64,000 nt of DNA from Ruminiclostridium papyrosolvens DSM 2782. GTDB lineage: Bacteria > Bacillota > Clostridia > Acetivibrionales > DSM-1351. Under the pieces are notes generated by a model that was not told where the DNA came from, did not search any database, and was given only the letters and a program-made list of their open reading frames with translations. A program made the translations under genes and the position numbers. The stretch lies in NCBI RefSeq assembly GCF_029318685.1, contig NZ_CP119677.1, forward strand, positions 3,897,001 to 3,961,000. The letters run 5' to 3'. Numbering within the stretch: the first letter of the stretch is position 1; each line of letters begins with the position of its first letter. Shown in pieces: positions 1-64,000 of the stretch.

Positions 1-490
1 TTTGCATTACACCGATAATTTCAAGGAAGTAATTAACCAAACCTATTTTACGATGCAATAATTGTTGGAAAATATAGCAGGAGGCAGATACTGATACCGC
101 CATAGGCAGTGCAAACAAGGTCTGATAAATATTTGAAAAAAGCTTCCTTTTGTTTGCAATTAATGCAAGAGTAAAGGGTAATATAACTGCCATAGGTACA
201 TAAATTAAGGTAAATTCAAGGGTTACCCCAATAGCATTCATAAACTCCTCACGGCTGAAAATACTCAAATAGTTTTTTAAGCCGACAAATCTTACAATCT
301 CACCCTGTTTGTTTACAGCCGATAAGCTATATAACAGCGTTCGAATAAATGGATAATAGGAGAACGCTACCGCAAAAATAAGGATTGGTAATACAAATAA
401 ATAAGGTTTCTGAAACTCGACTATTTTTCTACCTAGGGTTTTTTTGCCCGCTATTTGTCCCCTTTCATTAAGGGATTTAGAAGTGGACAT
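1..490 (-). CDS. Sugar ABC transporter permease, N-terminal part (cut by window edge)
   Basis: About 163 residues are visible; the 3' end lies beyond the left edge. The ATG at 490 follows a GGAGGTG ribosome site. The translation has a basic cytoplasmic N-terminus, a first membrane helix around residues 30-55 (FVLPILIFAVAFSYYPFIR), a VGLKNYL segment typical of binding-protein-dependent sugar permeases (MalF/UgpA type), then helices around 95-115 and 128-145 (LFALPMAVSVSASCYIFQ). Such proteins form half of the membrane channel that imports oligosaccharides or sugar derivatives with a binding protein and an ATPase, which are not in the window. It diverges from a LacI-type regulator with several matching operators in between, so that regulator probably controls it. 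Substrate unknown. Confidence 0.88.
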   Translation of the reverse strand, partial: MSTSKSLNERGQIAGKKTLGRKIVEFQKPYLFVLPILIFAVAFSYYPFIRTLLYSLSAVNKQGEIVRFVGLKNYLSIFSREEFMNAIGVTLEFTLIYVPMAVILPFTLALIANKRKLFSNIYQTLFALPMAVSVSASCYIFQQLLHRKIGLVNYFLEIIGVMQ

Positions 491-586
491 AAATAAACAC
501 CTCCCATGTTGTAAAAATTCTTCTATATAACATCAGCTGTGTTCAGATTTTTCAAAACAACAGACAATGATATCGAATAAATATAA

Positions 587-606
587 AATTTGGAACATTC
601 CAAATT
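587..606. promoter_or_regulatory. LacI-family operator candidate 1
   Basis: AATTTGGAACATTCCAAATT is a near-perfect 20-base inverted repeat (9 of 10 arm positions pair). It shares the TTGGAA half-site with the sites at 727-769. It lies about 100 bases upstream of the permease gene, where a regulator could block its promoter. Confidence 0.6.
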
Positions 607-726
607 AAATTTAAAAATACATTTTCTTTCTTTCCTTCAAATTACTATGCATAATGCATAATTTTATTAAAAATCAGCTGACTTTATTGAACAATTTGTA
701 TATATACTAATTAAAACTTTTTTGTC

Positions 727-769
727 TGGAACGTTCTAATTTCTACTTGATGTTTATTGGAACGTTCCA
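727..769. promoter_or_regulatory. Tandem LacI-family operator candidates 2 and 3
   Basis: TGGAACGTTCTA at 727-738 and the perfect 12-base palindrome TGGAACGTTCCA at 758-769 have centres 31 bases apart, about three helical turns. The central CG is typical of LacI/GalR-family operators. The sequence differs from the CcpA cre consensus, so the adjacent regulator is the more likely ligand. Confidence 0.68.
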
Positions 770-906
770 TTAACCTGATGTCTATATCTTAGTTCATATG
801 ATAATCGAAGTCAATACATTTTGCATAATTTTTTTGAAATATTTCTTTATTTTTTGTCGAATTATAATAATAATAATTGGTGTAATTGATAATTGAGTCA
901 ATAATA

Positions 907-952
907 TTGACATTATTAACTTCAGGTTATATAATTTGAATTGGAACGGTTT
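907..952 (+). promoter_or_regulatory. Consensus sigma-A promoter with overlapping operator half-site
   Basis: TTGACA (907-912), a 17-base spacer and TATAAT (930-935) match the housekeeping consensus exactly and point at the lacI-type gene. TTGGAACGG at 941-949 matches one half of the upstream operators and would cover the transcription start near 942, which suggests autorepression. Confidence 0.75.
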
Positions 953-1041
953 AAGAAGTTCTATCTAAGCAAGTTAAGTTAGCGATATAATAAAGTCCTC
1001 GGAGTTTCCGAGAACATACTTTCATATAAGGAGGGATTTGA

Positions 1042-2070
1042 ATGAAGGTAACAATTCTAGACGTTGCAAGGGAAGCCAATGTTTCCAAAAGCACTGTTTC
1101 ACTTGTCCTCAATAATTCAAAAGCCGTTAAACTAGAAACACAATATAAGGTACGCGAGGCAATAAAGAAACTAAATTATACACCAAATCTGGCTGCACGT
1201 GAACTGACCACCAGTCGCACACACACTCTGGGGATAGTTTTTTTAACATCGAATCATTTTAAAAAGCCATATGCTTTTGATTCTGTTGCTGAAACACTTT
1301 TATACGACACTAGCAACGGAATATATACCGGTCTTAAAAACACGGATTACGCATTGCTTACAGAACGTTTCTCATCTGTCAGCAACCCCGATGCACTGCC
1401 GTCATTGATTATGAGCCGCAGAATTGACGGAGTGTTTTTAATAGGAGGACTGTTTACGTCCGACCTTATTGAACATTTAAGACAAATTAATCTTCCGACA
1501 GTAATTATCGGTTTACAATACAACGGAACAGATTCCATCTTCTCCGAGATGGAACAGGTTGGTTATCTTGCGGCTAAGGAGCTTCTGGAAAAACATCATA
1601 AGAGAATCCTGTTTCTGAACGGTCCTGCTAACAGCAGTAATTCTCAAAAAAAGCTTTCCGGTATGCAAAAAGCTTTTTCCGAATATGGTGAAAATCCAAA
1701 GAATCTGTATGTAGTTAATTCAGGTTACGCCGGTTTAGACGGCTATAAGTCATTAAAAGAAATATGGGAATCCGGCTTACGTCCTGATGCTATTTTCGGC
1801 GCAAGCGACGGTATTACTTCCGGCGCCATGAGATTTCTGTTTGAACAAAAGGTTAATATTCCACAGGACTTGTCCATTATCGGGTATGAAAGTTCTATCC
1901 TGTCTGAATATTCACCCGTCAACCTGACTGTAATTGATGCTCATAAGGAGAAAATGGGTGAAGAAGCTTGTCGTGCACTCTTGAAGAGGATTGAAAAGCC
2001 CCGTTCAAATACTGTTTGGTTGGGGATTCCACCTACTCTGTCCCATGGTTCCTCTGTAATAGAACGTTAA
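1042..2070 (+). CDS. LacI/GalR-family transcriptional regulator
   Basis: 342 residues, normal for the family. The N-terminus (residues 3-50) is a LacI helix-turn-helix: VTILDVAREANVSKSTVSLV followed by the hinge helix LNYTPNLAAREL. The rest is a periplasmic-binding-protein-like effector domain, ending with the conserved DGITSGAMRFLFEQ and IPQDLSIIGYE segments. The ATG follows AAGGAGGG. It probably binds the TGGAACGTTCCA-type sites in the divergent region and controls both the sugar permease and itself; the sugar effector cannot be told from sequence. It is followed after 63 bases by an FAD oxidoreductase gene on the same strand, probably in the same transcript. Confidence 0.93.
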   Translation: MKVTILDVAREANVSKSTVSLVLNNSKAVKLETQYKVREAIKKLNYTPNLAARELTTSRTHTLGIVFLTSNHFKKPYAFDSVAETLLYDTSNGIYTGLKNTDYALLTERFSSVSNPDALPSLIMSRRIDGVFLIGGLFTSDLIEHLRQINLPTVIIGLQYNGTDSIFSEMEQVGYLAAKELLEKHHKRILFLNGPANSSNSQKKLSGMQKAFSEYGENPKNLYVVNSGYAGLDGYKSLKEIWESGLRPDAIFGASDGITSGAMRFLFEQKVNIPQDLSIIGYESSILSEYSPVNLTVIDAHKEKMGEEACRALLKRIEKPRSNTVWLGIPPTLSHGSSVIER

Positions 2071-2133
2071 ATTTTGCTTACAACGTATGCTATAAAAATA
2101 ATAATTCATTCAGAACAAGAGAGGAGATTTTTT

Positions 2134-3507
2134 ATGAATATTCAGCAGTTACAATGTGATGTTGCAGTTATCGGAGGTGGACCTGCCGGAATTGCTGCAG
2201 CATTGGCAGCCGCCAGAAATGGCGCCAAAGTTTTTCTTGCAGAACGCAATGAGTATCTTGGAGGCAACATGTCTTCAGGGCTTCCTTTACTTGGTTTTCT
2301 TGATAAAAACGGAAATCAGGTAACAGGCGGTATTGCACAAGAAATTGTAGATAAATTAACATTGCGTGGTGCATGTCTCGGGCATAACCCATGCCCACTG
2401 CATAATTCCGTTACAATTATTGACTCTGAAATGATGAAAGTTCTCGCCTTCGAAATGTGCAAAGAAGCAGGAATTCAGGTTTTACTACACTGTGAGGTTA
2501 TTGATGTTAATGTTGAAAACGGACGAATTGACAGGGTGTATCTCATGGGTAAAGGCATGCGCTATGATATTGAAGCTTCCGTTTTTATAGATGCTACAGG
2601 TGACGGCGATGTCGCATATCTTTCAGGTGCTACATATGAAAAGGGGCAACAGGAAACCGGGATTTTACAACCCCCTTCCCTCCTTTTCACTCTTAGCAGT
2701 TTTAATGAAGAAAATTTCTGGCGTTTCTTAGAAGAACACCCCGAGGATTTGATACCCGCTGAAAGCATGAATGTATCCAACGGGTATGATGTACAATTTT
2801 TCAGAAGCCATCCCGGCTATGTATTTCTTGGTCTGCGAAATACATTAACACGAATGAATGAGCAAAATTTAAGTCCCTTTAAAAGAGATACTCTCATTTA
2901 TATTAAAACGCCACATCCGGGCCAGATTTGCATTAATGCCACACGTATTCTAAACTTTGACGGAACTGATCTCAAGGATTTAACTCGAGGCGGAGAAGAG
3001 GGTATGCAGCAAATAGTAGCCATAACTGAGTTTCTTAAAAAATATATACCGGGCTTCGAGGACACCTATGTTTCTTATATTAACAGTTCCATAGGTATTC
3101 GTGAAACACGGCGTTTTACAGGCATTAAAAAGCTTACTATAGACAATGTAACCAAGGGTGTTATTCCTGTGGACAGTATTGCTCTTGGTTCCTATAAAGT
3201 AGACATTCATAACGGTCTGAATAGTTCCACTGACCTTATTGACCTTGAAGGGCCTTATGGAATCCCTCTGGGCTGCCTAATAAGCAGTGAAGTGAACAAT
3301 CTGGTACTAAGTGGAAGATGCATTTCCATGGATGCACCGTCTTTAGCCAGTGCCCGAGTTATGACAACTTGTATGGCAATTGGACAAGCTGCCGGAGTAT
3401 GCGCTTCTCTTTCTACTAAAAATAATATTCTGCCTTCTTCGGTTAACAGTGCTGAAGTCAGAGATATACTGCTAAAAGAAAAAGCAATTCTTAGTATTGA
3501 ACAATAA
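2134..3507 (+). CDS. FAD-dependent oxidoreductase (FAD_oxidored family)
   Basis: 457 residues from the ATG at 2134, which has a GAGGAG site 8 bases upstream; an in-frame TTG at 2074 lacks one. A Rossmann dinucleotide-binding motif lies at residues 11-30 (VIGGGPAGIAAALAAARNGA), followed by an acidic strand end and a GG motif. FIDATGDGDVAYLSGA around 155-170 and the C-terminal LVLSGRCISMDAPSLASARV plus AIGQAAG are typical of the FAD_oxidored family of bacterial flavoenzymes (Pfam PF12831). The substrate is unknown. Position behind the LacI regulator suggests a role in breakdown of the sugar or derivative brought in by the divergent transporter; that is inference. Confidence 0.85.
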   Translation: MNIQQLQCDVAVIGGGPAGIAAALAAARNGAKVFLAERNEYLGGNMSSGLPLLGFLDKNGNQVTGGIAQEIVDKLTLRGACLGHNPCPLHNSVTIIDSEMMKVLAFEMCKEAGIQVLLHCEVIDVNVENGRIDRVYLMGKGMRYDIEASVFIDATGDGDVAYLSGATYEKGQQETGILQPPSLLFTLSSFNEENFWRFLEEHPEDLIPAESMNVSNGYDVQFFRSHPGYVFLGLRNTLTRMNEQNLSPFKRDTLIYIKTPHPGQICINATRILNFDGTDLKDLTRGGEEGMQQIVAITEFLKKYIPGFEDTYVSYINSSIGIRETRRFTGIKKLTIDNVTKGVIPVDSIALGSYKVDIHNGLNSSTDLIDLEGPYGIPLGCLISSEVNNLVLSGRCISMDAPSLASARVMTTCMAIGQAAGVCASLSTKNNILPSSVNSAEVRDILLKEKAILSIEQ

Positions 3508-3627
3508 TTCCATTATTTAATTAAAGCATTGACACAATTTACCCTTATCATTCCAACTTATGAAAGCACAACACGTTTACATAAGGCATAAGATAATATT
3601 ATAAATACTATTAAAGGAGTGATACAT

Positions 3628-4224
3628 GTGGGTAATATACCTAACCCATACCCCTGTCTATATAGTAATGACAACATAATGAATAATACCGGTAACATGA
3701 ACCCGGTTCCCTACTTTGAAAATGTCCCGGATTTTTGGAATCAGCTTCCAAATCAATATCTTCCTCATATGGAACAATCAAAACCCTGTAATCCTTTAAT
3801 GCTAAAGGACTATGGCCCAAAACCTTTTGCTATAGATATTGATAAAGCAGCCAAAGAAAATAATAATTTTCGCTTGGCTTTATGGACGGGAAAGCATTTA
3901 CAGGTTACTCTAATGAGTATTAATGCAGGAGATGAAATAGGCTTGGAAATACATCCTGACCTTGATCAGTTTATCCGAATTGAAGAAGGTCAAGGGCTTG
4001 TTAAAATGGGTGATAGCAAAAACTGTCCTGATTTTGAGGCTAATGTTCGGGAGGACTATGCTTTTGTTATCCCTGCCGGAAAATGGCACAATCTGATTAA
4101 CACAGGAAACAAGCCTCTGAAATTATATTCGATTTATGCACCACCACAACATCCTTTTGGGACTGTCCATAAAACTAAAGCAGATGCACAAGCTGCTGAA
4201 GAAAGCCACAGCCGCTTATACTAA
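3628..4224 (+). CDS. Single-domain cupin protein
   Basis: 198 residues from GTG 3628, which has AAAGGAG 8 bases upstream. The first 60 residues are rich in Asn and Pro. Residues about 95-175 form one cupin barrel. Motif 1 (HPDLDQFIRIEEGQG, with one His and a Glu) and motif 2 (PAGKWHNLINTG, with PxG, His and Asn) are present, so a metal site is likely. Small cupins with Asn-rich N-termini occur in clostridia and some bacilli as spore-associated proteins. A CATAAGATA element at 3587-3595 resembles a sigma-K -10 box, which would fit mother-cell expression, but this is weak. Function is otherwise unknown. Confidence 0.75.
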   Translation: MGNIPNPYPCLYSNDNIMNNTGNMNPVPYFENVPDFWNQLPNQYLPHMEQSKPCNPLMLKDYGPKPFAIDIDKAAKENNNFRLALWTGKHLQVTLMSINAGDEIGLEIHPDLDQFIRIEEGQGLVKMGDSKNCPDFEANVREDYAFVIPAGKWHNLINTGNKPLKLYSIYAPPQHPFGTVHKTKADAQAAEESHSRLY

Positions 4225-4232
4225 ATAGTATA

Positions 4233-4279
4233 AAAATAGTCTTCCTATTGAATAATTTTTAATCATAGGAAGCTATTTT
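4233..4279. terminator. Bidirectional terminator between cupin and hydrogenase operons
   Basis: AAAATAG-T-CTTCCTAT (4233-4248) pairs with ATAGGAAG-CTATTTT (4265-4279) around a T-rich loop, with one bulged base. It sits between two converging genes; its right arm overlaps the last codons of the hydrogenase protease gene. Confidence 0.75.
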
Positions 4280-4729
4280 ATTTTTCACAAAATCATCGAT
4301 TATGTTATTTACGTCTGAAATTATCCCGATAATTTTTGACTTTAAAACTGACGACAGGCTTGTGCCAAAATCAATTTCATAAGGCTGAATGCCTATTAGC
4401 AAACCTTTTATATTTTGCCCGGATTTTCTGACCAAATCAAGGAGATGTGTATCGTGAAGAGATATTGGATAAACAGGGTTTTCATTAAGTTTGTCAAGTG
4501 ATGCTACACTGATACTTCCGGCCTCTTTGTATAAATATGCTGCATCAATTATAATGGTCATTAATGCACTCTCTATTTGATTCAAACAAAAATAAACATC
4601 GGTTTCTCCAACAACATATTGAATATCTTTGTTTGTATTTATTTTTTGCAGTTCTTCTACTATGTGTATACCTATTCCGTCATCAGTCATGAGTCTGTTA
4701 CCTATTCCAAGTACAATTAACTTTTTCAT
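4259..4729 (-). CDS. [NiFe]-hydrogenase maturation endopeptidase (HyaD/HycI family)
   Basis: 156 residues, usual for the family. The start GIGNRLMTDDGIGIHIVEEL carries the Asn, DDG and Glu signature of the nickel-sensing protease. A second conserved acidic site is DAAYLYKEAG around residue 66, with HDTHLLDL near 95. The enzyme removes the C-terminal tail of the large subunit after nickel is inserted. Its start codon overlaps the stop of the large subunit gene (ATGA at 4726-4729), so the two are translationally coupled. It is last in the hydrogenase operon. No hyp accessory genes are in the window, so they must be elsewhere. Confidence 0.92.
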   Translation of the reverse strand: MKKLIVLGIGNRLMTDDGIGIHIVEELQKINTNKDIQYVVGETDVYFCLNQIESALMTIIIDAAYLYKEAGSISVASLDKLNENPVYPISLHDTHLLDLVRKSGQNIKGLLIGIQPYEIDFGTSLSSVLKSKIIGIISDVNNIIDDFVKNKIASYD

Positions 4730-6138
4730 GGCATTACCTGTATTGTTTTAACACATTTACCCATGGAGTAAACATGAGTAGCACAGGAAACACATGGGTC
4801 AAAGGAACGAATAATTCTTCCCAGTTCAACCGGGTTGTCAAAATCAGTAATTTTTGTATTCATTAATGCTTGTTCAGCCGTTCCTCTCAAATTGTTATTA
4901 CCTCTGGCAGACAGGTTCCATCCGGAGGGAGTAATAAGTTGATAGCGTGATATATTTCCGTTTTCTATTTTAAGCCAATGTCCTAAAGCACCTCTCGTTG
5001 TGTCTATAAGTCCCGCTCCTTCTGAGGCGTCTGGAATCGTATACTGTTTTTGGACGGACACCCCGGGGATTAGGTTTTCTATAAGAATGCCCATGACTTC
5101 AGCGATTTTTCTGGCTTCCAGCACCCTTGCAATGGTTCTGTCCATAGTGGATATTCCATTTCTGTACTCTCCGCTTAACCATTGTCTGGCCAATGGGCCA
5201 ACTTCATAGGGTATACCTCTGTATCGTGGAGCTTTTACCCAAGAGTATGCTTTACTTTTATCCATGTCTGCTTCAGCTGTTGCGCCTGTGGGTTTGTACT
5301 CATTGGTTTGGCTCTTATACCATGAATAATCTATTTCCTGAGTTATTTCATCAGGATTGAAAACACTTATATTGCCTTGTGTGTATACCAGCGGGTCAAC
5401 ATATAAAGTTCCCAGTTCAGTATATTTGTTGAAACAACCATAACTCAAAAGGTTTCCGTAACCTCTGCCGTTTTTGAAATAATCCTTATAATATCCGGCA
5501 ATGGTGTATGCGTCGGGTATCATTCTGTTTTCTATAAACTGACGGATGCTAAGTAATATTGATTTTATTTTAATGATTTTATCAGTGGTTGCCTGAGTCG
5601 TAATTCCACCTATAAAAACCCCATGATTATGCGGTGCCTTTCCTCCCAGTACTGCCAGCATTTCATGTGCACTCCTGCTTATATCCAGTGATAGAAAATA
5701 GTTTTTGACTATATTTTCGTTTTTTCCTTCAGGAAGTCTGAAATCATTATGTTCTGTTACATATAGAGGATACTTGTCCGGAAGTCTCACAAAATCAGGT
5801 ATAGTGTACTGATAAAAATGCCTGATGTGATTCTGCAGAAACTCACACCCATGGAGGATATCCCTTAGGTACCTTCCTTGTTCTCCAGGGACAATTCCCA
5901 TTGCAGACTCAAGTGCCATAGTTGCTGCAACAGAATGGGCTGTGGAGCATATTCCGCAAATCCTTTGCGTAAAATAAACTGCATCAAAGGGATTTCTTCC
6001 TTCCAACATTTTCTCAAAGCCTCTAAAAAGTAGTCCTTCTGTTTTAACGTCTGTAACTGCATTATTATCAATTGTTGCATCTATTTCCATGAATCCGCTG
6101 ATTCTGGTAACCGGGTTTATAACAATCCTTTTTGTCAT
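4726..6138 (-). CDS. [NiFe]-hydrogenase large (catalytic) subunit
   Basis: 470 residues. The two nickel-binding motifs are intact: RICGICSTAH (Cys61, Cys64) near the N-terminus and DPCVSCATH (Cys449, Cys452, His455) near the C-terminus. A 15-residue tail follows His455 and is the expected substrate for the protease encoded next. The protein holds the Ni-Fe(CN)2CO site that splits or forms hydrogen. It overlaps the small subunit gene by 4 bases. The full set of motifs separates it from the related Nuo/Mbh subunits, which lack the cysteines or the tail. Direction (uptake or evolution) cannot be read from this subunit. Confidence 0.95.
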   Translation of the reverse strand: MTKRIVINPVTRISGFMEIDATIDNNAVTDVKTEGLLFRGFEKMLEGRNPFDAVYFTQRICGICSTAHSVAATMALESAMGIVPGEQGRYLRDILHGCEFLQNHIRHFYQYTIPDFVRLPDKYPLYVTEHNDFRLPEGKNENIVKNYFLSLDISRSAHEMLAVLGGKAPHNHGVFIGGITTQATTDKIIKIKSILLSIRQFIENRMIPDAYTIAGYYKDYFKNGRGYGNLLSYGCFNKYTELGTLYVDPLVYTQGNISVFNPDEITQEIDYSWYKSQTNEYKPTGATAEADMDKSKAYSWVKAPRYRGIPYEVGPLARQWLSGEYRNGISTMDRTIARVLEARKIAEVMGILIENLIPGVSVQKQYTIPDASEGAGLIDTTRGALGHWLKIENGNISRYQLITPSGWNLSARGNNNLRGTAEQALMNTKITDFDNPVELGRIIRSFDPCVSCATHVYSMGKCVKTIQVMP

Positions 6139-7034
6139 TCCTTTACCTCTCTGGTAGTATTGTAGGTGATAAAAGGCTCCATTTTATCCGGGAAGCCAAA
6201 CTGTGCGCAACCGATACAAGGTGTATCATCTTCTATCGGCCAGTTTACATACTGATTCCACTTTCGTATTGGACAGTCAATATACGTAACAGGCCCTCTG
6301 CAGCCCAGCTTAAACATACAGGTCTTCTCTCCCAGTTTCTGCGCAAAAATTCCTTTATCAAAATATGACCTTCTGGGACATCGGTCATGGATTAATGTAC
6401 TATAAAACAATACCGGCCTATCTTTGTTGTCAAGTTCGGGTTCTCCATACAAGAGTATATGGGCAAGTGTTCCCATAAACCAGTCTGGATGGCAAGGACA
6501 ACCCGGAAGCTTTATAACCTTTCTTTTGAGAATACTTTGCACACCCACGCTGTCCGAAGGGTTTGGTTTAGCTGCAGAAACACCTCCGTGTGAGGCACAG
6601 GCTCCAAGTGCAATAACATGTGAAGCTTTTTCTCCAAACATTTTAATCACATTAAGTGCGGTAACGGGTTTACCTTTCCAGCGTCCTATAATATTGTACA
6701 TTCCGTTGTTTTTAGTTGCTACCGCTCCCTCAACAGCAAGAATATATTCTTTGCCGTAAATACCCATTAATTGCTCCATGGCTTTTTCACCTTCCGCAGC
6801 CATAAGGCTATTATCATACATAAAGTTAGTCATTTGCGAAATCAGATATTTAAAGTCAGGATTTGAGCCATTCAGCAACGAAATGATGTTGCCTGAACAA
6901 CCTGTCAGTTCAAGCCAAACCAGATTCTGTCTAATCAGTTTACCTTTATTGATTTCTTCCCTGACTCTATTAAGTAATTCTCGCGCCGTCTCAAGACGTG
7001 CAGTATACTCGGGACACGGTTTTGTTTTGTTCAT
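6135..7034 (-). CDS. [NiFe]-hydrogenase small (iron-sulfur) subunit, cytoplasmic, altered proximal-cluster motif
   Basis: 299 residues. Instead of a Tat signal it has a charged helical N-terminus of about 35 residues, so the enzyme should stay in the cytoplasm. Cluster ligands visible: GACASHGG, PGCPCHPDW, HDRCPRR, KLGCRGP, IDCPIRKWN and PCIGCAQ, which cover the distal and medial clusters and most of the proximal cluster. The usual CTGC proximal motif is LTGC (Leu43, Cys46), so one cysteine ligand is missing. Group 2a-type uptake hydrogenases (HupS, Huc) are, as I recall, similar here and carry a [3Fe-4S] proximal cluster. It starts one base into the stop of the cytochrome b5-like gene and overlaps the large subunit. 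Confidence 0.93.
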   Translation of the reverse strand: MNKTKPCPEYTARLETARELLNRVREEINKGKLIRQNLVWLELTGCSGNIISLLNGSNPDFKYLISQMTNFMYDNSLMAAEGEKAMEQLMGIYGKEYILAVEGAVATKNNGMYNIIGRWKGKPVTALNVIKMFGEKASHVIALGACASHGGVSAAKPNPSDSVGVQSILKRKVIKLPGCPCHPDWFMGTLAHILLYGEPELDNKDRPVLFYSTLIHDRCPRRSYFDKGIFAQKLGEKTCMFKLGCRGPVTYIDCPIRKWNQYVNWPIEDDTPCIGCAQFGFPDKMEPFITYNTTREVKE

Positions 7035-7483
7035 TAAATTAACTTCCCTACCACCTTTAATTTATTCAATATGGACTGTCCTCCGTGGCATGAGGCAAAC
7101 TTGTCTGTTAAATCTTTACCTGCCGTAAGCCCAAAATGTGTAGCCGCTGCCCATGCTGCATTCTCCGTAACATCGTACACGGTTCCGTTTACAGCCACAT
7201 ATGCAGGATTTCCATCTTTTCCGTTGAACTTGGCAAGTTCCTCCAGTGTAAAATCTATTCTAGGTTTATTTGTACATAATTCAAATGGAGAAACAGATAT
7301 TTGATTCACCTGTTCAAATATTAACCCACATAAAAAGTCAATCTCATTTATTTTATCCCTTAGTTGCTGCAAAAGTATATTTCTGGTATGAACACAAGGT
7401 GCAGCATGAATTAAATTGATATAGTTATCTGTTTCTGCTGTCATTGCTTTTATTCTAAGTCGGACATCATTCTCCCAATTCAT
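7034..7483 (-). CDS. Soluble cytochrome b5-like heme-binding protein, first gene of hydrogenase operon
   Basis: 149 residues with no signal or membrane segment; the ATG follows AGGAGAGG. Residues 1-70 are a helical, acidic region of unknown role. Residues 77-149 match the cytochrome b5-like heme/steroid-binding domain (PF00173): FTLEELAKFNGKDG, AYVAVNGTVYDVTENAAW, then LTDKFASCHGG and VVGKL. His116 and His132 or nearby residues could bind heme; the ligand pair is not certain. The stop overlaps the start of the hydrogenase small subunit, so it is made with the enzyme. I infer that it is an electron carrier or a heme sensor for the hydrogenase, replacing the membrane cytochrome b of other uptake hydrogenases. 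Confidence 0.8.
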   Translation of the reverse strand: MNWENDVRLRIKAMTAETDNYINLIHAAPCVHTRNILLQQLRDKINEIDFLCGLIFEQVNQISVSPFELCTNKPRIDFTLEELAKFNGKDGNPAYVAVNGTVYDVTENAAWAAATHFGLTAGKDLTDKFASCHGGQSILNKLKVVGKLI

Positions 7484-7611
7484 ATAAGCCTCTCCTATAA
7501 ATATATTTTTAAAATAAGCTGATTATTCTTATTTATTTTTCATTGATAGACATAATATAAATTATGCAAATTTCGGGCTTATAGTTACTTGAACAAACTC
7601 TCAGAAGATAT

Positions 7612-7642
7612 AAAAAACCACACCGATTAAGTGTGGTTTTTT
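7612..7642. terminator. Perfect 12-bp bidirectional terminator
   Basis: AAAAAACCACAC (7612-7623), a 7-base loop and GTGTGGTTTTTT (7631-7642) form an uninterrupted stem flanked by A and T runs. It lies just downstream of the AraC-type gene on the minus strand. Confidence 0.88.
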
Positions 7643-7654
7643 ATACTTCTATAA

Positions 7655-8494
7655 TTATTTTTCTATAACCGGAATCCAAATTTCACTGATATAGTCTTCA
7701 CTCTTTATGTCACCTTCTGTATAAAGCTCTATGTCATAACCCGGTATCAATTCATATTTTGATTGTGGAAGCCATTCACTATAAATCCTTCTCCACATAT
7801 TCTGAATAGAGTCCGGCATTGCTCCTACGCACTTGAATACTGCCCAGGTGTAAGAAGGTATATCAATGGTTATAAAACCTTCCGGAATCTGCTTTACATA
7901 CTTTTCTTCACAGCCTATACCATATTCAAATTCTTTGCAGTCGGGTTCGCCGGGCAGACATATTCCGAACATGCCGCAAACCTTTTGATGCAACCCATCT
8001 TCACAATATTCCGACCAGAACATTGGAATACTTATAATTCTGTTCTCCTCTGTGAACTTTCTTGTTTTAGTCACTACCCTGAATGAATCCTTTTTTTCAA
8101 TTTTGTAATCCATAACACTACCGCCTTCCAAAACGATTTTTAGCGTGAGACGATTAAATGCTTTGAGTTCCGTTCCATGTTTTTTTGCCTGTGACGGCAG
8201 TACTCCATGAAACCTCCTGAATGCTTTTGCAAAGCTCTCGGGGGTATCATATCCGTACTTTAAAGCAACATCAATAACTTTTGAATCGTAGTTTAATAAC
8301 TCTTGGGCTGCAAGAGAGAGCCTTCTGTTTCTTACATATTCACTCACTGTCATCCCTGTTAATAATGAAAATGTCCTCTGAAAATGAAAGCTCGAGTAAA
8401 AAGCACTTTGTGCAATATCATCACAAACAATATTTTCACTTAAATGTACTTCAATATAGTCTATTGCGTAATTCAAAGAGCGAACCCAGTCCAT
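7655..8494 (-). CDS. AraC-family regulator with GyrI-like effector domain
   Basis: 279 residues; ATG preceded by AAGGAGGTG. Residues 8-105 are the double helix-turn-helix of the AraC/XylS family, with the second-helix signature VALKYGYDTPESFAKAFRRFHGV split around residues 75-95. Residues 125-279 form a GyrI-like/AraC-effector-binding domain, recognised by FGICLPGEPDCKEFEYGIGC and the Trp-rich WAVFKCVGAMPDSIQNMW segments. Such proteins are small-molecule-sensing activators, often of efflux or stress genes. No obvious target gene is adjacent; the hydrogenase operon lies downstream behind a terminator and the ars genes upstream. The ligand is unknown. Confidence 0.9.
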   Translation of the reverse strand: MDWVRSLNYAIDYIEVHLSENIVCDDIAQSAFYSSFHFQRTFSLLTGMTVSEYVRNRRLSLAAQELLNYDSKVIDVALKYGYDTPESFAKAFRRFHGVLPSQAKKHGTELKAFNRLTLKIVLEGGSVMDYKIEKKDSFRVVTKTRKFTEENRIISIPMFWSEYCEDGLHQKVCGMFGICLPGEPDCKEFEYGIGCEEKYVKQIPEGFITIDIPSYTWAVFKCVGAMPDSIQNMWRRIYSEWLPQSKYELIPGYDIELYTEGDIKSEDYISEIWIPVIEK

Positions 8495-8561
8495 TCAATC
8501 ACCTCCTTTGCATTTTCATTTTACAAAAAACAGTAGTATTAATTCCTGTCATTTACTGCTT

Positions 8562-8960
8562 CTAATTGTCTATTGAATTTTTAAGAGCCATAATTTTTTC
8601 TTCTATGATTTTAATCACTCTGATAAATTCTTCATCATTTTTTCCCGTTGGGTCTTCCAGACCCCAATCTTCCCTGTGATTACAAGGCAAAACCGGACAT
8701 TGAACATTACATCCCATGGTTATTATAATGTCAACAGTCGGTATGTCTTCCAGAAGCTTTGATTTTTGTGTTCTCTCCATATCAATTCCATAAATCTGTT
8801 TCATCAACCTGACAGCAGACTGATTTATTTGAGGCTTTGTCTCTGTGCCTGCGGAATAACTTTCAAATACGTCCGATGCAAGATGTTTGCCCAGAGCTTC
8901 CGCAATCTGACTACGACAGGAATTGTGAACGCATATAAATGCTACTTTAGCTTTTCCCAT
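8562..8960 (-). CDS. arsC: Arsenate reductase, thioredoxin-coupled (LMW-phosphatase fold)
   Basis: 132 residues. The P-loop VHNSCRSQIAEAL (Cys15-X5-Arg variant: CVHNSCRSQ) and the later redox cysteines in TMGCNVQCPVLPC match the Staphylococcus-type ArsC, in which a three-cysteine relay reduces arsenate to arsenite with electrons from thioredoxin. The DWGLEDPTGKNDEEF segment with the catalytic Asp-Pro is conserved. It is the last gene of the ars operon, directly behind a thioredoxin-like gene that may be its partner. A plain LMW protein tyrosine phosphatase is unlikely because of the extra cysteines. Confidence 0.92.
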   Translation of the reverse strand: MGKAKVAFICVHNSCRSQIAEALGKHLASDVFESYSAGTETKPQINQSAVRLMKQIYGIDMERTQKSKLLEDIPTVDIIITMGCNVQCPVLPCNHREDWGLEDPTGKNDEEFIRVIKIIEEKIMALKNSIDN

Positions 8961-8961
8961 T

Positions 8962-9264
8962 TTACTGTTTCCTTGCTTTCTCCAATATACTGATTATTTC
9001 TTCAGTTTTTAAAACTTTCCCGTACGAAACAACTTTACCGTCTACAACCAAGGCAGGTGTTGTCATTACACCATATGCAGCAATCTGTGCAAAATCCTTT
9101 ACATGCTCAATATCAGTGTCCATTCCCAGCTTTGACATTGCTTCTTTTGCAGCAGCTTCAAGCTGATTGCATTTTGCACATCCTGAGCCCAGCACTTTTA
9201 CATATGCATCCCCTTTAACATTTGTTTCACTTTTGTCTTCCTTCTTCTTTTTAAACAATGACAT
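8962..9264 (-). CDS. Thioredoxin-like redox-active disulfide protein
   Basis: 100 residues. A charged N-terminus (KKKKEDKSE) precedes a thioredoxin-fold domain with GSGCAKCNQLEAAA (CxxC, residues about 29-32), a cis-Pro segment TTPALVVDGKVVSYG and a C-terminal helix. It matches the small redox-active disulfide protein 2 (TM0996/MTH895-like) family, common beside ArsP-type permeases. It could supply electrons to the arsenate reductase encoded 1 base downstream, or pass metalloids to the permease; both are inference. The ATG follows AGGAGGAC. Confidence 0.88.
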   Translation of the reverse strand: MSLFKKKKEDKSETNVKGDAYVKVLGSGCAKCNQLEAAAKEAMSKLGMDTDIEHVKDFAQIAAYGVMTTPALVVDGKVVSYGKVLKTEEIISILEKARKQ

Positions 9265-9290
9265 AATAAAGTCCTCCTCATAAGTTTATT

Positions 9291-10304
9291 TTATAATAAT
9301 AAATATTGAAATACATTAAACAGATATCCAACAATAATAATACCTATTGTACAAATTGCAACAAATAATGCCAAAAGCCTTGGTTTTACAGCCTTACGAA
9401 GCATAATTAGAGATGGTAAGCTCAGAGTTGTTACCGCCATCATGAAGGACAAAACAGTTCCCAGATTTGCTCCTTTGTACAGTAGCGCTTCTGCAACCGG
9501 GATAGTACCAAAAATGTCTGCATACATAGGAACACCAATTAATGTCGCAAGTACGACACCAAACGGATTATTACTTCCCAGAACGATTTTAATCCAGCTT
9601 TCTGGAATCCAGTTATGAATTACTGCACCGATTCCTACACCTATTAATATATACGGAAATACTTTTTTAAAGGTAGATATTACTTGGTCTTTTGCATAGG
9701 CAACACGTTCTTTTTTTGTTAAATCCGGTGAATCAATATCCACACCTGAGGCATTTAGTATAAAATCCTCCACATACCTTTCCATATTCATTTTCCCGAT
9801 AATTGTACCTCCTGCAACTGCAATAATAAGACCAATTATTACATATACAACAGCCACCTTCGCACCAAAAATGCTCATTAGAATTACCAGTGAACCAAGG
9901 TCTACCATAGGGGAAGAGATTAGAAAGGAAAATGTTAAGCCCAGTGGCAGTCCGGCGCTGGTAAACCCTATAAACAGCGGAATTGACGAACAGGAACAAA
10001 AAGGCGTAACTGTTCCCAGAAGTGCTGCTATGGTATTTGCTCCGATTCCGCGGAAACGAGTCAATATTTTTTTACTCCGTTCCGGTGGAAAAAAACTCTG
10101 AATATATGAAATTATAAAAATAAGAAGACATAATAGTATTGTTATTTTTATTACATCGTATATAAAAAACTGAATACTTCCCCCAAGCCGTCCTGACATA
10201 TCAAGGCCAAAGAAGGAAAGCAAGTTATGTATAAGTGTGTTAAGCCATTTCATTCCAAGCACCTGATTTTGTAAAAACAGTCCAATTCCTTTTAATAACT
10301 CCAT
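9291..10304 (-). CDS. ArsP/UPF0718-type permease
   Basis: 337 residues from the ATG at 10304, preceded by AAAGGAGAC; an upstream in-frame extension to 10418 would run into the arsR gene and has no ribosome site. About eight hydrophobic helices are visible. The conserved TPFCSCSSIPLFIGF segment (two cysteines) marks the DUF318/ArsP family of permeases, and the second repeat is VPMYADIFGTIPVAEALL. Known ArsP members export trivalent organoarsenicals. It stands between arsR and the thioredoxin-like/arsC pair, so arsenic export is the likely job. No classical arsB/acr3 gene is present in the window. Confidence 0.88.
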   Translation of the reverse strand: MELLKGIGLFLQNQVLGMKWLNTLIHNLLSFFGLDMSGRLGGSIQFFIYDVIKITILLCLLIFIISYIQSFFPPERSKKILTRFRGIGANTIAALLGTVTPFCSCSSIPLFIGFTSAGLPLGLTFSFLISSPMVDLGSLVILMSIFGAKVAVVYVIIGLIIAVAGGTIIGKMNMERYVEDFILNASGVDIDSPDLTKKERVAYAKDQVISTFKKVFPYILIGVGIGAVIHNWIPESWIKIVLGSNNPFGVVLATLIGVPMYADIFGTIPVAEALLYKGANLGTVLSFMMAVTTLSLPSLIMLRKAVKPRLLALFVAICTIGIIIVGYLFNVFQYLLL

Positions 10305-10365
10305 ACATGTCTCCTTTACATAAATACATCTATTTTTATCGATATATCCATTTTTAATAAAGCCA

Positions 10366-10662
10366 TCATATGATGGCTGAGTATATTTCTGTAATCTTGC
10401 CAAGCAGTTCTCTGGCATAAACGCTGCCTTGCGGGCTTATGGAATAGTGCGTCCATTTCCCTTCTTTTCTTGCATTTACAACACCGGAATCACATAGTAT
10501 TTTCATATGATGGGACAAAGTGGACTGACCAATTTTCATATCCTCTAACAGTTTGCAGGCACATTTTTCTCCTGTCTGAAGCAATTCCAGAATCATTAGA
10601 CGATTTTCATCACAAAAAGCTTTAAATACTTTTGCATTTTCTTCGTATTTACTGATTGACAC
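10366..10662 (-). CDS. arsR: ArsR/SmtB-family repressor
   Basis: 98 residues, standard length. Winged helix with LLQTGEKCACKLLEDM, whose Cys-X-Cys pair is the usual metalloid site on helix 3, followed by the recognition helix IGQSTLSHHMKILCDSG and the wing ARKEGKWTHYSI. It should repress the operon arsR-permease-trx-arsC and release DNA when arsenite binds. An inverted repeat lies just upstream (10673-10694). Confidence 0.93.
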   Translation of the reverse strand: MSISKYEENAKVFKAFCDENRLMILELLQTGEKCACKLLEDMKIGQSTLSHHMKILCDSGVVNARKEGKWTHYSISPQGSVYARELLGKITEIYSAII

Positions 10663-10672
10663 TTTATCACCT

Positions 10673-10694
10673 CATATCTAAAATATTCGATATG
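10673..10694. promoter_or_regulatory. Possible ArsR operator
   Basis: CATATC and GATATG are inverted arms separated by 10 bases, 11 bases upstream of arsR on the side of its promoter. The spacing and AT-rich centre suit an ArsR-type site, but only position and symmetry support it. Confidence 0.4.
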
Positions 10695-10742
10695 AAATAT
10701 TATATTAACCAAATCGAAGTTTGTCAATGTATAAATCACTCA

Positions 10743-11429
10743 TCATTTCCCTTCGTATATTTCTTCAGTATCATTATATATTATTATGCTTGGAGGATTT
10801 AAGTTTCCACTCTGCCACTCCGATTCTCGGTCCAGAATAGAAAAATTAATATCCAAATTGACTTGTCTGTTTGGAAAAACCACAAATTTGACGGGTTCCT
10901 TCAAAGTATTGCTGACAGTTATAATTTTAGCATTTTTAGACAGATAATCTTCAAGGATAGGTATTTTTATATAAAATTCTTTCTTATCATTACTATAATT
11001 CTTTAATTTTATTTTTCCATTAAGAGAAATAATACCGCCGTTATTTGTATAATTAATCTGACTGCCATCTCTTATGTATTCTATAGTCTGTAAACCACTT
11101 AATTTTGATTTAACAAATCCATATGCTATATCATATGTAGGTTGGTATATAATAGAGCCTACAATAAAAAACAGAACAACAAATTTTCCAAAATTCCTGT
11201 GAACATCTTCATTAAAACATATTATCCCTGCAACCCCCAGCAATATTAATGTTAAGGTTATTACTCCCGTATAATGCAAACCGGAGTTTCCGTCCGACCA
11301 TACACTAATACCCATCTTTGTCAAAATAAAATCACCAAGTATCAGATTATGTTTATTATTAGAAAATAGTATTACCAACAATATTACCATAAAAAAAGAT
11401 GCTATAGCTATTATCTTTCTTTTATTCAT
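10743..11429 (-). CDS. Membrane-anchored protein of unknown function
   Basis: 228 residues from the ATG at 11429, which has TGGAGGTAC in front; the in-frame extension to 11489 overlaps the next gene and lacks a good site. Three hydrophobic helices lie at about residues 5-25, 55-75 and 83-105. The rest (about 115-228) is a polar beta-rich domain likely outside the cell, with GGIISLNGKIKLKNYSND resembling an Ig-like or FxLYD-type fold. No family recognised. It follows the DUF6774-like small gene and is on the same strand as the ars operon but separate from it. Confidence 0.65.
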   Translation of the reverse strand: MNKRKIIAIASFFMVILLVILFSNNKHNLILGDFILTKMGISVWSDGNSGLHYTGVITLTLILLGVAGIICFNEDVHRNFGKFVVLFFIVGSIIYQPTYDIAYGFVKSKLSGLQTIEYIRDGSQINYTNNGGIISLNGKIKLKNYSNDKKEFYIKIPILEDYLSKNAKIITVSNTLKEPVKFVVFPNRQVNLDINFSILDRESEWQSGNLNPPSIIIYNDTEEIYEGK

Positions 11430-11479
11430 TTTGTACCTCCATTCCATCAATATATAATATATGTTATTAAATGTAAATT

Positions 11480-11683
11480 TTATGTGCAATTATTTTTAAT
11501 ACAACTATCCTGAGAATCATAGGTTAAAATATTCTGAGCTACGGATGTCAAAAAATTTCCAAATACATTACGTTGGCAGTTGTCCAACTCCTCTGCAACT
11601 GCCAGTGATATCACAGTGGCAAGCAAGGTAAGCTCACTGGGACTTAACGAAAAAAATTTATTGCAGCAATTATTATTCATCAT
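11480..11683 (-). CDS. Small DUF6774-like protein
   Basis: 67 residues; the tandem ATG follows AGAGGTTTTATAAT. LSPSELTLLATVISLAVAEEL followed by NVFGNFLTSVAQNILT (split around residue 35) matches a small clostridial family that I recall as DUF6774. Six cysteines sit near the two ends (NNNCCNKF and DSCIKNNC), which hints at metal binding or disulfides. Function unknown. The downstream membrane protein gene starts about 50 bases later. Confidence 0.65.
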   Translation of the reverse strand: MMNNNCCNKFFSLSPSELTLLATVISLAVAEELDNCQRNVFGNFLTSVAQNILTYDSQDSCIKNNCT

Positions 11684-11766
11684 ATTATAAAACCTCTTAT
11701 TTAAATTAATAACATAAACATACTATGTTTATTATTTACCTGTTGTTAAACTATATAATAAAAAAA

Positions 11767-11786
11767 GACACCCTTTGGGGAGTGTC
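11767..11786 (-). terminator. Orphan terminator-like hairpin
   Basis: GACAC(CC) pairs with (GG)GTGTC around a short loop. Read on the minus strand it is followed by TTTTTTTATTAT, a typical U-tract. No gene on that strand ends here, so it may close a small RNA or a lost gene, or act as a leader hairpin on the plus strand. Confidence 0.45.
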
Positions 11787-12063
11787 AAAAAGCAGGAGGT
11801 TTGTTAAATGGAAGAGTGCATAGTATAGAGTATATATTTAGTGCCACCTACTTTAAACAAAACCTCTCTAATAAAAATCACATACAGAACAATCTACTTA
11901 CTTTTGTGGGTTTTTATCTCAGGCGGCATAGTTATCATATTAGCATTAAAATCCTTATTTAAGGGCCTACCGTTTATTTATCTAAAGAATCCCTCCTGTT
12001 TTACCTTTAAAGTTCCTCCATTTATCTTGCATTAAATACCTTTTTTCTTTTTGGGTAATACGT

Positions 12064-12085
12064 TTTGGTACAATCAGTACCGAAA
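12064..12085. promoter_or_regulatory. Operator-like inverted repeat upstream of XRE regulator
   Basis: TTTGGTAC-AATCA-GTACCGAAA is an inverted repeat with GGTAC/GTACC arms. The same GGTAC core recurs in the inverted repeat flanking the gene at its other end, suggesting binding by the XRE protein. Confidence 0.4.
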
Positions 12086-12230
12086 GTAATTATATATGAA
12101 TAATTTTTGTTAGTCAATACATTTACCATTATTTTGTAAATAAATACTCACGGGTCTTATTTATAGTTCAATAATTAATATTGCGTTCTTCAACTGCTAT
12201 AACTTATAATTATTCATTGAGGTGATTAGG

Positions 12231-12629
12231 ATGTCCGTTCTTTCAGAGAGGGTTAAAAAATTACGCAATTGTAAGCGACAATCCCAAAATGAAGTAGGTA
12301 AAGCTTTAGGTAAAAGTAGAGAAACTGTTTCAAAATATGAGCTGGGTGAAAGAGAACCTGATCCGGAAGCTATTATACTTTTTGCAAAGCACTTTAATGT
12401 TTCTTCAGATTATTTATTAGGAATTAATGAACAGTCACAAAACATGGCAACTGAAGAAATAATACCGTACAGCCCGGAATTAGCCGCCTTTGAAAAGTAT
12501 CTTAAAGATGAAAATTTCATCCCATATTTACAACTTGCAGTGAGGATGAAGGATTCAAATATTGAAATAAATCAATTTGAAAAGTTAATAAATAAGATTA
12601 TTAAACAGACAAAATCAAACGTAAAGTAA
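12231..12629 (+). CDS. XRE-family transcriptional regulator
   Basis: 132 residues from the ATG at 12231, with TTGAGGTG about 7 bases upstream. Residues 5-60 form a Cro/C1-type helix-turn-helix: LSERVKKLRNCKRQSQNEVG, then GKSRETVSKYELGEREP and IILFAKHFNVSSDYLLG. Residues 70-132 are acidic and helical with no recognised fold. The protein is probably a small repressor; its targets may include its own gene through the GGTAC repeats on both sides. It stands alone between oppositely directed units. Confidence 0.88.
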   Translation: MSVLSERVKKLRNCKRQSQNEVGKALGKSRETVSKYELGEREPDPEAIILFAKHFNVSSDYLLGINEQSQNMATEEIIPYSPELAAFEKYLKDENFIPYLQLAVRMKDSNIEINQFEKLINKIIKQTKSNVK

Positions 12630-12632
12630 AAG

Positions 12633-12717
12633 AAGTGTACCAACCTTGATTTAATTAAAATAAGTGCTTTTTGTGATAGTTTGTCGTAAGTAAATCATTT
12701 AATGAGTTGGTACACTT
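12633..12717. repeat. 12-bp inverted repeat downstream of XRE gene
   Basis: AAGTGTACCAAC (12633-12644) is repeated exactly inverted as GTTGGTACACTT (12706-12717), with 61 bases between. It is too widely spaced for a simple terminator. A second 11-bp inverted repeat (TTTTGTAATTA at 12767-12777 with TAATTACAAAA at 12786-12796) lies just beyond and may terminate transcription. Confidence 0.6.
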
Positions 12718-12830
12718 AGTACCTATTTTTTATTATAATACCCTTACAATCTATTAGTCAACCTTATTTTGTAATTATTTGTAATTAATTACAAAATTTG
12801 ATAATATACGCCTTATAAATAAGCTTTCTT

Positions 12831-13814
12831 TTATTCTCCAAAACTTTTTAAAACCCTATTCTGAAGCGTCACATATTGTTCCATTTCATCAAATGTATTG
12901 GTAATGAACTCATACACCAAATACTTAGGATTTATGTATTCTATAACCCTCTTGATTGACGGATGTGAAAAGGGAATGTGGTTGTCAATTTTGGCGATGT
13001 GCTCAAATACTTTCAGATATCTGTCAAAAAAGGATTCACTTTTGTTAAAACCACCCCAGTTCTTGATTTTATCTTTTACATATTTTCCTGAGACAGAGCT
13101 ATTAAGGTGTATTCCTTTAATATTTGACGATAATTCCTCCAGATTCTGGAGTACTCGAAGAATATATTTAACACCTTCCTCTTCTGTTTTCAGCTCAGTG
13201 TTGGTATTCATCATATGGCCTATATCAAGCATGAATCCTTTTTTGGGATAGTTTATTCCGTCCATAAGCCTGAATGCCAGTTTTTTATCCAAAAGTGTAA
13301 GACCGGGCCACCATTGATTTTCCAAAAGCAGGTCAAAATCTGCTGAAGTGTCTTTGAACAACTTATTTATCATTTCAATAAATGCTTCAATAATTTCTTC
13401 ATCACCATATGTAAATTTATAATTATAGCAATGTTCAAGCTGTACATGGCTTACATGAAAAACTATGTATTTTACACCCATATCACAGGCTGTTTTAATT
13501 TCATTGCGGTAATACTCCAATATACACTCCCATGTTTCACCGCCATAGTATTGTTTGTAGGCTTCTATATCACCAAACTGTCTATAAAGCTCATACTTAT
13601 CATTGCGATAAAAATCAAGCCAAGCAGGCCAAAAGCGCATATGCAGCCCATGAAGCAATGAAGACGAAACAATCTCATTCTGCCACTGAGAAGTCTGAAT
13701 AATTTCAAGTCCTTGCAAATCATGCTTGTATAAAAACTTTTTGATTTTGTTGCTGTCACCCGAAAATCTGTATAAATCATATGGGTGGTTTGAAAAATTC
13801 ATCAGCTTTAACAC
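12831..13814 (-). CDS. Xylose-isomerase-like TIM-barrel protein
   Basis: 327 residues. The GTG at 13814 has AGGAGG 8 bases upstream and is preferred to the ATG at 13802. The pattern of the AP-endonuclease-2/sugar phosphate isomerase-epimerase superfamily is visible: strand-end VKYIVFHVSHV, DLLLENQWWP (metal-binding Glu), GFMLDIGHMMNT (Asp and His) and IKGIHLNSSVSG (His), with YLVYEFI at the end. These residues normally hold a divalent metal. The substrate is not known. No operon partner adjoins it. Confidence 0.8.
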   Translation of the reverse strand: MLKLMNFSNHPYDLYRFSGDSNKIKKFLYKHDLQGLEIIQTSQWQNEIVSSSLLHGLHMRFWPAWLDFYRNDKYELYRQFGDIEAYKQYYGGETWECILEYYRNEIKTACDMGVKYIVFHVSHVQLEHCYNYKFTYGDEEIIEAFIEMINKLFKDTSADFDLLLENQWWPGLTLLDKKLAFRLMDGINYPKKGFMLDIGHMMNTNTELKTEEEGVKYILRVLQNLEELSSNIKGIHLNSSVSGKYVKDKIKNWGGFNKSESFFDRYLKVFEHIAKIDNHIPFSHPSIKRVIEYINPKYLVYEFITNTFDEMEQYVTLQNRVLKSFGE

Positions 13815-14181
13815 CGGGTATACCTCCTATTTCTATGATAATATTTTACAAACTGGTTTGATTCCTCATCTTTTAAAAGAATATAAAAAAACACTACCTT
13901 TTTACGAGGTAATGCTTCCGTTTTTCGTTCAGCACTGTGCAGTTTATATATTACTGCATTCGCATATCCCATTTTTAATTTCAATACTAATGGTAACAAG
14001 CGCAATTATTTTTTTACCAGATATATGGTATATCAATATAACTCTATTGTCAACGTATCTAAGCAACATATAAAATTTTATTTGCCATTAAAAATGCCAA
14101 TATAAAGTTATTCACCCTACATCGGCATATATAATAGTTCATGACCTCACAGTCACCTTTTATAAAAAGTATAATAAGTGT
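13815..14181. other. 367-base AT-rich intergenic region
   Basis: The left part carries the promoter of the minus-strand TIM-barrel gene, and the right part lies downstream of the PNPOx gene. A 115-codon plus-strand ORF that covers the left half has no ribosome site and runs antisense to a real gene start, so it is not called. Nothing else was recognised. Confidence 0.6.
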
Positions 14182-14577
14182 TTATAGTTCAATTACCTTT
14201 GGCTCATCCGTAAAAGAGCAGATAGTTGCTATGCCATGTTTAAATGCAAATACGGTCATTACATTGTCATCTACGGTGTACATGGAACTAAGAGCGGCAT
14301 GGTTGGCATCCATCATTGCCACACGAGCTTCCCTGCGCAAATCTTCCTCGACTTCACCTTCTAGTCGAATCCAAGTTCCTTTATTCATACCGCAAATTTC
14401 AACCTTGTTGTTTTTCTTCATCTGGTGGTATACTTTTTTTCGGTTATTGGTAACGATATAAAGCTTGCCTTCGAAGACACATACAGCGCCAAAGGGACGC
14501 ACACGAGCCTGTCCGTCCTCGTTGGTAGCAAGGTATATAATACCACATTCTTTCAGGTATTCTAAAACTTCGTTCAT
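14182..14577 (-). CDS. Pyridoxamine 5'-phosphate oxidase-family (flavin-binding) protein
   Basis: 131 residues from the ATG at 14577, which follows AAAGGAGC; a longer reading to 14781 would cover the divergent hxlR-type gene. The fold is the split-barrel flavin/F420-binding family: IIYLATNEDGQARVRPFGAV, LYIVTNNRKKVYHQMKKNNK and GTWIRLEGEVEED. Short members of this family reduce or bind flavins and are often controlled by HxlR regulators. It diverges from exactly such a regulator, with overlapping promoters (minus-strand TTGTTT-16-TATAAT between 14659 and 14632), so it is probably the regulated gene. Confidence 0.87.
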   Translation of the reverse strand: MNEVLEYLKECGIIYLATNEDGQARVRPFGAVCVFEGKLYIVTNNRKKVYHQMKKNNKVEICGMNKGTWIRLEGEVEEDLRREARVAMMDANHAALSSMYTVDDNVMTVFAFKHGIATICSFTDEPKVIEL

Positions 14578-14604
14578 ATTAAAAGCTCCTTTCAAATCAT
14601 GGGG

Positions 14605-14685
14605 TTGTGTTTTTTGTTTCTCACAGGTATAATTATATCTTACACAAGCATTAAAACAAGTACGATATTTTTTGATACCAGTATC
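14605..14685 (+). promoter_or_regulatory. Divergent promoters and HxlR operator candidate
   Basis: TTGTGT (14605-14610), 17 bases and TATAAT (14628-14633) face the hxlR-type gene; its -10 region overlaps the leftward TATAAT (14632-14637) for the PNPOx gene. GATAC-CA-GTATC at 14674-14685 is a perfect inverted repeat next to the regulator's ribosome site and is a candidate operator. Confidence 0.55.
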
Positions 14686-14701
14686 AGAGAGGATAGTATT
14701 A

Positions 14702-15055
14702 ATGGAGAAAAAACAACTTTTTGGCCTATGTCCGTACGTAACAGCCCAAAGAATATTAACCGGAAAATGGTCAATGTACATTCTTTATTTGTTAACTGAT
14801 GGGCCTATTCGTTTTAACGAGCTACAAAGGCGTATGCCGGAGGAAATGACACACACCACATTATCTCGCCAGCTAAAAGCAATGGAAAAGGAAGGACTGA
14901 TTATCCGCACAGAATATCAGCAGATACCGCCAAAAGTAGAATATTGCCTGAGTGATATCGGAGATAAATTCAAAAAGGTTCTTGCGGAGCTTGAAGTATG
15001 GGGAAATGAGTATATTGAATTTCTTATGAATAATGAAAAAACAAAAACACCCTAA
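14702..15055 (+). CDS. HxlR-family transcriptional regulator
   Basis: 117 residues from the ATG at 14702, with AGAGAGGAT in front. It is a winged-helix protein of the HxlR/MarR-like type: CPYVTAQRILTGKWSMYILY, the recognition region GPIRFNELQRRMPEEMTHTT and LSRQLKAMEKEGLI, then the wing PPKVEYCLSDIG. The N-terminal Cys in GLCPY is conserved in redox- or electrophile-sensing HxlR proteins. It is divergent from a flavin-binding PNPOx-family gene, its likely target. The stop codon lies inside the left arm of the shared terminator. Confidence 0.9.
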   Translation: MEKKQLFGLCPYVTAQRILTGKWSMYILYLLTDGPIRFNELQRRMPEEMTHTTLSRQLKAMEKEGLIIRTEYQQIPPKVEYCLSDIGDKFKKVLAELEVWGNEYIEFLMNNEKTKTP

Positions 15056-15079
15056 ATAATAATATAAAGGTGTTTTTGT
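15041..15079. terminator. Bidirectional terminator between hxlR-type gene and agrD
   Basis: ACAAAAACACC (15041-15051) pairs exactly with GGTGTTTTTGT (15069-15079). The T-run on each strand follows the stem, so it can stop both converging transcripts. Confidence 0.82.
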
Positions 15080-15109
15080 CCTCTTAATGCATGGTTTTTG
15101 ATAAATTCA

Positions 15110-15253
15110 TTAATGACTTCTGCGTACCGTCAAATGCTTGGGTGCTTTCGGCTGATAGTAGTATCCGTAACATGCCGAGCAAACACCTGATAACGCAAGA
15201 AGTGTGATTAATAGTGACAAAGGTACAAACAAAAGTTTGATTTTTGCCTTCAT
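15110..15253 (-). CDS. agrD: AgrD-like cyclic (thio)lactone autoinducer prepeptide
   Basis: A 47-residue ORF, too short for usual gene finders, with GAGGAGGG 7 bases before its ATG. The N-terminus is an amphipathic/hydrophobic leader (KAKIKLLFVPLSLLITLLA), then SGVCSACYGYYY, then the charged C-terminal tail QPKAPKHLTVRRSH. A Cys a few residues before a Q/E-P-x-x-P tail is the pattern of clostridial AgrD peptides, in which AgrB cuts off the tail and closes a thiolactone on the Cys. The ring is probably Cys28-Tyr-Gly-Tyr-Tyr, possibly one Tyr longer. It lies 28 bases downstream of the AgrC-like membrane gene and about 3 kb from agrB, an unusual distance. Confidence 0.85.
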   Translation of the reverse strand: MKAKIKLLFVPLSLLITLLALSGVCSACYGYYYQPKAPKHLTVRRSH

Positions 15254-15281
15254 AATCTTTCCCTCCTCTCTGTTTATGTAC

Positions 15282-16091
15282 TTATTCATTAATATAATCT
15301 ATAAGTTTAACCGCCTCATCCACTTGATTATTTGTGAGCAAACTACGAATTTCATCTAAAGCAAATTTAACATCATCCTCAAATTCACAATATTTATCAT
15401 ACGATTTTATTATTAATCCAGTTATCACAGTATAAATCAATTTAAACATCTGAATATTAAGTACCAATACTATTACAAACAAGGATACAGAGAATGTTAT
15501 TTGATAAACTAATTGCATCTTATCAAAAACTGCGATGAATACAAAATATAACAATTGTCCTCCGTAGGATAACATTAAAATTGATGACAGGAACAATCTA
15601 TTAAGTCGGCGATTAATCCGTGTGACCAGCAAAATCTCATGCTTCCATAAAAATGCTGCTACCATTGCCTGAGCAAATCGTTGTGGCATTGCAAGCAGTA
15701 CATACCAATGATAAGCGTTTTGAAATCTTTCCATTCCTTTGAATACATATGTAATCACATAAGGTGCGTATAGTATCTCTGTAACAGTCATTATTAAAAA
15801 AATAAAAGATGTTGCAAAGACAGCATATACTGGCTTCATCTTGTATACCAGTATAAGTATCAGTGAGTATGCAATATTATGTAATGTAATGCTTGCTATA
15901 ACATTAGGAGATATAGGTCTTATAATACAAGAAGAAAGTAACATTAAAAGTATTGCTGTAGAAAACTTAAAAATATTCTTCTTGTTTATTTTTAGATTCC
16001 CCTTGCATCCAGTAAAAAGCAAAGCTATTGTTAAATTTAAAAACGCTTCGGGCAATGACACTAGCAGTAATATATATAAATTCATTACCAT
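15282..16091 (-). CDS. AgrC-like membrane sensor domain lacking a kinase
   Basis: 269 residues from the ATG at 16091, preceded by AGGAGATG; an in-frame extension to 16208 overlaps a hairpin. Six or seven hydrophobic helices fill residues 3-215, like the N-terminal sensor of AgrC-type peptide receptors. The C-terminal 45 residues (KYCEFEDDVKFALDEIRSLL and EAVKLIDYINE) look like the helical hairpin that precedes the ATPase in GHKL kinases, but the protein stops there; no N-box or G-box follows. It may bind the peptide made from the next gene as a decoy, immunity or partner protein. A truncated kinase remnant is the alternative, though the ORF ends cleanly and the following gene is intact. Confidence 0.72.
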   Translation of the reverse strand: MVMNLYILLLVSLPEAFLNLTIALLFTGCKGNLKINKKNIFKFSTAILLMLLSSCIIRPISPNVIASITLHNIAYSLILILVYKMKPVYAVFATSFIFLIMTVTEILYAPYVITYVFKGMERFQNAYHWYVLLAMPQRFAQAMVAAFLWKHEILLVTRINRRLNRLFLSSILMLSYGGQLLYFVFIAVFDKMQLVYQITFSVSLFVIVLVLNIQMFKLIYTVITGLIIKSYDKYCEFEDDVKFALDEIRSLLTNNQVDEAVKLIDYINE

Positions 16092-16170
16092 ATAAGACAC
16101 ATCTCCTACAATTTTATTCAATATTTGTATTTTATGACATTTTATTTTGAAAGTAAATACAACCAGAAAA

Positions 16171-16225
16171 AGACCGAACAAGCCTATAAAAGTTGTATTT
16201 TTCGACAACTTATAGGGTTCGGTCT
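16171..16225 (-). terminator. Long imperfect hairpin upstream of AgrC-like gene
   Basis: AGACCGAAC...CTATAA..AGTTGT (from 16171) pairs with ACAACTTATAG-GGTTCGGTCT (to 16225) with small bulges. It lies between the 166-residue gene and the AgrC-like gene; a short T-rich stretch follows on the minus strand, so it may terminate or attenuate. Confidence 0.6.
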
Positions 16226-16249
16226 AATGTTTTATTCTCAAGCTTAAAT

Positions 16250-16750
16250 TTACCCTTTTGGGCCTGACTCTCCGTTAGGATTTGTAATTAAGACATGCAT
16301 TAACAGGTTCTCAAACATTCCTTCCTTATATACAGACCAGAGTAAATCAAATACTATTTTTTTGTTTTTAGTATCTAATATTTCCAAGAAAATATCAACA
16401 ACCTCGGTGTAAGAAGGCAGTTTATTTTCAAACAATTTTTGGGGATAAGCTTCAGTAATGCTTTTTGTAATATATATATCATTACTATTCTCCATTTCTT
16501 CCGTGAGCTTATTATCTTCTAATACAAACACATTTCTACGATAGTATTTATTTGAAAGAAGCTCCAGTGCAAATTCTATTTTTTCTTTCTTTTGTTCAGT
16601 AATATCAAAGCCTAGCAAAAATTCCACGTATGGATGGATTTCTCTTGCCTGTTTAGATACATATAGTAAATGTATCTTGTACTGTAAATTCTGAATTTTA
16701 TTTTGGAGCTGATTTATTTCGTCACGCAATTTCTTTATTTCATTTTCCAT
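16250..16750 (-). CDS. Coiled-coil protein of unknown function in agr locus
   Basis: 166 residues. Residues 2-30 are a strong coiled coil (ENEIKKLRDEINQLQNKIQN). The rest is helical and acidic with LLGFDITEQKKEKIEFALEL and VVDIFLEILDTKNKKIVFDL, no signal peptide and no membrane helix. It ends in a flexible NPNGESGPKG. I do not recognise the family; the short coiled coil plus compact helical domain recalls DUF1878-like cytoplasmic proteins, but that is only a resemblance. It lies between a secreted protein and the AgrC-like gene on the same strand; the ATG follows AAGGAGATATT. Confidence 0.6.
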   Translation of the reverse strand: MENEIKKLRDEINQLQNKIQNLQYKIHLLYVSKQAREIHPYVEFLLGFDITEQKKEKIEFALELLSNKYYRRNVFVLEDNKLTEEMENSNDIYITKSITEAYPQKLFENKLPSYTEVVDIFLEILDTKNKKIVFDLLWSVYKEGMFENLLMHVLITNPNGESGPKG

Positions 16751-16780
16751 TAATATCTCCTTGTAATTTTCCTGAAGTAA

Positions 16781-17254
16781 TCAATTACTGTAATTCATAG
16801 TGTGGTAAATGTTTGCATGACCATCATATGTATATATTTGACCAACTAAAGTAATTGTATGTTCGCCATTCCCTATCCAACAATGCGACTGGTTATGGGT
16901 TGATAAGGATATACCATCTCTTGAGGAGAAATTTAAAGTTTCCCAACCATCAATCTCTAAGAGCAAGTCATAACCTGTAATAATTTTATTAGCTGTAATA
17001 CTCCAATCAATCCATACTGTGCCTGAAATCGAGTTTGGGTCCTTTGTAACCTTAATTCTAGTTGTTCCATAGAAAACACTAGGAATATTAATAGAGTCTT
17101 GAGAAATATTCGTATTGTTTTCAATTATACCCTTTGGCTGGGTAGCTACATTACTCTCTGATGCAAATACACTACATTCCATTGATAACATAATTGCTAA
17201 AATAGTTATTAATACTACAATAATTCTTTGTTTTTCACAACTAAAAACCTCCAT
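16781..17254 (-). CDS. Small secreted protein of unknown function
   Basis: 157 residues. A signal peptide is clear: charged start, hydrophobic stretch IIVVLITILAIMLSMEC and a cleavage site after VFA near residue 31. The mature part is polar and beta-rich, with SGTVWIDWSITANKIITGYD and ISLSTHNQSHCWIGNGEHTI, and no known domain. One Cys remains in the mature region. It is encoded 30 bases before the coiled-coil gene in the agr locus and could be an agr-controlled extracellular factor; that is inference. No start site other than the ATG at 17254 is plausible from the sequence (TTTTAATGGAGG partly overlaps it, so the ribosome site is weak). Confidence 0.62.
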   Translation of the reverse strand: MEVFSCEKQRIIVVLITILAIMLSMECSVFASESNVATQPKGIIENNTNISQDSINIPSVFYGTTRIKVTKDPNSISGTVWIDWSITANKIITGYDLLLEIDGWETLNFSSRDGISLSTHNQSHCWIGNGEHTITLVGQIYTYDGHANIYHTMNYSN

Positions 17255-17337
17255 TAAAATTAATTAATTAACATTTTAGCATTAAATGACATTTTTGTAA
17301 ATTATTTATCTTGTTAACTTTAATTTTTCGCAGTTTG

Positions 17338-17634
17338 CTATTTATATGTATTCTTTAGGATAAACCCCAATAGCCATTTACAGCTATTGAAACTGATTGG
17401 AAATACCAATATTTCATCCTCTTGCAATTCTGAGTAATAATTTTGAAACCGAATTTCATCTAAATAATCCTTCTTAAACACATTTGGCCGCCAAAGACTT
17501 ACCCCAATATCTTTAAATACGTCATTCCTAAGTGTATTCTATCAACGCCAATATGCAACTTTAGCTCTATTTAAACATTTTTCATAAGCTTCCTTTTCCT
17601 CTGTAGTAAAACCAAAAGAAATCCATTCTTTCAT
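17338..17634 (-). pseudogene. Small gene broken by two consecutive stop codons
   Basis: A 98-codon frame opens with ATG at 17634, 2 bases after the stop of the upstream gene, and closes with TAG at 17338. Codons 31 and 32 are TGA TAG (17544-17539). Both halves look like one protein: MKEWISFGFTTEEKEAYEKC...before the stops, DIGVSLWRPNVFKKDYLDE and EDEILVFPISFNSCKWLLG after them. The second half has no start codon or ribosome site of its own. Two adjacent stops argue against read-through or selenocysteine. The family is not recognised. It is the second member of a pair translationally coupled to the 193-residue gene next to agrB. Confidence 0.6.
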
Positions 17635-17636
17635 CA

Positions 17637-18218
17637 CTACTTAATTTTTTCATCAAACTCGTAATAGCTTTTTGTTTCAGTATCAAACAATATAGTATTT
17701 TTAACTTGTGTAGGGCCTAGCATTTTGCCTTTCTCCCTATCCATATAAATATATTCATCTTGTATGAGCATTTCTCCAACTTCACCCTTCTTAAACAAAT
17801 CTAAGTTGCTTTTGCCCTTTTTGACATTCAAATCAACCAGACTTGACTTAATCATATATTCTGAACTGAAATTGGGAGGATCAAGTTTAGACTGGATAAA
17901 ATCCCTGTACTTATCTTGAAGTTTCTTAGAATTATGCTCAATATACAAATTATTGTAAACCAGAATATATTTATCTAAACTAGGGTTTATAATTAAGAAG
18001 CAGTCATTATTTGATTTATCAACAAATGATACATAATAATTAAACTTTCCTCCCAATATTGGAGGAACTGTTCCATCTACGGATTTTATAGTTTTACATT
18101 CAAAGTTCTTGGCAATATAAGTCTCTATGTCTTTTTCCGGCTGTTGTGGACATCTGACCAGAAATCCTAAAACAATTAAGAAAACAAAGGCAAGATTAAT
18201 TTTTTTTATAAAAATCAC
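17637..18218 (-). CDS. Membrane-anchored extracytoplasmic protein next to agrB
   Basis: 193 residues. An N-terminal signal or anchor (KKINLAFVFLIVLGFLVRC) is followed by a polar domain with PPILGGKFNYYVSFVDKSN, IINPSLDKYILVYNN and a C-terminal TILFDTETKSYYEFDEK. The Cys after the hydrophobic stretch has Arg before it, so it is a poor lipobox. No family recognised. Its start overlaps the stop of agrB by 4 bases, so it is co-translated with the peptide-processing protease in the position where agrD is usually found. It may be a sensor or an agr accessory protein. Confidence 0.65.
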   Translation of the reverse strand: MIFIKKINLAFVFLIVLGFLVRCPQQPEKDIETYIAKNFECKTIKSVDGTVPPILGGKFNYYVSFVDKSNNDCFLIINPSLDKYILVYNNLYIEHNSKKLQDKYRDFIQSKLDPPNFSSEYMIKSSLVDLNVKKGKSNLDLFKKGEVGEMLIQDEYIYMDREKGKMLGPTQVKNTILFDTETKSYYEFDEKIK

Positions 18219-18844
18219 CTCCCGTTTGCAGCCAACCCGTTCTTTATTATGTCAAAAAATTTGTGTCCCGTAGGCGTTATTGCGAATAACTCCTGCAAAA
18301 CACTAAAGCATAATAACAGAGTATACATTTTAAATCCGAGTACGGTTAATATTGTAACTACTATTAACCATACACAGATATATAAAACAGATAATTTCTT
18401 AAATCTGAGTTTCTCTTGGGAATCTGTAATCAGCCTATTGGGAGTATCCTTTGGTGCGTATTTTATTAATATATGAATACCTATGATAAATATTATGGCA
18501 ATCAGTATTATCAACCATGTAATACTCCAATAGTCATATGTATGCTTTGCAATCAATGCTGCTGCAACAAAAAAGCCTATTGACACCAATAAACATTTAC
18601 CATATGTATCCATATGATATCCTCCGGCTACCTTTCGCAGTAATGCGAAGGATATGGATACTATCAATGTAGGAAGCAGTACTCCAAAGACCGTTGAAAC
18701 AGCTATCAATACGCCAGTTTTAACAATACTGCCGATAGCCACTTGAAAACCGAAATAATATTCAGCCTTCTTCTGGTGACTCTCTTCAAGAACACTTGAC
18801 AAACCCTTTGCACAAGAGTATGACCATTTATTTATAAATCTCAA
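18215..18844 (-). CDS. agrB: AgrB peptide-processing membrane protease
   Basis: 209 residues from TTG 18844, which has GGGGGTG 6 bases upstream; a GTG at 18853 is the alternative but overlaps that ribosome site. The protein has five or six membrane helices and the AgrB signature RKVAGGYHMDTYGKC, with catalytic His and Cys seven residues apart as in staphylococcal AgrB. This cysteine protease removes the C-terminal tail of AgrD and forms the thiolactone ring. It is coupled to the 193-residue gene. The only AgrD-like peptide found in the window is at 15110-15253, on the same strand about 3 kb downstream. Confidence 0.92.
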   Translation of the reverse strand: MRFINKWSYSCAKGLSSVLEESHQKKAEYYFGFQVAIGSIVKTGVLIAVSTVFGVLLPTLIVSISFALLRKVAGGYHMDTYGKCLLVSIGFFVAAALIAKHTYDYWSITWLIILIAIIFIIGIHILIKYAPKDTPNRLITDSQEKLRFKKLSVLYICVWLIVVTILTVLGFKMYTLLLCFSVLQELFAITPTGHKFFDIIKNGLAANGR

Positions 18845-18892
18845 TAAATTCACCCCCTGTAAAAGGATTATATACCAAATTTTGTATTATGG

Positions 18893-19444
18893 CTATCTTT
18901 TAAAAGAAAGCCCCTGCCACTGCATTTTTGAAATGTTTGTTATATGAAGTGTTTTTATCTCATTAGTAAGAGGCCAATTTTTATCCTTCTCAGTGTGATG
19001 ATATTGAAAACCACATTTTTCTTGAACACGTTTTGATTTTTCGTTTCCGTCAAAATATCCGCACCAAATAGTTTTTAGATTAACATCTTCAAAGCCATAT
19101 CTCATTAATTCAACTACCGCTTCTGGAATCAGCCCCTGTCCCCAATAAGGTACTCCTATCCAATAACCGATTTCACCTTCATCTTTTTCTATTCCAAGGT
19201 TACTGCTCTCACCAATCATTAGGCCTAAACTACCAATAACGCCCTTACTTTCTTTTAATACAACCGCAAAAGTGCCCTCCGCGGATAGTACATCCTTTAT
19301 AATCTGACGGCTGTTTTCAACGCTGGTATGAACCGGCCAGCCTGCTGCAGGTCCTATTCTCGGGTCTTTTGCATATTTGTATAATTCTTCAGCATCACTT
19401 TCTTCCCATGGACGTAAAATTAATCTCTTAGTTTCAATCTTCAT
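18893..19444 (-). CDS. GNAT-family N-acetyltransferase (RimJ/RimL-like)
   Basis: 183 residues from the ATG at 19444, preceded by GAGAGGTG. The N-terminal ETKRLILRPWEESDAEELY is typical of the RimJ/RimL branch. The acetyl-CoA-binding region reads IGYWIGVPYWGQGLIPEAV, with a YWGQG loop in place of the more usual RGxGxG, and the C-terminus has NEKSKRVQEKCGFQYH, the conserved Asn and Cys-Gly-Phe. It transfers an acetyl group to an amine, perhaps the N-terminus of a ribosomal or other protein; substrate unknown. It stands alone. Confidence 0.9.
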   Translation of the reverse strand: MKIETKRLILRPWEESDAEELYKYAKDPRIGPAAGWPVHTSVENSRQIIKDVLSAEGTFAVVLKESKGVIGSLGLMIGESSNLGIEKDEGEIGYWIGVPYWGQGLIPEAVVELMRYGFEDVNLKTIWCGYFDGNEKSKRVQEKCGFQYHHTEKDKNWPLTNEIKTLHITNISKMQWQGLSFKR

Positions 19445-19530
19445 TTTCCACACCTCTCTCTCAAATAAATAAGCCTGTACCATCTATAGTACTATATTAA
19501 TTCCAGAATTTACATTTGTTTTTATTAAAA

Positions 19531-19559
19531 AAGACGTGAAAGAATTACTTCCACGTCTT
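19531..19559 (-). terminator. Terminator of the dockerin esterase gene
   Basis: AAGACGTG (19531-19538) pairs with CACGTCTT (19552-19559) around a 13-base loop. On the minus strand the stem is followed by TTTTTTAATA. It lies 46 bases after the stop of the esterase gene. Confidence 0.8.
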
Positions 19560-19605
19560 AGTATATAAATTCCTCAATTATAGCTTTTATTGAATAAGTA
19601 CTTAT

Positions 19606-20499
19606 TTACACAGCAGGAAGTGTATTTACCATTCCCAGTAAGTACTTTTTCATGATTACAACATCTAGTGCGTTTATTACATTATCAGCATTTAAATCCA
19701 TAGCACTATTATATGTACTTCCGCCATTGAGCAAATACTGCTTTAGTAGTGAAAAATCTATAGAATCAATACTTCCGTCATTGTTGCAATCTCCGACTTT
19801 TGGTGTTAATGGAGTAGTTTCAAAGAAACCGACCTTTTTCATTTCTGCCCATATAGCATCTGCTGCTGCATTACTTCCTGCCAATGTCGGATGAATTCCG
19901 TCAGACAAAATGTATGAAGAATACTTTCCTTCAAAAGTTGGTCTTAAATCAAGGAAATATCCTTTTGGTGATGTTGAACCAGTCACAATACTCTGAATCT
20001 GAGGTCTGAGAGTGTTAAGTTTTGGATTTAACATACCAGACAATCCTCCTTGAGCATCCGGATAAAACAGATAAAATACTTTTACAGTTCCGCTTTTAGT
20101 CATCTGCTGAAATAAACTTTTTGCAGCTGTAACCGCACCATCAACGCTACCGCCTAAGCAGTCATTTCCGCCGCCATCCATTATTACGTATTTTACAGTA
20201 CCTGCATTTACACCATTCTGATACTGTGTGGGAATATTTGGAGATATTCCACCGTTCAACATAGTTCCGCTTACTGAGAGATCTCTGAACTTGTCGGTTG
20301 AAGCCAGGATTCCATCGTTTCTTGCATTTTGTTGCAGTCTGCTTGTAATATCATGAGACAAGGCTAAAAATGAATCTCCTATTACAAGGACTTCACTTCC
20401 CGAAACTTTGCCGGTATCAGCGGCAAAGGAAGCTGTTGGCAAGCAAAAAGTAATTAATGCAGCCAACAACAGGAAAGTAATAAAATTGGATTTTTTCAT
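19606..20499 (-). CDS. Secreted SGNH esterase with type I dockerin (cellulosomal)
   Basis: 297 residues. The signal peptide ends near TASFA-AD. Residues 35-225 are an SGNH/GDSL hydrolase: block I VIGDSF (Ser), block III GGGND (Gly/Asn) and SDGIHPT (catalytic Asp and His). Residues 234-297 are a type I dockerin with two calcium-binding repeats, GDCNNDGSIDSIDFSLLKQYLL (starting at 236) and DLNADNVINALDVVIMKK (starting at 268). The enzyme should remove acyl groups from plant polysaccharides while docked on a scaffoldin in the extracellular cellulosome. The ATG follows AAGGAGGAG. It stands alone; the main cellulosome genes are not in the window. Confidence 0.93.
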   Translation of the reverse strand: MKKSNFITFLLLAALITFCLPTASFAADTGKVSGSEVLVIGDSFLALSHDITSRLQQNARNDGILASTDKFRDLSVSGTMLNGGISPNIPTQYQNGVNAGTVKYVIMDGGGNDCLGGSVDGAVTAAKSLFQQMTKSGTVKVFYLFYPDAQGGLSGMLNPKLNTLRPQIQSIVTGSTSPKGYFLDLRPTFEGKYSSYILSDGIHPTLAGSNAAADAIWAEMKKVGFFETTPLTPKVGDCNNDGSIDSIDFSLLKQYLLNGGSTYNSAMDLNADNVINALDVVIMKKYLLGMVNTLPAV

Positions 20500-20520
20500 A
20501 TTAACTCCTCCTTAATATGT

Positions 20521-20606
20521 CTATCGTTTTCTACGATAGCAACTTTGAATCCCCCCAAGCCATTCAGAACATGTTTTACCGAAGCTTCACTGAATGCATT
20601 CGGTGA
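20521..20606 (-). promoter_or_regulatory. Hairpin and palindrome in leader of esterase gene
   Basis: CTATCGT-TTTCT-ACGATAG (20521-20539) is a perfect 7-bp hairpin 12 bases before the ribosome site region of the esterase gene. TCACTGAATGCATTCGGTGA (20587-20606) is an 18-of-20 palindrome further upstream. Both would lie in the leader or promoter. They may be an mRNA-stabilising hairpin and an operator; the regulator is unknown. Confidence 0.45.
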
Positions 20607-20695
20607 ATTCATTAGATAAATAATATCACATCGTCAATGGAAAATAAAGTATTAATTGGGGTTTGACTCTATAAGTATTAATAATTGGAATTTTG

Positions 20696-21274
20696 TTATA
20701 TCTGTTTTGTCATTATTTCCATAATTTCTTTCATCTGAGTTTTTAAATCAGTTTTTCCGTCGTGCAAACACCAATCAAATATGATACCTCTTGCAACAAC
20801 AAAAAGCATCTTTGTCAAGGCTTCCGGGGCTGAATCATTACTTATCTCATTATTTTTGTGCCCGGCTTTAATAATATTTGTTAAAACAGTTTGCATACCC
20901 CTACCATCAACAATAAACATTTTATTTTCTGACGTATAAAACTTTTTTATCACATCAATTCCATCTTTTAAAGTATAGTCTGCATAAATGTCAAAAAATT
21001 CTACTATTCGCTTTTTGCATCCTGCTTCTGTTAATTTACCTTCTACTTGTTCCAGGAAATACTTATCAGCCTTATTAAATGCCTCTCTTAAAAGAGCCAT
21101 TTTAGATTCATAATAATAATAGTATGTACCTACCGATACACCGGCCTTTTTTGCAATCTGTTCTACTGTTACAGAATCAAAGCCATATTTTTGAATCAGC
21201 TTTTCTCCGCACTTATATATTTTATTTTTTGATGCAATTGCCTGCTTAGTTCTTGTTGTCATTTTTTTGTTCAT
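20696..21274 (-). CDS. TetR-family transcriptional regulator
   Basis: 192 residues. The N-terminal helix-turn-helix spans residues 12-60: YGFDSVTVEQIAKKAGVSVG and TYYYYYESKMALLREAF. The C-terminal ligand domain is divergent, with VARGIIFDWCLHDGKTDL near the end. The gene follows an oxidoreductase gene pair on the same strand but is separated from it by a terminator (21431-21459) and has its own palindrome upstream (21358-21371). It may regulate itself and the oxidoreductase genes; ligand unknown. Confidence 0.9.
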   Translation of the reverse strand: MNKKMTTRTKQAIASKNKIYKCGEKLIQKYGFDSVTVEQIAKKAGVSVGTYYYYYESKMALLREAFNKADKYFLEQVEGKLTEAGCKKRIVEFFDIYADYTLKDGIDVIKKFYTSENKMFIVDGRGMQTVLTNIIKAGHKNNEISNDSAPEALTKMLFVVARGIIFDWCLHDGKTDLKTQMKEIMEIMTKQI

Positions 21275-21357
21275 GTTATATCATATCCTTTCCGTATTTT
21301 TTCTTTATAAATATTACTAAGTTGAATGTTGTTACTACACAATAAAAATAATTTTGT

Positions 21358-21371
21358 TTTACAATTGTAAA
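21358..21371. promoter_or_regulatory. TetR operator candidate
   Basis: TTTACAATTGTAAA is a perfect 14-base palindrome about 85 bases upstream of the TetR-type gene. Symmetry and position are the only support, and AT-rich palindromes arise easily here. Confidence 0.4.
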
Positions 21372-21430
21372 CATTTCAGTAAATTCTATCAATTAAAGCA
21401 GATGCTTTCAAGTTACAAAATACATAAAAA

Positions 21431-21459
21431 AACCGCGCATTATATCAAAATGTGCGGTT
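21431..21459 (-). terminator. Terminator after FAD oxidoreductase gene
   Basis: AACCGCGCAT (21431-21440) pairs with ATGTGCGGTT (21450-21459), one mismatch, 9-base loop. On the minus strand it is followed by TTTTTTTATG. Confidence 0.85.
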
Positions 21460-21502
21460 GCAGTATATTCCCATATATGATTAGTATATTTTTACCCTTT
21501 GC

Positions 21503-22783
21503 CTAAAATGTCCCCGTTAGTGTCAGTTGATTCATATTCAATATTTTATTAAATATTTCAGGTCTTTTTGTTTTAATTTTATCCTGATTCTGCAAAATGG
21601 AATCCCATATAAGCTTTGGGGTCTTATATTGGCTATATGTACCCTCCAGTGTTATCCCTTCCAACAAAGAGAACAAGTAATCGAGTTCATCATCTGTATA
21701 TGTTGGAACTAATGCATAGCCTTGCGAAACTTTAAGATATTCATCACGGTTAAACTCAAAAGACTTATTCCACCAATCAGTATATTTTTCAAAACCGTTT
21801 TTACCTTCAAGCTCGTTCTTAATAGCCTTTGCAGCATGATATCCGCACATTAGAGCACCCTGTACCTCAACTTCAACAAAAGCAGCACTGTCGCCTATAG
21901 ACAGGACATTATCTGTATACGGTTTCTTTAGAGACATAAAGGCTTTAACTGCACAGCCATGAGTGTCCAATACAGTTGCATTGGCAAGCAGGTTTTTAAG
22001 AGGGCTGTTTGTAAGGAGGTTTTCAAAAATAGATACGGGCCTCATATTTGCACTGCCGGAAAGTGTTAATTCAACAGTATCATCGCCATATAAGCTTGGT
22101 CCTATAATTACTGCGGCATTGGAATGATACGCTTTTCCGTAGTATAAGTTCCAGCTGTCAGGAATATACTCAGACACCCCCTTTAGAAAATATTTTACAA
22201 CGTGAGCTGTTGCAAAATGGTGTCTGTTTTTATTAAGACCAAATATTCCAGTAAGCTTTGCATTGACGCCTTCAGCAATAATTGCTTTCTTTGCTTCAAT
22301 TGTATAATGTTTATCATTTTCTTTAAGCACTATTTTAACATAGTCACCCATATCCCAACCTTCGCAGGCCATAGTTGACATTCTTATGTCTACTCCTAAA
22401 TCATCGCATTCTTTGCATAAGTCCTGAATAAGCTTATTCTTATCAAACTTAACAGCAAATGGCTTCCTGTCGGGATGGGCAAAATGAATTTTATGTCCAC
22501 TGGGAGAGTGATAGTATTTGTCGGTAACATTTTTCAATTGCCCTGTATAATTAACCTCAAAATTATTCCTTTCAAAGGTTATTTTCCCATCATTTACGTG
22601 GACAAATTCATTTTCATATCCGTCATCAAGAATTATCTGTGCAGAACATGCACGTTTCAAGTGAGTTAGACTTTTGCTTTTCTCAACTATTATAACACTA
22701 AGCCCCATTTCAGACGCTGTCTTTGCAGCCATAAGTCCTGCCGGACCGGCACCCACAATAATCAAGTCTGATATTTTTTTCAT
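21503..22783 (-). CDS. FAD-dependent oxidoreductase, geranylgeranyl-reductase-like
   Basis: 426 residues. The N-terminal Rossmann motif is IIVGAGPAGLMAAKTASEMG with an acidic VEK strand end. Other group signatures are CSAQIILDDGYENEF near residue 45 and LSIGDSAAFVEVEVQGALMC near 295, the FAD-pyrophosphate site GDSAAF of the GGR/FixC/p-hydroxybenzoate hydroxylase superfamily. Such enzymes reduce isoprenoid chains or hydroxylate aromatics; the substrate here is unknown. A nitroreductase-family gene lies 100 bases upstream on the same strand and may be in the same transcript; a terminator follows. Confidence 0.83.
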   Translation of the reverse strand: MKKISDLIIVGAGPAGLMAAKTASEMGLSVIIVEKSKSLTHLKRACSAQIILDDGYENEFVHVNDGKITFERNNFEVNYTGQLKNVTDKYYHSPSGHKIHFAHPDRKPFAVKFDKNKLIQDLCKECDDLGVDIRMSTMACEGWDMGDYVKIVLKENDKHYTIEAKKAIIAEGVNAKLTGIFGLNKNRHHFATAHVVKYFLKGVSEYIPDSWNLYYGKAYHSNAAVIIGPSLYGDDTVELTLSGSANMRPVSIFENLLTNSPLKNLLANATVLDTHGCAVKAFMSLKKPYTDNVLSIGDSAAFVEVEVQGALMCGYHAAKAIKNELEGKNGFEKYTDWWNKSFEFNRDEYLKVSQGYALVPTYTDDELDYLFSLLEGITLEGTYSQYKTPKLIWDSILQNQDKIKTKRPEIFNKILNMNQLTLTGTF

Positions 22784-22882
22784 AAATTTACATTTTCCTC
22801 CACAGTCAGAATGTGGATATTATATCATCTTGAATTTTTATTTACAAATATAGGGAAAAGCCATCCCATGGTTTTTTATCTG

Positions 22883-23461
22883 TTAAACAATGTTTATTAC
22901 ATCTTTGCGTGGAGCAGCCGAAGCAGGTTCTGCCGCTGCATAACCCATTACAACGGAACCGTATATAATGTGGCTATCAGGGATTCCCAAGTCATCCATT
23001 AGTTTACGTATTAAAGGCATGTTTGATAGTCCCGGCAATTGGTTTAGCCAACAAGAACCAATACCAAGAGAATGCGCCGCCAGCATCATATTACCAATAG
23101 CTAATGCTGAATCCGGCATTGCATTTGTGTTGTCTTTCAAATTTGAGACAATAATATAGGTTGGGGCGTTATACAGGAAATTAGAATTCTCGTCTTCCGC
23201 TTTTTTAATCAGGCTCACAATATAAGGATGGGTTTCTGCCACAACCGGAATAGTTAAAAGGGTTTGACGGATAGCCTCATTGACCTTTTTCATTGAATCC
23301 TCATTTTGTATGGCAGTAAATTTCCAACTCTGCATTCCCATACCGCTTGGGGCATAGCTTCCTGCTAATAGAATTGTGTTTAAATCCTCTACAGATATCT
23401 GCTCATTTTTAAAGCTTCTTACACTTCTTCTTGTTAATATATTTTCTATTATTTCATTCAT
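22883..23461 (-). CDS. Nitroreductase-family FMN oxidoreductase
   Basis: 192 residues, short-form nitroreductase. TRRSVRSFKNEQISVEDLN at the N-terminus contains the FMN-phosphate-binding Arg-Arg-Ser. Other conserved parts are LAGSYAPSGMGMQSWKF, AIGNMMLAAHSLGIGSCWLN and GYAAAEPASAAPRK. The enzyme is a flavin-dependent NAD(P)H oxidoreductase acting on quinones, nitro compounds or similar acceptors; the true substrate is not known. The ATG follows AAAGGAGAC. It lies upstream of the FAD oxidoreductase gene on the same strand. Confidence 0.9.
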   Translation of the reverse strand: MNEIIENILTRRSVRSFKNEQISVEDLNTILLAGSYAPSGMGMQSWKFTAIQNEDSMKKVNEAIRQTLLTIPVVAETHPYIVSLIKKAEDENSNFLYNAPTYIIVSNLKDNTNAMPDSALAIGNMMLAAHSLGIGSCWLNQLPGLSNMPLIRKLMDDLGIPDSHIIYGSVVMGYAAAEPASAAPRKDVINIV

Positions 23462-23519
23462 TATATGTCTCCTTTGATTTTAGCCCTTTCTTGATATTTC
23501 TTCATCCTTTTTAATATTC

Positions 23520-24080
23520 CTATAATCCTTTAAAATAATCATCTGTTAATTTCTGATATTTTGTAGCAAAGTCTTTTACTTTTGCACTTTGTTGCTTGTA
23601 TACAGCTGAAGATTGGTCCATTAATTTATTTTTTTCATCGGTACTCATTTCAGAAATATTCTTGCTTATTTCTGCCAATGAACTATTCATCTCCTTTAGA
23701 AGGGCTAGAGCTTTTTTCTTATTTACAGTCCGCTCTTCATCAATCAGGTTTAAAAATAAAGGATCATAGCTATTTACTAATAAATCAGACATATTCCAAT
23801 TTAACTGGCTTACCGGCGATGCCAACCTAAAGTGATGGCAAATCTTATTTACATACTTCTGATATTTTTCTCCATCTACGTAATTTAGTGCTATATAATT
23901 GTCAACTTGTCTGGAAAGTTCATATACTTCAGACCACTCTGTTGTCATCTGTTTTATTTGTTCATTTTTCAATTTACTATTTTCATTATGTATAACTACA
24001 TTCCCTACTATAGATAAAAATAAAGCCACTACCAATACTATACATATTACAGTTAACTTTTTATTGCTCACTTTTGTCAC
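23520..24080 (-). CDS. Membrane-anchored helical protein of unknown function
   Basis: 186 residues. One N-terminal helix (VICIVLVVALFLSIVGNVVI, residues about 10-30) anchors an otherwise polar, alpha-helical domain likely outside the membrane, with a coiled coil near NSKLKNEQIKQMTTEWSEVY. No cysteine and no known family. The ATG at 24080 is preceded by AAGGAGAGAT. It is 30 bases downstream of the Dus-family gene on the same strand, so it may share its transcript. Confidence 0.6.
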   Translation of the reverse strand: MTKVSNKKLTVICIVLVVALFLSIVGNVVIHNENSKLKNEQIKQMTTEWSEVYELSRQVDNYIALNYVDGEKYQKYVNKICHHFRLASPVSQLNWNMSDLLVNSYDPLFLNLIDEERTVNKKKALALLKEMNSSLAEISKNISEMSTDEKNKLMDQSSAVYKQQSAKVKDFATKYQKLTDDYFKGL

Positions 24081-24109
24081 TATATCTCTCCTTATAAAAA
24101 AATTTTTAG

Positions 24110-25048
24110 TTAGGTTTCTACGGGCTGTTCTTCAAATAGTCTGGAAACAGCTTCGTCATAATCAGATAATCTTTGTGACTTCTTGATTTTTTTTGCGTGT
24201 TTTTCATTATCAGTAAAGACATTTATCATATAGAACCATAACTCTTTCATTTTAAATAAAACATTGCGTTCTCCTGAAAGTATATCTTTATAATCATTAT
24301 ATATTTTGTTGTGGAACTCCTTCAATAAATTCTTTTCCAATTTAGTGCCATTTTTAATTTCATGTACCAGGGCAGGGTTCATTAATAATCCTCTGCCTAG
24401 CATCAGAGTATCTACACTTGGGAAGTCCTCATGAAATTTCACATAATCCTTTGACGTAAAAATATCACCATTATAGCAGACAGTATTTTTACTTAGCCCC
24501 AAGGCATCCTTAAAAATCTGCAAATTGGGCTTATTTTTATAAAAATCCTTTTGTATTCGAGGATGTATAATAAGCTCTTCAACAGGATATTTATTAAATA
24601 TATTTATTAAATCATAAAATTCCTCAGGATGGTCTTTGCCTATTCTGGTTTTAACAGATATTTTGGTCATAGCCTGTGAGAAAATTTCTTCTAAAAAGGC
24701 ATCAAGTTCTTCCTTTTTTGCAAGAAAACCTGAGCCTCTGTTTTTGGAAACTACAGTCCCTGAGGGGCATCCCAAATTGAGATTTATCTCATTGTAACCC
24801 ATACTATTAATTTTTTTTGAAGTGTAAATAAAGTCTTTTGCATTATTAGTAAGCACTTGTGGAACTAAAACCAACCCTTGATTATTTTCAGGCAAAATAT
24901 CTCTTAAGTCTCTGGTCTTAAAGCCATCTATTTGATTTGCGATAATAAAAGGAGAAAAGTATTTGTCCATGCCATCAAAAAGAGCTCTGTGTGCATTTCT
25001 ATAAATATATCCGGTCAGCCCCTCCATTGGTGCAAAATAAAACTTCAT
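24110..25048 (-). CDS. tRNA-dihydrouridine synthase family protein
   Basis: 312 residues. APMEGLTGYIYRNAHR at the N-terminus is the FMN-binding start of the Dus TIM barrel. LNLGCPSGTVVSKNRGSGFL carries the catalytic Cys, VKTRIG and IIHPRIQKDFY hold FMN/RNA-binding residues, and LMLGRGLLMNPALVHEI is the phosphate site. The usual GAD and HGR motifs are altered (RGSGFL, HPR), so it is a divergent member, possibly with a different uridine target. It lies 4 bases after the ribosomal-protection/NYN gene and shares its translation-related theme. Confidence 0.9.
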   Translation of the reverse strand: MKFYFAPMEGLTGYIYRNAHRALFDGMDKYFSPFIIANQIDGFKTRDLRDILPENNQGLVLVPQVLTNNAKDFIYTSKKINSMGYNEINLNLGCPSGTVVSKNRGSGFLAKKEELDAFLEEIFSQAMTKISVKTRIGKDHPEEFYDLINIFNKYPVEELIIHPRIQKDFYKNKPNLQIFKDALGLSKNTVCYNGDIFTSKDYVKFHEDFPSVDTLMLGRGLLMNPALVHEIKNGTKLEKNLLKEFHNKIYNDYKDILSGERNVLFKMKELWFYMINVFTDNEKHAKKIKKSQRLSDYDEAVSRLFEEQPVET

Positions 25049-25051
25049 AGA

Positions 25052-27700
25052 TTAAACATCCTTTTCTTCTTTAATTAATATCTCCATTTGCTGCTTTGCC
25101 TTCTCCGGCAATGCATCCATCAGATAACTGCGGCCCATTCCCTGTATTTCCTGAAACTCCTGTTTTATTCTTCTATTGGCCTCTTCCATATCAATTTTTA
25201 GTTCTCTGGCAGATAACAAGGCACATCCGGCACCTCTCACAATTATCTGCTGCAGACCGTCGGATGTTGCAACTGTTATATTATATTTTTTCTGATTGTC
25301 ATGAGCAAATTTTTCTATATACTGGTCAGCTGTTTGTGCCTCTTTAGTATATACCACATGGATGTTATTATAACTAATTATCTCCTCACGATGCCCTTGA
25401 ACACGGTAAGCATCAAATACCACTATAATCCGGCATTGGCGAATTCCCTGATAGTTGCTGAGCAAATCAAGGAGCTTCATTCTCGCAGCATCTGTATTCT
25501 TATCGGAAAGCTCCTTTAGTTCCGGCCATGCAAATAAAATGTTATAGCCATCCACAAGAAGGTATTCTTCTTTAAATTCTTTCTGTGCGCTAACATAGGA
25601 AGCTTTTTCATAATAACTTTCCTCAGCTGTTTTGCGTCTTCTCCATGCAGATTTTTTACCTTGATTAACATAATAGGTTCTATTGATAATCTGGTCAATC
25701 TCCTCTAAGCTGATAGACAATTCCTGAGAAACTCCATGTCTTTTTTCCTGTTCCTTCAATGAATTATCTTTATTTTTAAGGTAGCTTTGTATGTGCATGT
25801 AATTCTTTACTTCATCCCAAGGGACAGAAAATCCCGTCCCATTTGCACAAAAGACAGAACCTGTAGGATTTGCCATATCTCTTTCGGCGTCATACCCGAT
25901 GTTATCTATAACCTCCTGTGCGTTGTGACAAGGCTCATAACCTTTCACACTGCAAAAAAGTCTGCCTGCTCCTTTGGTATACGCATTTACTTCTTTCTGA
26001 TAATTCCTCATGGTAATAACAGGGGCACTTCCCACAAGTACTGCAGTTTCGCCGTTTGTCTGTGATATACTGCTTACGCCGTGCATTTTCTCAATATCAG
26101 TCATAGCTCTTCCTACCATTTTCTCAGGCAGTTCCAGCTGAAAGGTATAATACGGCTCTAAAAGTATGGATTCTGCTTCCATTAAGCCTTGCCTTACCGC
26201 ACGGTAGGTTGCAGCTCTGAAATCGCCGCCTTCAGTATGCTTATTATGTGCTCTTCCTGAAACAAGAGTAATTTTAACATCGGTAAGGGCTGACCCTGTA
26301 AGCACGCCTTTATGGGTTTTCTCAGCCAGATGGGTTAGAATCAGCCTTTGCCAACTTCTGCTGAGAATATCCTCACTACACTCCAATCCAAACTGCAAAC
26401 CGCCACCCGGCTCTCCCGGCTCCATTAAAAGATGAACTTCCGCATAATGTCTCAGGGGTTCAAAATGTCCTACCCCCTCAACAGTATTCCCGATGGTTTC
26501 CTTATACACAATGCGTCCTGCATCGAAGGATACCGATACTCCAAAACGGCTTTGTATTACACTTTGGAGTATCTCTATCTGTACCTCACCCATAATCTGC
26601 GCATGTATCTCCTGTAATTGCTCATCCCATACAATGTTAAGTTCAGGTTCCTCTTCTTCAATCTGCCGTAACTTTGGAAGCATCATTCTTGGGTCACAGC
26701 CTTCCGGAAGTATAATCCGATAAAACAGCACTGGCTCCAACAGAGGTGAACCTGATGCAGCCTCTATTCCCAAGCCCTCTCCCGGTCTGGTCTGATTAAG
26801 TCCTGTTACTGCACATACCTCTCCTGCCGTGGCTTCACTTGCTGCGTCATATTTCTTCCCGGAATAAATGCGGATTTGGTTCACTTTTTCTTCCCATTTC
26901 CCGTTTGTCAAGAGGTCTTTTACCTTCAGCTTTCCTCCTGTAATCTTCAAATGGGTAAGACGGGTTCCTTGTTCGTCCCTTGTTATTTTAAATATCTTAG
27001 CTCCAAATTCTGCCGGATAGGATGGTATCGTTGAGTACACCCCAATGCCTTGCATTAATTCGTCAATGCCATCCAATTTCAAAGCCGAGCCAAAAAAGCA
27101 TGGAAATACTTTGCGTTCTCTCATAGCTTTACTAATCTGTTGTGTCTCTATATGTCCTGTTTCCAGATAGTTTTCAAGAATTATTTCATCGCACATGGAC
27201 AGCTGCTCGTAAAACTCGGTTGTATCAACCTTGCCAAATTCAATACATCCTTCGCCTAACTGCTTTTTCATATCCTTTATTAATTTTTCTTTATCCGTCC
27301 CAATCTGGTCCATCTTATTTACAAAAATAAAGGCAGGAATATTGTACATTTGCAGTAGCAGCCACAGTGTTTTCGTATGTCCCTGTACCCCATCTGCACC
27401 GCTTATTACCAAAATCGCATAGTCCAATACCTGTAGTGTTCGCTCCATTTCAGCTGAAAAATCCACATGTCCCGGTGTATCCAATAGCGTAATATTTACC
27501 TCGCCTGTCTCAAGCACAGCCTGTTTGGAAAAAATAGTGATTCCTCTGGCTCTTTCCAACTCGTAGGTATCCAAGTACGCATCCTTATTGTCTACCCTTC
27601 CCAATTTACCGATTTTACCGCTAAGATAAAGGATACTCTCTGATAATGTCGTCTTGCCTGCATCAACATGTGCCAATATTCCAATGATTAGTTTTTTCAT
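25052..27700 (-). CDS. Ribosomal-protection translational GTPase fused to Rae1/YacP-like NYN nuclease
   Basis: 882 residues, about 240 longer than TetM/TetO. Residues 1-640 are an EF-G-like ribosomal-protection protein: GTP motifs AHVDAGKTT, DTPGHVDF and NKMD, then domains II-V with KMVGRAMTDIEKMHG. A basic linker (SAWRRRKTAEE) follows. Residues about 712-850 form a NYN/PIN-like domain closely resembling YacP/Rae1: LLVDGYNILFAWPEL, IVVFDAYRVQGHRE, TADQYIEKFA, TVATSDGLQQ and SARELK, with all four acidic residues kept. Rae1 of Bacillus subtilis cuts mRNA in the ribosomal A site. I infer that this protein binds the ribosome like TetM and brings a nuclease to it, in antibiotic or stalling response. 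A simple tetracycline-resistance label would miss the second domain. Confidence 0.9.
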   Translation of the reverse strand: MKKLIIGILAHVDAGKTTLSESILYLSGKIGKLGRVDNKDAYLDTYELERARGITIFSKQAVLETGEVNITLLDTPGHVDFSAEMERTLQVLDYAILVISGADGVQGHTKTLWLLLQMYNIPAFIFVNKMDQIGTDKEKLIKDMKKQLGEGCIEFGKVDTTEFYEQLSMCDEIILENYLETGHIETQQISKAMRERKVFPCFFGSALKLDGIDELMQGIGVYSTIPSYPAEFGAKIFKITRDEQGTRLTHLKITGGKLKVKDLLTNGKWEEKVNQIRIYSGKKYDAASEATAGEVCAVTGLNQTRPGEGLGIEAASGSPLLEPVLFYRIILPEGCDPRMMLPKLRQIEEEEPELNIVWDEQLQEIHAQIMGEVQIEILQSVIQSRFGVSVSFDAGRIVYKETIGNTVEGVGHFEPLRHYAEVHLLMEPGEPGGGLQFGLECSEDILSRSWQRLILTHLAEKTHKGVLTGSALTDVKITLVSGRAHNKHTEGGDFRAATYRAVRQGLMEAESILLEPYYTFQLELPEKMVGRAMTDIEKMHGVSSISQTNGETAVLVGSAPVITMRNYQKEVNAYTKGAGRLFCSVKGYEPCHNAQEVIDNIGYDAERDMANPTGSVFCANGTGFSVPWDEVKNYMHIQSYLKNKDNSLKEQEKRHGVSQELSISLEEIDQIINRTYYVNQGKKSAWRRRKTAEESYYEKASYVSAQKEFKEEYLLVDGYNILFAWPELKELSDKNTDAARMKLLDLLSNYQGIRQCRIIVVFDAYRVQGHREEIISYNNIHVVYTKEAQTADQYIEKFAHDNQKKYNITVATSDGLQQIIVRGAGCALLSARELKIDMEEANRRIKQEFQEIQGMGRSYLMDALPEKAKQQMEILIKEEKDV

Positions 27701-27847
27701 GATTGATTTCCAAATCCTTTAGTCTTTCTATCCGTATATATTTCACGGCCCCTTTGAGCCTTTATATTCAAGCTTTTATTATATGATACCAGTATGATTG
27801 AATTTTTACAATTTAACAAGGTATATAGTTTTTCGTATACCTACAAC

Positions 27848-28522
27848 CTAAAAATGAAACCTTCGGAGCATCTCATTTTTAAAGCCTTTATCGGAAAAAA
27901 TTATCATACCTGAAAAGGTTAAAAATGCATATAATTCTGATGTAGCAGCAGCCCATAATATCTGTGATACGCCAATTACGTATAAAAGCAGTGGTAAAAA
28001 TCCCAACAGGATAAGTGCAATTATGAAACCGACAAATTCCTTCCACAGCATTTTTTTAACAACGACAATCAAGGTTATCAGAAAGGTTGCACCAATGATT
28101 AAAAACGGGAAAATGTAGTTTACCGACCAGCGGCTGCCCCCTTCCAACATATTTAATATCAGCAGCATTCCTGTCAATCCAAGGACTTGTACAATAATTT
28201 TTTGTCCCAAATGTACCTTGGATAAAAAGGTATGCCTTATAAGAAGCCATCCGTAAAGTACACAAGTTATAACATTAAGGCACCACAAAGTATCCGGTGT
28301 GGCAAAAAAATTCGTGAAAACACAAATACTTATAATAACTATTGCAATAAAAGCAGTCAATCTTGAAACAAAACGGTTTGGCTGCCGGGCTTCGGCAACG
28401 GAATAAATAGGATACCAGGTCTTTTCTGCTGTTGTATCCTCCTTTGACAGAGGTCTCTGGCAAAGTGGACACTTCTTATTTGTTGAATAAACTGAAACAC
28501 CGCAGTTTGAGCATTTTTTCAT
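27848..28522 (-). CDS. Zinc-ribbon membrane protein (DUF6320-like)
   Basis: 224 residues from the ATG at 28522, whose ATGA overlaps the stop of the upstream acyltransferase gene. The N-terminal CSNCGVSVYSTNKKCPLCQR (residues 4-23) is a four-cysteine zinc ribbon. Five or six hydrophobic helices follow, from about residue 55 to 215. The pair of this membrane protein with a condensation-domain-like acyltransferase recurs in Firmicutes, as I recall, under the name DUF6320. It may anchor or regulate the acyltransferase. Function not established. Confidence 0.75.
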   Translation of the reverse strand: MKKCSNCGVSVYSTNKKCPLCQRPLSKEDTTAEKTWYPIYSVAEARQPNRFVSRLTAFIAIVIISICVFTNFFATPDTLWCLNVITCVLYGWLLIRHTFLSKVHLGQKIIVQVLGLTGMLLILNMLEGGSRWSVNYIFPFLIIGATFLITLIVVVKKMLWKEFVGFIIALILLGFLPLLLYVIGVSQILWAAATSELYAFLTFSGMIIFSDKGFKNEMLRRFHF

Positions 28523-29805
28523 AGACGTATCCCCCAATTATTACTGACAATCTGCACTTCAAGACCGCTTTGTAATGAAAGCAAATAAAAAAACTCCCGT
28601 ATAATTTCACTTTCCACAATATTTCGCGCAAAAGTAATTACAAGCTGATTATTAACGGAACAGACAGCACAATTAATAGGGCTTTTATTTGTAGGGTAAA
28701 TGGTAGCTTCCATAGCATCAATATGGTGTGCCATACTTTCCGGAAGTTTTACATTTCCAATATTTGTAAGAGTAATGGTTTTAAGGTTCTCTCCAAGATG
28801 ATCAAACCCATAACGTATGGCAAGCTCTTTAATACCTATCGGAACAAGCCTTGAAGCCAGATTCTTTTCAAATTTCATACTTTCTGTTATAGTTTTTTCC
28901 AAATAATTTTTGGAAGTTCTTTCTTTTAACTGATTGGAAACCTCGGCAAGAATCTCTGAGAAAGCAATATCTTCCGTAACTTTCATACCTATATTAACTA
29001 CTGTAAAAAAATTCCGGAGACTTTTAGAGTTAAATATCTTTCGGAGATTTACCGGTATAGTAACCATAATTGGTTTGTGATATTCATCGGGAAGCATACT
29101 GGCATGAATAGCAGCTATAAGCAGAGCGGTAAGATATGCTGTTATTGTAACTCCTCTCTGCTTGGCTATACTGCGAAGTTCCGATGAACTTACTAATCCA
29201 TGTATAACATTATGTCCATAAGGAACAAAACGTGAGCCTTGGATATGATATGCCCTGTATTTTTGTTTTACGGCTTTGTGAGTTGATTCATAATATGTGT
29301 CATAGCTGTCCTTAGCCTCCGACCTGCTGGAAAATGTTTCAGGCAGCAAAATAAGTCCTTCATCATCGCTAACATTTTCTCCAGCCAGATTAAGATATTG
29401 AAACACCAGTGTTTTTAAAAACTCCACTGCTCCTGTGCCATCAGTAAGAGCATGAAATATTTCAACAGATATTTTTTGTCTATGGTACAATACACGCAAT
29501 AGAAATCCATTGTTTTCTGTTACGGTAATAGGTGCACAGGGATAGTTTGTTTCCTCCATAATCAACAATCGATTTTCATTACCACTTAGAAAACGCCAAA
29601 AAACACCATAATTAAGCTTTACAGCCATCATAGGGAACCTTTCCATTACAGTATCCAGTGCTCTTTGTAATATAGGCGGTTCAACCGGGCTATTCAATAT
29701 CATAGACACTCTAAATGTAGATGTATTTTTATTATTAGTAACTGCCGGAAACAATTTTCCGGCATGATCAAGTTTATACCATTTATCCAAAACCCAATTC
29801 CTCAT
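28519..29805 (-). CDS. Condensation/PapA-like acyltransferase
   Basis: 428 residues. EIFHALTDGTGAVEFLKTL around residue 115 is the His-X3-Asp-Gly catalytic motif of the condensation/alcohol-acetyltransferase (PapA, WES/DGAT-like) superfamily; only the second of the usual two His is present, which is normal for stand-alone members. A C-terminal TLTNIGNVKLPESM corresponds to the second half-domain bridge. It probably esterifies an alcohol or transfers an acyl group, perhaps in lipid or glycolipid synthesis. It is coupled to the zinc-ribbon membrane gene and follows a TetR-type gene by 14 bases. Confidence 0.82.
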   Translation of the reverse strand: MRNWVLDKWYKLDHAGKLFPAVTNNKNTSTFRVSMILNSPVEPPILQRALDTVMERFPMMAVKLNYGVFWRFLSGNENRLLIMEETNYPCAPITVTENNGFLLRVLYHRQKISVEIFHALTDGTGAVEFLKTLVFQYLNLAGENVSDDEGLILLPETFSSRSEAKDSYDTYYESTHKAVKQKYRAYHIQGSRFVPYGHNVIHGLVSSSELRSIAKQRGVTITAYLTALLIAAIHASMLPDEYHKPIMVTIPVNLRKIFNSKSLRNFFTVVNIGMKVTEDIAFSEILAEVSNQLKERTSKNYLEKTITESMKFEKNLASRLVPIGIKELAIRYGFDHLGENLKTITLTNIGNVKLPESMAHHIDAMEATIYPTNKSPINCAVCSVNNQLVITFARNIVESEIIREFFYLLSLQSGLEVQIVSNNWGIRL

Positions 29806-29819
29806 TCTTTTGTGATAAT

Positions 29820-30419
29820 TTATTTTAATAAAAAAGTCATAATATCGCTCGTTTCAGGGGCGACGTATTTATCTCCCATAAATAACTTCATATCCGTAAT
29901 TCCCTGGATTACCGAAAAAAACATAAGTGACATTTTATACGAATTACCCTGTTTAAATTCACCCAGCTCTTGACCCTTTTCAATTAATCTTGCAGTATTT
30001 TCGAATAATAATAAATCAGATTTTTTAAATTCTTCCATCAAATTTAAAGCATCTTTCTCTAAAATGCAACGGGTTATCAAAAGAAAATAGTCAGATAAAT
30101 CTTCGCTTGATTGGATATCTTTTAATAAGTTAGCTGTAAACCTAGCAAAAGTTTGGGCGGGAGAAATATTTGAATCCTCAGGGAATCGAACTGCCTTTGA
30201 CATTTCTATTATAGTTTTTTTCAGTATCTCACTAAACAGTTCTTCTTTTGTAGAAAAATGGCAATAAATAAGGCCTGTACTTATACCTGCTGTTTGTGCA
30301 ATATCTTTTACACTGGTCTTAGAAAAACCTTTTCGTGAAAACAGACTAAGACCTGCTTCAATAATCTTATGTTTTGTTGCCAATGACATTTTGTCATTTT
30401 GTTCCTGTGTACGGGCCAT
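29820..30419 (-). CDS. TetR-family transcriptional regulator
   Basis: 199 residues. Helix-turn-helix at residues 14-60: HKIIEAGLSLFSRKGFSKTS, VKDIAQTAGISTGLIYCHF. The C-terminal domain resembles the AcrR-like group. It is the first gene of a three-gene unit with the acyltransferase and zinc-ribbon protein, which it likely represses. The inverted repeat TGAAC-GTAA-GTTCA (30446-30459) lies 27 bases upstream of its start. Confidence 0.9.
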   Translation of the reverse strand: MARTQEQNDKMSLATKHKIIEAGLSLFSRKGFSKTSVKDIAQTAGISTGLIYCHFSTKEELFSEILKKTIIEMSKAVRFPEDSNISPAQTFARFTANLLKDIQSSEDLSDYFLLITRCILEKDALNLMEEFKKSDLLLFENTARLIEKGQELGEFKQGNSYKMSLMFFSVIQGITDMKLFMGDKYVAPETSDIMTFLLK

Positions 30420-30445
30420 ATTTTTTCCTTCTCTGTATAATAAAC

Positions 30446-30459
30446 TGAACGTAAGTTCA
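30446..30459. promoter_or_regulatory. TetR operator candidate
   Basis: TGAAC-GTAA-GTTCA is an inverted repeat with 5-base arms right before the TetR-type gene. Arm length and distance suit a TetR dimer site; its core promoter was not resolved. Confidence 0.55.
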
Positions 30460-30565
30460 TATTATGTCTTTTCTTGTTTTTTGTCAATAATCAGATATAA
30501 CCGACTAAATCTACGGATAAAATAAAAATATCATTATAATTAGCAGAAAAGTTATTAGTACATAT

Positions 30566-30629
30566 AATATGCTCCCTCCTAAGTGACAAGTTTTTATTAT
30601 TTTACTTGTCTACCCTAAGGGAGCATATT
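30566..30629 (-). terminator. Large two-stem hairpin downstream of subtilase gene
   Basis: AATATGCTCCCT (30566-30577) pairs exactly with AGGGAGCATATT (30618-30629). Inside lies a second stem, GACAAGT (30585-30591) with ACTTGTC (30604-30610). It is 31 bases after the stop of the subtilase gene and marks the left border of a G+C-richer block. It may be a terminator or the end of an inserted element. Confidence 0.65.
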
Positions 30630-30659
30630 ATTGTTCAAGCTCATCATTATTGAAACCTG

Positions 30660-32048
30660 TCACATATGTTTTACTCCACCTAATACTAAATCATAAAATT
30701 TAATTAGAGTCACAGCCATCTGAGCTCTGGTAGAACTACCTTGTGGTGATAAAGTCCTGGTACCCGTTCCGCTGATAAGTCCATAAGCATTAGCCCATGC
30801 TAAGGCATCCTTTGCGTAAGGGCTGATTTCACCTTCATCAGAAAATTTACTCAAATTAGTCCGTTTACCTAAATCATAACCGAAAGCGGCGGTGTAACGA
30901 TACAGCATTACCGCCATCTGTTCCCTTGTAATTGTGTCATTGGGGTTTGTGCCGTCAGAAATGCCATTTGCTGATGCCCACAACTGAGCATTCCTATGCT
31001 CAGTCATGGTGCTTTCAGAAAGTTGTAGTCCTTGCAAACTGTAGAGCATCCTCCATAGCATGGCCCGAGTCGCAGGCTGATTCGGAGAAAATTCAACCGT
31101 ACTCGTCCCTTGTAAAAGCCCCAATTTTGCAGCTTTATTCACTCCGTCAAAGTACCATTTTGACGGAACCACATCCCGGAACAGCCAGCCCTGCCGTGCG
31201 TAGACAAGGGCCTTCTCCTTATTCAAAATACCCCAGCCGGAAGCTCTGTCATAGCCCATAGTACCGAAATCTGTGGCAGAGGCATATATTATCTGACGTA
31301 CCTGTTCCGTTGTCAGTTCGGGATATTCCGTCATCAACTTAGCTGCAACGCCTGAAATATATGCTGTGGAATAGCTGGTACCGGTAGCCGGAAGGCTATT
31401 GCCCTTCATGGTAGCTGTTGGTAACTTTTCTCCGGGAGCCAATATATCTACTTCGCCATTAGTGTTTGAGAAGTCTGCCGGAGCACTATTCACTTCATTT
31501 ACCGCACCCACACATAGAGCATTGCTGTATGCACCGGGATAGTAAACGGTGTCGTCTCCGTCATTTCCCGCACTGGAAATGACCAACGCACCCTGTTTCT
31601 CCGCCCATGTCACCGCATCCCGCAGAGCCGGTGTATCGTTCAAAACACCGGAACTTATATTGAGGATTTTACAGTCATAGACCTCCACTGCTTCCCGAAT
31701 AATTTTTGCCAGCAGGGTTCCGTCACCCTTAATGGTGTCACCAGCCTCATTTTTTCCGTAATATACCAGTGGAATCAGAATTGTTTCCGGGCAAATACCC
31801 TTTATATCGGCTGCCTTGCTGCCTACAATGATAGAAGCTATTGCCGTGCCGTGTCCAACTGTGTCGGCAGTGGTTTGATTAGGCAGAATGTAGTTTCGCC
31901 CGGAAGAAATATTTGTCTTAGAGATAGCTGTTTCGGAAATACCTGTATCGATTACGGCCAGCCGTACGGGTTTGAACTTTGCAGCCAAAGCAGGTACGGG
32001 TAATAGTATAACAATCAGTACTGCGACTAAAAATACACGCAGTCTCAT
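30660..32048 (-). CDS. Subtilisin-family (S8) serine protease with SLH domains
   Basis: 462 residues. Signal peptide ends near ALA-AK at residue 23. Residues 25-270 are an S8 peptidase with the triad in AVIDTGI (Asp), GHGTAIASI (His) and GTSYSTAYISGVAAK (Ser), plus the oxyanion Asn in SSAGNDGDD. There is no propeptide of normal length, so it may not self-process. Residues about 285-455 contain three S-layer homology repeats (FRDVVPSKWYFDGVNKAAKL, then QLWASANGISDGTNPNDTIT, then FSDEGEISPYAKDALAWANA) that anchor it to secondary cell-wall polymers. It lies 63 bases downstream of the giant SLH protein and may process it or other surface proteins. Confidence 0.93.
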   Translation of the reverse strand: MRLRVFLVAVLIVILLPVPALAAKFKPVRLAVIDTGISETAISKTNISSGRNYILPNQTTADTVGHGTAIASIIVGSKAADIKGICPETILIPLVYYGKNEAGDTIKGDGTLLAKIIREAVEVYDCKILNISSGVLNDTPALRDAVTWAEKQGALVISSAGNDGDDTVYYPGAYSNALCVGAVNEVNSAPADFSNTNGEVDILAPGEKLPTATMKGNSLPATGTSYSTAYISGVAAKLMTEYPELTTEQVRQIIYASATDFGTMGYDRASGWGILNKEKALVYARQGWLFRDVVPSKWYFDGVNKAAKLGLLQGTSTVEFSPNQPATRAMLWRMLYSLQGLQLSESTMTEHRNAQLWASANGISDGTNPNDTITREQMAVMLYRYTAAFGYDLGKRTNLSKFSDEGEISPYAKDALAWANAYGLISGTGTRTLSPQGSSTRAQMAVTLIKFYDLVLGGVKHM

Positions 32049-32111
32049 GTGCTCACCCTTTCATTGAAGTTACAAAGGGCGGGGTTTCCCCCGCCTCTTT
32101 TTAAAACTTTA

Positions 32112-35100
32112 CTAATTTGTGACATTGATATACTTGTAGTTCCGATAGGTTTCATCCTGTGTTACGGAAGTTTGTGAAGTACCATCATAGCTGTTGCTGA
32201 CAGTGATGGTGTCAATTTTTTTATAGCTTCCGTTTTCAACAAAATACTTAACCGTACTGTCCAGTGGACCACAGTATGCGGCACTATCATAACCGTGAAC
32301 CTCCAAGGTACCTTTTTGCAGTTTGACAGTGTATGTAAGATTTATAGGACCAACACTCACGCCATAGCTCTTGCCACCACTATTCGCAATACCGGCAAAG
32401 GCTTTCACTGTAGGCCCATTAATGATAAAGTAACTTCCGCTGGTACCGACTTGAATACCGCAGTTGTAGCCGGTTCCCCCTGTTCCGCTGGTTGAGGTCA
32501 AAGTACCGGTTCCTTGAATGACCAGTTGTCCGGATGCAAAGATACCGTATACATTACTCAGGGTAGCAGCAGGTGCGTTGTACGTGTTTGTTACTGTACT
32601 GGTGCCCGTGTTTTCGATAGTCAGGCTTCCATCACTGTATATTGCTGCACTAGCATAGCTGTTGCTGTAGGTTCCGGCTATTGTCGCACTGTTAAGGTGC
32701 AGTATACCCGTGACGGGATCAAACTGCACACTTGCTGAACCGTCACCGAGGATGTCGTTCATGTTTTCCGTGGTAACTTTTATTCCGGCAACATAGAGCA
32801 CAATATTGACATTCCCTGTATACCCTGTAGTAGCCCAACGAGCATACAGAGTCTGGTCAGCGGAAAGTTCAACTTTGGTTTCGCTGGTAACTTTCGTTCC
32901 ACCGCTTTTTTCAGTAAACCACCCAAGGAAATAGTGCCCTTCATAGGCAGAAGCGGGAAGTTCACCGTATGTACTGCTTGCAAAAACAGACTTTGAGGTT
33001 GTATCAACTGTTCCTCCGTTAGCATCGAAGTTAACAGTATAGGTCGGTGTGTCAGACCATACAGCCACCAAGGTGATATCCTCCGCAGGCATGGTAGTGA
33101 ATACATAATTTGTACCTTTTAGTTGCCATCCGGCAAAGCTGTAGTTTACCTTGGTGGGTGCTTTAGGCGCAGTCACTTGAGTACCATAAGCTTTTGTAAT
33201 GGCTGCAACTTCACTGCCGCCGTTACTGTCAAAGGTAATGGTATACTGATTGGCTGCCCAATCGGCGGTAAATGTAGTATCTGCCGCAGGCATGGTCATA
33301 TTTGTAGTATATCCTGACCATAGGTTGAAGGTATACCCTGTTTTTGTAGGGTTATTTGTAGGTTTTGTAATGGTCGCACCGTACTTCACGCTGCCTGTGG
33401 TTGCTCCGTTGGTGTTCACAATTCCGCCGTCACCATTCCAAGTCACAGCGTAACTATTACGGGTGTAGTACAGCTTCAACACCAAGCTGCCATCTGCAGT
33501 GACTGTACCGGAGGAAACCGTACCACTGACATTGGAGTCATAGGTAAAGCCGATATAACTCTTAGCGGTTGCAGAGACCGCAGCCCCTGTGCTACCCTTC
33601 AAATTCTCCGTCTCACTTGGGGAGGAAGAATAGCTTCCGTCCAGTTCCGCCTTGTAGTGTTTCACCGTGTAAGTGATGTTACTGTCTGCTGTCCAGACGA
33701 CAGTCAGAGTGATATTTTCCGCTGGCATTGTAGTGAAAGTATAATTCGTACCATTGAGCTTCCAGCCGGCAAAGCTATAGCCTGCTCTGGTAGGTGCTGC
33801 GGGCTTGGATACGGCCGTGCCGTATTCCTGAGTAATTGGGGATACGGAGCTGCCACCATTGCTGTCAAAATTAATGGTGTACTGCTTCGCACTCCATTTT
33901 GCACTCAGAGTGACATCTCTTGCAGGCATAGTAGTCGGAACCAAAGCTGCCACGCCGTTTTCCGTCCATCCGGCAAAGGTGTAGCCTGTTCTGGTAGGAT
34001 TATCTCGCTTTAAGACTCCATAGCCGAACTTAATTGGAAGTACGGCATTGTCTTCGCCATTGCCCAGTACATAGGTTAAGTTATATTTTTCACGGGTATA
34101 ATAATATTTTACCACTGAAGAACCGTCACTCTTAATGGTTATATTCTGGACTTCAGGTGCGTTGAAGCCCTCGTAGGACTTAACGTCAGGGGTTACTCTG
34201 GTTCCTGTCTGCCCCTCATGTACCTCTCTCTCAGTCAGAGTGTAGCCGTTGCTGATGTTCTCCTGATAGTGTTCTACGGTATATCTGGTATCCTCCCATG
34301 CACCCCAAACAGCGTTAAAGGTCAAGTCACTGGCTGGCATAACCGCTGGAATGGTGTTGTCCCAACGCAGGAAGTAATAACCTGGGGTGGTGGGGTTACT
34401 GCTTTCAATTTTCGCACCCACCGGGTATTTTATCTCAACACTTCTGTTGTCCGCTTCCGAACCATATTTAAATGTCACGGTATAACTATTGCGTTCATAA
34501 TAGACCTGAACTACCGTATTTCCTTCTGCCAGAATAGTCTTTTGCCTGATAGACTTTGGCGAAAAGCCCACATAATTCTTTGCCTGAGCGGCAGTATCCT
34601 GATTGCTGATTCCACTCATGGTCTTGCGTTCGGCAAGCACATACATGCCATCCAGTCCCTTTTGATAGTGTTCCACTGTATAAGATGCCATATTTGGGGT
34701 CCACTTAGCATACAGAGTCACATTCTCACCGGGCATGGTGTCAGGGATGGTATAAGCTGTCCCTGAGCAGTCGCTATTGGTGTACCAGCCGGCAAAAGTA
34801 TAGCCAGCTTTGGTTGGATTTGCAGGTCTCAGCGCAGCTATATTCGCCCCTGCCAACTTGCAAATCATTGCCACCGGGTTACCGCCGTTTGACTCAAAGA
34901 CCATAGTTTTTCCATTAAGCACATCGCTCCATTTCAGCGTAACGATACGGCTGATGGTTTGTGTTGAGAATGCCAGAGGAGCGCCCTTCCAAGTCAGCTT
35001 CATTTCGCAGTTAAGAGTACTGTCTCCGGAAACTCTACTAACGGTAATCTGATTGTTTATGGGATTATATGTAAAGGCAGGGTTAGACAGCTCCACGGCG

Positions 35101-38100
35101 AAATACTTTTCATCTTTGGTGTTGTGTGCGGTAATTTCGTCAAAGTTTTTGGTTTTGTTATTCTCACCTAAATCACCGGTTTTCAAATCCATCCACTTCA
35201 TATCGAATACCGTAGTAGGAAGAGTATAAGTGGTTACATTCTGTATATTGTAGCTGGGAGCCTTCACATAGGCGAAGTCATAGACATTTTCCCTCTGTCC
35301 CGCAGACCAAATGGGCCACTCTTTAGCGTAGATGGTAGGGGCATAGGAGTATTTTCCATTCAAGACCTCAGCCACGAATTTTACGTCCAGATATGCTCCA
35401 ATTTCCACTAAAATTGCTCCAGAGGAGCTGCTGTTTTTTTCCCAGACTCCCCCTTTTTTATAGTTTGTCAGAGAGTAGTAGAAGTATCCCCATAATCGGG
35501 CATATGCTCCGGCTTCAATCTGTAACCCGATTCCGTCCAATTTTGTGGAGAATAGGCCCACCAAAGCTTTGGCTCGGATACCGGCACGAATGCCCAGAGT
35601 ACCCATAACATAGAAGTCGAACTGATAACCGTTTGTGCTCAAGTCGATGGTCTCACTGTTTGCCTTCTTGCTCTTCAGAGTCAAAACAAAAGAGTGACGC
35701 TTGGAATTTTCATACTGGAAGGTCATGCCGATGGCCACATTTAAATTGGCTGACACCACAAAGTCAACCTGAATGCCATAGGCCAAAATGTGAAGGGGGT
35801 CAACCCCGCCACGAAGGTCTATCAACTTAACCACAAACAAATCCACCCATGCATCGTTGGCATCCTTCATAAATGCTGCGTACTTCTCAGCCAGAGCGCC
35901 TGAAGAAGAAGCTTCAGCCTCAGGGAGTACAGATTTAACCTCCTCCATCTTCTTTTTGATGGATTCACTAAGACTGAAGATCTTTTTAGTGGCCTGTGCC
36001 TCTTTGGCACTTGTCGGCCAGGGCATTCCCCATAGCTCTTTATCTTCAGCCAGCTTAGCAGTAGCGGTGACACCCACTCCGGTATAAGTACCAAGGTCAA
36101 TGTTGCCAGTCATGCGGTAGTCGGCAATGTAGGGGAATATCCATTTCTTTTTCCACACTGCGCCGCCGCTGACGCTGAAACCAAAGAGCACTTCTTGTTC
36201 GAAGAAGGCAGTCAGTTCAACTTCCACCTTTTTATTTGAGCCGGATTTCTTAATATCAAAATTATATGTTACAGCCACTTCCGCACGAATACCTTTTCTG
36301 CCTTCAAAATGCGATAGACGTGGTGAAACGGACACACTGGTCTTTACGCCCCCATCTTTATTCACGATATTACCCATGAGAGCCAAATCCTCTTTGCCAA
36401 TGGGAGTGCCGTCATTATAGGTAATATTATAGTCGGTAAGGGTCGTGTTATCCTCGCTGCCAAAAATCCCTTTAACCTCATCGGTCTGAACAGCTAATCC
36501 TGCCAGATACTCACCAGCCTCTTGTATAAAGCCGCTGGACCTAAGTTGGGACTCCACTGATTCACGGATGAGCTGTTCGTCGTAAGCAGCATTAATTTCT
36601 GCATCGCTCAGCTCACTTTTGTTGTACAGCTCCATGGCAGACAGCACGGCTTCTTCGCTTACTACTGCATATGTGATAATTGTACTCTCACCAATGGTAG
36701 TAATATTGGTGATTTTGCCATAGCCCTGCTTGCTGGCATTGGAGTCCCCCAAATTACCATTTTTAAAGAAGCTCAGAAAATCTCCCGGCTCCACCACAGT
36801 ATCAGCACCCAGACCCATATCAGCGTATTTTTCAGCCGAGAAATCCAACATACTCGTAAAAATGGTGATGCTATCGGTTCCGCTGGCAGCAACCGTGTTT
36901 CCGGCCGTCACGCCATCTCCGATATCAAGGTCGATTGGCAGTAAATCAGGTGTAAACAGCACGTCTTCCGACTGGGCAGACTTATAATAACAAGTCGTAC
37001 CATCTATGCGTGTGATTTCCACATATGCCACAGCACCGCTGTCCTCCACAGTTCTCTTATCCGGCTTTTTGCCGGTATAAACGGCTACGGTGTCTCCCAC
37101 CATGATTCCTCCGCCTGAGTAAGTAAAACTACCGGTGCCACTATTAGCGTTATATGTGGTTACACCCTTGGCATCGGTGACAGCCTGATACAGACCTGCA
37201 TATTCCAATACATCACTGCGGTCATTTTCAGACAGAGCAGAGGCAGCAATATACTTGATGCCGTCACTCAGCTCCAGATTCATAACTTCATCCTTTTGAA
37301 TAATGAAGTTATAGTATCGAATTTCTTCGGGCTCACCTGCAAAGGTGATAGCATCATTTAGTAACTGGAGCTGATAAGTATGACCCGGAGTAAAGTGCCC
37401 GGTGTCAGAAGCAATAGTAAAGCTGCTCCCACTGCCGGTAACAGAAACCTGCTCCTGCTCCACCCCATCCGTTTTGTTGGTCACAGAAGGGTCGGTAATG
37501 TTGCTGAATTTGAAATCCTTACCTGAGACAGGCGTACTGCCCGCATTCAGTGTAAGGGTGAAATTTGCGGCAACATCCTGCTTTGTCACGAAGTTCAGTT
37601 CGCCGTTCTCCGTCAGTGATACGGCTTCGGTAAATTTCGCATACAGAGTCAGATTCCTTGAAAGAGTGTCCGTGCTGGCCACCATGTTGCTCAGGGCACT
37701 GTCATAATACCAACCCAGAAACACCTTTCCCCCCTCTTGAGCAGGAGCAGGCATGGTGTTAAGGAGAGTTCCGGCAGGATAGAGCTTGTTCGTAGATTCA
37801 TCTCCGGCTTTCAAGGTCACTCCATAATAGACTGTAGAGCTGCCGCCGGAAGTATTTCCACCAGAGGAACTTCCATTTGAAGGCGGTATTACAACAGGTT
37901 TCTCCTCCTTGGGTACACCAGGTTCCTTATACCATGTTTTCACAGTCTCATCTGTACTCATACACAGTGTTGCAGCCTGTGCACGGCTGGCATTGCCGAG
38001 AGGATTAAAACTCACTCCGTCTCCTGCCAGCAAGCCGATTTTCCACAACTTCAAAACGGCATCCTTGGCATAATCGGCAACATCGTCAATATCTGCCGGA

Positions 38101-38618
38101 GTCGTGGTAATTTTGTCTCCGGTTTGGTAGTCCACACCAAATATCTCAAAGTAGCGTACAAAGAATACTGCCATCTGTTGACGATTTATAAGTGCATTAG
38201 GTGCAAAATTACCGTCACCAACCCCCGATGTAATGCCGTGTTTTGCTGCCCACACGACAAAAGGAGCATAATAGGCATCTGTTGCCACATCAGAAAAAGT
38301 AGATTCACCCTTGTAGTTTGCGGTGTCCACTCCAGCCATACGCCCTAAAACGGTTACAAACATACCCCGGGTCATTGTTCCATTTGGCTCAAATGTAGTT
38401 GTAGAGGTACCTGAGAAAACTCCTTTCTCATGTGCATACTGTACCCCTTTGTAAAACCAGTCGGATTTTTTTACATCCGCAAAAGGATTTTCTTTCTTTT
38501 CATATGTAGTCATCGGTGTTGTACTCAAGCTGTCGCTCCTGTCAGCATATGCTGTGACAGGAAACATAGTAATCAGTATACACATGCAGAGTAAAAGACT
38601 CACCAGCCTTTTTTTCAT
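32112..38618 (-). CDS. Giant S-layer-anchored adhesin-like protein with InlB and MucBP repeats
   Basis: 2168 residues. A signal peptide ends near AYA at residue 26. Three SLH repeats follow (about 45-230), with a Ser/Gly/Pro linker. One InlB-type (Flg_new) repeat (about 265-335) precedes Ig-like and unassigned regions to about 1230. The C-terminal part alternates at least seven InlB-type repeats, each ending in a motif like GYTFAGW...TLYAKW, with three MucBP-like repeats starting YTVEHYQ or YTVKHYK. The last 200 residues look beta-helical. It should be displayed on the cell wall and bind a polymer or host/plant surface. A small membrane gene lies upstream. Base composition is richer in G+C than the surroundings. 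Confidence 0.88.
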   Translation of the reverse strand: MKKRLVSLLLCMCILITMFPVTAYADRSDSLSTTPMTTYEKKENPFADVKKSDWFYKGVQYAHEKGVFSGTSTTTFEPNGTMTRGMFVTVLGRMAGVDTANYKGESTFSDVATDAYYAPFVVWAAKHGITSGVGDGNFAPNALINRQQMAVFFVRYFEIFGVDYQTGDKITTTPADIDDVADYAKDAVLKLWKIGLLAGDGVSFNPLGNASRAQAATLCMSTDETVKTWYKEPGVPKEEKPVVIPPSNGSSSGGNTSGGSSTVYYGVTLKAGDESTNKLYPAGTLLNTMPAPAQEGGKVFLGWYYDSALSNMVASTDTLSRNLTLYAKFTEAVSLTENGELNFVTKQDVAANFTLTLNAGSTPVSGKDFKFSNITDPSVTNKTDGVEQEQVSVTGSGSSFTIASDTGHFTPGHTYQLQLLNDAITFAGEPEEIRYYNFIIQKDEVMNLELSDGIKYIAASALSENDRSDVLEYAGLYQAVTDAKGVTTYNANSGTGSFTYSGGGIMVGDTVAVYTGKKPDKRTVEDSGAVAYVEITRIDGTTCYYKSAQSEDVLFTPDLLPIDLDIGDGVTAGNTVAASGTDSITIFTSMLDFSAEKYADMGLGADTVVEPGDFLSFFKNGNLGDSNASKQGYGKITNITTIGESTIITYAVVSEEAVLSAMELYNKSELSDAEINAAYDEQLIRESVESQLRSSGFIQEAGEYLAGLAVQTDEVKGIFGSEDNTTLTDYNITYNDGTPIGKEDLALMGNIVNKDGGVKTSVSVSPRLSHFEGRKGIRAEVAVTYNFDIKKSGSNKKVEVELTAFFEQEVLFGFSVSGGAVWKKKWIFPYIADYRMTGNIDLGTYTGVGVTATAKLAEDKELWGMPWPTSAKEAQATKKIFSLSESIKKKMEEVKSVLPEAEASSSGALAEKYAAFMKDANDAWVDLFVVKLIDLRGGVDPLHILAYGIQVDFVVSANLNVAIGMTFQYENSKRHSFVLTLKSKKANSETIDLSTNGYQFDFYVMGTLGIRAGIRAKALVGLFSTKLDGIGLQIEAGAYARLWGYFYYSLTNYKKGGVWEKNSSSSGAILVEIGAYLDVKFVAEVLNGKYSYAPTIYAKEWPIWSAGQRENVYDFAYVKAPSYNIQNVTTYTLPTTVFDMKWMDLKTGDLGENNKTKNFDEITAHNTKDEKYFAVELSNPAFTYNPINNQITVSRVSGDSTLNCEMKLTWKGAPLAFSTQTISRIVTLKWSDVLNGKTMVFESNGGNPVAMICKLAGANIAALRPANPTKAGYTFAGWYTNSDCSGTAYTIPDTMPGENVTLYAKWTPNMASYTVEHYQKGLDGMYVLAERKTMSGISNQDTAAQAKNYVGFSPKSIRQKTILAEGNTVVQVYYERNSYTVTFKYGSEADNRSVEIKYPVGAKIESSNPTTPGYYFLRWDNTIPAVMPASDLTFNAVWGAWEDTRYTVEHYQENISNGYTLTEREVHEGQTGTRVTPDVKSYEGFNAPEVQNITIKSDGSSVVKYYYTREKYNLTYVLGNGEDNAVLPIKFGYGVLKRDNPTRTGYTFAGWTENGVAALVPTTMPARDVTLSAKWSAKQYTINFDSNGGSSVSPITQEYGTAVSKPAAPTRAGYSFAGWKLNGTNYTFTTMPAENITLTVVWTADSNITYTVKHYKAELDGSYSSSPSETENLKGSTGAAVSATAKSYIGFTYDSNVSGTVSSGTVTADGSLVLKLYYTRNSYAVTWNGDGGIVNTNGATTGSVKYGATITKPTNNPTKTGYTFNLWSGYTTNMTMPAADTTFTADWAANQYTITFDSNGGSEVAAITKAYGTQVTAPKAPTKVNYSFAGWQLKGTNYVFTTMPAEDITLVAVWSDTPTYTVNFDANGGTVDTTSKSVFASSTYGELPASAYEGHYFLGWFTEKSGGTKVTSETKVELSADQTLYARWATTGYTGNVNIVLYVAGIKVTTENMNDILGDGSASVQFDPVTGILHLNSATIAGTYSNSYASAAIYSDGSLTIENTGTSTVTNTYNAPAATLSNVYGIFASGQLVIQGTGTLTSTSGTGGTGYNCGIQVGTSGSYFIINGPTVKAFAGIANSGGKSYGVSVGPINLTYTVKLQKGTLEVHGYDSAAYCGPLDSTVKYFVENGSYKKIDTITVSNSYDGTSQTSVTQDETYRNYKYINVTN

Positions 38619-38679
38619 CTTGTTTATTCTCCCTTCAATCTCTTTATTTGTTTTAAGTTTAGTTGCTAAGTTGAATTCA

Positions 38680-39000
38680 CTATTTGTTTTCCTCGTTTAC
38701 AGCCCGAAAACCCATTAGTAAGGCCGGAACACGGTTCATGGGCTTGTGCAGAATGCGGTTATAGCTTTTTGTTGCCTCACGGCAGAGCATCCTGCTGGTT
38801 TCCACCATTCCCTTTGCAGACCTCCCATCCGGACCGTCCCTTGCCTTGGCATATAGCCCTTCGTGAAAACGCAGCTGCTCTTTAAGATCGTTAAGGCTGC
38901 TTCTCTTTGTTAACAGCTCCTTATACGCGGTTGTAAACCAGATGGTCACGAATCCCACCCCACTGATGCCCGCAACAAAGCAAGCGATAAATGTGGTCAT
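38680..39000 (-). CDS. Small single-span membrane protein of unknown function
   Basis: 106 residues with one N-terminal helix (FIACFVAGISGVGFVTIWFT) and a basic helical cytoplasmic tail (YKELLTKRSSLNDLKEQLRF, then RDGPDGRSAKGMVETSRMLC). The pattern resembles LemA-like or phage-holin-like small proteins, but no family is recognised. The ATG follows GAGGTGTGATGCC. It is divergent from the LytTR regulator and 61 bases upstream of the giant surface protein gene, so it probably begins that operon. Confidence 0.62.
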   Translation of the reverse strand: MTTFIACFVAGISGVGFVTIWFTTAYKELLTKRSSLNDLKEQLRFHEGLYAKARDGPDGRSAKGMVETSRMLCREATKSYNRILHKPMNRVPALLMGFRAVNEENK

Positions 39001-39175
39001 ATGGCATCACACCTCTTTTTTAAAATTTAACGACAGAATATCAGAAATATTGCCAAAATAATTGTGTCTATCCCGAACAGTAGTGGATTTTGACCTGAAC
39101 GGTAACTGGCAGTTGATGAAACATAAAAAGTATAGTAATATGGTTATAAATTTTAACTTAGGAGAGGTGGAATAC

Positions 39176-39925
39176 TTGAGAATTGCCATTTGTGACGATG
39201 ATCATGGAGATCTGCTGCAGATCGCTTCTCTACTGGAATCATACCGACGTGAGAGCAAGGCAGAACTAACCTATGCAAGCTTTCAAAACGCTATTGAACT
39301 TTTGGTTTCTATGGAAAACAGGGACTATGATGTGCTGCTTCTGGATGTGTTAATGCCGGGCATGAGCGGTATGCAGGCTGCTCACGAAATTAGAGAGAGA
39401 AACAGTCGGATACAGATCGTATTCCTGACCTCCTCTCCGGAATACGCCGTGGAGAGCTACAGCGTGAGGGCACATCATTATCTTTTAAAGCCCGCCTCAG
39501 AGGAAAAGCTCTTTCCGATTCTGGATAATTTGCTGTATTATTACAAAAAGCCTGAGGACGCCTTGTGTATCAAAACGCAATCCAGCGTGTTCAGTCTCCC
39601 TTATGGGAAAATAGAATACATAGAGGTCATCGCAAAAAAACTGTATTTTTATCTGACGGACCACGGCACGCGGGAGGTAACAGGAAGGCTGTCAGATTTT
39701 GAACAAGCCCTGCTGAAAAGACCCGGTTTTATAAAAGTACATCGCTCTTATCTCGTGAATCTGCAGTGTGTGCAGGAGTTAAGGCAGGGAGAGCTTATCA
39801 CCGTGTCCGGGCGGCGTGTGCCTGTGTCCAGGGCTGCCTATCCGCATGTACGAACTGCATACACAAAGTTCCTGTTCTCTGAGGCAGAAGAGATGGAGCA
39901 GGACGGAAGAGGCGGTGTTGAATGA
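39176..39925 (+). CDS. LytTR-family response regulator (AgrA-like)
   Basis: 249 residues from TTG 39176, with GGAGAGGTGG just upstream; a longer frame from 39062 lacks a ribosome site. Residues 2-120 are a receiver: acidic ICDDD, phospho-Asp in LLLDVLMPG and Lys in LLKPASEEK. Residues 145-245 are a LytTR DNA-binding domain (KIEYIEVIAKKLYFYLTDHG, GFIKVHRSYLVNLQCV). It pairs with the GHKL kinase gene that overlaps its stop, forming an agr-type system. Likely targets are the divergent surface-protein genes or the neighbouring biosynthetic cluster. Confidence 0.92.
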   Translation: MRIAICDDDHGDLLQIASLLESYRRESKAELTYASFQNAIELLVSMENRDYDVLLLDVLMPGMSGMQAAHEIRERNSRIQIVFLTSSPEYAVESYSVRAHHYLLKPASEEKLFPILDNLLYYYKKPEDALCIKTQSSVFSLPYGKIEYIEVIAKKLYFYLTDHGTREVTGRLSDFEQALLKRPGFIKVHRSYLVNLQCVQELRQGELITVSGRRVPVSRAAYPHVRTAYTKFLFSEAEEMEQDGRGGVE

Positions 39926-41202
39926 TCACAACTTACATTGGACTTATACGATTTGGTTTTTCTCTGCTCTTTGGAGTGGCGCTTTCGGTCAGCTTTGCGG
40001 GTATGGAAAATACCAGAAAGAACAATATTGTTGTTGGCTGCTCTTGCGCAATTCTCCTTTTTGTGCAGTCCTCCTGTTGGTGGCTTTTTGGCATAGATTT
40101 AACATCAAAATTATATCCCCTGATTATCCATCTGCCAATGATTCTTTTTATTAGTATATATCTCAAACGCACTTGGCTGATTTCCTCCGTGAGTGTGCTG
40201 TCTGCCTACCTTTGCTGTCAGGTTCCCCGATGGATTGGCAGCATTGGAGGCGGAATCTTCAATAGCAAACTCATTGAGCATATTTTCTATATTGCAGCTG
40301 TGTTTTTTGCGTATTATCTTTTTAAGACATATGTGGCAGATACTCTTAGGCAATTGATGGAGAAATCAACTAAATCCTGTGTCCTACTGGGGGCTGTTCC
40401 ACTGTTTTATTATTTATTTGATTATATTACCACGATTTATACCGATTTGCTTTACCAAGGTGTAAATGGAGCGGTTCAATTTATGCCTTCCGTTTTCTCA
40501 ATCGGTTATTTCGTGTTTATTATCCTTTACTACGTGGAAATACAAAAACAGATACAGGCCCATAGAGAACGGGATATGCTGGCAGCTCAACTTCACAGTG
40601 CCCATTCGGAGCTTGTATCACTTCGGCAGATGCAGAATATTGCTGCCAACTACCGACACGATATGAGACATCATTTTGCTATTTTGAAAGGCATGGCTTC
40701 AGAGGGGAGTATAGAAAAGATTAAAACGTATGTAAATATTGCACAGTCAGATATTGATACAATCACCCCAATACGTTTTTGTGAAAACGAAACAGTCAAT
40801 TTGATTCTGTCAACCTTTTTTGCCAAGGCAAAACATGCCGGAGTTACGATGATTGTGAACGCGAAGTTACCGAATTCATTACCTTTAAGTGACACAGAGC
40901 TTTGCTCCTTGCTCTCAAACGGTCTTGAAAACGCCATCTTCGCTGCTGCCAGCCTTGCTTCTGAGCACAGGGTAGTGTCCGTCAAGGCCACGATACATAA
41001 GGCTAATCTTCTGATTTTGATAGAAAACCAATATACAGGCATAATTGCAATGAAAGGAGGTCTTCCACAATCCTCTCATGAGGGACATGGCTACGGGACT
41101 CGCAGTATCGCTGCCATCGCCGATGCCCATGGCGGTCAGGCAATTTTCAGCGCTGATAATGGTATATTTACACTGAAAATCATGCTTCCACCAAAAAAAT
41201 AA
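39922..41202 (+). CDS. AgrC-like GHKL sensor histidine kinase
   Basis: 426 residues, overlapping the response regulator gene by ATGA. Six to seven hydrophobic helices span residues 5-205. A coiled dimerisation segment leads to NYRHDMRHHFAILKGMA with the phospho-His near residue 250. The ATPase has the N-box NGLENAIFAA and a G-box GGLPQSSHEGHGYGTRSI (residues about 375-395), typical of the AgrC/ComD family. It probably senses a cyclic peptide, but no agrB/agrD pair adjoins it; the nearest are the agr genes at 15-19 kb. A terminator follows. Confidence 0.92.
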   Translation: MITTYIGLIRFGFSLLFGVALSVSFAGMENTRKNNIVVGCSCAILLFVQSSCWWLFGIDLTSKLYPLIIHLPMILFISIYLKRTWLISSVSVLSAYLCCQVPRWIGSIGGGIFNSKLIEHIFYIAAVFFAYYLFKTYVADTLRQLMEKSTKSCVLLGAVPLFYYLFDYITTIYTDLLYQGVNGAVQFMPSVFSIGYFVFIILYYVEIQKQIQAHRERDMLAAQLHSAHSELVSLRQMQNIAANYRHDMRHHFAILKGMASEGSIEKIKTYVNIAQSDIDTITPIRFCENETVNLILSTFFAKAKHAGVTMIVNAKLPNSLPLSDTELCSLLSNGLENAIFAAASLASEHRVVSVKATIHKANLLILIENQYTGIIAMKGGLPQSSHEGHGYGTRSIAAIADAHGGQAIFSADNGIFTLKIMLPPKK

Positions 41203-41223
41203 GACTTGCAAGTAGATAAAAAA

Positions 41224-41261
41224 ACAGAGAAGAAAAACGTTATCGTTTTAATCTTCTCTGT
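41224..41261. terminator. Bidirectional terminator between kinase and cysteine desulfurase genes
   Basis: ACAGAGAAGA-AAAACG (41224-41239), a TTAT loop and CGTTTT-aa-TCTTCTCTGT (41244-41261) form a 16-bp stem with two unpaired bases. On the minus strand it is followed by TTTTTTTATC. It closes the sulfur/prenyl operon. Confidence 0.88.
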
Positions 41262-41274
41262 CCTATCTGTTATT

Positions 41275-42420
41275 TTATCCTTTTGGGTAAACTATTCCTT
41301 TTACGGCATTAACAAACGTATCAGCTTGCTCCAAATTATTGAAATAACCCAATGATATTCTAACGGTTCCTTCCGGGTAAGTACCAATGGTTTTATGTGC
41401 CATAGGAGAACAATGCATTCCTGTTCTGCTAAGAATGCCGTATCCCTGTTCTAAAGTAATACCTAGCAAAGAGCTATCCCATCCGTCAATATTAAAGGAT
41501 ATTACAGAAGTTCTTAAACTCAAGTTTTCAGGTCCATACAGTTTTAACTGACCTAAATCCCCTAGTCCTTCAATAATATACTTTACCAAACATTCTTCAT
41601 GTTTTCTTATAGCGTCGATTCCTTCGCTCATTATAAACTTTACTCCCTCAAGGAGACCTGCAATGCCTAAAACATTCATAGTTCCACTTTCATATCTGTA
41701 AGGTAAGAGGGCAGGCTGCTCAACTTCTTCCGAATGACTTCCTGTTCCCCCTCTCCTAAATGGTCTTAAATTGGTATTCCGAGGAATAACAAGACCTCCT
41801 GTTCCTGTTGGTCCAAAAAGACCTTTATGCCCGGGAAAAGCATAGAAATCAGCTCCGATTTCATTGATGTCTACAGGAATTACTCCCACAGCTTGAGCAC
41901 CGTCCACCAAAGAATTTATGCCATTCTCCCTGGCGATAGCACAAATTTCATTAACAGGCTGTATAGTACCGGTTACATTAGAAACATGGTTTATACATAT
42001 TAACTTTGTGTTGTTCTTTATTTGCTTTTTAATGTCAGAAGGTGAGACAAACCCCTCGCTATTACACTGAATATAACTTATCTCAACACTTTTTTTGCGC
42101 ATTTCTTCTAAAGGCCTAACAACTGAATTGTGCTCCATCGTTGTTGTTATTACATGATCTCCCTGATTCAATAAACCGTTAATAACCATATTTAGCGAAT
42201 CAGTTGTGCTAAATGTAAAAACAATTCTATCTTTCTCAGGGCAATTAAAGAGTTTAGAAAGCATTAGTCTGCATTCTTCCAGAGCCTTTGCCGATTCCAC
42301 AGACATTATGTGTGAAGCTCTGCCAGGATTTGCACAACTATTTCGGAAGAACTCATCATTCTTCTTATACACTACTTCCGGCTTTGGCCATGAAGTTGCT
42401 GCATTATCAAAATATATCAT
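41275..42420 (-). CDS. Cysteine desulfurase (class V aminotransferase family)
   Basis: 381 residues. PLP enzyme of the NifS/SufS/Csd group: MIYFDNAATSWPKPEVVY at the start, TTTMEHNSVVRPL, LVDGAQAVGVIPVD (PLP Asp) and the Schiff-base Lys in FPGHKGLFGPTG. The catalytic Cys lies in RTGMHCSPMAHKTIG, in a short loop as in the SufS/CsdB-like group II. It takes sulfur from cysteine as a persulfide. It is the last gene of an operon with an E1-like enzyme and a sulfur-carrier protein, so it probably supplies the sulfur for a thiocarboxylate on that carrier. Confidence 0.93.
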   Translation of the reverse strand: MIYFDNAATSWPKPEVVYKKNDEFFRNSCANPGRASHIMSVESAKALEECRLMLSKLFNCPEKDRIVFTFSTTDSLNMVINGLLNQGDHVITTTMEHNSVVRPLEEMRKKSVEISYIQCNSEGFVSPSDIKKQIKNNTKLICINHVSNVTGTIQPVNEICAIARENGINSLVDGAQAVGVIPVDINEIGADFYAFPGHKGLFGPTGTGGLVIPRNTNLRPFRRGGTGSHSEEVEQPALLPYRYESGTMNVLGIAGLLEGVKFIMSEGIDAIRKHEECLVKYIIEGLGDLGQLKLYGPENLSLRTSVISFNIDGWDSSLLGITLEQGYGILSRTGMHCSPMAHKTIGTYPEGTVRISLGYFNNLEQADTFVNAVKGIVYPKG

Positions 42421-42430
42421 CTGAAACTAC

Positions 42431-43450
42431 CTACATTCCTATGTATTTAGCATATAGCATCCTAGCTACACTTGGTTCGCTTGTGCCCTTAATTACAACC
42501 CGTCCGTCCGGAAATATGACAAATTCATAAGACTCTATTTGTGCACTAATAAAAAAACCGTTATCACTTATCTGAGCTATACTTTTTAAACTCTCCCTTA
42601 CCTGCTCTATTTCCATTGAACTTTTGGGAGCAGAAATTTGCACGGCATTTCTCCCGCATAGACTAGTAACCTGATATGATGAAATCGCATCAAGAAATTC
42701 AAAATTTCGTTTTGAACAACATAAACATTCTTCTCTTTTTTCTATCGTATTTAAAGAGTTAAAACTTCCTGTCCAAACATCAAAAGAAGTCATTTTTCTT
42801 TCCCCGTCATCATTGTTACCAATAAGAATTTTCATGGCTTCTATAGTTTGCAATGATGCAGTAATACTCACCGTTGCTCCTAATATTCCGGCTAAATCAC
42901 AGGTTGGAGTCTTCCCTTGTGCAGGGGGATTAGGAGTTAGGCAACGTAAACAAGGCCCCTCTTGAGGAATTACTGAATAAGCTATTCCCTGACTACCTAT
43001 ACACGCACCGTAAACCCAAGGTATAGAATATTTAACAGCTACATCGTTTATGAGAAAACGCAATTCGAAATTATCGGTTCCATCCATAATCAAATCAACA
43101 TCTTTTGTAAAACTCTCTATATTTGATGATGTTATATCTGAAAAAAATGACTCCAAAACCACTTCTGAATTTATCTTTTTCAGTTTTCTTTTTGCGGCCT
43201 CAACTTTGGGTAGCATCTCTCGCGCATCATCTTCGTCGAATAAAATTTGCCTGTTCAGATTGGACATTTCAACATAGTCTCTATCTACTAACCTTATAAA
43301 TCCTACACCAGCCCTCACTAAATTATTTAATATAACCGTACCGAGAGCTCCTGCACCTAAAACCGCCACTCTTGCGTTTTTCAGCTTTTTTTGCCCTTCT
43401 TTGCCTATGGGAGCAAATAGTTCTTGCCTTGAATATCTACTATTGTCCAT
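42431..43450 (-). CDS. ThiF/MoeB-family E1-like adenylyltransferase
   Basis: 339 residues. ATP site VLGAGALGTVILNNLVRAGV, then RLVDRDYVEMSNLNRQILFD with the conserved Asp, Asn and Arg. DGTDNFELRFLIND and the adenylation-loop TCDLAGILGATVSI (with catalytic Cys) follow. Two zinc Cys-X2-Cys pairs are CLRC and CLCC. Residues about 245-339 form an extra C-terminal domain (QISAPKSSMEIEQV, FVIFPDGRVVIKGT). It should adenylate the C-terminal Gly of the ThiS/MoaD-like protein of this operon and exchange AMP for sulfur delivered by the desulfurase encoded 10 bases downstream. No thiazole- or molybdopterin-synthesis genes adjoin, so the job is probably specific to this cluster. Confidence 0.92.
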   Translation of the reverse strand: MDNSRYSRQELFAPIGKEGQKKLKNARVAVLGAGALGTVILNNLVRAGVGFIRLVDRDYVEMSNLNRQILFDEDDAREMLPKVEAAKRKLKKINSEVVLESFFSDITSSNIESFTKDVDLIMDGTDNFELRFLINDVAVKYSIPWVYGACIGSQGIAYSVIPQEGPCLRCLTPNPPAQGKTPTCDLAGILGATVSITASLQTIEAMKILIGNNDDGERKMTSFDVWTGSFNSLNTIEKREECLCCSKRNFEFLDAISSYQVTSLCGRNAVQISAPKSSMEIEQVRESLKSIAQISDNGFFISAQIESYEFVIFPDGRVVIKGTSEPSVARMLYAKYIGM

Positions 43451-43499
43451 TATAGTTATACAACCTTCCTAATAAACTTCATGAAAATAGAATTATAAA

Positions 43500-44276
43500 T
43501 TATTCTTCTGCTTTCTTTCCTATTAGAACAAAATACTTAATATGGTCCCTTATATCGGTTTTGGCAATCTGAAGTTCTTGATACAATTCCTTCAATGCAC
43601 CTACCCCATATTTCACAAGTAACTTTGATGCTCCCAAAAAGCCTTTTTGAAAACCCATATCTTTGGTTGAATCTTCATAGAACGTATCCATCATATCCAA
43701 CTTTTCTTCTACATGAACAACTTCAAGTCCACATTCCTTGAAAATCTCCACCCATTGCTCCAGGAACATAGGATGAAAACCTTCGAATTCGTAAAATTGT
43801 TTACGCTTTTCTTCCCCGGGTTCTTTCATCCAGTACATATCATGCACCCCTACTTTACCCCCGGGTTTAACTACCCTCGCCATTTCTGATATTACTTTTT
43901 TTACATCAAGTGGTGAAACAGCAGCTTCAGAGAAAGCAGCATCAAAAGTGTTACCTTCAAAAGGCAAACTATGGGCATCAGCCTGTAAAAAATTCAGATT
44001 TTCCGTTAAACCGTTTTTCTGGGCTTTTTCAGTAGCAAATTTCACCATATTGTGAGAATAATCTATTCCAGTTATTTTGCAGCCGTATTTACCGGTAATC
44101 CAATTTGAGGTTTCTCCACTTCCTGATGCAACTTCTAGCAAGTGTTGTTCTTTATTGAAACCCATTAATTCTGAAAATTCCTTTGTCATTTCCAAAGCAC
44201 CGGGATGTAAGCTCTGAATTCCCATTATCCCAACCAAATCATCTAATGTAACTCTCCTCATATTATAATTCTCCAA
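43500..44276 (-). CDS. Class I SAM-dependent methyltransferase
   Basis: 258 residues. SAM-binding motif I is LLEVASGSGETSNWITGKYG (residues about 42-61), followed by ITGIDYSHNMV (acidic strand-2 end), LQADAHSLPFEGNTFD and the post-III GGKVGVHDMYWMKEPGE. It resembles small-molecule (UbiE/erg6-like, Methyltransf_11) methylases. It lies between the ATC-hydrolase-like gene and the E1-like gene in the sulfur/prenyl operon. It may methylate O, C or S of the product; S-methylation would suit the context, but that is inference. Confidence 0.92.
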   Translation of the reverse strand: MENYNMRRVTLDDLVGIMGIQSLHPGALEMTKEFSELMGFNKEQHLLEVASGSGETSNWITGKYGCKITGIDYSHNMVKFATEKAQKNGLTENLNFLQADAHSLPFEGNTFDAAFSEAAVSPLDVKKVISEMARVVKPGGKVGVHDMYWMKEPGEEKRKQFYEFEGFHPMFLEQWVEIFKECGLEVVHVEEKLDMMDTFYEDSTKDMGFQKGFLGASKLLVKYGVGALKELYQELQIAKTDIRDHIKYFVLIGKKAEE

Positions 44277-44282
44277 TTTTCT

Positions 44283-44792
44283 TTATTTTCGTTTTAATTG
44301 ATATTCACAACAGTTGTCTCCTGCTGATATTGTTTTATTTAATGTATATTCTGCCGAAAAACCCAGAGAACTACATACCCCAAGGTCAAGTTTGCACAGA
44401 ACCTTGCATATTCCCTGCGTTTCTCCCATAATCTCAAACATCATACCTAATGGACAGTCTGTAGCAACTATGACTGCTTCGTTTTCATCATGACTAACAA
44501 TTTGCTTTTTTACATGACCTAACGTTGAAAACAATTCGACAAATTTGAGAAAACCATCCATTCCCATTTGTTTAACGTATCCACTGGTAAGAAGCTTATC
44601 GCCCACATATTCACCTATCTCAAAAAGTATTTTTTCAGCGAGCTTCTTACCCTCATCTCCATAATGGGATATCATTGAATTGGAAAATACAAATGCAATA
44701 TATGAACTAAGCATCATTTGATCAGAAAGTTGCTGCTGTAGCTCCTCTTTTGTCAAATCATCAATGGATGAATAATTTGAATTTTCGTCCAT
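44283..44792 (-). CDS. L-2-amino-thiazoline-4-carboxylate hydrolase-like protein
   Basis: 169 residues. The pattern of small cysteine-bearing proteins annotated as ATC hydrolases is present: HYGDEGKKLAEKILFEIGEY, then ATDCPLGMMFEIMGETQGIC, LCKLDLGVCSSLGF and the closing DNCCEYQLKRK. Cys-rich conserved positions (DCP, C-X3-C, NCCEY) are kept. The founding enzyme opens a thiazoline ring, but most homologues have unknown function. It abuts the sulfur-carrier gene (no gap), so it may act on a sulfur-containing heterocycle or carry an intermediate. Family assignment is from memory of the motifs. Confidence 0.6.
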   Translation of the reverse strand: MDENSNYSSIDDLTKEELQQQLSDQMMLSSYIAFVFSNSMISHYGDEGKKLAEKILFEIGEYVGDKLLTSGYVKQMGMDGFLKFVELFSTLGHVKKQIVSHDENEAVIVATDCPLGMMFEIMGETQGICKVLCKLDLGVCSSLGFSAEYTLNKTISAGDNCCEYQLKRK

Positions 44793-45062
44793 TTAACCCC
44801 CTCCTAATAAAGCTAATATTTTTATATCATCATTGTCATTTAAAACGTAATCCGCTCCACCTTTTGCTCTATAGTCACTACTGTTAACAAATATCAGTAT
44901 ATGTGAACTAATCTCATTCTCTTCGGTAAATACATTCCTGCGGAACACTTCGCTTTCTTGGGATAACAGATTTAACATTTCAGAAATTGTAATATTTGAG
45001 TTCTCAATTTGTCTTGTCCCTATGTCACAAATGGCTTTTGATACTTCCACATTTACCATCAT
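44793..45062 (-). CDS. ThiS/MoaD-like sulfur-carrier protein
   Basis: 89 residues. It starts at ATG 45062, overlapping the stop of a prenyl synthase gene, with AAGGGGG before it. The N-terminus VNVEVSKAICDIG and the middle HILIFVNSSDYRAKGGADYV fit a beta-grasp fold, and it ends NDDIKILALLGGG. The hydrophobic beta strand followed by C-terminal Gly-Gly is the mark of ThiS/MoaD carriers; three Gly close the chain here. The E1-like enzyme of the same operon would activate the C-terminal Gly and turn it into a thiocarboxylate. In natural-product pathways such carriers deliver sulfur to thiocarboxylic acids, thioamides or thiosugars. Confidence 0.87.
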   Translation of the reverse strand: MMVNVEVSKAICDIGTRQIENSNITISEMLNLLSQESEVFRRNVFTEENEISSHILIFVNSSDYRAKGGADYVLNDNDDIKILALLGGG

Positions 45063-46090
45063 ACTACCCCCTTAAGCAGTAAGTTAGTTTTTATCATGTT
45101 CTCAATATCCATAAATATAGCAAGTATTTTTAACATTACCTGTTTTTGTCCGGGATGGCTTATGCTTAATGCCAGCACTTTTGCCTGCTTAATCAGATTT
45201 TGTATAACCTGCTGAGCGTCATCCTTTATGTTTCTGTCTTCAATTTCCTGAATAATATCCTCAAGCTTATTGTATTCATCTGCGCCGATTTTCTGGTAAA
45301 GGATGCAAGTAAAAAGGTTAGCACATTGCATTTTAATGTCGGATGCTTGTGCTCTACCTAATTCCTTCTCAAATCCGAATACATCTAAAAAGTCATCCAG
45401 AATATGTGCCAGCAGTCCCAGTATCTCAGATAATTTAAAGACTTCATCGGGGAACTCGGAGCCGGTTACAATATAAGGTAATTCAATAATTCCCCTCATC
45501 AATACACCTACCTGGTCTCTAACAATTCTTTCATATGTATCGTAATCATTTACCTTTCCTCTGCTTGCTACATCTCTTGATTTACCTTCTGAAATCAAAT
45601 ATGCGTAATTGAATGCACCCATCAGTTTCAAGCTTTTATCCTTTGGAAGATCCGTACTCTTTATAAAGTCAAGAAATAGCTCAACTGCCTTGAAGATTAA
45701 TATATTTGAAGCCAGAAGCGTATAGTCCCTTCCGAAAACTAAATATGTACATTTTCTGCTTTCTCTTACCTCTGACTCATCTATCAAGTCATCCTGTATA
45801 TGTGCAGCATTATACAGAAAATCAAAAGCAAAGCAAACCTTGTTAAAATTATTTACAAAATCAATGTTATCTGTAAGACTTTTCAGCATATATGAAGAAA
45901 AAATTACAGGCCTTATCTTTACCGGTTCATAACACGCATACCTTGCTGCCCTGATTGCAGGATTTAAGCAGTCAGAATTGGGATTTGAAAGACAATCTTC
46001 ACAATTCTTACTACACTTAAATATGTCAAACAATTCCTTCTTCAATGCCTTTTTGTATATTTTCCATTCTTCAATTAAAGTAATGTCCAA
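45059..46090 (-). CDS. Polyprenyl diphosphate synthase with N-terminal Cys cluster
   Basis: 343 residues. Both prenyl-synthase Asp-rich motifs are present: NAAHIQDDLIDESEVRESRK (FARM, DDxxD) and AHILDDFLDVFG (SARM, DDxxD), with KSRDVASRG between. An unusual N-terminal segment, FKCSKNCEDCLSNPNSDC (residues 23-40), has a C-X3-C-X2-C-X7-C arrangement that could bind zinc or an iron-sulfur cluster. A second synthase lies 15 bases upstream; the two may form a heteromer or act in turn. Chain length cannot be predicted with confidence. The gene overlaps the sulfur-carrier gene by ATGA. Confidence 0.88.
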   Translation of the reverse strand: MDITLIEEWKIYKKALKKELFDIFKCSKNCEDCLSNPNSDCLNPAIRAARYACYEPVKIRPVIFSSYMLKSLTDNIDFVNNFNKVCFAFDFLYNAAHIQDDLIDESEVRESRKCTYLVFGRDYTLLASNILIFKAVELFLDFIKSTDLPKDKSLKLMGAFNYAYLISEGKSRDVASRGKVNDYDTYERIVRDQVGVLMRGIIELPYIVTGSEFPDEVFKLSEILGLLAHILDDFLDVFGFEKELGRAQASDIKMQCANLFTCILYQKIGADEYNKLEDIIQEIEDRNIKDDAQQVIQNLIKQAKVLALSISHPGQKQVMLKILAIFMDIENMIKTNLLLKGVV

Positions 46091-46105
46091 ACAACTCTTC
46101 CCCCT

Positions 46106-47113
46106 TTATTTATTTCTGTATAATGCAAAATTTAAAAGCCCATCAAGTATTTGTATTTCATAACTGTATGGTAATTCAGCAAGTTTGTCCTTAGCCCTTG
46201 ATATATACTTCATTGCTATACCTTCTGCATAATCCTCCACATCGTATGATTGTAGTATTTTCTTAAGACAATCTATATTCCCTGGCTCAACATGTTGTTT
46301 TTCAAACAAGTTCTTAATGAAATCCTTTTCGGAGGTACTTGCTTTTTGAAGTACATATATAATCGGAAGGGTAATTTTGCCCCCTTCAACATCACTTACC
46401 AGCGATTTTTCAACTACTTTCTCATCTCCGAAAAAGCTCAACATATCATCCTTAATCTGAAATGCCATACCTAAACACTTACCCATCTCAGAAATACTAT
46501 GAATATTCTCCTCAGAGGTATCAGCTATAATCCCCCCAATAGTACAGACTTTTTCAAAGAATACCGCTGTCTTTTTGTAAATCATATCCAAATAATCATC
46601 TTCGGCCAAACTAAATTTTCTCTCGAAATTCAAGTCTAAGAATTGCCCTTCACATATCACCATTCCAAGTTCCAAGATTTCTTTTAACAATCTGGATCTT
46701 TTGGCGTTATCAAACTCGTGATTAATAAAATTGATATTGAAACTCTCAAAGGCTTTTAAGAAAAGATAATCTGCAGATAGTATCGCTGTATCCAATCCAT
46801 ATTTTATATGTACAGTATCAGTTCCACGGCGTTTTTCTGATTTGTCCATAATATCATCTTGAACCAGCGAAAAAGTATGTAATATTTCATGGCCAGCTGC
46901 TATATCTATTGCATTGCTTGGCTCTCCACCCGTTGCTCCACACGCCAAGAGTAACATCAAAGCCCTTAAATGTTTTCCTTTACCCATGTAGTGTCTGGCC
47001 GCACTGTACAGAGGTAAGTCGCTATCACAAATAGATTCCGATATCCTATTCTTAACTCTTAGTACCATACTCTGGTAATACTTTTCATCTCTTTCACATA
47101 AAATATTAATCAT
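46106..47113 (-). CDS. Polyprenyl diphosphate synthase (GGPPS/HepPPS-like)
   Basis: 335 residues. Allylic-substrate motif LVQDDIMDKSEKRRGTDTVH (FARM DDxxD with downstream Arg-Arg) is intact, as are KGKHLRALML and QIKDDMLSFFGDEKV. In the second Asp-rich motif the last position is Ser (DDMLS rather than DDxxD). EGGKITLPIIYV is conserved. It should join isopentenyl units into a C15-C40 chain. It follows the SMR gene by 50 bases and precedes the Cys-cluster synthase. The Ser change may alter activity or make this subunit partly structural. Confidence 0.9.
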   Translation of the reverse strand: MINILCERDEKYYQSMVLRVKNRISESICDSDLPLYSAARHYMGKGKHLRALMLLLACGATGGEPSNAIDIAAGHEILHTFSLVQDDIMDKSEKRRGTDTVHIKYGLDTAILSADYLFLKAFESFNINFINHEFDNAKRSRLLKEILELGMVICEGQFLDLNFERKFSLAEDDYLDMIYKKTAVFFEKVCTIGGIIADTSEENIHSISEMGKCLGMAFQIKDDMLSFFGDEKVVEKSLVSDVEGGKITLPIIYVLQKASTSEKDFIKNLFEKQHVEPGNIDCLKKILQSYDVEDYAEGIAMKYISRAKDKLAELPYSYEIQILDGLLNFALYRNK

Positions 47114-47163
47114 TTATACCTCACAACAATTTTCTATAGCATAAAGCCTTTATTTAGTACTCA

Positions 47164-47484
47164 CTATTCAACTCCTGATAACTTTAAACCGATAATCCCA
47201 GCCATAATTAATAGAATGGAAACAACTTTCATTAAAGAAATTGACTCTTTTAGAAAAACTACACCAATAACAGAAATTAATGTTATACCAACCCCTGACC
47301 AAATTGCATATGCAACTGAGGTATCAATATTTTTTATTGCTAAAGACAAAACACCTAAACTTGCTAAATAAAACACGATCATCAATATACTAAAACCAAG
47401 TTTGGTGAATCCCTCAGAAAGTTTCATAAATACAGTTCCAGATACCTCCAAGATAATTGCAGCAAATAAATATACCCACTTCAT
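47164..47484 (-). CDS. Small multidrug resistance (SMR/EmrE-type) efflux protein
   Basis: 106 residues with four hydrophobic helices. Glu13 in AAIILEVSGTVFMKLSEGFT is the essential membrane Glu of EmrE/QacC, and SVAYAIWSGVGITLISVIG (Trp-Ser-Gly) is typical of the drug-exporting branch rather than the guanidinium (Gdx/SugE) branch. It exchanges protons for lipophilic cations. It is the first gene of the sulfur/prenyl operon behind a consensus promoter, so it may export the product or protect the producer. The ATG follows GAGGAGGTG. Confidence 0.92.
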   Translation of the reverse strand: MKWVYLFAAIILEVSGTVFMKLSEGFTKLGFSILMIVFYLASLGVLSLAIKNIDTSVAYAIWSGVGITLISVIGVVFLKESISLMKVVSILLIMAGIIGLKLSGVE

Positions 47485-47750
47485 TTTGTCACCTCCTCTA
47501 TCCTTAAGTTATCTTTGAGTTTCATAGCAGTACTTATTATGTTTTACAAAAACAACCAAATCCTTTAACAGTGAAATTGACCATTTCAATGTTTGAATAC
47601 AAGAATCAGTGCTTAAATAACTTGCATTAACAGAAAAGAAAATGTCGTTTATAAATCGTCTGAATTCGACAAGAAGCCGCATGATTTATGGGCATTTTAT
47701 TTATACTTTATTATAGCTCTTCCACTTTAATCTATTTTTTACACATAATA

Positions 47751-47779
47751 ATTATAGAGCAGTTTGAATAATTTGTCAA
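47751..47779 (-). promoter_or_regulatory. Consensus sigma-A promoter of sulfur/prenyl operon
   Basis: On the minus strand TTGACA (47779-47774), a 17-base spacer and TATAAT (47756-47751) match the consensus at every position. Transcription should begin near 47744, about 260 bases before the SMR start, and run through the cysteine desulfurase gene. Confidence 0.82.
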
Positions 47780-47883
47780 ATTTTACTTATTTTAAAAAAA
47801 TTGTCGAATTAGTGATTATCAAGTCATTTTTAGATAAAATAAATAATAAGTACACTAAATAATATTTGATAAAACCTTTATAA

Positions 47884-47936
47884 AAAATACTCCTTTCTGA
47901 CTAATACTTAAATTCTTAACCATAAAGGAGTATTTT
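47884..47936 (-). terminator. Terminator of the PKS transcript
   Basis: AAAATACTCCTTT (47884-47896) pairs with all 13 bases of AAAGGAGTATTTT (47924-47936); the loop is 27 bases. On the minus strand the stem is followed by a TATTTTTTA stretch. It lies 34 bases after the PKS stop codon. Confidence 0.85.
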
Positions 47937-47969
47937 CTAGTTTTTGTATCGCTACTTACATTTCACCGT

Positions 47970-50900
47970 TTACTTTTCCTGAACTTCTTTTTCAATTTTC
48001 ATAACTTCATCCACGTCAATCTCACCATTTTCAAGTTGTTTAAGCAGAAGCCACGTCAATTCTGAATTTTCCATATTTTCATTTACAACACTGTCAGCTT
48101 CTGATTTCTTATTATTAGCAGCAATGTATTCGTAAAGCTTATTTACGGTATTGTATTCTTCCAAAATACTAATCTCCATCGGACAATTATACAATTCCGT
48201 AATATCTTGCGTAATCTTTAAGCCCAGGTAAGAATCCAAGCCATAAGTGCTGAAGGATGTATCATAATCAAGTAGGTCAGCCGATATTCCCAAGGTACTT
48301 GCTATAATGTCCGCAAGCTTGCCACGTTCATCTGATAGTTGTACTGAGCGTGTTGCCGGACTTTGATTTAAGGATGAATCCCCAGCGCTGTCCTCATTTT
48401 TGCAGTTCATGATAATTTCTTTAGGCAGCCAATACCTTTCTTTTGCAAAAGGATACTCAGGTAAAACAACTTTCTTTGGAGTAGCGGATTTGTATAAAGC
48501 TTCCCAATTGACATCTTTATACTCAAGCCATGCACTTATAAGAGAATTTAACTCACTGTCACAAGTTGACTTATCCTCAAACCCGTAATACACGCCGTTT
48601 ACATTTTCCCGAGAACTGCTTTGTCGAATTGCAGCTAACAGTTCTTCAGCTGACTCTGCCACAAATACCACTCTTTCAGCCATACTTTCTCTTCCTTGCT
48701 GCAGAGAGTATGCAATCTGTTCTAATTTGATACCATCCTCTTTAATGCTATTACAAGGAATGTTATCCACAATGTCTTTTACAGTTACTAGGTTAATAAA
48801 ATCTTCATATTCCATATTTAAATTAAACACTTTATTAATTTCATTCAATACTTCAACATAATTCTTATTGGATAGGTTTAATTCAGCCAGTATGCTTGCT
48901 TCTGATAAAATACTGTTTGATACACCTGTTTTAGTACATATTATTTTAATTACATCTTCTAATATGTTACCCTTGCCGTTATTGTTGCTAAAAAGTGATT
49001 TAATATATTCTTCAAAATTCCAAATCATTTGTTTCAGAGCATTTTTATTTTTACCTGAAAGATTAAATGCATTGTGTCCCTTTCTTATTTTCTTTACTTC
49101 CCTTTCCGGCTCAACATATTCTTGCAATATGAAATGTACATAGGAGCCGCCTCCGCCAAAACCATTCAAGCCTGCTGTCAGCGGGTATTTCTCTCCATTT
49201 TGACTATATGGTTCCCACACACCGGCTTGCTGTTGAATATAAAAGGGTGAATCTGCCAACGGAAGTTTCTCATTTATCTCATCATCATTCAAAATTCCGG
49301 GTATCAAATGGTTTTTCATTTGCATAGTTATTTTTGCAATTGCTAAAATACCCGAGGCTGCTTCCGTATGACCTATATGATACTTAGCACTTCCTACGGA
49401 ACATACCTGCTTTTCCTTCGTAAAATTACCAAAGGCTGTCGACATGCCTTTTACCTCCACTGCATCACCAATCTCCGTACATGTTCCCTGAGCCTCAATA
49501 TAGTTAATACTCTGAATTGGTACCTTTGCTTTTCTGATAGCTTTTTCAATAACCTGTGCTTGTGCTTTAGGATTAGGCACCATAAAGCCTCCGCCTTTAC
49601 CTGAATGTGCCATCTCATTTGACTTTATTACTATGTGAATATTATCCTTATCCTTAATGGCTTGGGATAAAGGTTTTATCAGCATTAATCCAAGTCCTTC
49701 TGCGGGAATATAGCCGTCTGCTCCTTTGCCAAATGGTTTGCACTTAGAATCTGTTGACAATAATCCTCCCTGTGAAAGGTTTATATATTTGCTTGGGTGT
49801 ATTGAAGTATTAACGCCTGCTACAATAGCTGAACTGCATTCTCCATTTCTGATACTATTAATAGCGAGATGCAAAGCAGTTAATGAACCCGAACACATAG
49901 TATCTAAGGCTATACTTGGCCCACTCAAATCATAATAGCTGGATAATCTGTTTGCCAAATTCGAAAATAGAGAAGGAATCATTCCCTGTGCCGGCCCATT
50001 CATAAGCAGCATTTGATATTGCTGCCACATTGCTCCCACGAATACACCTACATCTCTGTCTTTCAGATTTGATACTGCGTAACCTGCATTTTCAAAAAGA
50101 TGCCAGGTTTCCTGCAGCAATATCCTTTCTTGAGGTTCTATAAACGCCGCATTACTTGGTGCTATATTGAAAAACAGCGGATCGAACTTATCTATATCCT
50201 TCATAAATCCACCATATTTGCAATAGGTTTTACCTATTTCACCTTTAACTTCACTAAAATAAGGTTTATAGTCCCATCTTTCCTCCGGCACCTCTGTAAT
50301 ACAATTCTTATTCTGAAGGATATTCTGCCAGTATTCATCTATATTATCTGCTTCAGGTGCTTTTGTTATCAATCCTATAACTGCAATATCCTCATTACAT
50401 ACAGTGTTTGCATCAGATATTACCTCTTTAATATAATTACTGAATATAATTTTTTCACGTTCAGTCGTATACTCTAAAGTACTTTCATCCTCACGCTCCT
50501 CGGCAGCTTCAAGTTCCATGTATTCTGCCTGTATTACTGAGGATGAACCAAATAACTTATTATACTCTGCGGTGTAATTTGTTTGTAAATATTCATTTAG
50601 TTCATTAATATTGTGGTTTTCATACAACAGTGTCTTAGGTAGTTCCCCAAACTCTTTTTCCATGCTTACTGTTATATTCATAATCATTACTGAATCTAAT
50701 CCGTACGCATCAAAAGCTTCATTGTTTTTTATCCGGTTTGCTTCTATCTGAGTCTCTTCTGATATAACATTTTTCAAATAGCTTATTGCTGATTCTGAAG
50801 CCGATACGCCTTTTGTTTCAACACTCTTCTTACCAGAAGGCTCCTTGGATTTACTTGAATCCTCTTTTACGGTTTTAACTTCCTGACTTTTTGTTACGTT

Positions 50901-53900
50901 ATCTGATGCCAGAACAAATAATTGGTGTACGGAGCTTAAATTTGAAATAGCAAATTCAAATGCTTGTAATCCGTCTTTTGTCTGCAACGGCACCATGTTA
51001 TTACGTCTCTTCATACCTTCAATTTCACTGTCTTTCAGCCTCATGCCGCCGTCTAACCAATATGGCCAGTTGATTGATAACATGTTCTTTCCATTAAAGC
51101 CTTCAACCGTTGCATATGCATCTAAATAGTTATTAGCATATGCATAGTCAGCTTGTCCCATATTACCCATTAAGCCTGCTAAAGAAGAGAAGGTAATAAT
51201 AAAATCAACAGGCTCCTCACCTACTGCTTTACATGTATTTTGTATGCCCAATGTCTTCGTTTCAATAATGCGGGTAAACGTTTCAGGCGTCTTATTAATA
51301 ATAAGTTCATCCTGCTTTATCCCTGCGCTATAAACAATTCCATCTAAACGCCCATAGGTATTTCTGATAAGTTCAACAGAATTTTTCATATCCTGATATA
51401 CATTTACATCTGCCTGTAAATACAGAACTGATTCACATACTCTTTGCAAGTTTTCAATATGTTTTTTGTTTTCTGCGCTCAGTTCAGTTCTTCCTGAAAT
51501 TATCAGGTTAGCTTTGTATGTAGTCGCTAAATATTCGGCAAACTTTAACCCTATTCCCTTTAATCCGCCTATTATGTAATATACACCGTTAACCTTCAGC
51601 GTGCTTTGTTGCGGATTAGTCCCGGTAAGCTCCTTTAATGCTCTTATATGTCTTTTATCCTCAAAGGAATAATAAATTTCCTCAACATTTTCTGTCCCCA
51701 AAGCTAATTCGTCCCGTAAGTAACCTGCAAGTTTTCTGCTGTCCCGTACAATACTTTTATCAAAAGCTATATTCTTGCAAACCAGTTTTGGCATTTCCAT
51801 CACAGCAGTTTTAAGTAAACCTGCACAAGCTAAATACATAGGATTTACACTTAATTTGTTGGCACTTTGAATGTCTCCGCTAAAAACATGGAATAACTTT
51901 ATATTACTTCTCAACCCACTGCTTACAACAGCTTTAACAAACACAAAAAATTCTTCGGCATAGTTAATATCAAAGTCCATACTCAGGTCACGGTTCAGAT
52001 TGTAAATTATGCAAGTTGAACTTGAATTATTGACTGCATTCTGGAAAAGCCACTTATAATCCTGTTCTTCACAACTGCAAATTTCATATTCAGTTTGAGA
52101 TATTTTGTTTTTTGCATTTCCCGGCCTGACTAATACTGCGTCCAGTCCAAGCTGTTTTATACTGTCATAAAGCTCATGGGTATTATCCAAAATTACAAAT
52201 TTGGGCTTTTCATTGTTTATAGGCAGTTTTGCAGTTTCTTCTACTATTGTTGTGAAGTATTGGATTACATCTTCTTTTTCAGCCACTTTCTGTTCTTTTA
52301 CCGTCAAACCAACAAATTTTAAAAGTACTTTTCCGTCTTCTGACACAAACTCCAAGTCGAAAGAAATGGTATCTGATTGAACGCTCATATCATGAATCAA
52401 TACATATTTTACATTATCCAGTGAATCAAGGATTTCCACCTTCTCAACACTGTGAGGTAAATATGAACGATTATATGTATTTATCAATGCGGCCACCGAT
52501 TGAATTCCGCTGTCTAATATTGCGGGATGCAGTGTGTAGTTTTCTTTTTCAAATAATTCATTAGTATCATGAAGTTCAGTTATTGCACATTTGGATGCTT
52601 CTGATACTAATATTCTGTCAATAAATTGAAGTCTCTTTCCATAAACAAAATCTGTTTTTTCAAACTCTTTATAAAAATCGCTTCCATCTACATTTACCGT
52701 ACATATCTCTTTATAATAGTTCAAATCAAGCTTGTCATCAGCTCTCCACTTTGGATCATATTTCACCAGCTCAAGGTTAGCTGTACAATGTAACAAGTGA
52801 ACACCCAACTGATTTATCGTTTCAATTTCACATTTTACGCTTTCTCCCTGAGGAATTAAATTTATGTATGCATCAGCAGCGTTGCTGCCATCTAACATTA
52901 ACGGTCTTAGCCATACAACCTTTGTGATTTGTGACACAACCCCCTGATGAACGGAAAATGTACCTGAAGCTCTTAGCATTTCCAAAAATGCAGCTGCCGG
53001 AAGGATGCTTCGTCCTTTAATTACATGATCCTTTAAATAAAATTCATTTCCGGTGAACTGTTTTACAAATTGCTGATTTTGAATTTTGGACACATTATTA
53101 TCCACCATACTATGTAGTGCAACTCTTCTTTCTTGTATTTCATTTTTGACTTTTGGTGGTTTAATTACACGTTTTTCAAAGCAATACGTAGGCATTGAAA
53201 TTTTTCTGTACTGTTCTCCAACAAATGTATTGTAATCAAAATCAACATTGTTAACCCAAAGCTTTGCTATTTTCTGCAAATTCTTCTTTTTCATTAATGT
53301 TATTAAATACTGTTTTCCATCCTCATCCTCAAAGAAATCGTCTACTATACTATTTGCATCCATTTCACCTATAAAAAGATTTCTTTGCTCTTCACCTGCT
53401 AAATAAGCCTCTATTCTATTGAGAATTTCGTCTATTTTCTTTGCAACAATGGCTATTCTGCATTTAAAGAATTGGCGTCCCATCAGTAAATTGCTTTCCA
53501 AATCATACATAAAGCTGTTTTCTTCAGCTTGACCGGAAAATTCCTGTTGTTTTAAGAACTGAACAAATTTCTGGAGCAATTCTTCTAACCGCTCTTTGTT
53601 TTTTGCAGAAAATACAAATATTCTGTCTGCTGCTTGGATGTTTCTCAAATCTTCTTTTTGTTTATTTTCCTCCAAAACAATGTGAACGTTCGTACCACCT
53701 GCTCCAAATGCGCTTATTGCAGCTCTTCTGGGATATTCGACCAACTGTCCGTTCTCATTTATAATCGGTTTCTTCCATTCCTCATATTCATGTTGAACAT
53801 AAAAAGGTGAACCTGCAAAATCTATTTTACTATTTAAAATCTCTGAGTGAATTGACGGTACTAACTTTTTATGCTGCATTTCCAATAATACCTTTGTTAA

Positions 53901-56900
53901 TGCTGCAATACCTGCTGCTGATTCAAGATGTCCAATATTGGATTTAACCGAACCTATAGCGCAGTATTGTTTATCCTGAGTATAAAGTCTATAGGCTTTA
54001 TTAAAGCCTTCAACTTCAATAGGGTCCCCCAAGGCTGTACCTGTTCCGTGTGCTTCCACCGTACTGATTGTTCGTGGTGATATATCAGCATTCTTCAATG
54101 CTTCTACAATTAAATTTTTCTGTTCAATTACGTTTGGTACAAAATAAGCGTTGCTTCTGCCACCGTGATTAATGGAGGTTGCTTTTATTACACCATAAAT
54201 ATGGTCCTTATCCTTTTCAGCCTGACTGACTTTCTTCAGCAGAATTGTACCTACACCTTCGCCGGGAACATAGCCGTCTCCACCTTCACCAAAAGATTTA
54301 CACCTTCCGTTGGTTGATAAAAATTTACCTTGGCTCAAAGAAATATACTTGTCCGGGTGCAATGATAAGTTGACCCCTCCCGCAATAGCCATATCAATGC
54401 TTCCGTCATTTATTGCTTTGCATGCTAGATGGATTGCCGTTAATGAAGATGAGCACATTGTATCTACAGTCATACTTGGGCCGTGTAAATTCATAATATA
54501 AGAAACCTTATTTGATGTGCTGGCAAAAGACGAACTAAGTGACATTACATTTCCTTTTAATGTTTCTTCTACACCAACCTTTTGATAGCACCCCCACATT
54601 TCTCCTGTATAAACGCCCACTTTGTAATTTTCAAGTGCCTTAACAGTATAACCTGCATCTTCAATACAGCTCCAAGCTGATTGGAGATAAATACGCTCCT
54701 GGGGGTCCATTATAGCAGCCTGAATTGGTACTATACCAAAAAAATCCGCATCAAATTCCTCGGCCCCATTAATAAAGCCTCCCCATTTGCTGGATATCTT
54801 ACCCTTTTCATTTTTATCTGCACTGTACAGTGGCCTGTAATCCCATCTTTCCAATGGCACTTCTTCAATACAGTCCTTACCATGAACCAAATTATCCCAG
54901 AAAATATCTAAGTTATCTGATTGAGGATATCTTCCGGCAATACCGATTATGGCAATATCCTCGTTGCTATGACTATACTTACTGTTATATAGTGTGTCCG
55001 CATCCTTTTGGTCTGCTTCAAGGTAATCCGTTTTTTCGGCTTCTTCATTTTGTGTATTTAATTGGTTACTATCTTCGCCAAAATGTTCAACGGCAATATC
55101 ATGAAAGTCAGAGAATAAAAAGTCAATGAGACTTCCTATTAATTTATGTTCGAATAAAAGTGTTGCCGGTAATGTTTTAAACACTTGGTTTAATCTATCT
55201 GTAATTCTCATTGTAATTACAGAGTCAATGCCGTATTTTTCAAAATCATCACTTTCTTTCAAAGTGTTGGTATCAACACCAATTTCTTTTGAAATGCTAT
55301 GTTTGACAAATTCAGCTACTTTTGACTTTAGCTCACGGTCAATTTCATTACTGCTTTCAACTCTGCGGACTGCTGCTTTATTAATGTTTTCCGGCTTACT
55401 ATAAGTTTCTATAGTATAGTTGCAAATTTGAACACAAATATTTCCCTGAGCATCGTATATTTTTATATTAAATACATACCCTGATTTTGAACAGGATACA
55501 GTCTTTACAACAGCTGTACAAGTATTTGTCATGCTGCCGTAGATAATAATATTTTCTATTTTACTTGGTATAAACTTGTTTCCATCCTCTTCACTTTTTA
55601 GCAAGATTGAAGCAGACTGTAGTGCCGAATCCACTAAGGATGGTTTTAACTCATAAAAACTATTCTCGTTTGCAATGTCCTCTTCAATTTCTAATTTTGC
55701 AATAACAGTGTCTTCAACAAGTGATATTTTGTTAATGCATTGATAGTATTCTCCGTAACTAAAACCTGCCCTCTTCAGCATTGAATATATTTCGTTTGTA
55801 TCAATACAGGAGTCATAAACCTCATCTTTCAGGCAGCTTTCTTCCTCAATATAGTCCCCTTGCATACCCAGATAGCTGACTTCTCCCGTACAATAAACTA
55901 TATTTTTTTCGTTTTCATCTTTTATCTCAAATAGAAGTCCTCCCTTTTTAGGGTAACATTCCACCACTATATCCGAGGGCTGTTCTACAACCAGCGGTCT
56001 TCTGAACACTATATTCGACATGTTCTTAACTGTACCAATACCTGCTAATGCCAGTTGTCCTGCTGCCCTTGAAAGTTCTACAAAGCCTGCTCCCGGCATT
56101 AATACTTTTCCGTTAACAACATGATTTGACAAATAAGGCTCATGCCCTGATAATCGCTTTTTGTATATCTGTCTGTTTATAGTAGAATTATTTACATCAA
56201 TCATTGGATGAATTAAGTCAACATTTATCTTGGTACCGGCTTCATTGCCATAATCTAAAATCCAAAACCTTTCCTTTTGGAAACTATAAGTAGGCAATGC
56301 TATTTTTTTAGGCTTAAACACCTCTTTAGTATATAATTTTTCCCAATCTACATATTTTCCGCTTACCCACTCTTGGGCCAGTTTTTTCATATCATGATTT
56401 TTTACATGAAGCTCGGTAGCAGTCTCCATACATAGATTGCCTTTTGCCACATTCTTTTCAACAAATCCCGAATAACATTTTTCAGAAGCCTTGCCCTCAA
56501 TGTAGCAATTAAGCTCGTTACTGAGTTCGTCAATAGAATTAGCCAAAAACGCTGCCCTGTAAGTCATTGCCTCGCGTCCTGTTTGCAAGGTATAGCAAAT
56601 ATCAACAAATGTACCGCTGCTTGTATCTTCTTGTTGCTGAACATATTCTTTCAGACTGCAAATATTTTCACGAAGTGCCTTTTCAGATAAGGCTGAAATT
56701 ACAATTAACTGCTCATTAATTACAAAAGCACGCTTATCCGTTTCCTGTGCAAGCTTTCCTAAAATAGTAAAGGAGTTGGAACCCCCTGCACCAAAGGAGC
56801 TGACTGCTGAGAAAAATTCAATCATCCCATTTTTATGTTCTTCTTTTAGCTCCCAAGGTTGTAACTGTTGAACAACCTCAAATGGAAGCGTATCAAAATC

Positions 56901-59891
56901 AATTTTTTTATTCAAATTGTCAGAATAAAGGGACGGCACAATTGTATTATGTTTCATTTGTAAAATAACTTTAATCAAGCCCGATACTGCCGCTGCAGAT
57001 TCCAGATGACCAATATTGGATTTTACAGAGCCTAATAAATACTTATCAGAATAATTTTCCTTAATATTTAATCCTTTTGACAAGCCTACAATTTCTATGG
57101 GGTCTCCAAGACTGGTTCCTGTACCATGTGCTTCAATGTATGTAATATCAGTGGGTTTGATGTTAGCCTTTTCTATTGTTTTTCTTATAAGTTCACCTTG
57201 TGCATTTGGACTTGGAACAGAGTAACCTGTTGCCTTTCCACCGTGGTTAACACCTGTGGCTAAAATAACAGCCTCAACATGATCTCCGTCACTTATAGCT
57301 TTTGATAAAGGCTTTAATAATAATGCACCAACACCTTCTCCCGGCACATATCCATCGCCCCCTTCACCAAAGCTCCTGCACTTTCCTTCGGAAGAAAGGT
57401 AGTTTTTGGTTGACAGTACTTTATATTTTGCAGGATGAACAGAAAGATTTACTCCTCCTGCAAATGCCAGAGTTGATTCGCCGCTTCGAATACTCTCACA
57501 CGCTAAATGGATAGCTGTACCGGAAGAAGAACACATGGTATCCACAGCCATGCTTGGCCCTTTCAAATCTAAGAAATAGGACACCCTATTTGCTATTGAT
57601 GAAAAAGAGGAAACCGGTGATAAGGTATAATCCTCAACTTTTGTTTCATAAAATTGATAATGCCCCCAAGCAATACCTACATAGACACCAACTGTTTCTT
57701 CTTTCAGCTTATTGCGTGTATATCCTGCATTTTCCATGGTGTTCCATACAGTTTCAAGGAATATTCTTTCCTGAGGGTCTATCATAGTGGCTTCTATTGG
57801 TGAGTAGTTGAAAAATTCTGCATCAAAATACTCCGGCTTATTCAAAAAACCGCCCCATTTGCAATTGGTCATGCCCGGTCTGTTATCCTGTTGGGAATAA
57901 AAATTATTATAATCCCAACGTTCCTTTGGAACTTCAATAATACAGTCCATACCCTCGGAAAGCACCTTCCAGTATTCTTCCACATTGTCCGCACCGGGGA
58001 ATTTACCATCAAAACCTATGATTGCAATTGGTTCGTTCTCATAATCAAATTTAGTTTGACTATTACTTTTTAAAACCACAACTTCTTTCTCTTTAGCTGC
58101 TGAAATATCAGCTTGGACTTTTATTTCAGGCTTTGCAGCTGTTTCCTTGGTATTAAATAATTGTGCGTATTCTTTCTCTACGAATTCTTCCAACTGATCC
58201 AGTCTTTCGTATTCAAAAAATAATGTTTTGGGCAATGAACCAAGTTTTTCTTCCATTTTTGCAATAATGTTTATCATTTTGATGGAATCTATTCCAAGAT
58301 TCTCAAAATACTCGTAATCATCAATATCCGTAATCTGGTGTTTTGTAATTGAAGCTATAGATTCTTTCAAGAATAAATTGATTTTTTCTTTATTCATAAA
58401 ACTGCTACCCCTTTCATTACCCTCTTGTTTTAATCCTAGTAAATCAATGATTTCTCGCTTTTTCCCATAAAAAGTTATAAATGTTCCTGACTTTCCGCTA
58501 TTTAAAACTGTCTCAAATACTTTTATTCCCTGTTCCCGAGATAAAACATCGAAGCCTTGTTTTTGCATATTGTTCTTAACAAGTTTTGAGGCATTCATTC
58601 CTTTGCTTTCCCATAAAGGCCATGCAATACTGATAAGGCGTACATTTAAGTTCTTTTGCTCAGAAACATAATTATTTAAAAAACTATTCCCATATGCATA
58701 ATCACATTGTCCTACGGTTCCTACATATGCGGCAATTGATGAAAAGTAAAGTATGTAATCACTCCTGCACTCTTTTGCTATCAACTCTACCTGCTTAATG
58801 GAATTTACCTTGGGATTAATCACATAATCAAAGTCCTGTTTTTCCTTTTTTATTATCATGGAATCCTTTGAGGTTGCCGCACAATGAATGATTCCATTTA
58901 TTTTCCCCTGTTCAGCTATTTGGGATATAAATTTTTTTGTTGACTCTTCAGAGGTAATATCGCATGAATGGAATACCAGCTTTTCAGCGTCTCCACCCTT
59001 TTTCCTTATTTCAGCTTTAGCCTCTTCAATCAAGTCGTAATTACAATTTCTGCCGCAAACTATAACCTTTGCATTATATTCGGTAATCAGGTGACTGGCC
59101 AGAAGGGTTCCCAGTCCTCCAAGTCCCCCTATAATTACATAGTTTCCTTCCCATACGGTGAATTTAGCATTATCATCAATCAGTTCTGTCAGTTCCAATT
59201 TTTTTATATATCTTTTTTCGCTGACATATTTTACTTCAAGATTTTTACTTGTTCGCTCGTCATTTATTAGCTCTAAACAAAGCTCATTGATTGATGACAA
59301 CTCTATACTGTGGCAGCAAATTCTTGAGTTCTCATTGGACAGTACTCTGAAAAATGCACTTGTTGCTGCGCAGGTGGCATTCCATACGGGATTCTTTTTC
59401 ATATAAAAGAATAATATGTCCCAACCCTTTCCTCTGAGCACATGCTTACTCATATGAAAGAAGAAATCCACCGAAAAGGTTGATACGTTTTCATCCAAAA
59501 TCTTATTTTCACATAAACAAAAACAATTTATAGCTAATCGTATTTCTATATGATTAGAAGTTAACCAATCGTATAACTTCATATATGAACTTTCATCCGA
59601 CAAATTCAACTCTAATTCATATGGATTAATTTGTCTGAACTCATTGCCCGGATGAATTTGTATTATATTTTCTCCTAAACTTTTAAATACTCTTTCCTTT
59701 GTAAAATCTTTATGGCAGAAAACTAAAGCACCCTCTTGCTGCTCTGTATTTGTTCCGGTTTTATGCAGCTCCTGTTCTTCCCAAGTTTCAATGCAGTATA
59801 TGCTTTCTGACGCATCTTCTATTTGTGAGGAATAAAAATTATCAGCATTATTCAGTTTTTCAACAATTTCAAAAAGTCTATCTTTGCTCAT
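47970..59891 (-). CDS. Trans-AT-type modular polyketide synthase (3973 aa)
   Basis: Domain order with key residues: KR (about 245-470; GGLGGLG, Ser and Tyr in SSIAAYVG/CDYAYGN), ACP (Ser536), KS1 (Cys787, HGTGT, NIGHLES), DH (His1257 in HVVNGKVLMP, Asp1421), ACP (Ser1557), KS2 (Cys1813), DH (His2289, Asp2460), KR (about 2765-2995; GGLKGIG, DYAYAN), ACP (Ser3067), KS3 (Cys3333, but QGTCT with Gln3468 in place of the catalytic His), an ACP-like insert without its Ser (Asn3675), a KS-flanking linker, ACP (Ser3887) and a C-terminal helical docking tail. There is no AT, ER, C-methylation or thioesterase domain, so malonyl units must come from a free AT encoded elsewhere. It starts with a KR that completes the DH-ended module of the upstream protein, 18 bases away. 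ATG follows ATGGAGA. Confidence 0.93.
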   Translation of the reverse strand: MSKDRLFEIVEKLNNADNFYSSQIEDASESIYCIETWEEQELHKTGTNTEQQEGALVFCHKDFTKERVFKSLGENIIQIHPGNEFRQINPYELELNLSDESSYMKLYDWLTSNHIEIRLAINCFCLCENKILDENVSTFSVDFFFHMSKHVLRGKGWDILFFYMKKNPVWNATCAATSAFFRVLSNENSRICCHSIELSSINELCLELINDERTSKNLEVKYVSEKRYIKKLELTELIDDNAKFTVWEGNYVIIGGLGGLGTLLASHLITEYNAKVIVCGRNCNYDLIEEAKAEIRKKGGDAEKLVFHSCDITSEESTKKFISQIAEQGKINGIIHCAATSKDSMIIKKEKQDFDYVINPKVNSIKQVELIAKECRSDYILYFSSIAAYVGTVGQCDYAYGNSFLNNYVSEQKNLNVRLISIAWPLWESKGMNASKLVKNNMQKQGFDVLSREQGIKVFETVLNSGKSGTFITFYGKKREIIDLLGLKQEGNERGSSFMNKEKINLFLKESIASITKHQITDIDDYEYFENLGIDSIKMINIIAKMEEKLGSLPKTLFFEYERLDQLEEFVEKEYAQLFNTKETAAKPEIKVQADISAAKEKEVVVLKSNSQTKFDYENEPIAIIGFDGKFPGADNVEEYWKVLSEGMDCIIEVPKERWDYNNFYSQQDNRPGMTNCKWGGFLNKPEYFDAEFFNYSPIEATMIDPQERIFLETVWNTMENAGYTRNKLKEETVGVYVGIAWGHYQFYETKVEDYTLSPVSSFSSIANRVSYFLDLKGPSMAVDTMCSSSGTAIHLACESIRSGESTLAFAGGVNLSVHPAKYKVLSTKNYLSSEGKCRSFGEGGDGYVPGEGVGALLLKPLSKAISDGDHVEAVILATGVNHGGKATGYSVPSPNAQGELIRKTIEKANIKPTDITYIEAHGTGTSLGDPIEIVGLSKGLNIKENYSDKYLLGSVKSNIGHLESAAAVSGLIKVILQMKHNTIVPSLYSDNLNKKIDFDTLPFEVVQQLQPWELKEEHKNGMIEFFSAVSSFGAGGSNSFTILGKLAQETDKRAFVINEQLIVISALSEKALRENICSLKEYVQQQEDTSSGTFVDICYTLQTGREAMTYRAAFLANSIDELSNELNCYIEGKASEKCYSGFVEKNVAKGNLCMETATELHVKNHDMKKLAQEWVSGKYVDWEKLYTKEVFKPKKIALPTYSFQKERFWILDYGNEAGTKINVDLIHPMIDVNNSTINRQIYKKRLSGHEPYLSNHVVNGKVLMPGAGFVELSRAAGQLALAGIGTVKNMSNIVFRRPLVVEQPSDIVVECYPKKGGLLFEIKDENEKNIVYCTGEVSYLGMQGDYIEEESCLKDEVYDSCIDTNEIYSMLKRAGFSYGEYYQCINKISLVEDTVIAKLEIEEDIANENSFYELKPSLVDSALQSASILLKSEEDGNKFIPSKIENIIIYGSMTNTCTAVVKTVSCSKSGYVFNIKIYDAQGNICVQICNYTIETYSKPENINKAAVRRVESSNEIDRELKSKVAEFVKHSISKEIGVDTNTLKESDDFEKYGIDSVITMRITDRLNQVFKTLPATLLFEHKLIGSLIDFLFSDFHDIAVEHFGEDSNQLNTQNEEAEKTDYLEADQKDADTLYNSKYSHSNEDIAIIGIAGRYPQSDNLDIFWDNLVHGKDCIEEVPLERWDYRPLYSADKNEKGKISSKWGGFINGAEEFDADFFGIVPIQAAIMDPQERIYLQSAWSCIEDAGYTVKALENYKVGVYTGEMWGCYQKVGVEETLKGNVMSLSSSFASTSNKVSYIMNLHGPSMTVDTMCSSSLTAIHLACKAINDGSIDMAIAGGVNLSLHPDKYISLSQGKFLSTNGRCKSFGEGGDGYVPGEGVGTILLKKVSQAEKDKDHIYGVIKATSINHGGRSNAYFVPNVIEQKNLIVEALKNADISPRTISTVEAHGTGTALGDPIEVEGFNKAYRLYTQDKQYCAIGSVKSNIGHLESAAGIAALTKVLLEMQHKKLVPSIHSEILNSKIDFAGSPFYVQHEYEEWKKPIINENGQLVEYPRRAAISAFGAGGTNVHIVLEENKQKEDLRNIQAADRIFVFSAKNKERLEELLQKFVQFLKQQEFSGQAEENSFMYDLESNLLMGRQFFKCRIAIVAKKIDEILNRIEAYLAGEEQRNLFIGEMDANSIVDDFFEDEDGKQYLITLMKKKNLQKIAKLWVNNVDFDYNTFVGEQYRKISMPTYCFEKRVIKPPKVKNEIQERRVALHSMVDNNVSKIQNQQFVKQFTGNEFYLKDHVIKGRSILPAAAFLEMLRASGTFSVHQGVVSQITKVVWLRPLMLDGSNAADAYINLIPQGESVKCEIETINQLGVHLLHCTANLELVKYDPKWRADDKLDLNYYKEICTVNVDGSDFYKEFEKTDFVYGKRLQFIDRILVSEASKCAITELHDTNELFEKENYTLHPAILDSGIQSVAALINTYNRSYLPHSVEKVEILDSLDNVKYVLIHDMSVQSDTISFDLEFVSEDGKVLLKFVGLTVKEQKVAEKEDVIQYFTTIVEETAKLPINNEKPKFVILDNTHELYDSIKQLGLDAVLVRPGNAKNKISQTEYEICSCEEQDYKWLFQNAVNNSSSTCIIYNLNRDLSMDFDINYAEEFFVFVKAVVSSGLRSNIKLFHVFSGDIQSANKLSVNPMYLACAGLLKTAVMEMPKLVCKNIAFDKSIVRDSRKLAGYLRDELALGTENVEEIYYSFEDKRHIRALKELTGTNPQQSTLKVNGVYYIIGGLKGIGLKFAEYLATTYKANLIISGRTELSAENKKHIENLQRVCESVLYLQADVNVYQDMKNSVELIRNTYGRLDGIVYSAGIKQDELIINKTPETFTRIIETKTLGIQNTCKAVGEEPVDFIITFSSLAGLMGNMGQADYAYANNYLDAYATVEGFNGKNMLSINWPYWLDGGMRLKDSEIEGMKRRNNMVPLQTKDGLQAFEFAISNLSSVHQLFVLASDNVTKSQEVKTVKEDSSKSKEPSGKKSVETKGVSASESAISYLKNVISEETQIEANRIKNNEAFDAYGLDSVMIMNITVSMEKEFGELPKTLLYENHNINELNEYLQTNYTAEYNKLFGSSSVIQAEYMELEAAEEREDESTLEYTTEREKIIFSNYIKEVISDANTVCNEDIAVIGLITKAPEADNIDEYWQNILQNKNCITEVPEERWDYKPYFSEVKGEIGKTYCKYGGFMKDIDKFDPLFFNIAPSNAAFIEPQERILLQETWHLFENAGYAVSNLKDRDVGVFVGAMWQQYQMLLMNGPAQGMIPSLFSNLANRLSSYYDLSGPSIALDTMCSGSLTALHLAINSIRNGECSSAIVAGVNTSIHPSKYINLSQGGLLSTDSKCKPFGKGADGYIPAEGLGLMLIKPLSQAIKDKDNIHIVIKSNEMAHSGKGGGFMVPNPKAQAQVIEKAIRKAKVPIQSINYIEAQGTCTEIGDAVEVKGMSTAFGNFTKEKQVCSVGSAKYHIGHTEAASGILAIAKITMQMKNHLIPGILNDDEINEKLPLADSPFYIQQQAGVWEPYSQNGEKYPLTAGLNGFGGGGSYVHFILQEYVEPEREVKKIRKGHNAFNLSGKNKNALKQMIWNFEEYIKSLFSNNNGKGNILEDVIKIICTKTGVSNSILSEASILAELNLSNKNYVEVLNEINKVFNLNMEYEDFINLVTVKDIVDNIPCNSIKEDGIKLEQIAYSLQQGRESMAERVVFVAESAEELLAAIRQSSSRENVNGVYYGFEDKSTCDSELNSLISAWLEYKDVNWEALYKSATPKKVVLPEYPFAKERYWLPKEIIMNCKNEDSAGDSSLNQSPATRSVQLSDERGKLADIIASTLGISADLLDYDTSFSTYGLDSYLGLKITQDITELYNCPMEISILEEYNTVNKLYEYIAANNKKSEADSVVNENMENSELTWLLLKQLENGEIDVDEVMKIEKEVQEK

Positions 59892-59909
59892 TTGAATTCT
59901 CCATTCTGA

Positions 59910-62900
59910 TTATTTGTTGTTGATAATTTTTTGAACTACATATTCTTGGATTACAACATTTATATTTCCGTATAAATCCATAATAAAAATATCGTAGCTG
60001 TCCGATTTACTGCTTATTTTTTTTCTCATTGCAAGGATAAACCCTCTTTCCATAGGCCTGTTAACAATAGTGAGCTTTTCCATATAAAAGGGTACTCTGA
60101 TTTGTCCGCTGTTAAATCCGGCTGATATATTGCCTACAACACTTTGGAATGCCGCATCCAATATTCGGGGATTCAGTGCATATTCCTCGGATTTATCATC
60201 ATTCTCTATCACATATTGAACAACTGAGTAATCATTGGCACACCACATTGCATTTATTGTTTGGAATGTTTCTCCAAACATCATATTAGCGGCTTCAAAC
60301 TGTTTATATACATAATCTCTGCTAAAAGGTTTTTCACATGAGTCAATGAGGGCAGCTATATCCGGCTCTTTAAATATTGCATCATTGTTCAGTACAGTAC
60401 CTTTAGCAAGTAATTTATTTGAAGTTATACTTACGGTACTAATACTATCCTTTTTATCTATTGATACGGCTAGCTCAATTGGCTTTGAGCCGGCTTCAAA
60501 ATTACCTAACCAAAACATATCCTGTATGCAGTTAAACTGTTTTTCTTCTGTGGTACAAGCAGCCTTCATAATTATTTCCGAATAAACCGCACCGGGCAGT
60601 ATCATCTTTCCGTCTACTATATGATCTCTGAGAAAAGCATCCTTAGCTGAAAATGCTATAGTTTGCTGCGTTCCAGAAGCCTCTTGGCTTATATCTGCCT
60701 CAGTTGATGATAAAGAATAATATTCAGGAATCCAATATCTCTCTTTCTTAAAGGGATATGTCGGTGCATGTATTTTCCTTGGTTTTTCCAGAGAATAAAG
60801 CTGATTCCAATCAACATCAATCCCATAACACCACATCTGCGTTAAATCCTTTATTTGCCCGGTTTCAATCATGTGATTAGTCAATTCTGACTCAGAGCCT
60901 TTTTCACATTTCTCCTTACACCAAGAAGAATATTTAGCAATATTCTCACATAGAATATACCTTTCATCTGCCTGCTCAGTAATAACTTTATCAATCATTT
61001 CCACTAACTCCGACAGAGATGTTATATTAATAGCACAACGGCAATTAAACCTGTCCCGTCCCACTTGGAAGGTATAACACAAGCGTTGAAGCAGAACATT
61101 ATCTTGCGTATCTACCCCTGTTCTCACTTTGCCGATATTATCTGAAACTAATTTGAGATAAACTTTTAATCTGTCCGCATTATGAGCTGATATAGTGAAT
61201 ATAAAATTATCTTTACTTTTTGACTCCAATAACTCAGTCGTCGGATTTTCATGTTCTTCAAGGACAACATGGGCATTTACTCCGCCTATGCCAAAAGCAC
61301 TCACACCTGCTCTTCTTGGCAAGCATTCACCGTCATCTGCATTATAGTATGGAGCATATTCTGTCAGTTCACGATTAACATAAAATGGAGAGTCCTTTAA
61401 GTCTATATAAGGATTCAGTGTTTTGAAATTTATCGTTGGGGCTATCTTTTTATTTTGCAGTGACTTGACAGCCTTAATAACACTGGCAATTCCTGATGCT
61501 GCTTCTAAATGTCCGATATTAGTCTTAACAGAGCTTAATGCACAAGCCTTTGTCTTTACAATATGTTCACTGCCGCTTGATGCTTCAGCAAATGCCTTCT
61601 TTAGTCCATCTATTTCAATGGGGTCACCTAATTTGGTTCCGGTACCATGTGCTTCTATATATGTAACTGTACTCATACTAATTCCGGCATTATCATAAGC
61701 TTTCTTAATTACACTTGCCTGCGCTTCTGCATTGGGTACCGTAAGCCCTGTAGATTTGCCCCCATGTTGTACTGCGCTTCCGCATATAGTTGCATAGATG
61801 CTGTCTCCATCTGCTAATGCATCCTGCAAGCGCTTTATGAGGATAACACCTACTCCTTCACCACGAGCATACCCGTCTGCAGCTTCATCAAAGGTTTTAC
61901 ATTTCCCTGTTGGTGATAAAGCCTTGGAAAGACATTCATACACATATGTATTGGGCGATAAAATCAAATTAACGCCCCCGGCAAATGCCATTTTACTTTC
62001 ACCATTTTTCAGTGTTTCAATTGCTCTGTGAATTGCAAGTAAGGAGCTGGAGCAGGCCGAATCACAAGGTTCGCTTTTACCTGTAGTTTCCAGTACAAAA
62101 GAAATCCTGTTTGTAACCATGGAATGGGTCAGGACTGTTGGTATTTTTCTCTGTACAAGCAGTTCCCCATAATCAGCATTTGATATTCCTATAAAAATCG
62201 ACGTATCTGTTCCCTTTAAATCTTTTGAGCTATAGCCTGCATCCTCCATGGCTTTCCAGGTATGTTCCAATACTAATCTTTGCTGTGGGTCCATTATAGC
62301 TGCGTCGAGTGGTGATATTTTAAAGAATTTTGCATCGAAGCAATCTACATTTTCAATAAAGCCTCCTGAGTGAGTATAAATGTTATATGCTCCATATTCG
62401 CTGTCGCCGTCATACTCTCTCCAGTCCCATCTGTCAGAAGGAATATCTGTAATTAAATCCCTTCCCTGACTTATGTTATCCCAGAATTCTTCAATGTCTG
62501 AACTTCCCGGGAAAGCACCACTCATACCGATAATGGCATACTTGTCCGAATATTCCTTAACCTGATAATTACTTTCAGCATTTGTAAAAACCCTTGTAAA
62601 ATCATAATCAGGATATGCCTGACTACTCACGCTGCTATGGCAGGTGGTTTTATAAGCCTCTTTTACATGAGTATACTTTTCCAGAATATGTTCAACAATG
62701 TTGTTGACCGTATTTCTTTCGAAGAAAAGCACCGGGTTTGTATCTATATTCAATTTCTCATTTATAGCATTGGACAGCTCTGTAAATGTAATGGAATCAA
62801 ACCCGTATTCTAACAAACTTGTATCCGGATCAATTTTTTTTCTCAATTTTAAAGTCTGAGCACATACATTTATTATTGTTTCAGTTATACTATTTTCTTG

Positions 62901-64000
62901 AATAAATTCAATATTTTCTTGGTCGTCACTTTTGTTTTCAATTGAACACACATTTTCAGGCAAGGCTTTTGTGCTGACATCACCATTTACAGCCAAGATA
63001 GTGTAATTGCTAATCCGAGCCAACATTTTGCAAGCTTCACTATAATATTCTACTGTGTACTTCCACTCGGAAGGGTTTTGGGTTTTCCCTGCTTTCGCAA
63101 TAACATGAACATATTTTATAGCTGTCCCTTTTTTAAAAAATTCTATGTTTTCAGTTACAAAGGGCATATAAATCGTCTCAGCATTTGCTCCCATTTTATA
63201 TGCAAGTGCAACAACACTTTGAAATCCCGCATCCAGTAAGGTTGGATGGTAATTAAAATCTTTTCTTGTTGCGTCTAAAACATCGACTATACCTGCTTCG
63301 GCAAATGCCTCTTTATCTCTGAAAAAGAAGGCTTTTATTCCTTTGAATCTATAACCAAAACAAGAATTCAGCCGTTCCAAATGGTTGTAGTATTCCTCTG
63401 CCTCGTGTTTTCCGCCAGTCATGCTGCTAATACAATCCGCAACCTTCAACTGCTTGTCCGGAAATCCTGTTTTCTTACCTAATACAATATTGCACTGAGC
63501 ATAAACAATTTCACATGGCACATCGCTGAATACTTGTGCAGAAACTGTTTCACGCTGCAGCATAAAACGAACCTTTAAAACTCTTTTTTCTGCTCTTACA
63601 ACAAAGGGTCTCATAAGTACCAAGTTTTTAATACCAATTAAATTATGACCTTTACTTGAGGCCATAATGCCTTGATAAATCATTTCTATGTATGCCACTG
63701 CGGGTAAAATTCCAAGGTGGTCTTTAATAAAAAATTCTTCCCCTGTAAACAGTTTTGAAAAACAAACATTGCCTAAAGTTGATATATTTGCATCAATCAG
63801 ACTGGAAATTTTCCCTGCATTATCTTGGATACTTACAATATTTTCTGTTTTATCTGTAATCCAGTAGCGTTCTTTCTCAAACTCATAACAAGGTAAATCA
63901 ACTTTTTTGAACTGACTATTTTCCCCGTATAATTCATTCCAATTAATGTAAGCTCCGATAGTCCATAAATAAGCCAGTTTCTTAATGTCTTTCTCTTGAT
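59910..64000 (-). CDS. Trans-AT-type modular polyketide synthase, C-terminal part (cut by window edge)
   Basis: The frame is open from the right edge to the stop at 59910, about 1363 residues; the start is outside. Order: KS-flanking linker (LPCYEFEKERYWI), DH (catalytic His codon 63717-63719; Asp in LLDAGFQS) with a shortened motif KDHLGILPAV, ACP (Ser codon 62793-62795, GFDSITF), KS (active Cys codon 62052-62054 in DSACSSS, HGTGT, NIGHLEAA), linker, and DH (His codon 60621-60623 in DHIVDGKMILP, Asp in ILDAAFQ). It ends right after this DH with no ACP, so the module is completed by the KR-ACP start of the next protein. No AT is present. Confidence 0.93.
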   Translation of the reverse strand, partial: QEKDIKKLAYLWTIGAYINWNELYGENSQFKKVDLPCYEFEKERYWITDKTENIVSIQDNAGKISSLIDANISTLGNVCFSKLFTGEEFFIKDHLGILPAVAYIEMIYQGIMASSKGHNLIGIKNLVLMRPFVVRAEKRVLKVRFMLQRETVSAQVFSDVPCEIVYAQCNIVLGKKTGFPDKQLKVADCISSMTGGKHEAEEYYNHLERLNSCFGYRFKGIKAFFFRDKEAFAEAGIVDVLDATRKDFNYHPTLLDAGFQSVVALAYKMGANAETIYMPFVTENIEFFKKGTAIKYVHVIAKAGKTQNPSEWKYTVEYYSEACKMLARISNYTILAVNGDVSTKALPENVCSIENKSDDQENIEFIQENSITETIINVCAQTLKLRKKIDPDTSLLEYGFDSITFTELSNAINEKLNIDTNPVLFFERNTVNNIVEHILEKYTHVKEAYKTTCHSSVSSQAYPDYDFTRVFTNAESNYQVKEYSDKYAIIGMSGAFPGSSDIEEFWDNISQGRDLITDIPSDRWDWREYDGDSEYGAYNIYTHSGGFIENVDCFDAKFFKISPLDAAIMDPQQRLVLEHTWKAMEDAGYSSKDLKGTDTSIFIGISNADYGELLVQRKIPTVLTHSMVTNRISFVLETTGKSEPCDSACSSSLLAIHRAIETLKNGESKMAFAGGVNLILSPNTYVYECLSKALSPTGKCKTFDEAADGYARGEGVGVILIKRLQDALADGDSIYATICGSAVQHGGKSTGLTVPNAEAQASVIKKAYDNAGISMSTVTYIEAHGTGTKLGDPIEIDGLKKAFAEASSGSEHIVKTKACALSSVKTNIGHLEAASGIASVIKAVKSLQNKKIAPTINFKTLNPYIDLKDSPFYVNRELTEYAPYYNADDGECLPRRAGVSAFGIGGVNAHVVLEEHENPTTELLESKSKDNFIFTISAHNADRLKVYLKLVSDNIGKVRTGVDTQDNVLLQRLCYTFQVGRDRFNCRCAINITSLSELVEMIDKVITEQADERYILCENIAKYSSWCKEKCEKGSESELTNHMIETGQIKDLTQMWCYGIDVDWNQLYSLEKPRKIHAPTYPFKKERYWIPEYYSLSSTEADISQEASGTQQTIAFSAKDAFLRDHIVDGKMILPGAVYSEIIMKAACTTEEKQFNCIQDMFWLGNFEAGSKPIELAVSIDKKDSISTVSITSNKLLAKGTVLNNDAIFKEPDIAALIDSCEKPFSRDYVYKQFEAANMMFGETFQTINAMWCANDYSVVQYVIENDDKSEEYALNPRILDAAFQSVVGNISAGFNSGQIRVPFYMEKLTIVNRPMERGFILAMRKKISSKSDSYDIFIMDLYGNINVVIQEYVVQKIINNK

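Follow-up and report, generated by a model that had tools for sequence, protein, structure and literature searches.

Cofactors, and a small number of natural products, are known to receive their sulfur from protein thiocarboxylates. The cassettes for thioplatensimycin, pyridine-dithiocarboxylic acid (PDTC), and thioquinolobactin, as the available sections of the reports describe them, employ a carrier protein thiocarboxylate, an E1 enzyme, and a sulfur source for a sulfur-containing natural product (PMC6006322; PMC1779556), and the paulomycin cluster is described in the available text as encoding a ThiF-like protein, Pau30, together with a cysteine desulfurase, Pau31 (PMC4425429). On the isoprenoid side, termite GGPPS-like proteins, including terpene synthases, retain just two motifs, one of them the first aspartate motif, according to the portion of the report drawn on here (PMC13143122). 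No described pathway with both a sulfur relay and prenyl enzymes was found in the open-licence literature. Here, we describe an eight-gene operon of Ruminiclostridium papyrosolvens DSM 2782 that appears to hold both, next to a polyketide synthase (PKS) cluster. Unless a locus label precedes them, positions refer to the window, the whole stretch of 64,000 nucleotides that was analysed.

Pfam and NCBIfam recovered every operon gene named in the original prediction at its position, and with the SMR exporter included the genes number eight. They are tightly packed on the reverse strand (-); the carrier gene shares 4 bases with the PPS2 gene and directly adjoins that of the PF14196 protein, and by eye purine-rich ribosome-binding-like sites precede several of the genes, the one before the methyltransferase gene being weak. 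The prediction had also placed two adjacent operons on one strand, and the signals between them agree with this. A hairpin with a T run, a probable intrinsic terminator, lies 3' of the last PKS gene (47880-47945, (-); dG -20.3, z -5.27), and none of 200 shuffles was as stable; it is absent from the output of a simple terminator scan because its loop exceeds the length that the scan allows. A sigma-70-type, promoter-like site, TTGACA-17-TATAAT (47751-47779, (-); 12/12 match), precedes the operon and recurs in 20 of 20,000 dinucleotide shuffles of the PKS-operon gap, while weaker promoter matches in the region were not above chance (24 found vs 28.6 expected). When the stretch behind the operon (41205-41290, (-)) was folded, another hairpin with a T run, also a probable terminator, was seen there (dG -24.7, z -5.76), and the genes of a LytTR response regulator and a GHKL histidine kinase (39062-41202, (+)), convergent with the operon, end 72 bp from its end. 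Rfam returned nothing at gathering score over 38000-64000. The promoter-like site and the bounding terminator-like hairpins suggest that the eight genes form their own transcription unit, which therefore need not belong to the PKS pathway.

All three predicted parts of a thiocarboxylate relay are present, as judged from their motifs. The Urm1/MoaD/ThiS-like sulfur carrier (44793-45062, (-)) matches PF09138 with 37.6 bits and PF02597 with 27.1 bits, both above cut-off, and NCBIfam models under their cut-offs. Its best-scoring families are Urm1, MoaD, and SAMP, and its C-terminus, LLGGG, provides the terminal Gly-Gly. The E1-like adenylyltransferase of the MoeB/ThiF family (42431-43450, (-)), assigned by Pfam, NCBIfam, and motifs, has GxGxxG, NLNRQ, and two CxxC motifs, covering the nucleotide-binding and zinc features, with the NCBIfam subfamily and equivalog models below their cut-offs. 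The cysteine desulfurase (41275-42420, (-)) belongs to the EF2568 family (TIGR01977, 472.8 bits vs a cut-off of 377) and carries the PLP lysine in GHKG and the loop cysteine in GMHC, as do six aligned desulfurases. As predicted, no thiamine or molybdopterin gene lies inside the operon; the thiamine set of the genome (ThiS, ThiF, ThiG, and a BATS-type radical SAM protein) is about 146 kb away and contains the only other ThiS-family gene of the genome, with its own ThiF. Gene content and intact motifs support a dedicated and presumably complete thiocarboxylate-type relay beside isoprenoid enzymes, and the relay and prenyl parts are apparently extra to housekeeping copies.

The original prediction counted two polyprenyl synthases. 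Both genes do belong to PF00348, but they probably represent one synthase, PPS1, and a relative, PPS2, that has lost substrate-binding residues. PPS1 (46106-47113, (-)) looks like a short-chain synthase, its nearest models being IdsA and GGPP synthase, below cut-off; of the aspartate-motif and substrate-binding positions checked, it departs at one, the final residue of motif 2, where it has Ser and 28 of 28 others, as well as PPS2, have Asp. PPS2 (45059-46090, (-)) retains both DDxxD motifs (DDLID and DDFLD) and two Arg, and its N-terminus carries CxxxCxxCx7C. With position names that we take to follow E. coli FPP synthase, five substrate-binding residues are replaced in PPS2: His by Tyr, Lys by Gln, and Thr by Val (each of the originals present in 28 of 28 relatives), the second Arg by Glu (Arg in 27 of 28), and the last Lys by Cys (Lys in 23 of 28). 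At the position of the first IPP-binding lysine the two alignments disagree: PPS2 has Lys there when aligned with the relatives and Val in the HMMER alignment. PPS2 thus departs from the conserved IPP- and allylic-diphosphate-binding residues of chain-elongating synthases, and because of the five losses chain elongation by PPS2 is unlikely. This comparison rests on sequence, the predicted structure of PPS2 having a mean pLDDT of 51. With PPS2 as the query, two further PF00348-like genes were found in the genome.

Between the carrier and E1 genes are those of a PF14196 protein (44283-44792, (-)) and a SAM-dependent methyltransferase (43500-44276, (-); TTG start), whose top PDB match is a phosphoethanolamine N-methyltransferase. 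The PF14196 protein, predicted as ATC-hydrolase-like, is indeed a member of that family by Pfam (42.7 bits vs a cut-off of 28.1) and has the three family cysteines, which are conserved at C113 in 39 of 39, at C133 in 37 of 39, and at C162 in 39 of 39. The name itself is a family label, and the hydrolase function that it implies is putative and unproven; a model of low confidence, together with a published comparison, suggests a possible resemblance to the V4R/H-NOX/Bet3 (TRAPPC3) ligand-binding fold. PF14196 occurs at 58 places in 41 of 291 genomes, of which 19 regions in 17 genomes (our own included) were examined, mostly around short proteins and with one weak class-sample match added; the other 39 places were seen as short loci. 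A tblastn search with seven operon proteins, all except the exporter, gave prenyl-synthase matches in four of the regions, of one family, whose surroundings are housekeeping-like by eye, and these are therefore not the same operon; no such operon was seen in the other PF14196 regions examined. Sulfur-related neighbours do occur. One PF14196 gene lies near a cysteine desulfurase, a TusA-domain gene, and an AIRS/SelD-like gene (G625), with the same gene row in another genome of that genus (G718), which counts as one case and not two, and in a further genome (G230) an E1 is found about 1 kb from the PF14196 gene.

The PKS cluster lies upstream of the operon. The last of its genes (47970-59891, (-)) encodes 3973 aa with the order KR-ACP-KS-DH-ACP-KS-DH-KR-ACP-KS-ACP, no AT or TE being seen and the last KS having Gln for the His of its EAHGT motif. 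The next gene encodes 2692 aa; its C-terminal portion occupies 59910-64000 (-), and the rest extends upstream to G000:C1:3964988. The PKS proteins carry ketosynthase, dehydratase, ketoreductase, and carrier domains, and a scan of all eight PKS genes of the cluster found no Pfam AT domain in any of them, while free-standing ATs are encoded beyond the upstream edge of the window (L004:15998-18274 and L008:8203-9234); the trans-AT label is therefore right, as is the AT-less modular PKS of the original prediction. The cluster also has acetyl-CoA carboxylase subunits, an ABC transporter, and a hydrolase domain as a possible means of releasing the product. A reading of the adenylation-domain specificity of the PKS/NRPS protein, made by eye, gave no clear substrate.

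The operon was found once in the searchable genomes, and conservation therefore cannot support the explanation preferred below. The samples searched are a small part of the known species, and the results come from searches with the PF14196 protein, PPS2, and the E1. The PF14196 protein had no match in 57 other genomes of the order at E 0.001 (in this set, own genome included, 42 of 58 are ≥90% complete and ≤5% contaminated) and none in 59 other relatives, largely the same genomes, at E 0.01. Weak matches appeared in 5 of 390 others of the class sample (best 24.5 bits) and in 3 of 397 others of the phylum sample (best 25.5 bits). PPS2 matched ordinary synthases only, in 56 of 59 other relatives (best 48.4 bits) and, at E 1e-12, in 10 of 397 others of the phylum sample (best 53.4 bits). 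No second operon copy was found in the plasmids or viral contigs searched, nor, in a scan of genome contigs with the E1, among the best 80 of 108 relatives. A wide occurrence of the operon without a PKS neighbour, which would speak against the predicted link, is thus not seen in the sampled genomes.

Our preferred explanation, held tentatively and at slightly less than even chances, is that the eight genes are a self-contained operon that makes and exports a small sulfur-bearing isoprenoid, separate from the polyketide. The desulfurase would take sulfur from cysteine, and the E1 would adenylate the C-terminal glycine of the Urm1-like carrier on the way to the carrier thiocarboxylate. PPS1 would make an allylic prenyl diphosphate, probably C15-C20, and PPS2, which would derive from a prenyl synthase and has lost much of the second-substrate site, would ionise an allylic diphosphate through its two aspartate motifs, followed by transfer to another acceptor or cyclisation. 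With what may be a ligand-binding fold that bears cysteines, the PF14196 protein might hold a hydrophobic or sulfur intermediate, the methyltransferase would methylate an intermediate, and the SMR-family protein (47164-47484, (-); PF00893, 105.7 bits; EbrB/EmrE-like by NCBIfam, under the curated cut-offs) would export the product. We infer every chemical step here, as well as the length of the prenyl chain and the idea that one molecule receives both sulfur and prenyl group; for none of the operon enzymes is sulfur transfer to a small acceptor, prenyl or other, proven, and the acceptor of the relay could be an unrelated one. In a further reading, which we consider unlikely, the prenyl group would go to the carrier thiocarboxylate: PPS2 would transfer a prenyl cation to the carrier sulfur and so form a carrier-S-prenyl thioester, the cysteine-bearing PF14196 protein would cleave it or take it over, and free prenyl or terpenyl thiols would be methylated and exported.

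The original prediction tied the PKS to the sulfur and prenyl genes, a link that is based on their location and their common absence from relatives. Operon and PKS are on the same strand, 485 bp apart, with similar GC (0.359 vs 0.362 for the PKS gene), and both lie in the interval from the kinase gene to a MerR-family gene, which spans 92 kb here and 7.7 kb in a close relative (G006), where both are missing. Searches of 10 other genomes of the genus gave no match to the PF14196 gene and no near-identical one to the free AT (full-length matches of 38 and 42% identity in two genomes, partial ones up to 50%), whereas six of these genomes have a flanking gene with 71-92% identity. A single pathway, in which the relay and prenyl enzymes tailor the polyketide into a sulfur-containing, prenylated, or prenyl-tailed product, would fit this arrangement, and we regard it as doubtful, though the strongest of the rival readings. 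Against it stand the terminator-like hairpin and the strong promoter-like site between the two, the lack of recurrence, and the PKS cluster's own ATs, carboxylase subunits, transporter, and possible releasing hydrolase, with no domain plainly needing sulfur or prenyl among the cluster proteins scanned. A detailed comparison of three genomes, moreover, shows a different site in each, and two separate gains are therefore possible.

Other explanations concern single parts of the operon. Plant small subunits of heterodimeric prenyl synthases carry Cys motifs, and the adjacency of the two PF00348 genes, together with the CxxxC motif and altered active site of PPS2, would suit a non-elongating partner of PPS1 in an operon for a prenyl lipid or quinone-like compound, with the relay serving an unrelated step. 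To our knowledge, however, non-catalytic partner subunits usually lack aspartate motifs, and PPS2 keeps both, which makes this reading quite improbable. The carrier's best scores would agree with thiolation of tRNA or Urm1-like protein conjugation, the prenyl enzymes then prenylating the thiolated product, but neither a tRNA thiolase nor a known tRNA geranyltransferase is among the eight Pfam results, the operon includes an exporter, and close relatives lack the PF14196 gene; we see little chance of it. The least credible proposal, to which we give hardly any weight, is that PPS2 acts like ComQ and attaches a prenyl group to a signal peptide, which the neighbouring GHKL/LytTR system would sense. 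The closeness of the two-component genes favours it, but no obvious precursor of such a peptide was seen by eye among the short frames of the operon leader, G006 has the kinase at the matching site without the operon, and the sulfur relay has no role in this proposal.

If the preferred explanation of a separate sulfur-bearing isoprenoid is true, a relay placed among isoprenoid genes with an altered prenyl-synthase relative would extend thiocarboxylate chemistry to isoprenoids, and a carrier acting as prenyl acceptor would be a novel route to sulfur-bearing isoprenoids as well as a novel role for ubiquitin-like carriers. Should the operon prove to be a polyketide tailoring set, its product, a prenylated polyketide with sulfur, would still be unusual, and the bounded eight-gene unit is small enough for heterologous expression.

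Comparison with known systems places the relay and PPS2 in context. Adjacent genes for an E1 and an EF2568-type desulfurase occur in 8 of the best 80 E1 loci, four of them from Pelosinus, but none of the 80 matched the Urm1-like carrier, PF14196, or PPS2 at E 1e-4, and one Pelosinus locus (L039) has, by eye, a cysteine-synthase-like gene beside the pair. Paulomycin shares the E1 and desulfurase within a natural product cluster; in that case the authors found no ThiS homologue and proposed that the sulfur ends in an isothiocyanate, and prenyl synthases go unmentioned in the available text (PMC4425429). PPS2, whose activity is putative, resembles the termite terpene synthases in being derived from an isoprenyl diphosphate synthase, where most motifs have changed but not the first aspartate motif; as far as the cited portion describes them, those are animal enzymes with no sulfur relay, whereas PPS2 keeps both aspartate motifs (PMC13143122). 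The thioacid cassettes share with the operon a thiocarboxylate carrier, an E1, and a sulfur source, but as described in the available sections they add a CoA transferase and an acyl-CoA synthetase, and in many cases the E1 is fused to a rhodanese and a JAB protease is present; none of these, including a synthetase and type III CoA transferase of the PtmA3/PtmU4 type, is among the eight operon proteins, and the carrier here, unlike theirs, ends in a bare GGG. The relay is thus of a known kind, while its pairing with isoprenoid-type enzymes appears to be new.

The operon comprises eight tightly packed genes running from window position 47484 down to 41275, on the strand of the trans-AT PKS cluster and downstream of it. 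We argue from this gene content that sulfur and prenyl groups would meet in one product, because a complete sulfur relay and dedicated isoprenoid enzymes share one tight operon. The Urm1/MoaD/ThiS-like carrier has 89 aa, ends in GGG and matches Urm1 and ThiS models; in the MoeB/ThiF-family E1 enzyme, the nucleotide motif, NLNRQ and two pairs of CxxC are present, and the EF2568-type cysteine desulfurase has both its PLP lysine and its loop cysteine. Elsewhere in the genome, there is one ThiS-family gene, grouped with its own ThiF, ThiG and BATS-type radical SAM gene, and one further ThiF-family place.

For the E1, the loci of the best 80 of 108 relatives were compared. An EF2568-type desulfurase directly adjoins the E1 in eight of these 80 (four from Pelosinus) and lies about 5 kb off in one more, so the two genes form a recurrent module. 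Within 4 kb of the E1, 28 of the 80 have a small frame with GG at its end; 23 of these frames were carrier-like (ThiS/MoaD) by eye and the others chance-like. The carrier, the PF14196 ("ATC hydrolase") protein and PPS2 had no match in any of these 80 loci at E 1e-4.

PF14196 proteins also occur in other settings. The other one in this genome (227 aa, L169:9022-9705) adjoins, by eye, a very long NRPS-like frame and lies about 24 kb from a further free AT (40% identical; G000:C1 2,584,972-2,587,200, L186). In two further loci (L188:5690-10270 and L189), the family is found near a cysteine desulfurase, a TusA-domain gene and an AIRS (SelD-like) gene, neighbours that hint at a role in sulfur or selenium handling.

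The operon encodes two polyprenyl-synthase-like proteins (PF00348), and the genome has two more PF00348-like genes outside it. PPS1 is nearest to the short-chain IdsA and GGPP synthase models, with scores under their cut-offs, and to the solved GGPP synthase 1wy0, whereas the PF00348 match of PPS2 is weaker (81.7 bits). Both were aligned with 28 synthases from fetched loci, namely the 24 best matches retrieved with PPS2 and four synthases whose genes adjoin PF14196 genes. PPS1 retains every position checked, save that Ser replaces the final Asp of its second motif (Asp in all 28 others). PPS2 retains both DDxxD motifs and two Arg; changed are a His and a Lys-Thr (each residue conserved in 28/28), a second Arg (27/28) and the last Lys (23/28). 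In E. coli FPP synthase numbering, we take the changed residues to include H98 and R117 of the IPP site and K202 and K258 of the allylic site; whether K66 is retained varies with the alignment used. The N-terminal region of PPS2 (45059-46090, minus strand) carries CxxxCxxCx7C, that is, CxxxCxxC and a fourth Cys, a possible metal site, and a search for a radical-SAM domain in PPS2 gave no match.

The PKS cluster starts at window position 47970 and extends upstream through a 3973-aa gene inside the window, a 2692-aa gene spanning its edge and additional PKS genes at G000:C1 3.966-3.994 Mb, in a genome that is a single contig of 5,027,861 bases. Beyond these lie, in order, ABC transporter genes, a free AT, a metallo-beta-lactamase-family gene, an FAD oxidoreductase, a C-A-PCP-KS-hydrolase gene, a second AT and acetyl-CoA carboxylase subunits, to about 4,013,355. 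No Pfam AT domain was seen within the eight PKS genes. In the last KS of the terminal PKS gene, the first active-site His is Gln, and non-elongating ketosynthases show this type of change there. A ParA/MinD-type ATPase gene (AAA_31, L003:4100-4864) stands within the PKS gene row. At G000:C1 4.55-4.62 Mb, seven AT matches in very long frames (3260-6938 aa) probably mark a cis-AT PKS cluster.

The operon is probably a transcription unit of its own, since a strong hairpin with a T run closes the PKS gene, a promoter-like site matching at 12 of 12 positions lies in the 485-bp gap and another hairpin stands behind the final operon gene. When the gap was dinucleotide-shuffled, 20 of 20,000 versions contained such a site, and the 64-kb window holds three on both strands. 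Given this promoter and these hairpins, the product need not be the polyketide, and a product separate from it is our tentative reading. A joint pathway of operon and PKS, as in the original prediction, seems rather unlikely to us.

The end of a kinase gene lies 72 bp from that of the operon, and beyond the PKS cluster follows a MerR-family gene. These flanks are 7.7 kb apart in relative G006, as compared to 92 kb here. In G008, the stretch compared gave no match to the kinase, and 6.8 kb separate the left-hand elongation-factor-like gene from the MerR-family gene; in G002, a third relative, the left gene is present and the right flank was not found within the stretch taken. Between these flanks, the source genome, G006 and G008 carry different contents; the site is thus a variable spot, at which operon and PKS were likely, if not provenly, gained together. 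Searches with the PF14196 protein and PPS2 found no second operon copy among order relatives and class and phylum samples.

Two neighbours are worth mentioning. A surface protein of 2168 aa (32112-38618, minus strand) has SLH domains and at least seven Listeria-Bacteroides repeats, and its gene has a GC of 0.47, as compared to 0.36 for the nearby operon. At 25052-27700 (minus strand), an EF-G-like GTPase is fused to a C-terminal YacP-like NYN domain (PF05991); among 10 other genomes of the genus, six have full-length matches (71-92% identity), three have shorter ones (46-47%) and one has none. This fusion of a translation factor and a nuclease-type domain deserves separate attention.

Protein thiocarboxylates are already known in natural products (PMC6006322, PMC1779556).
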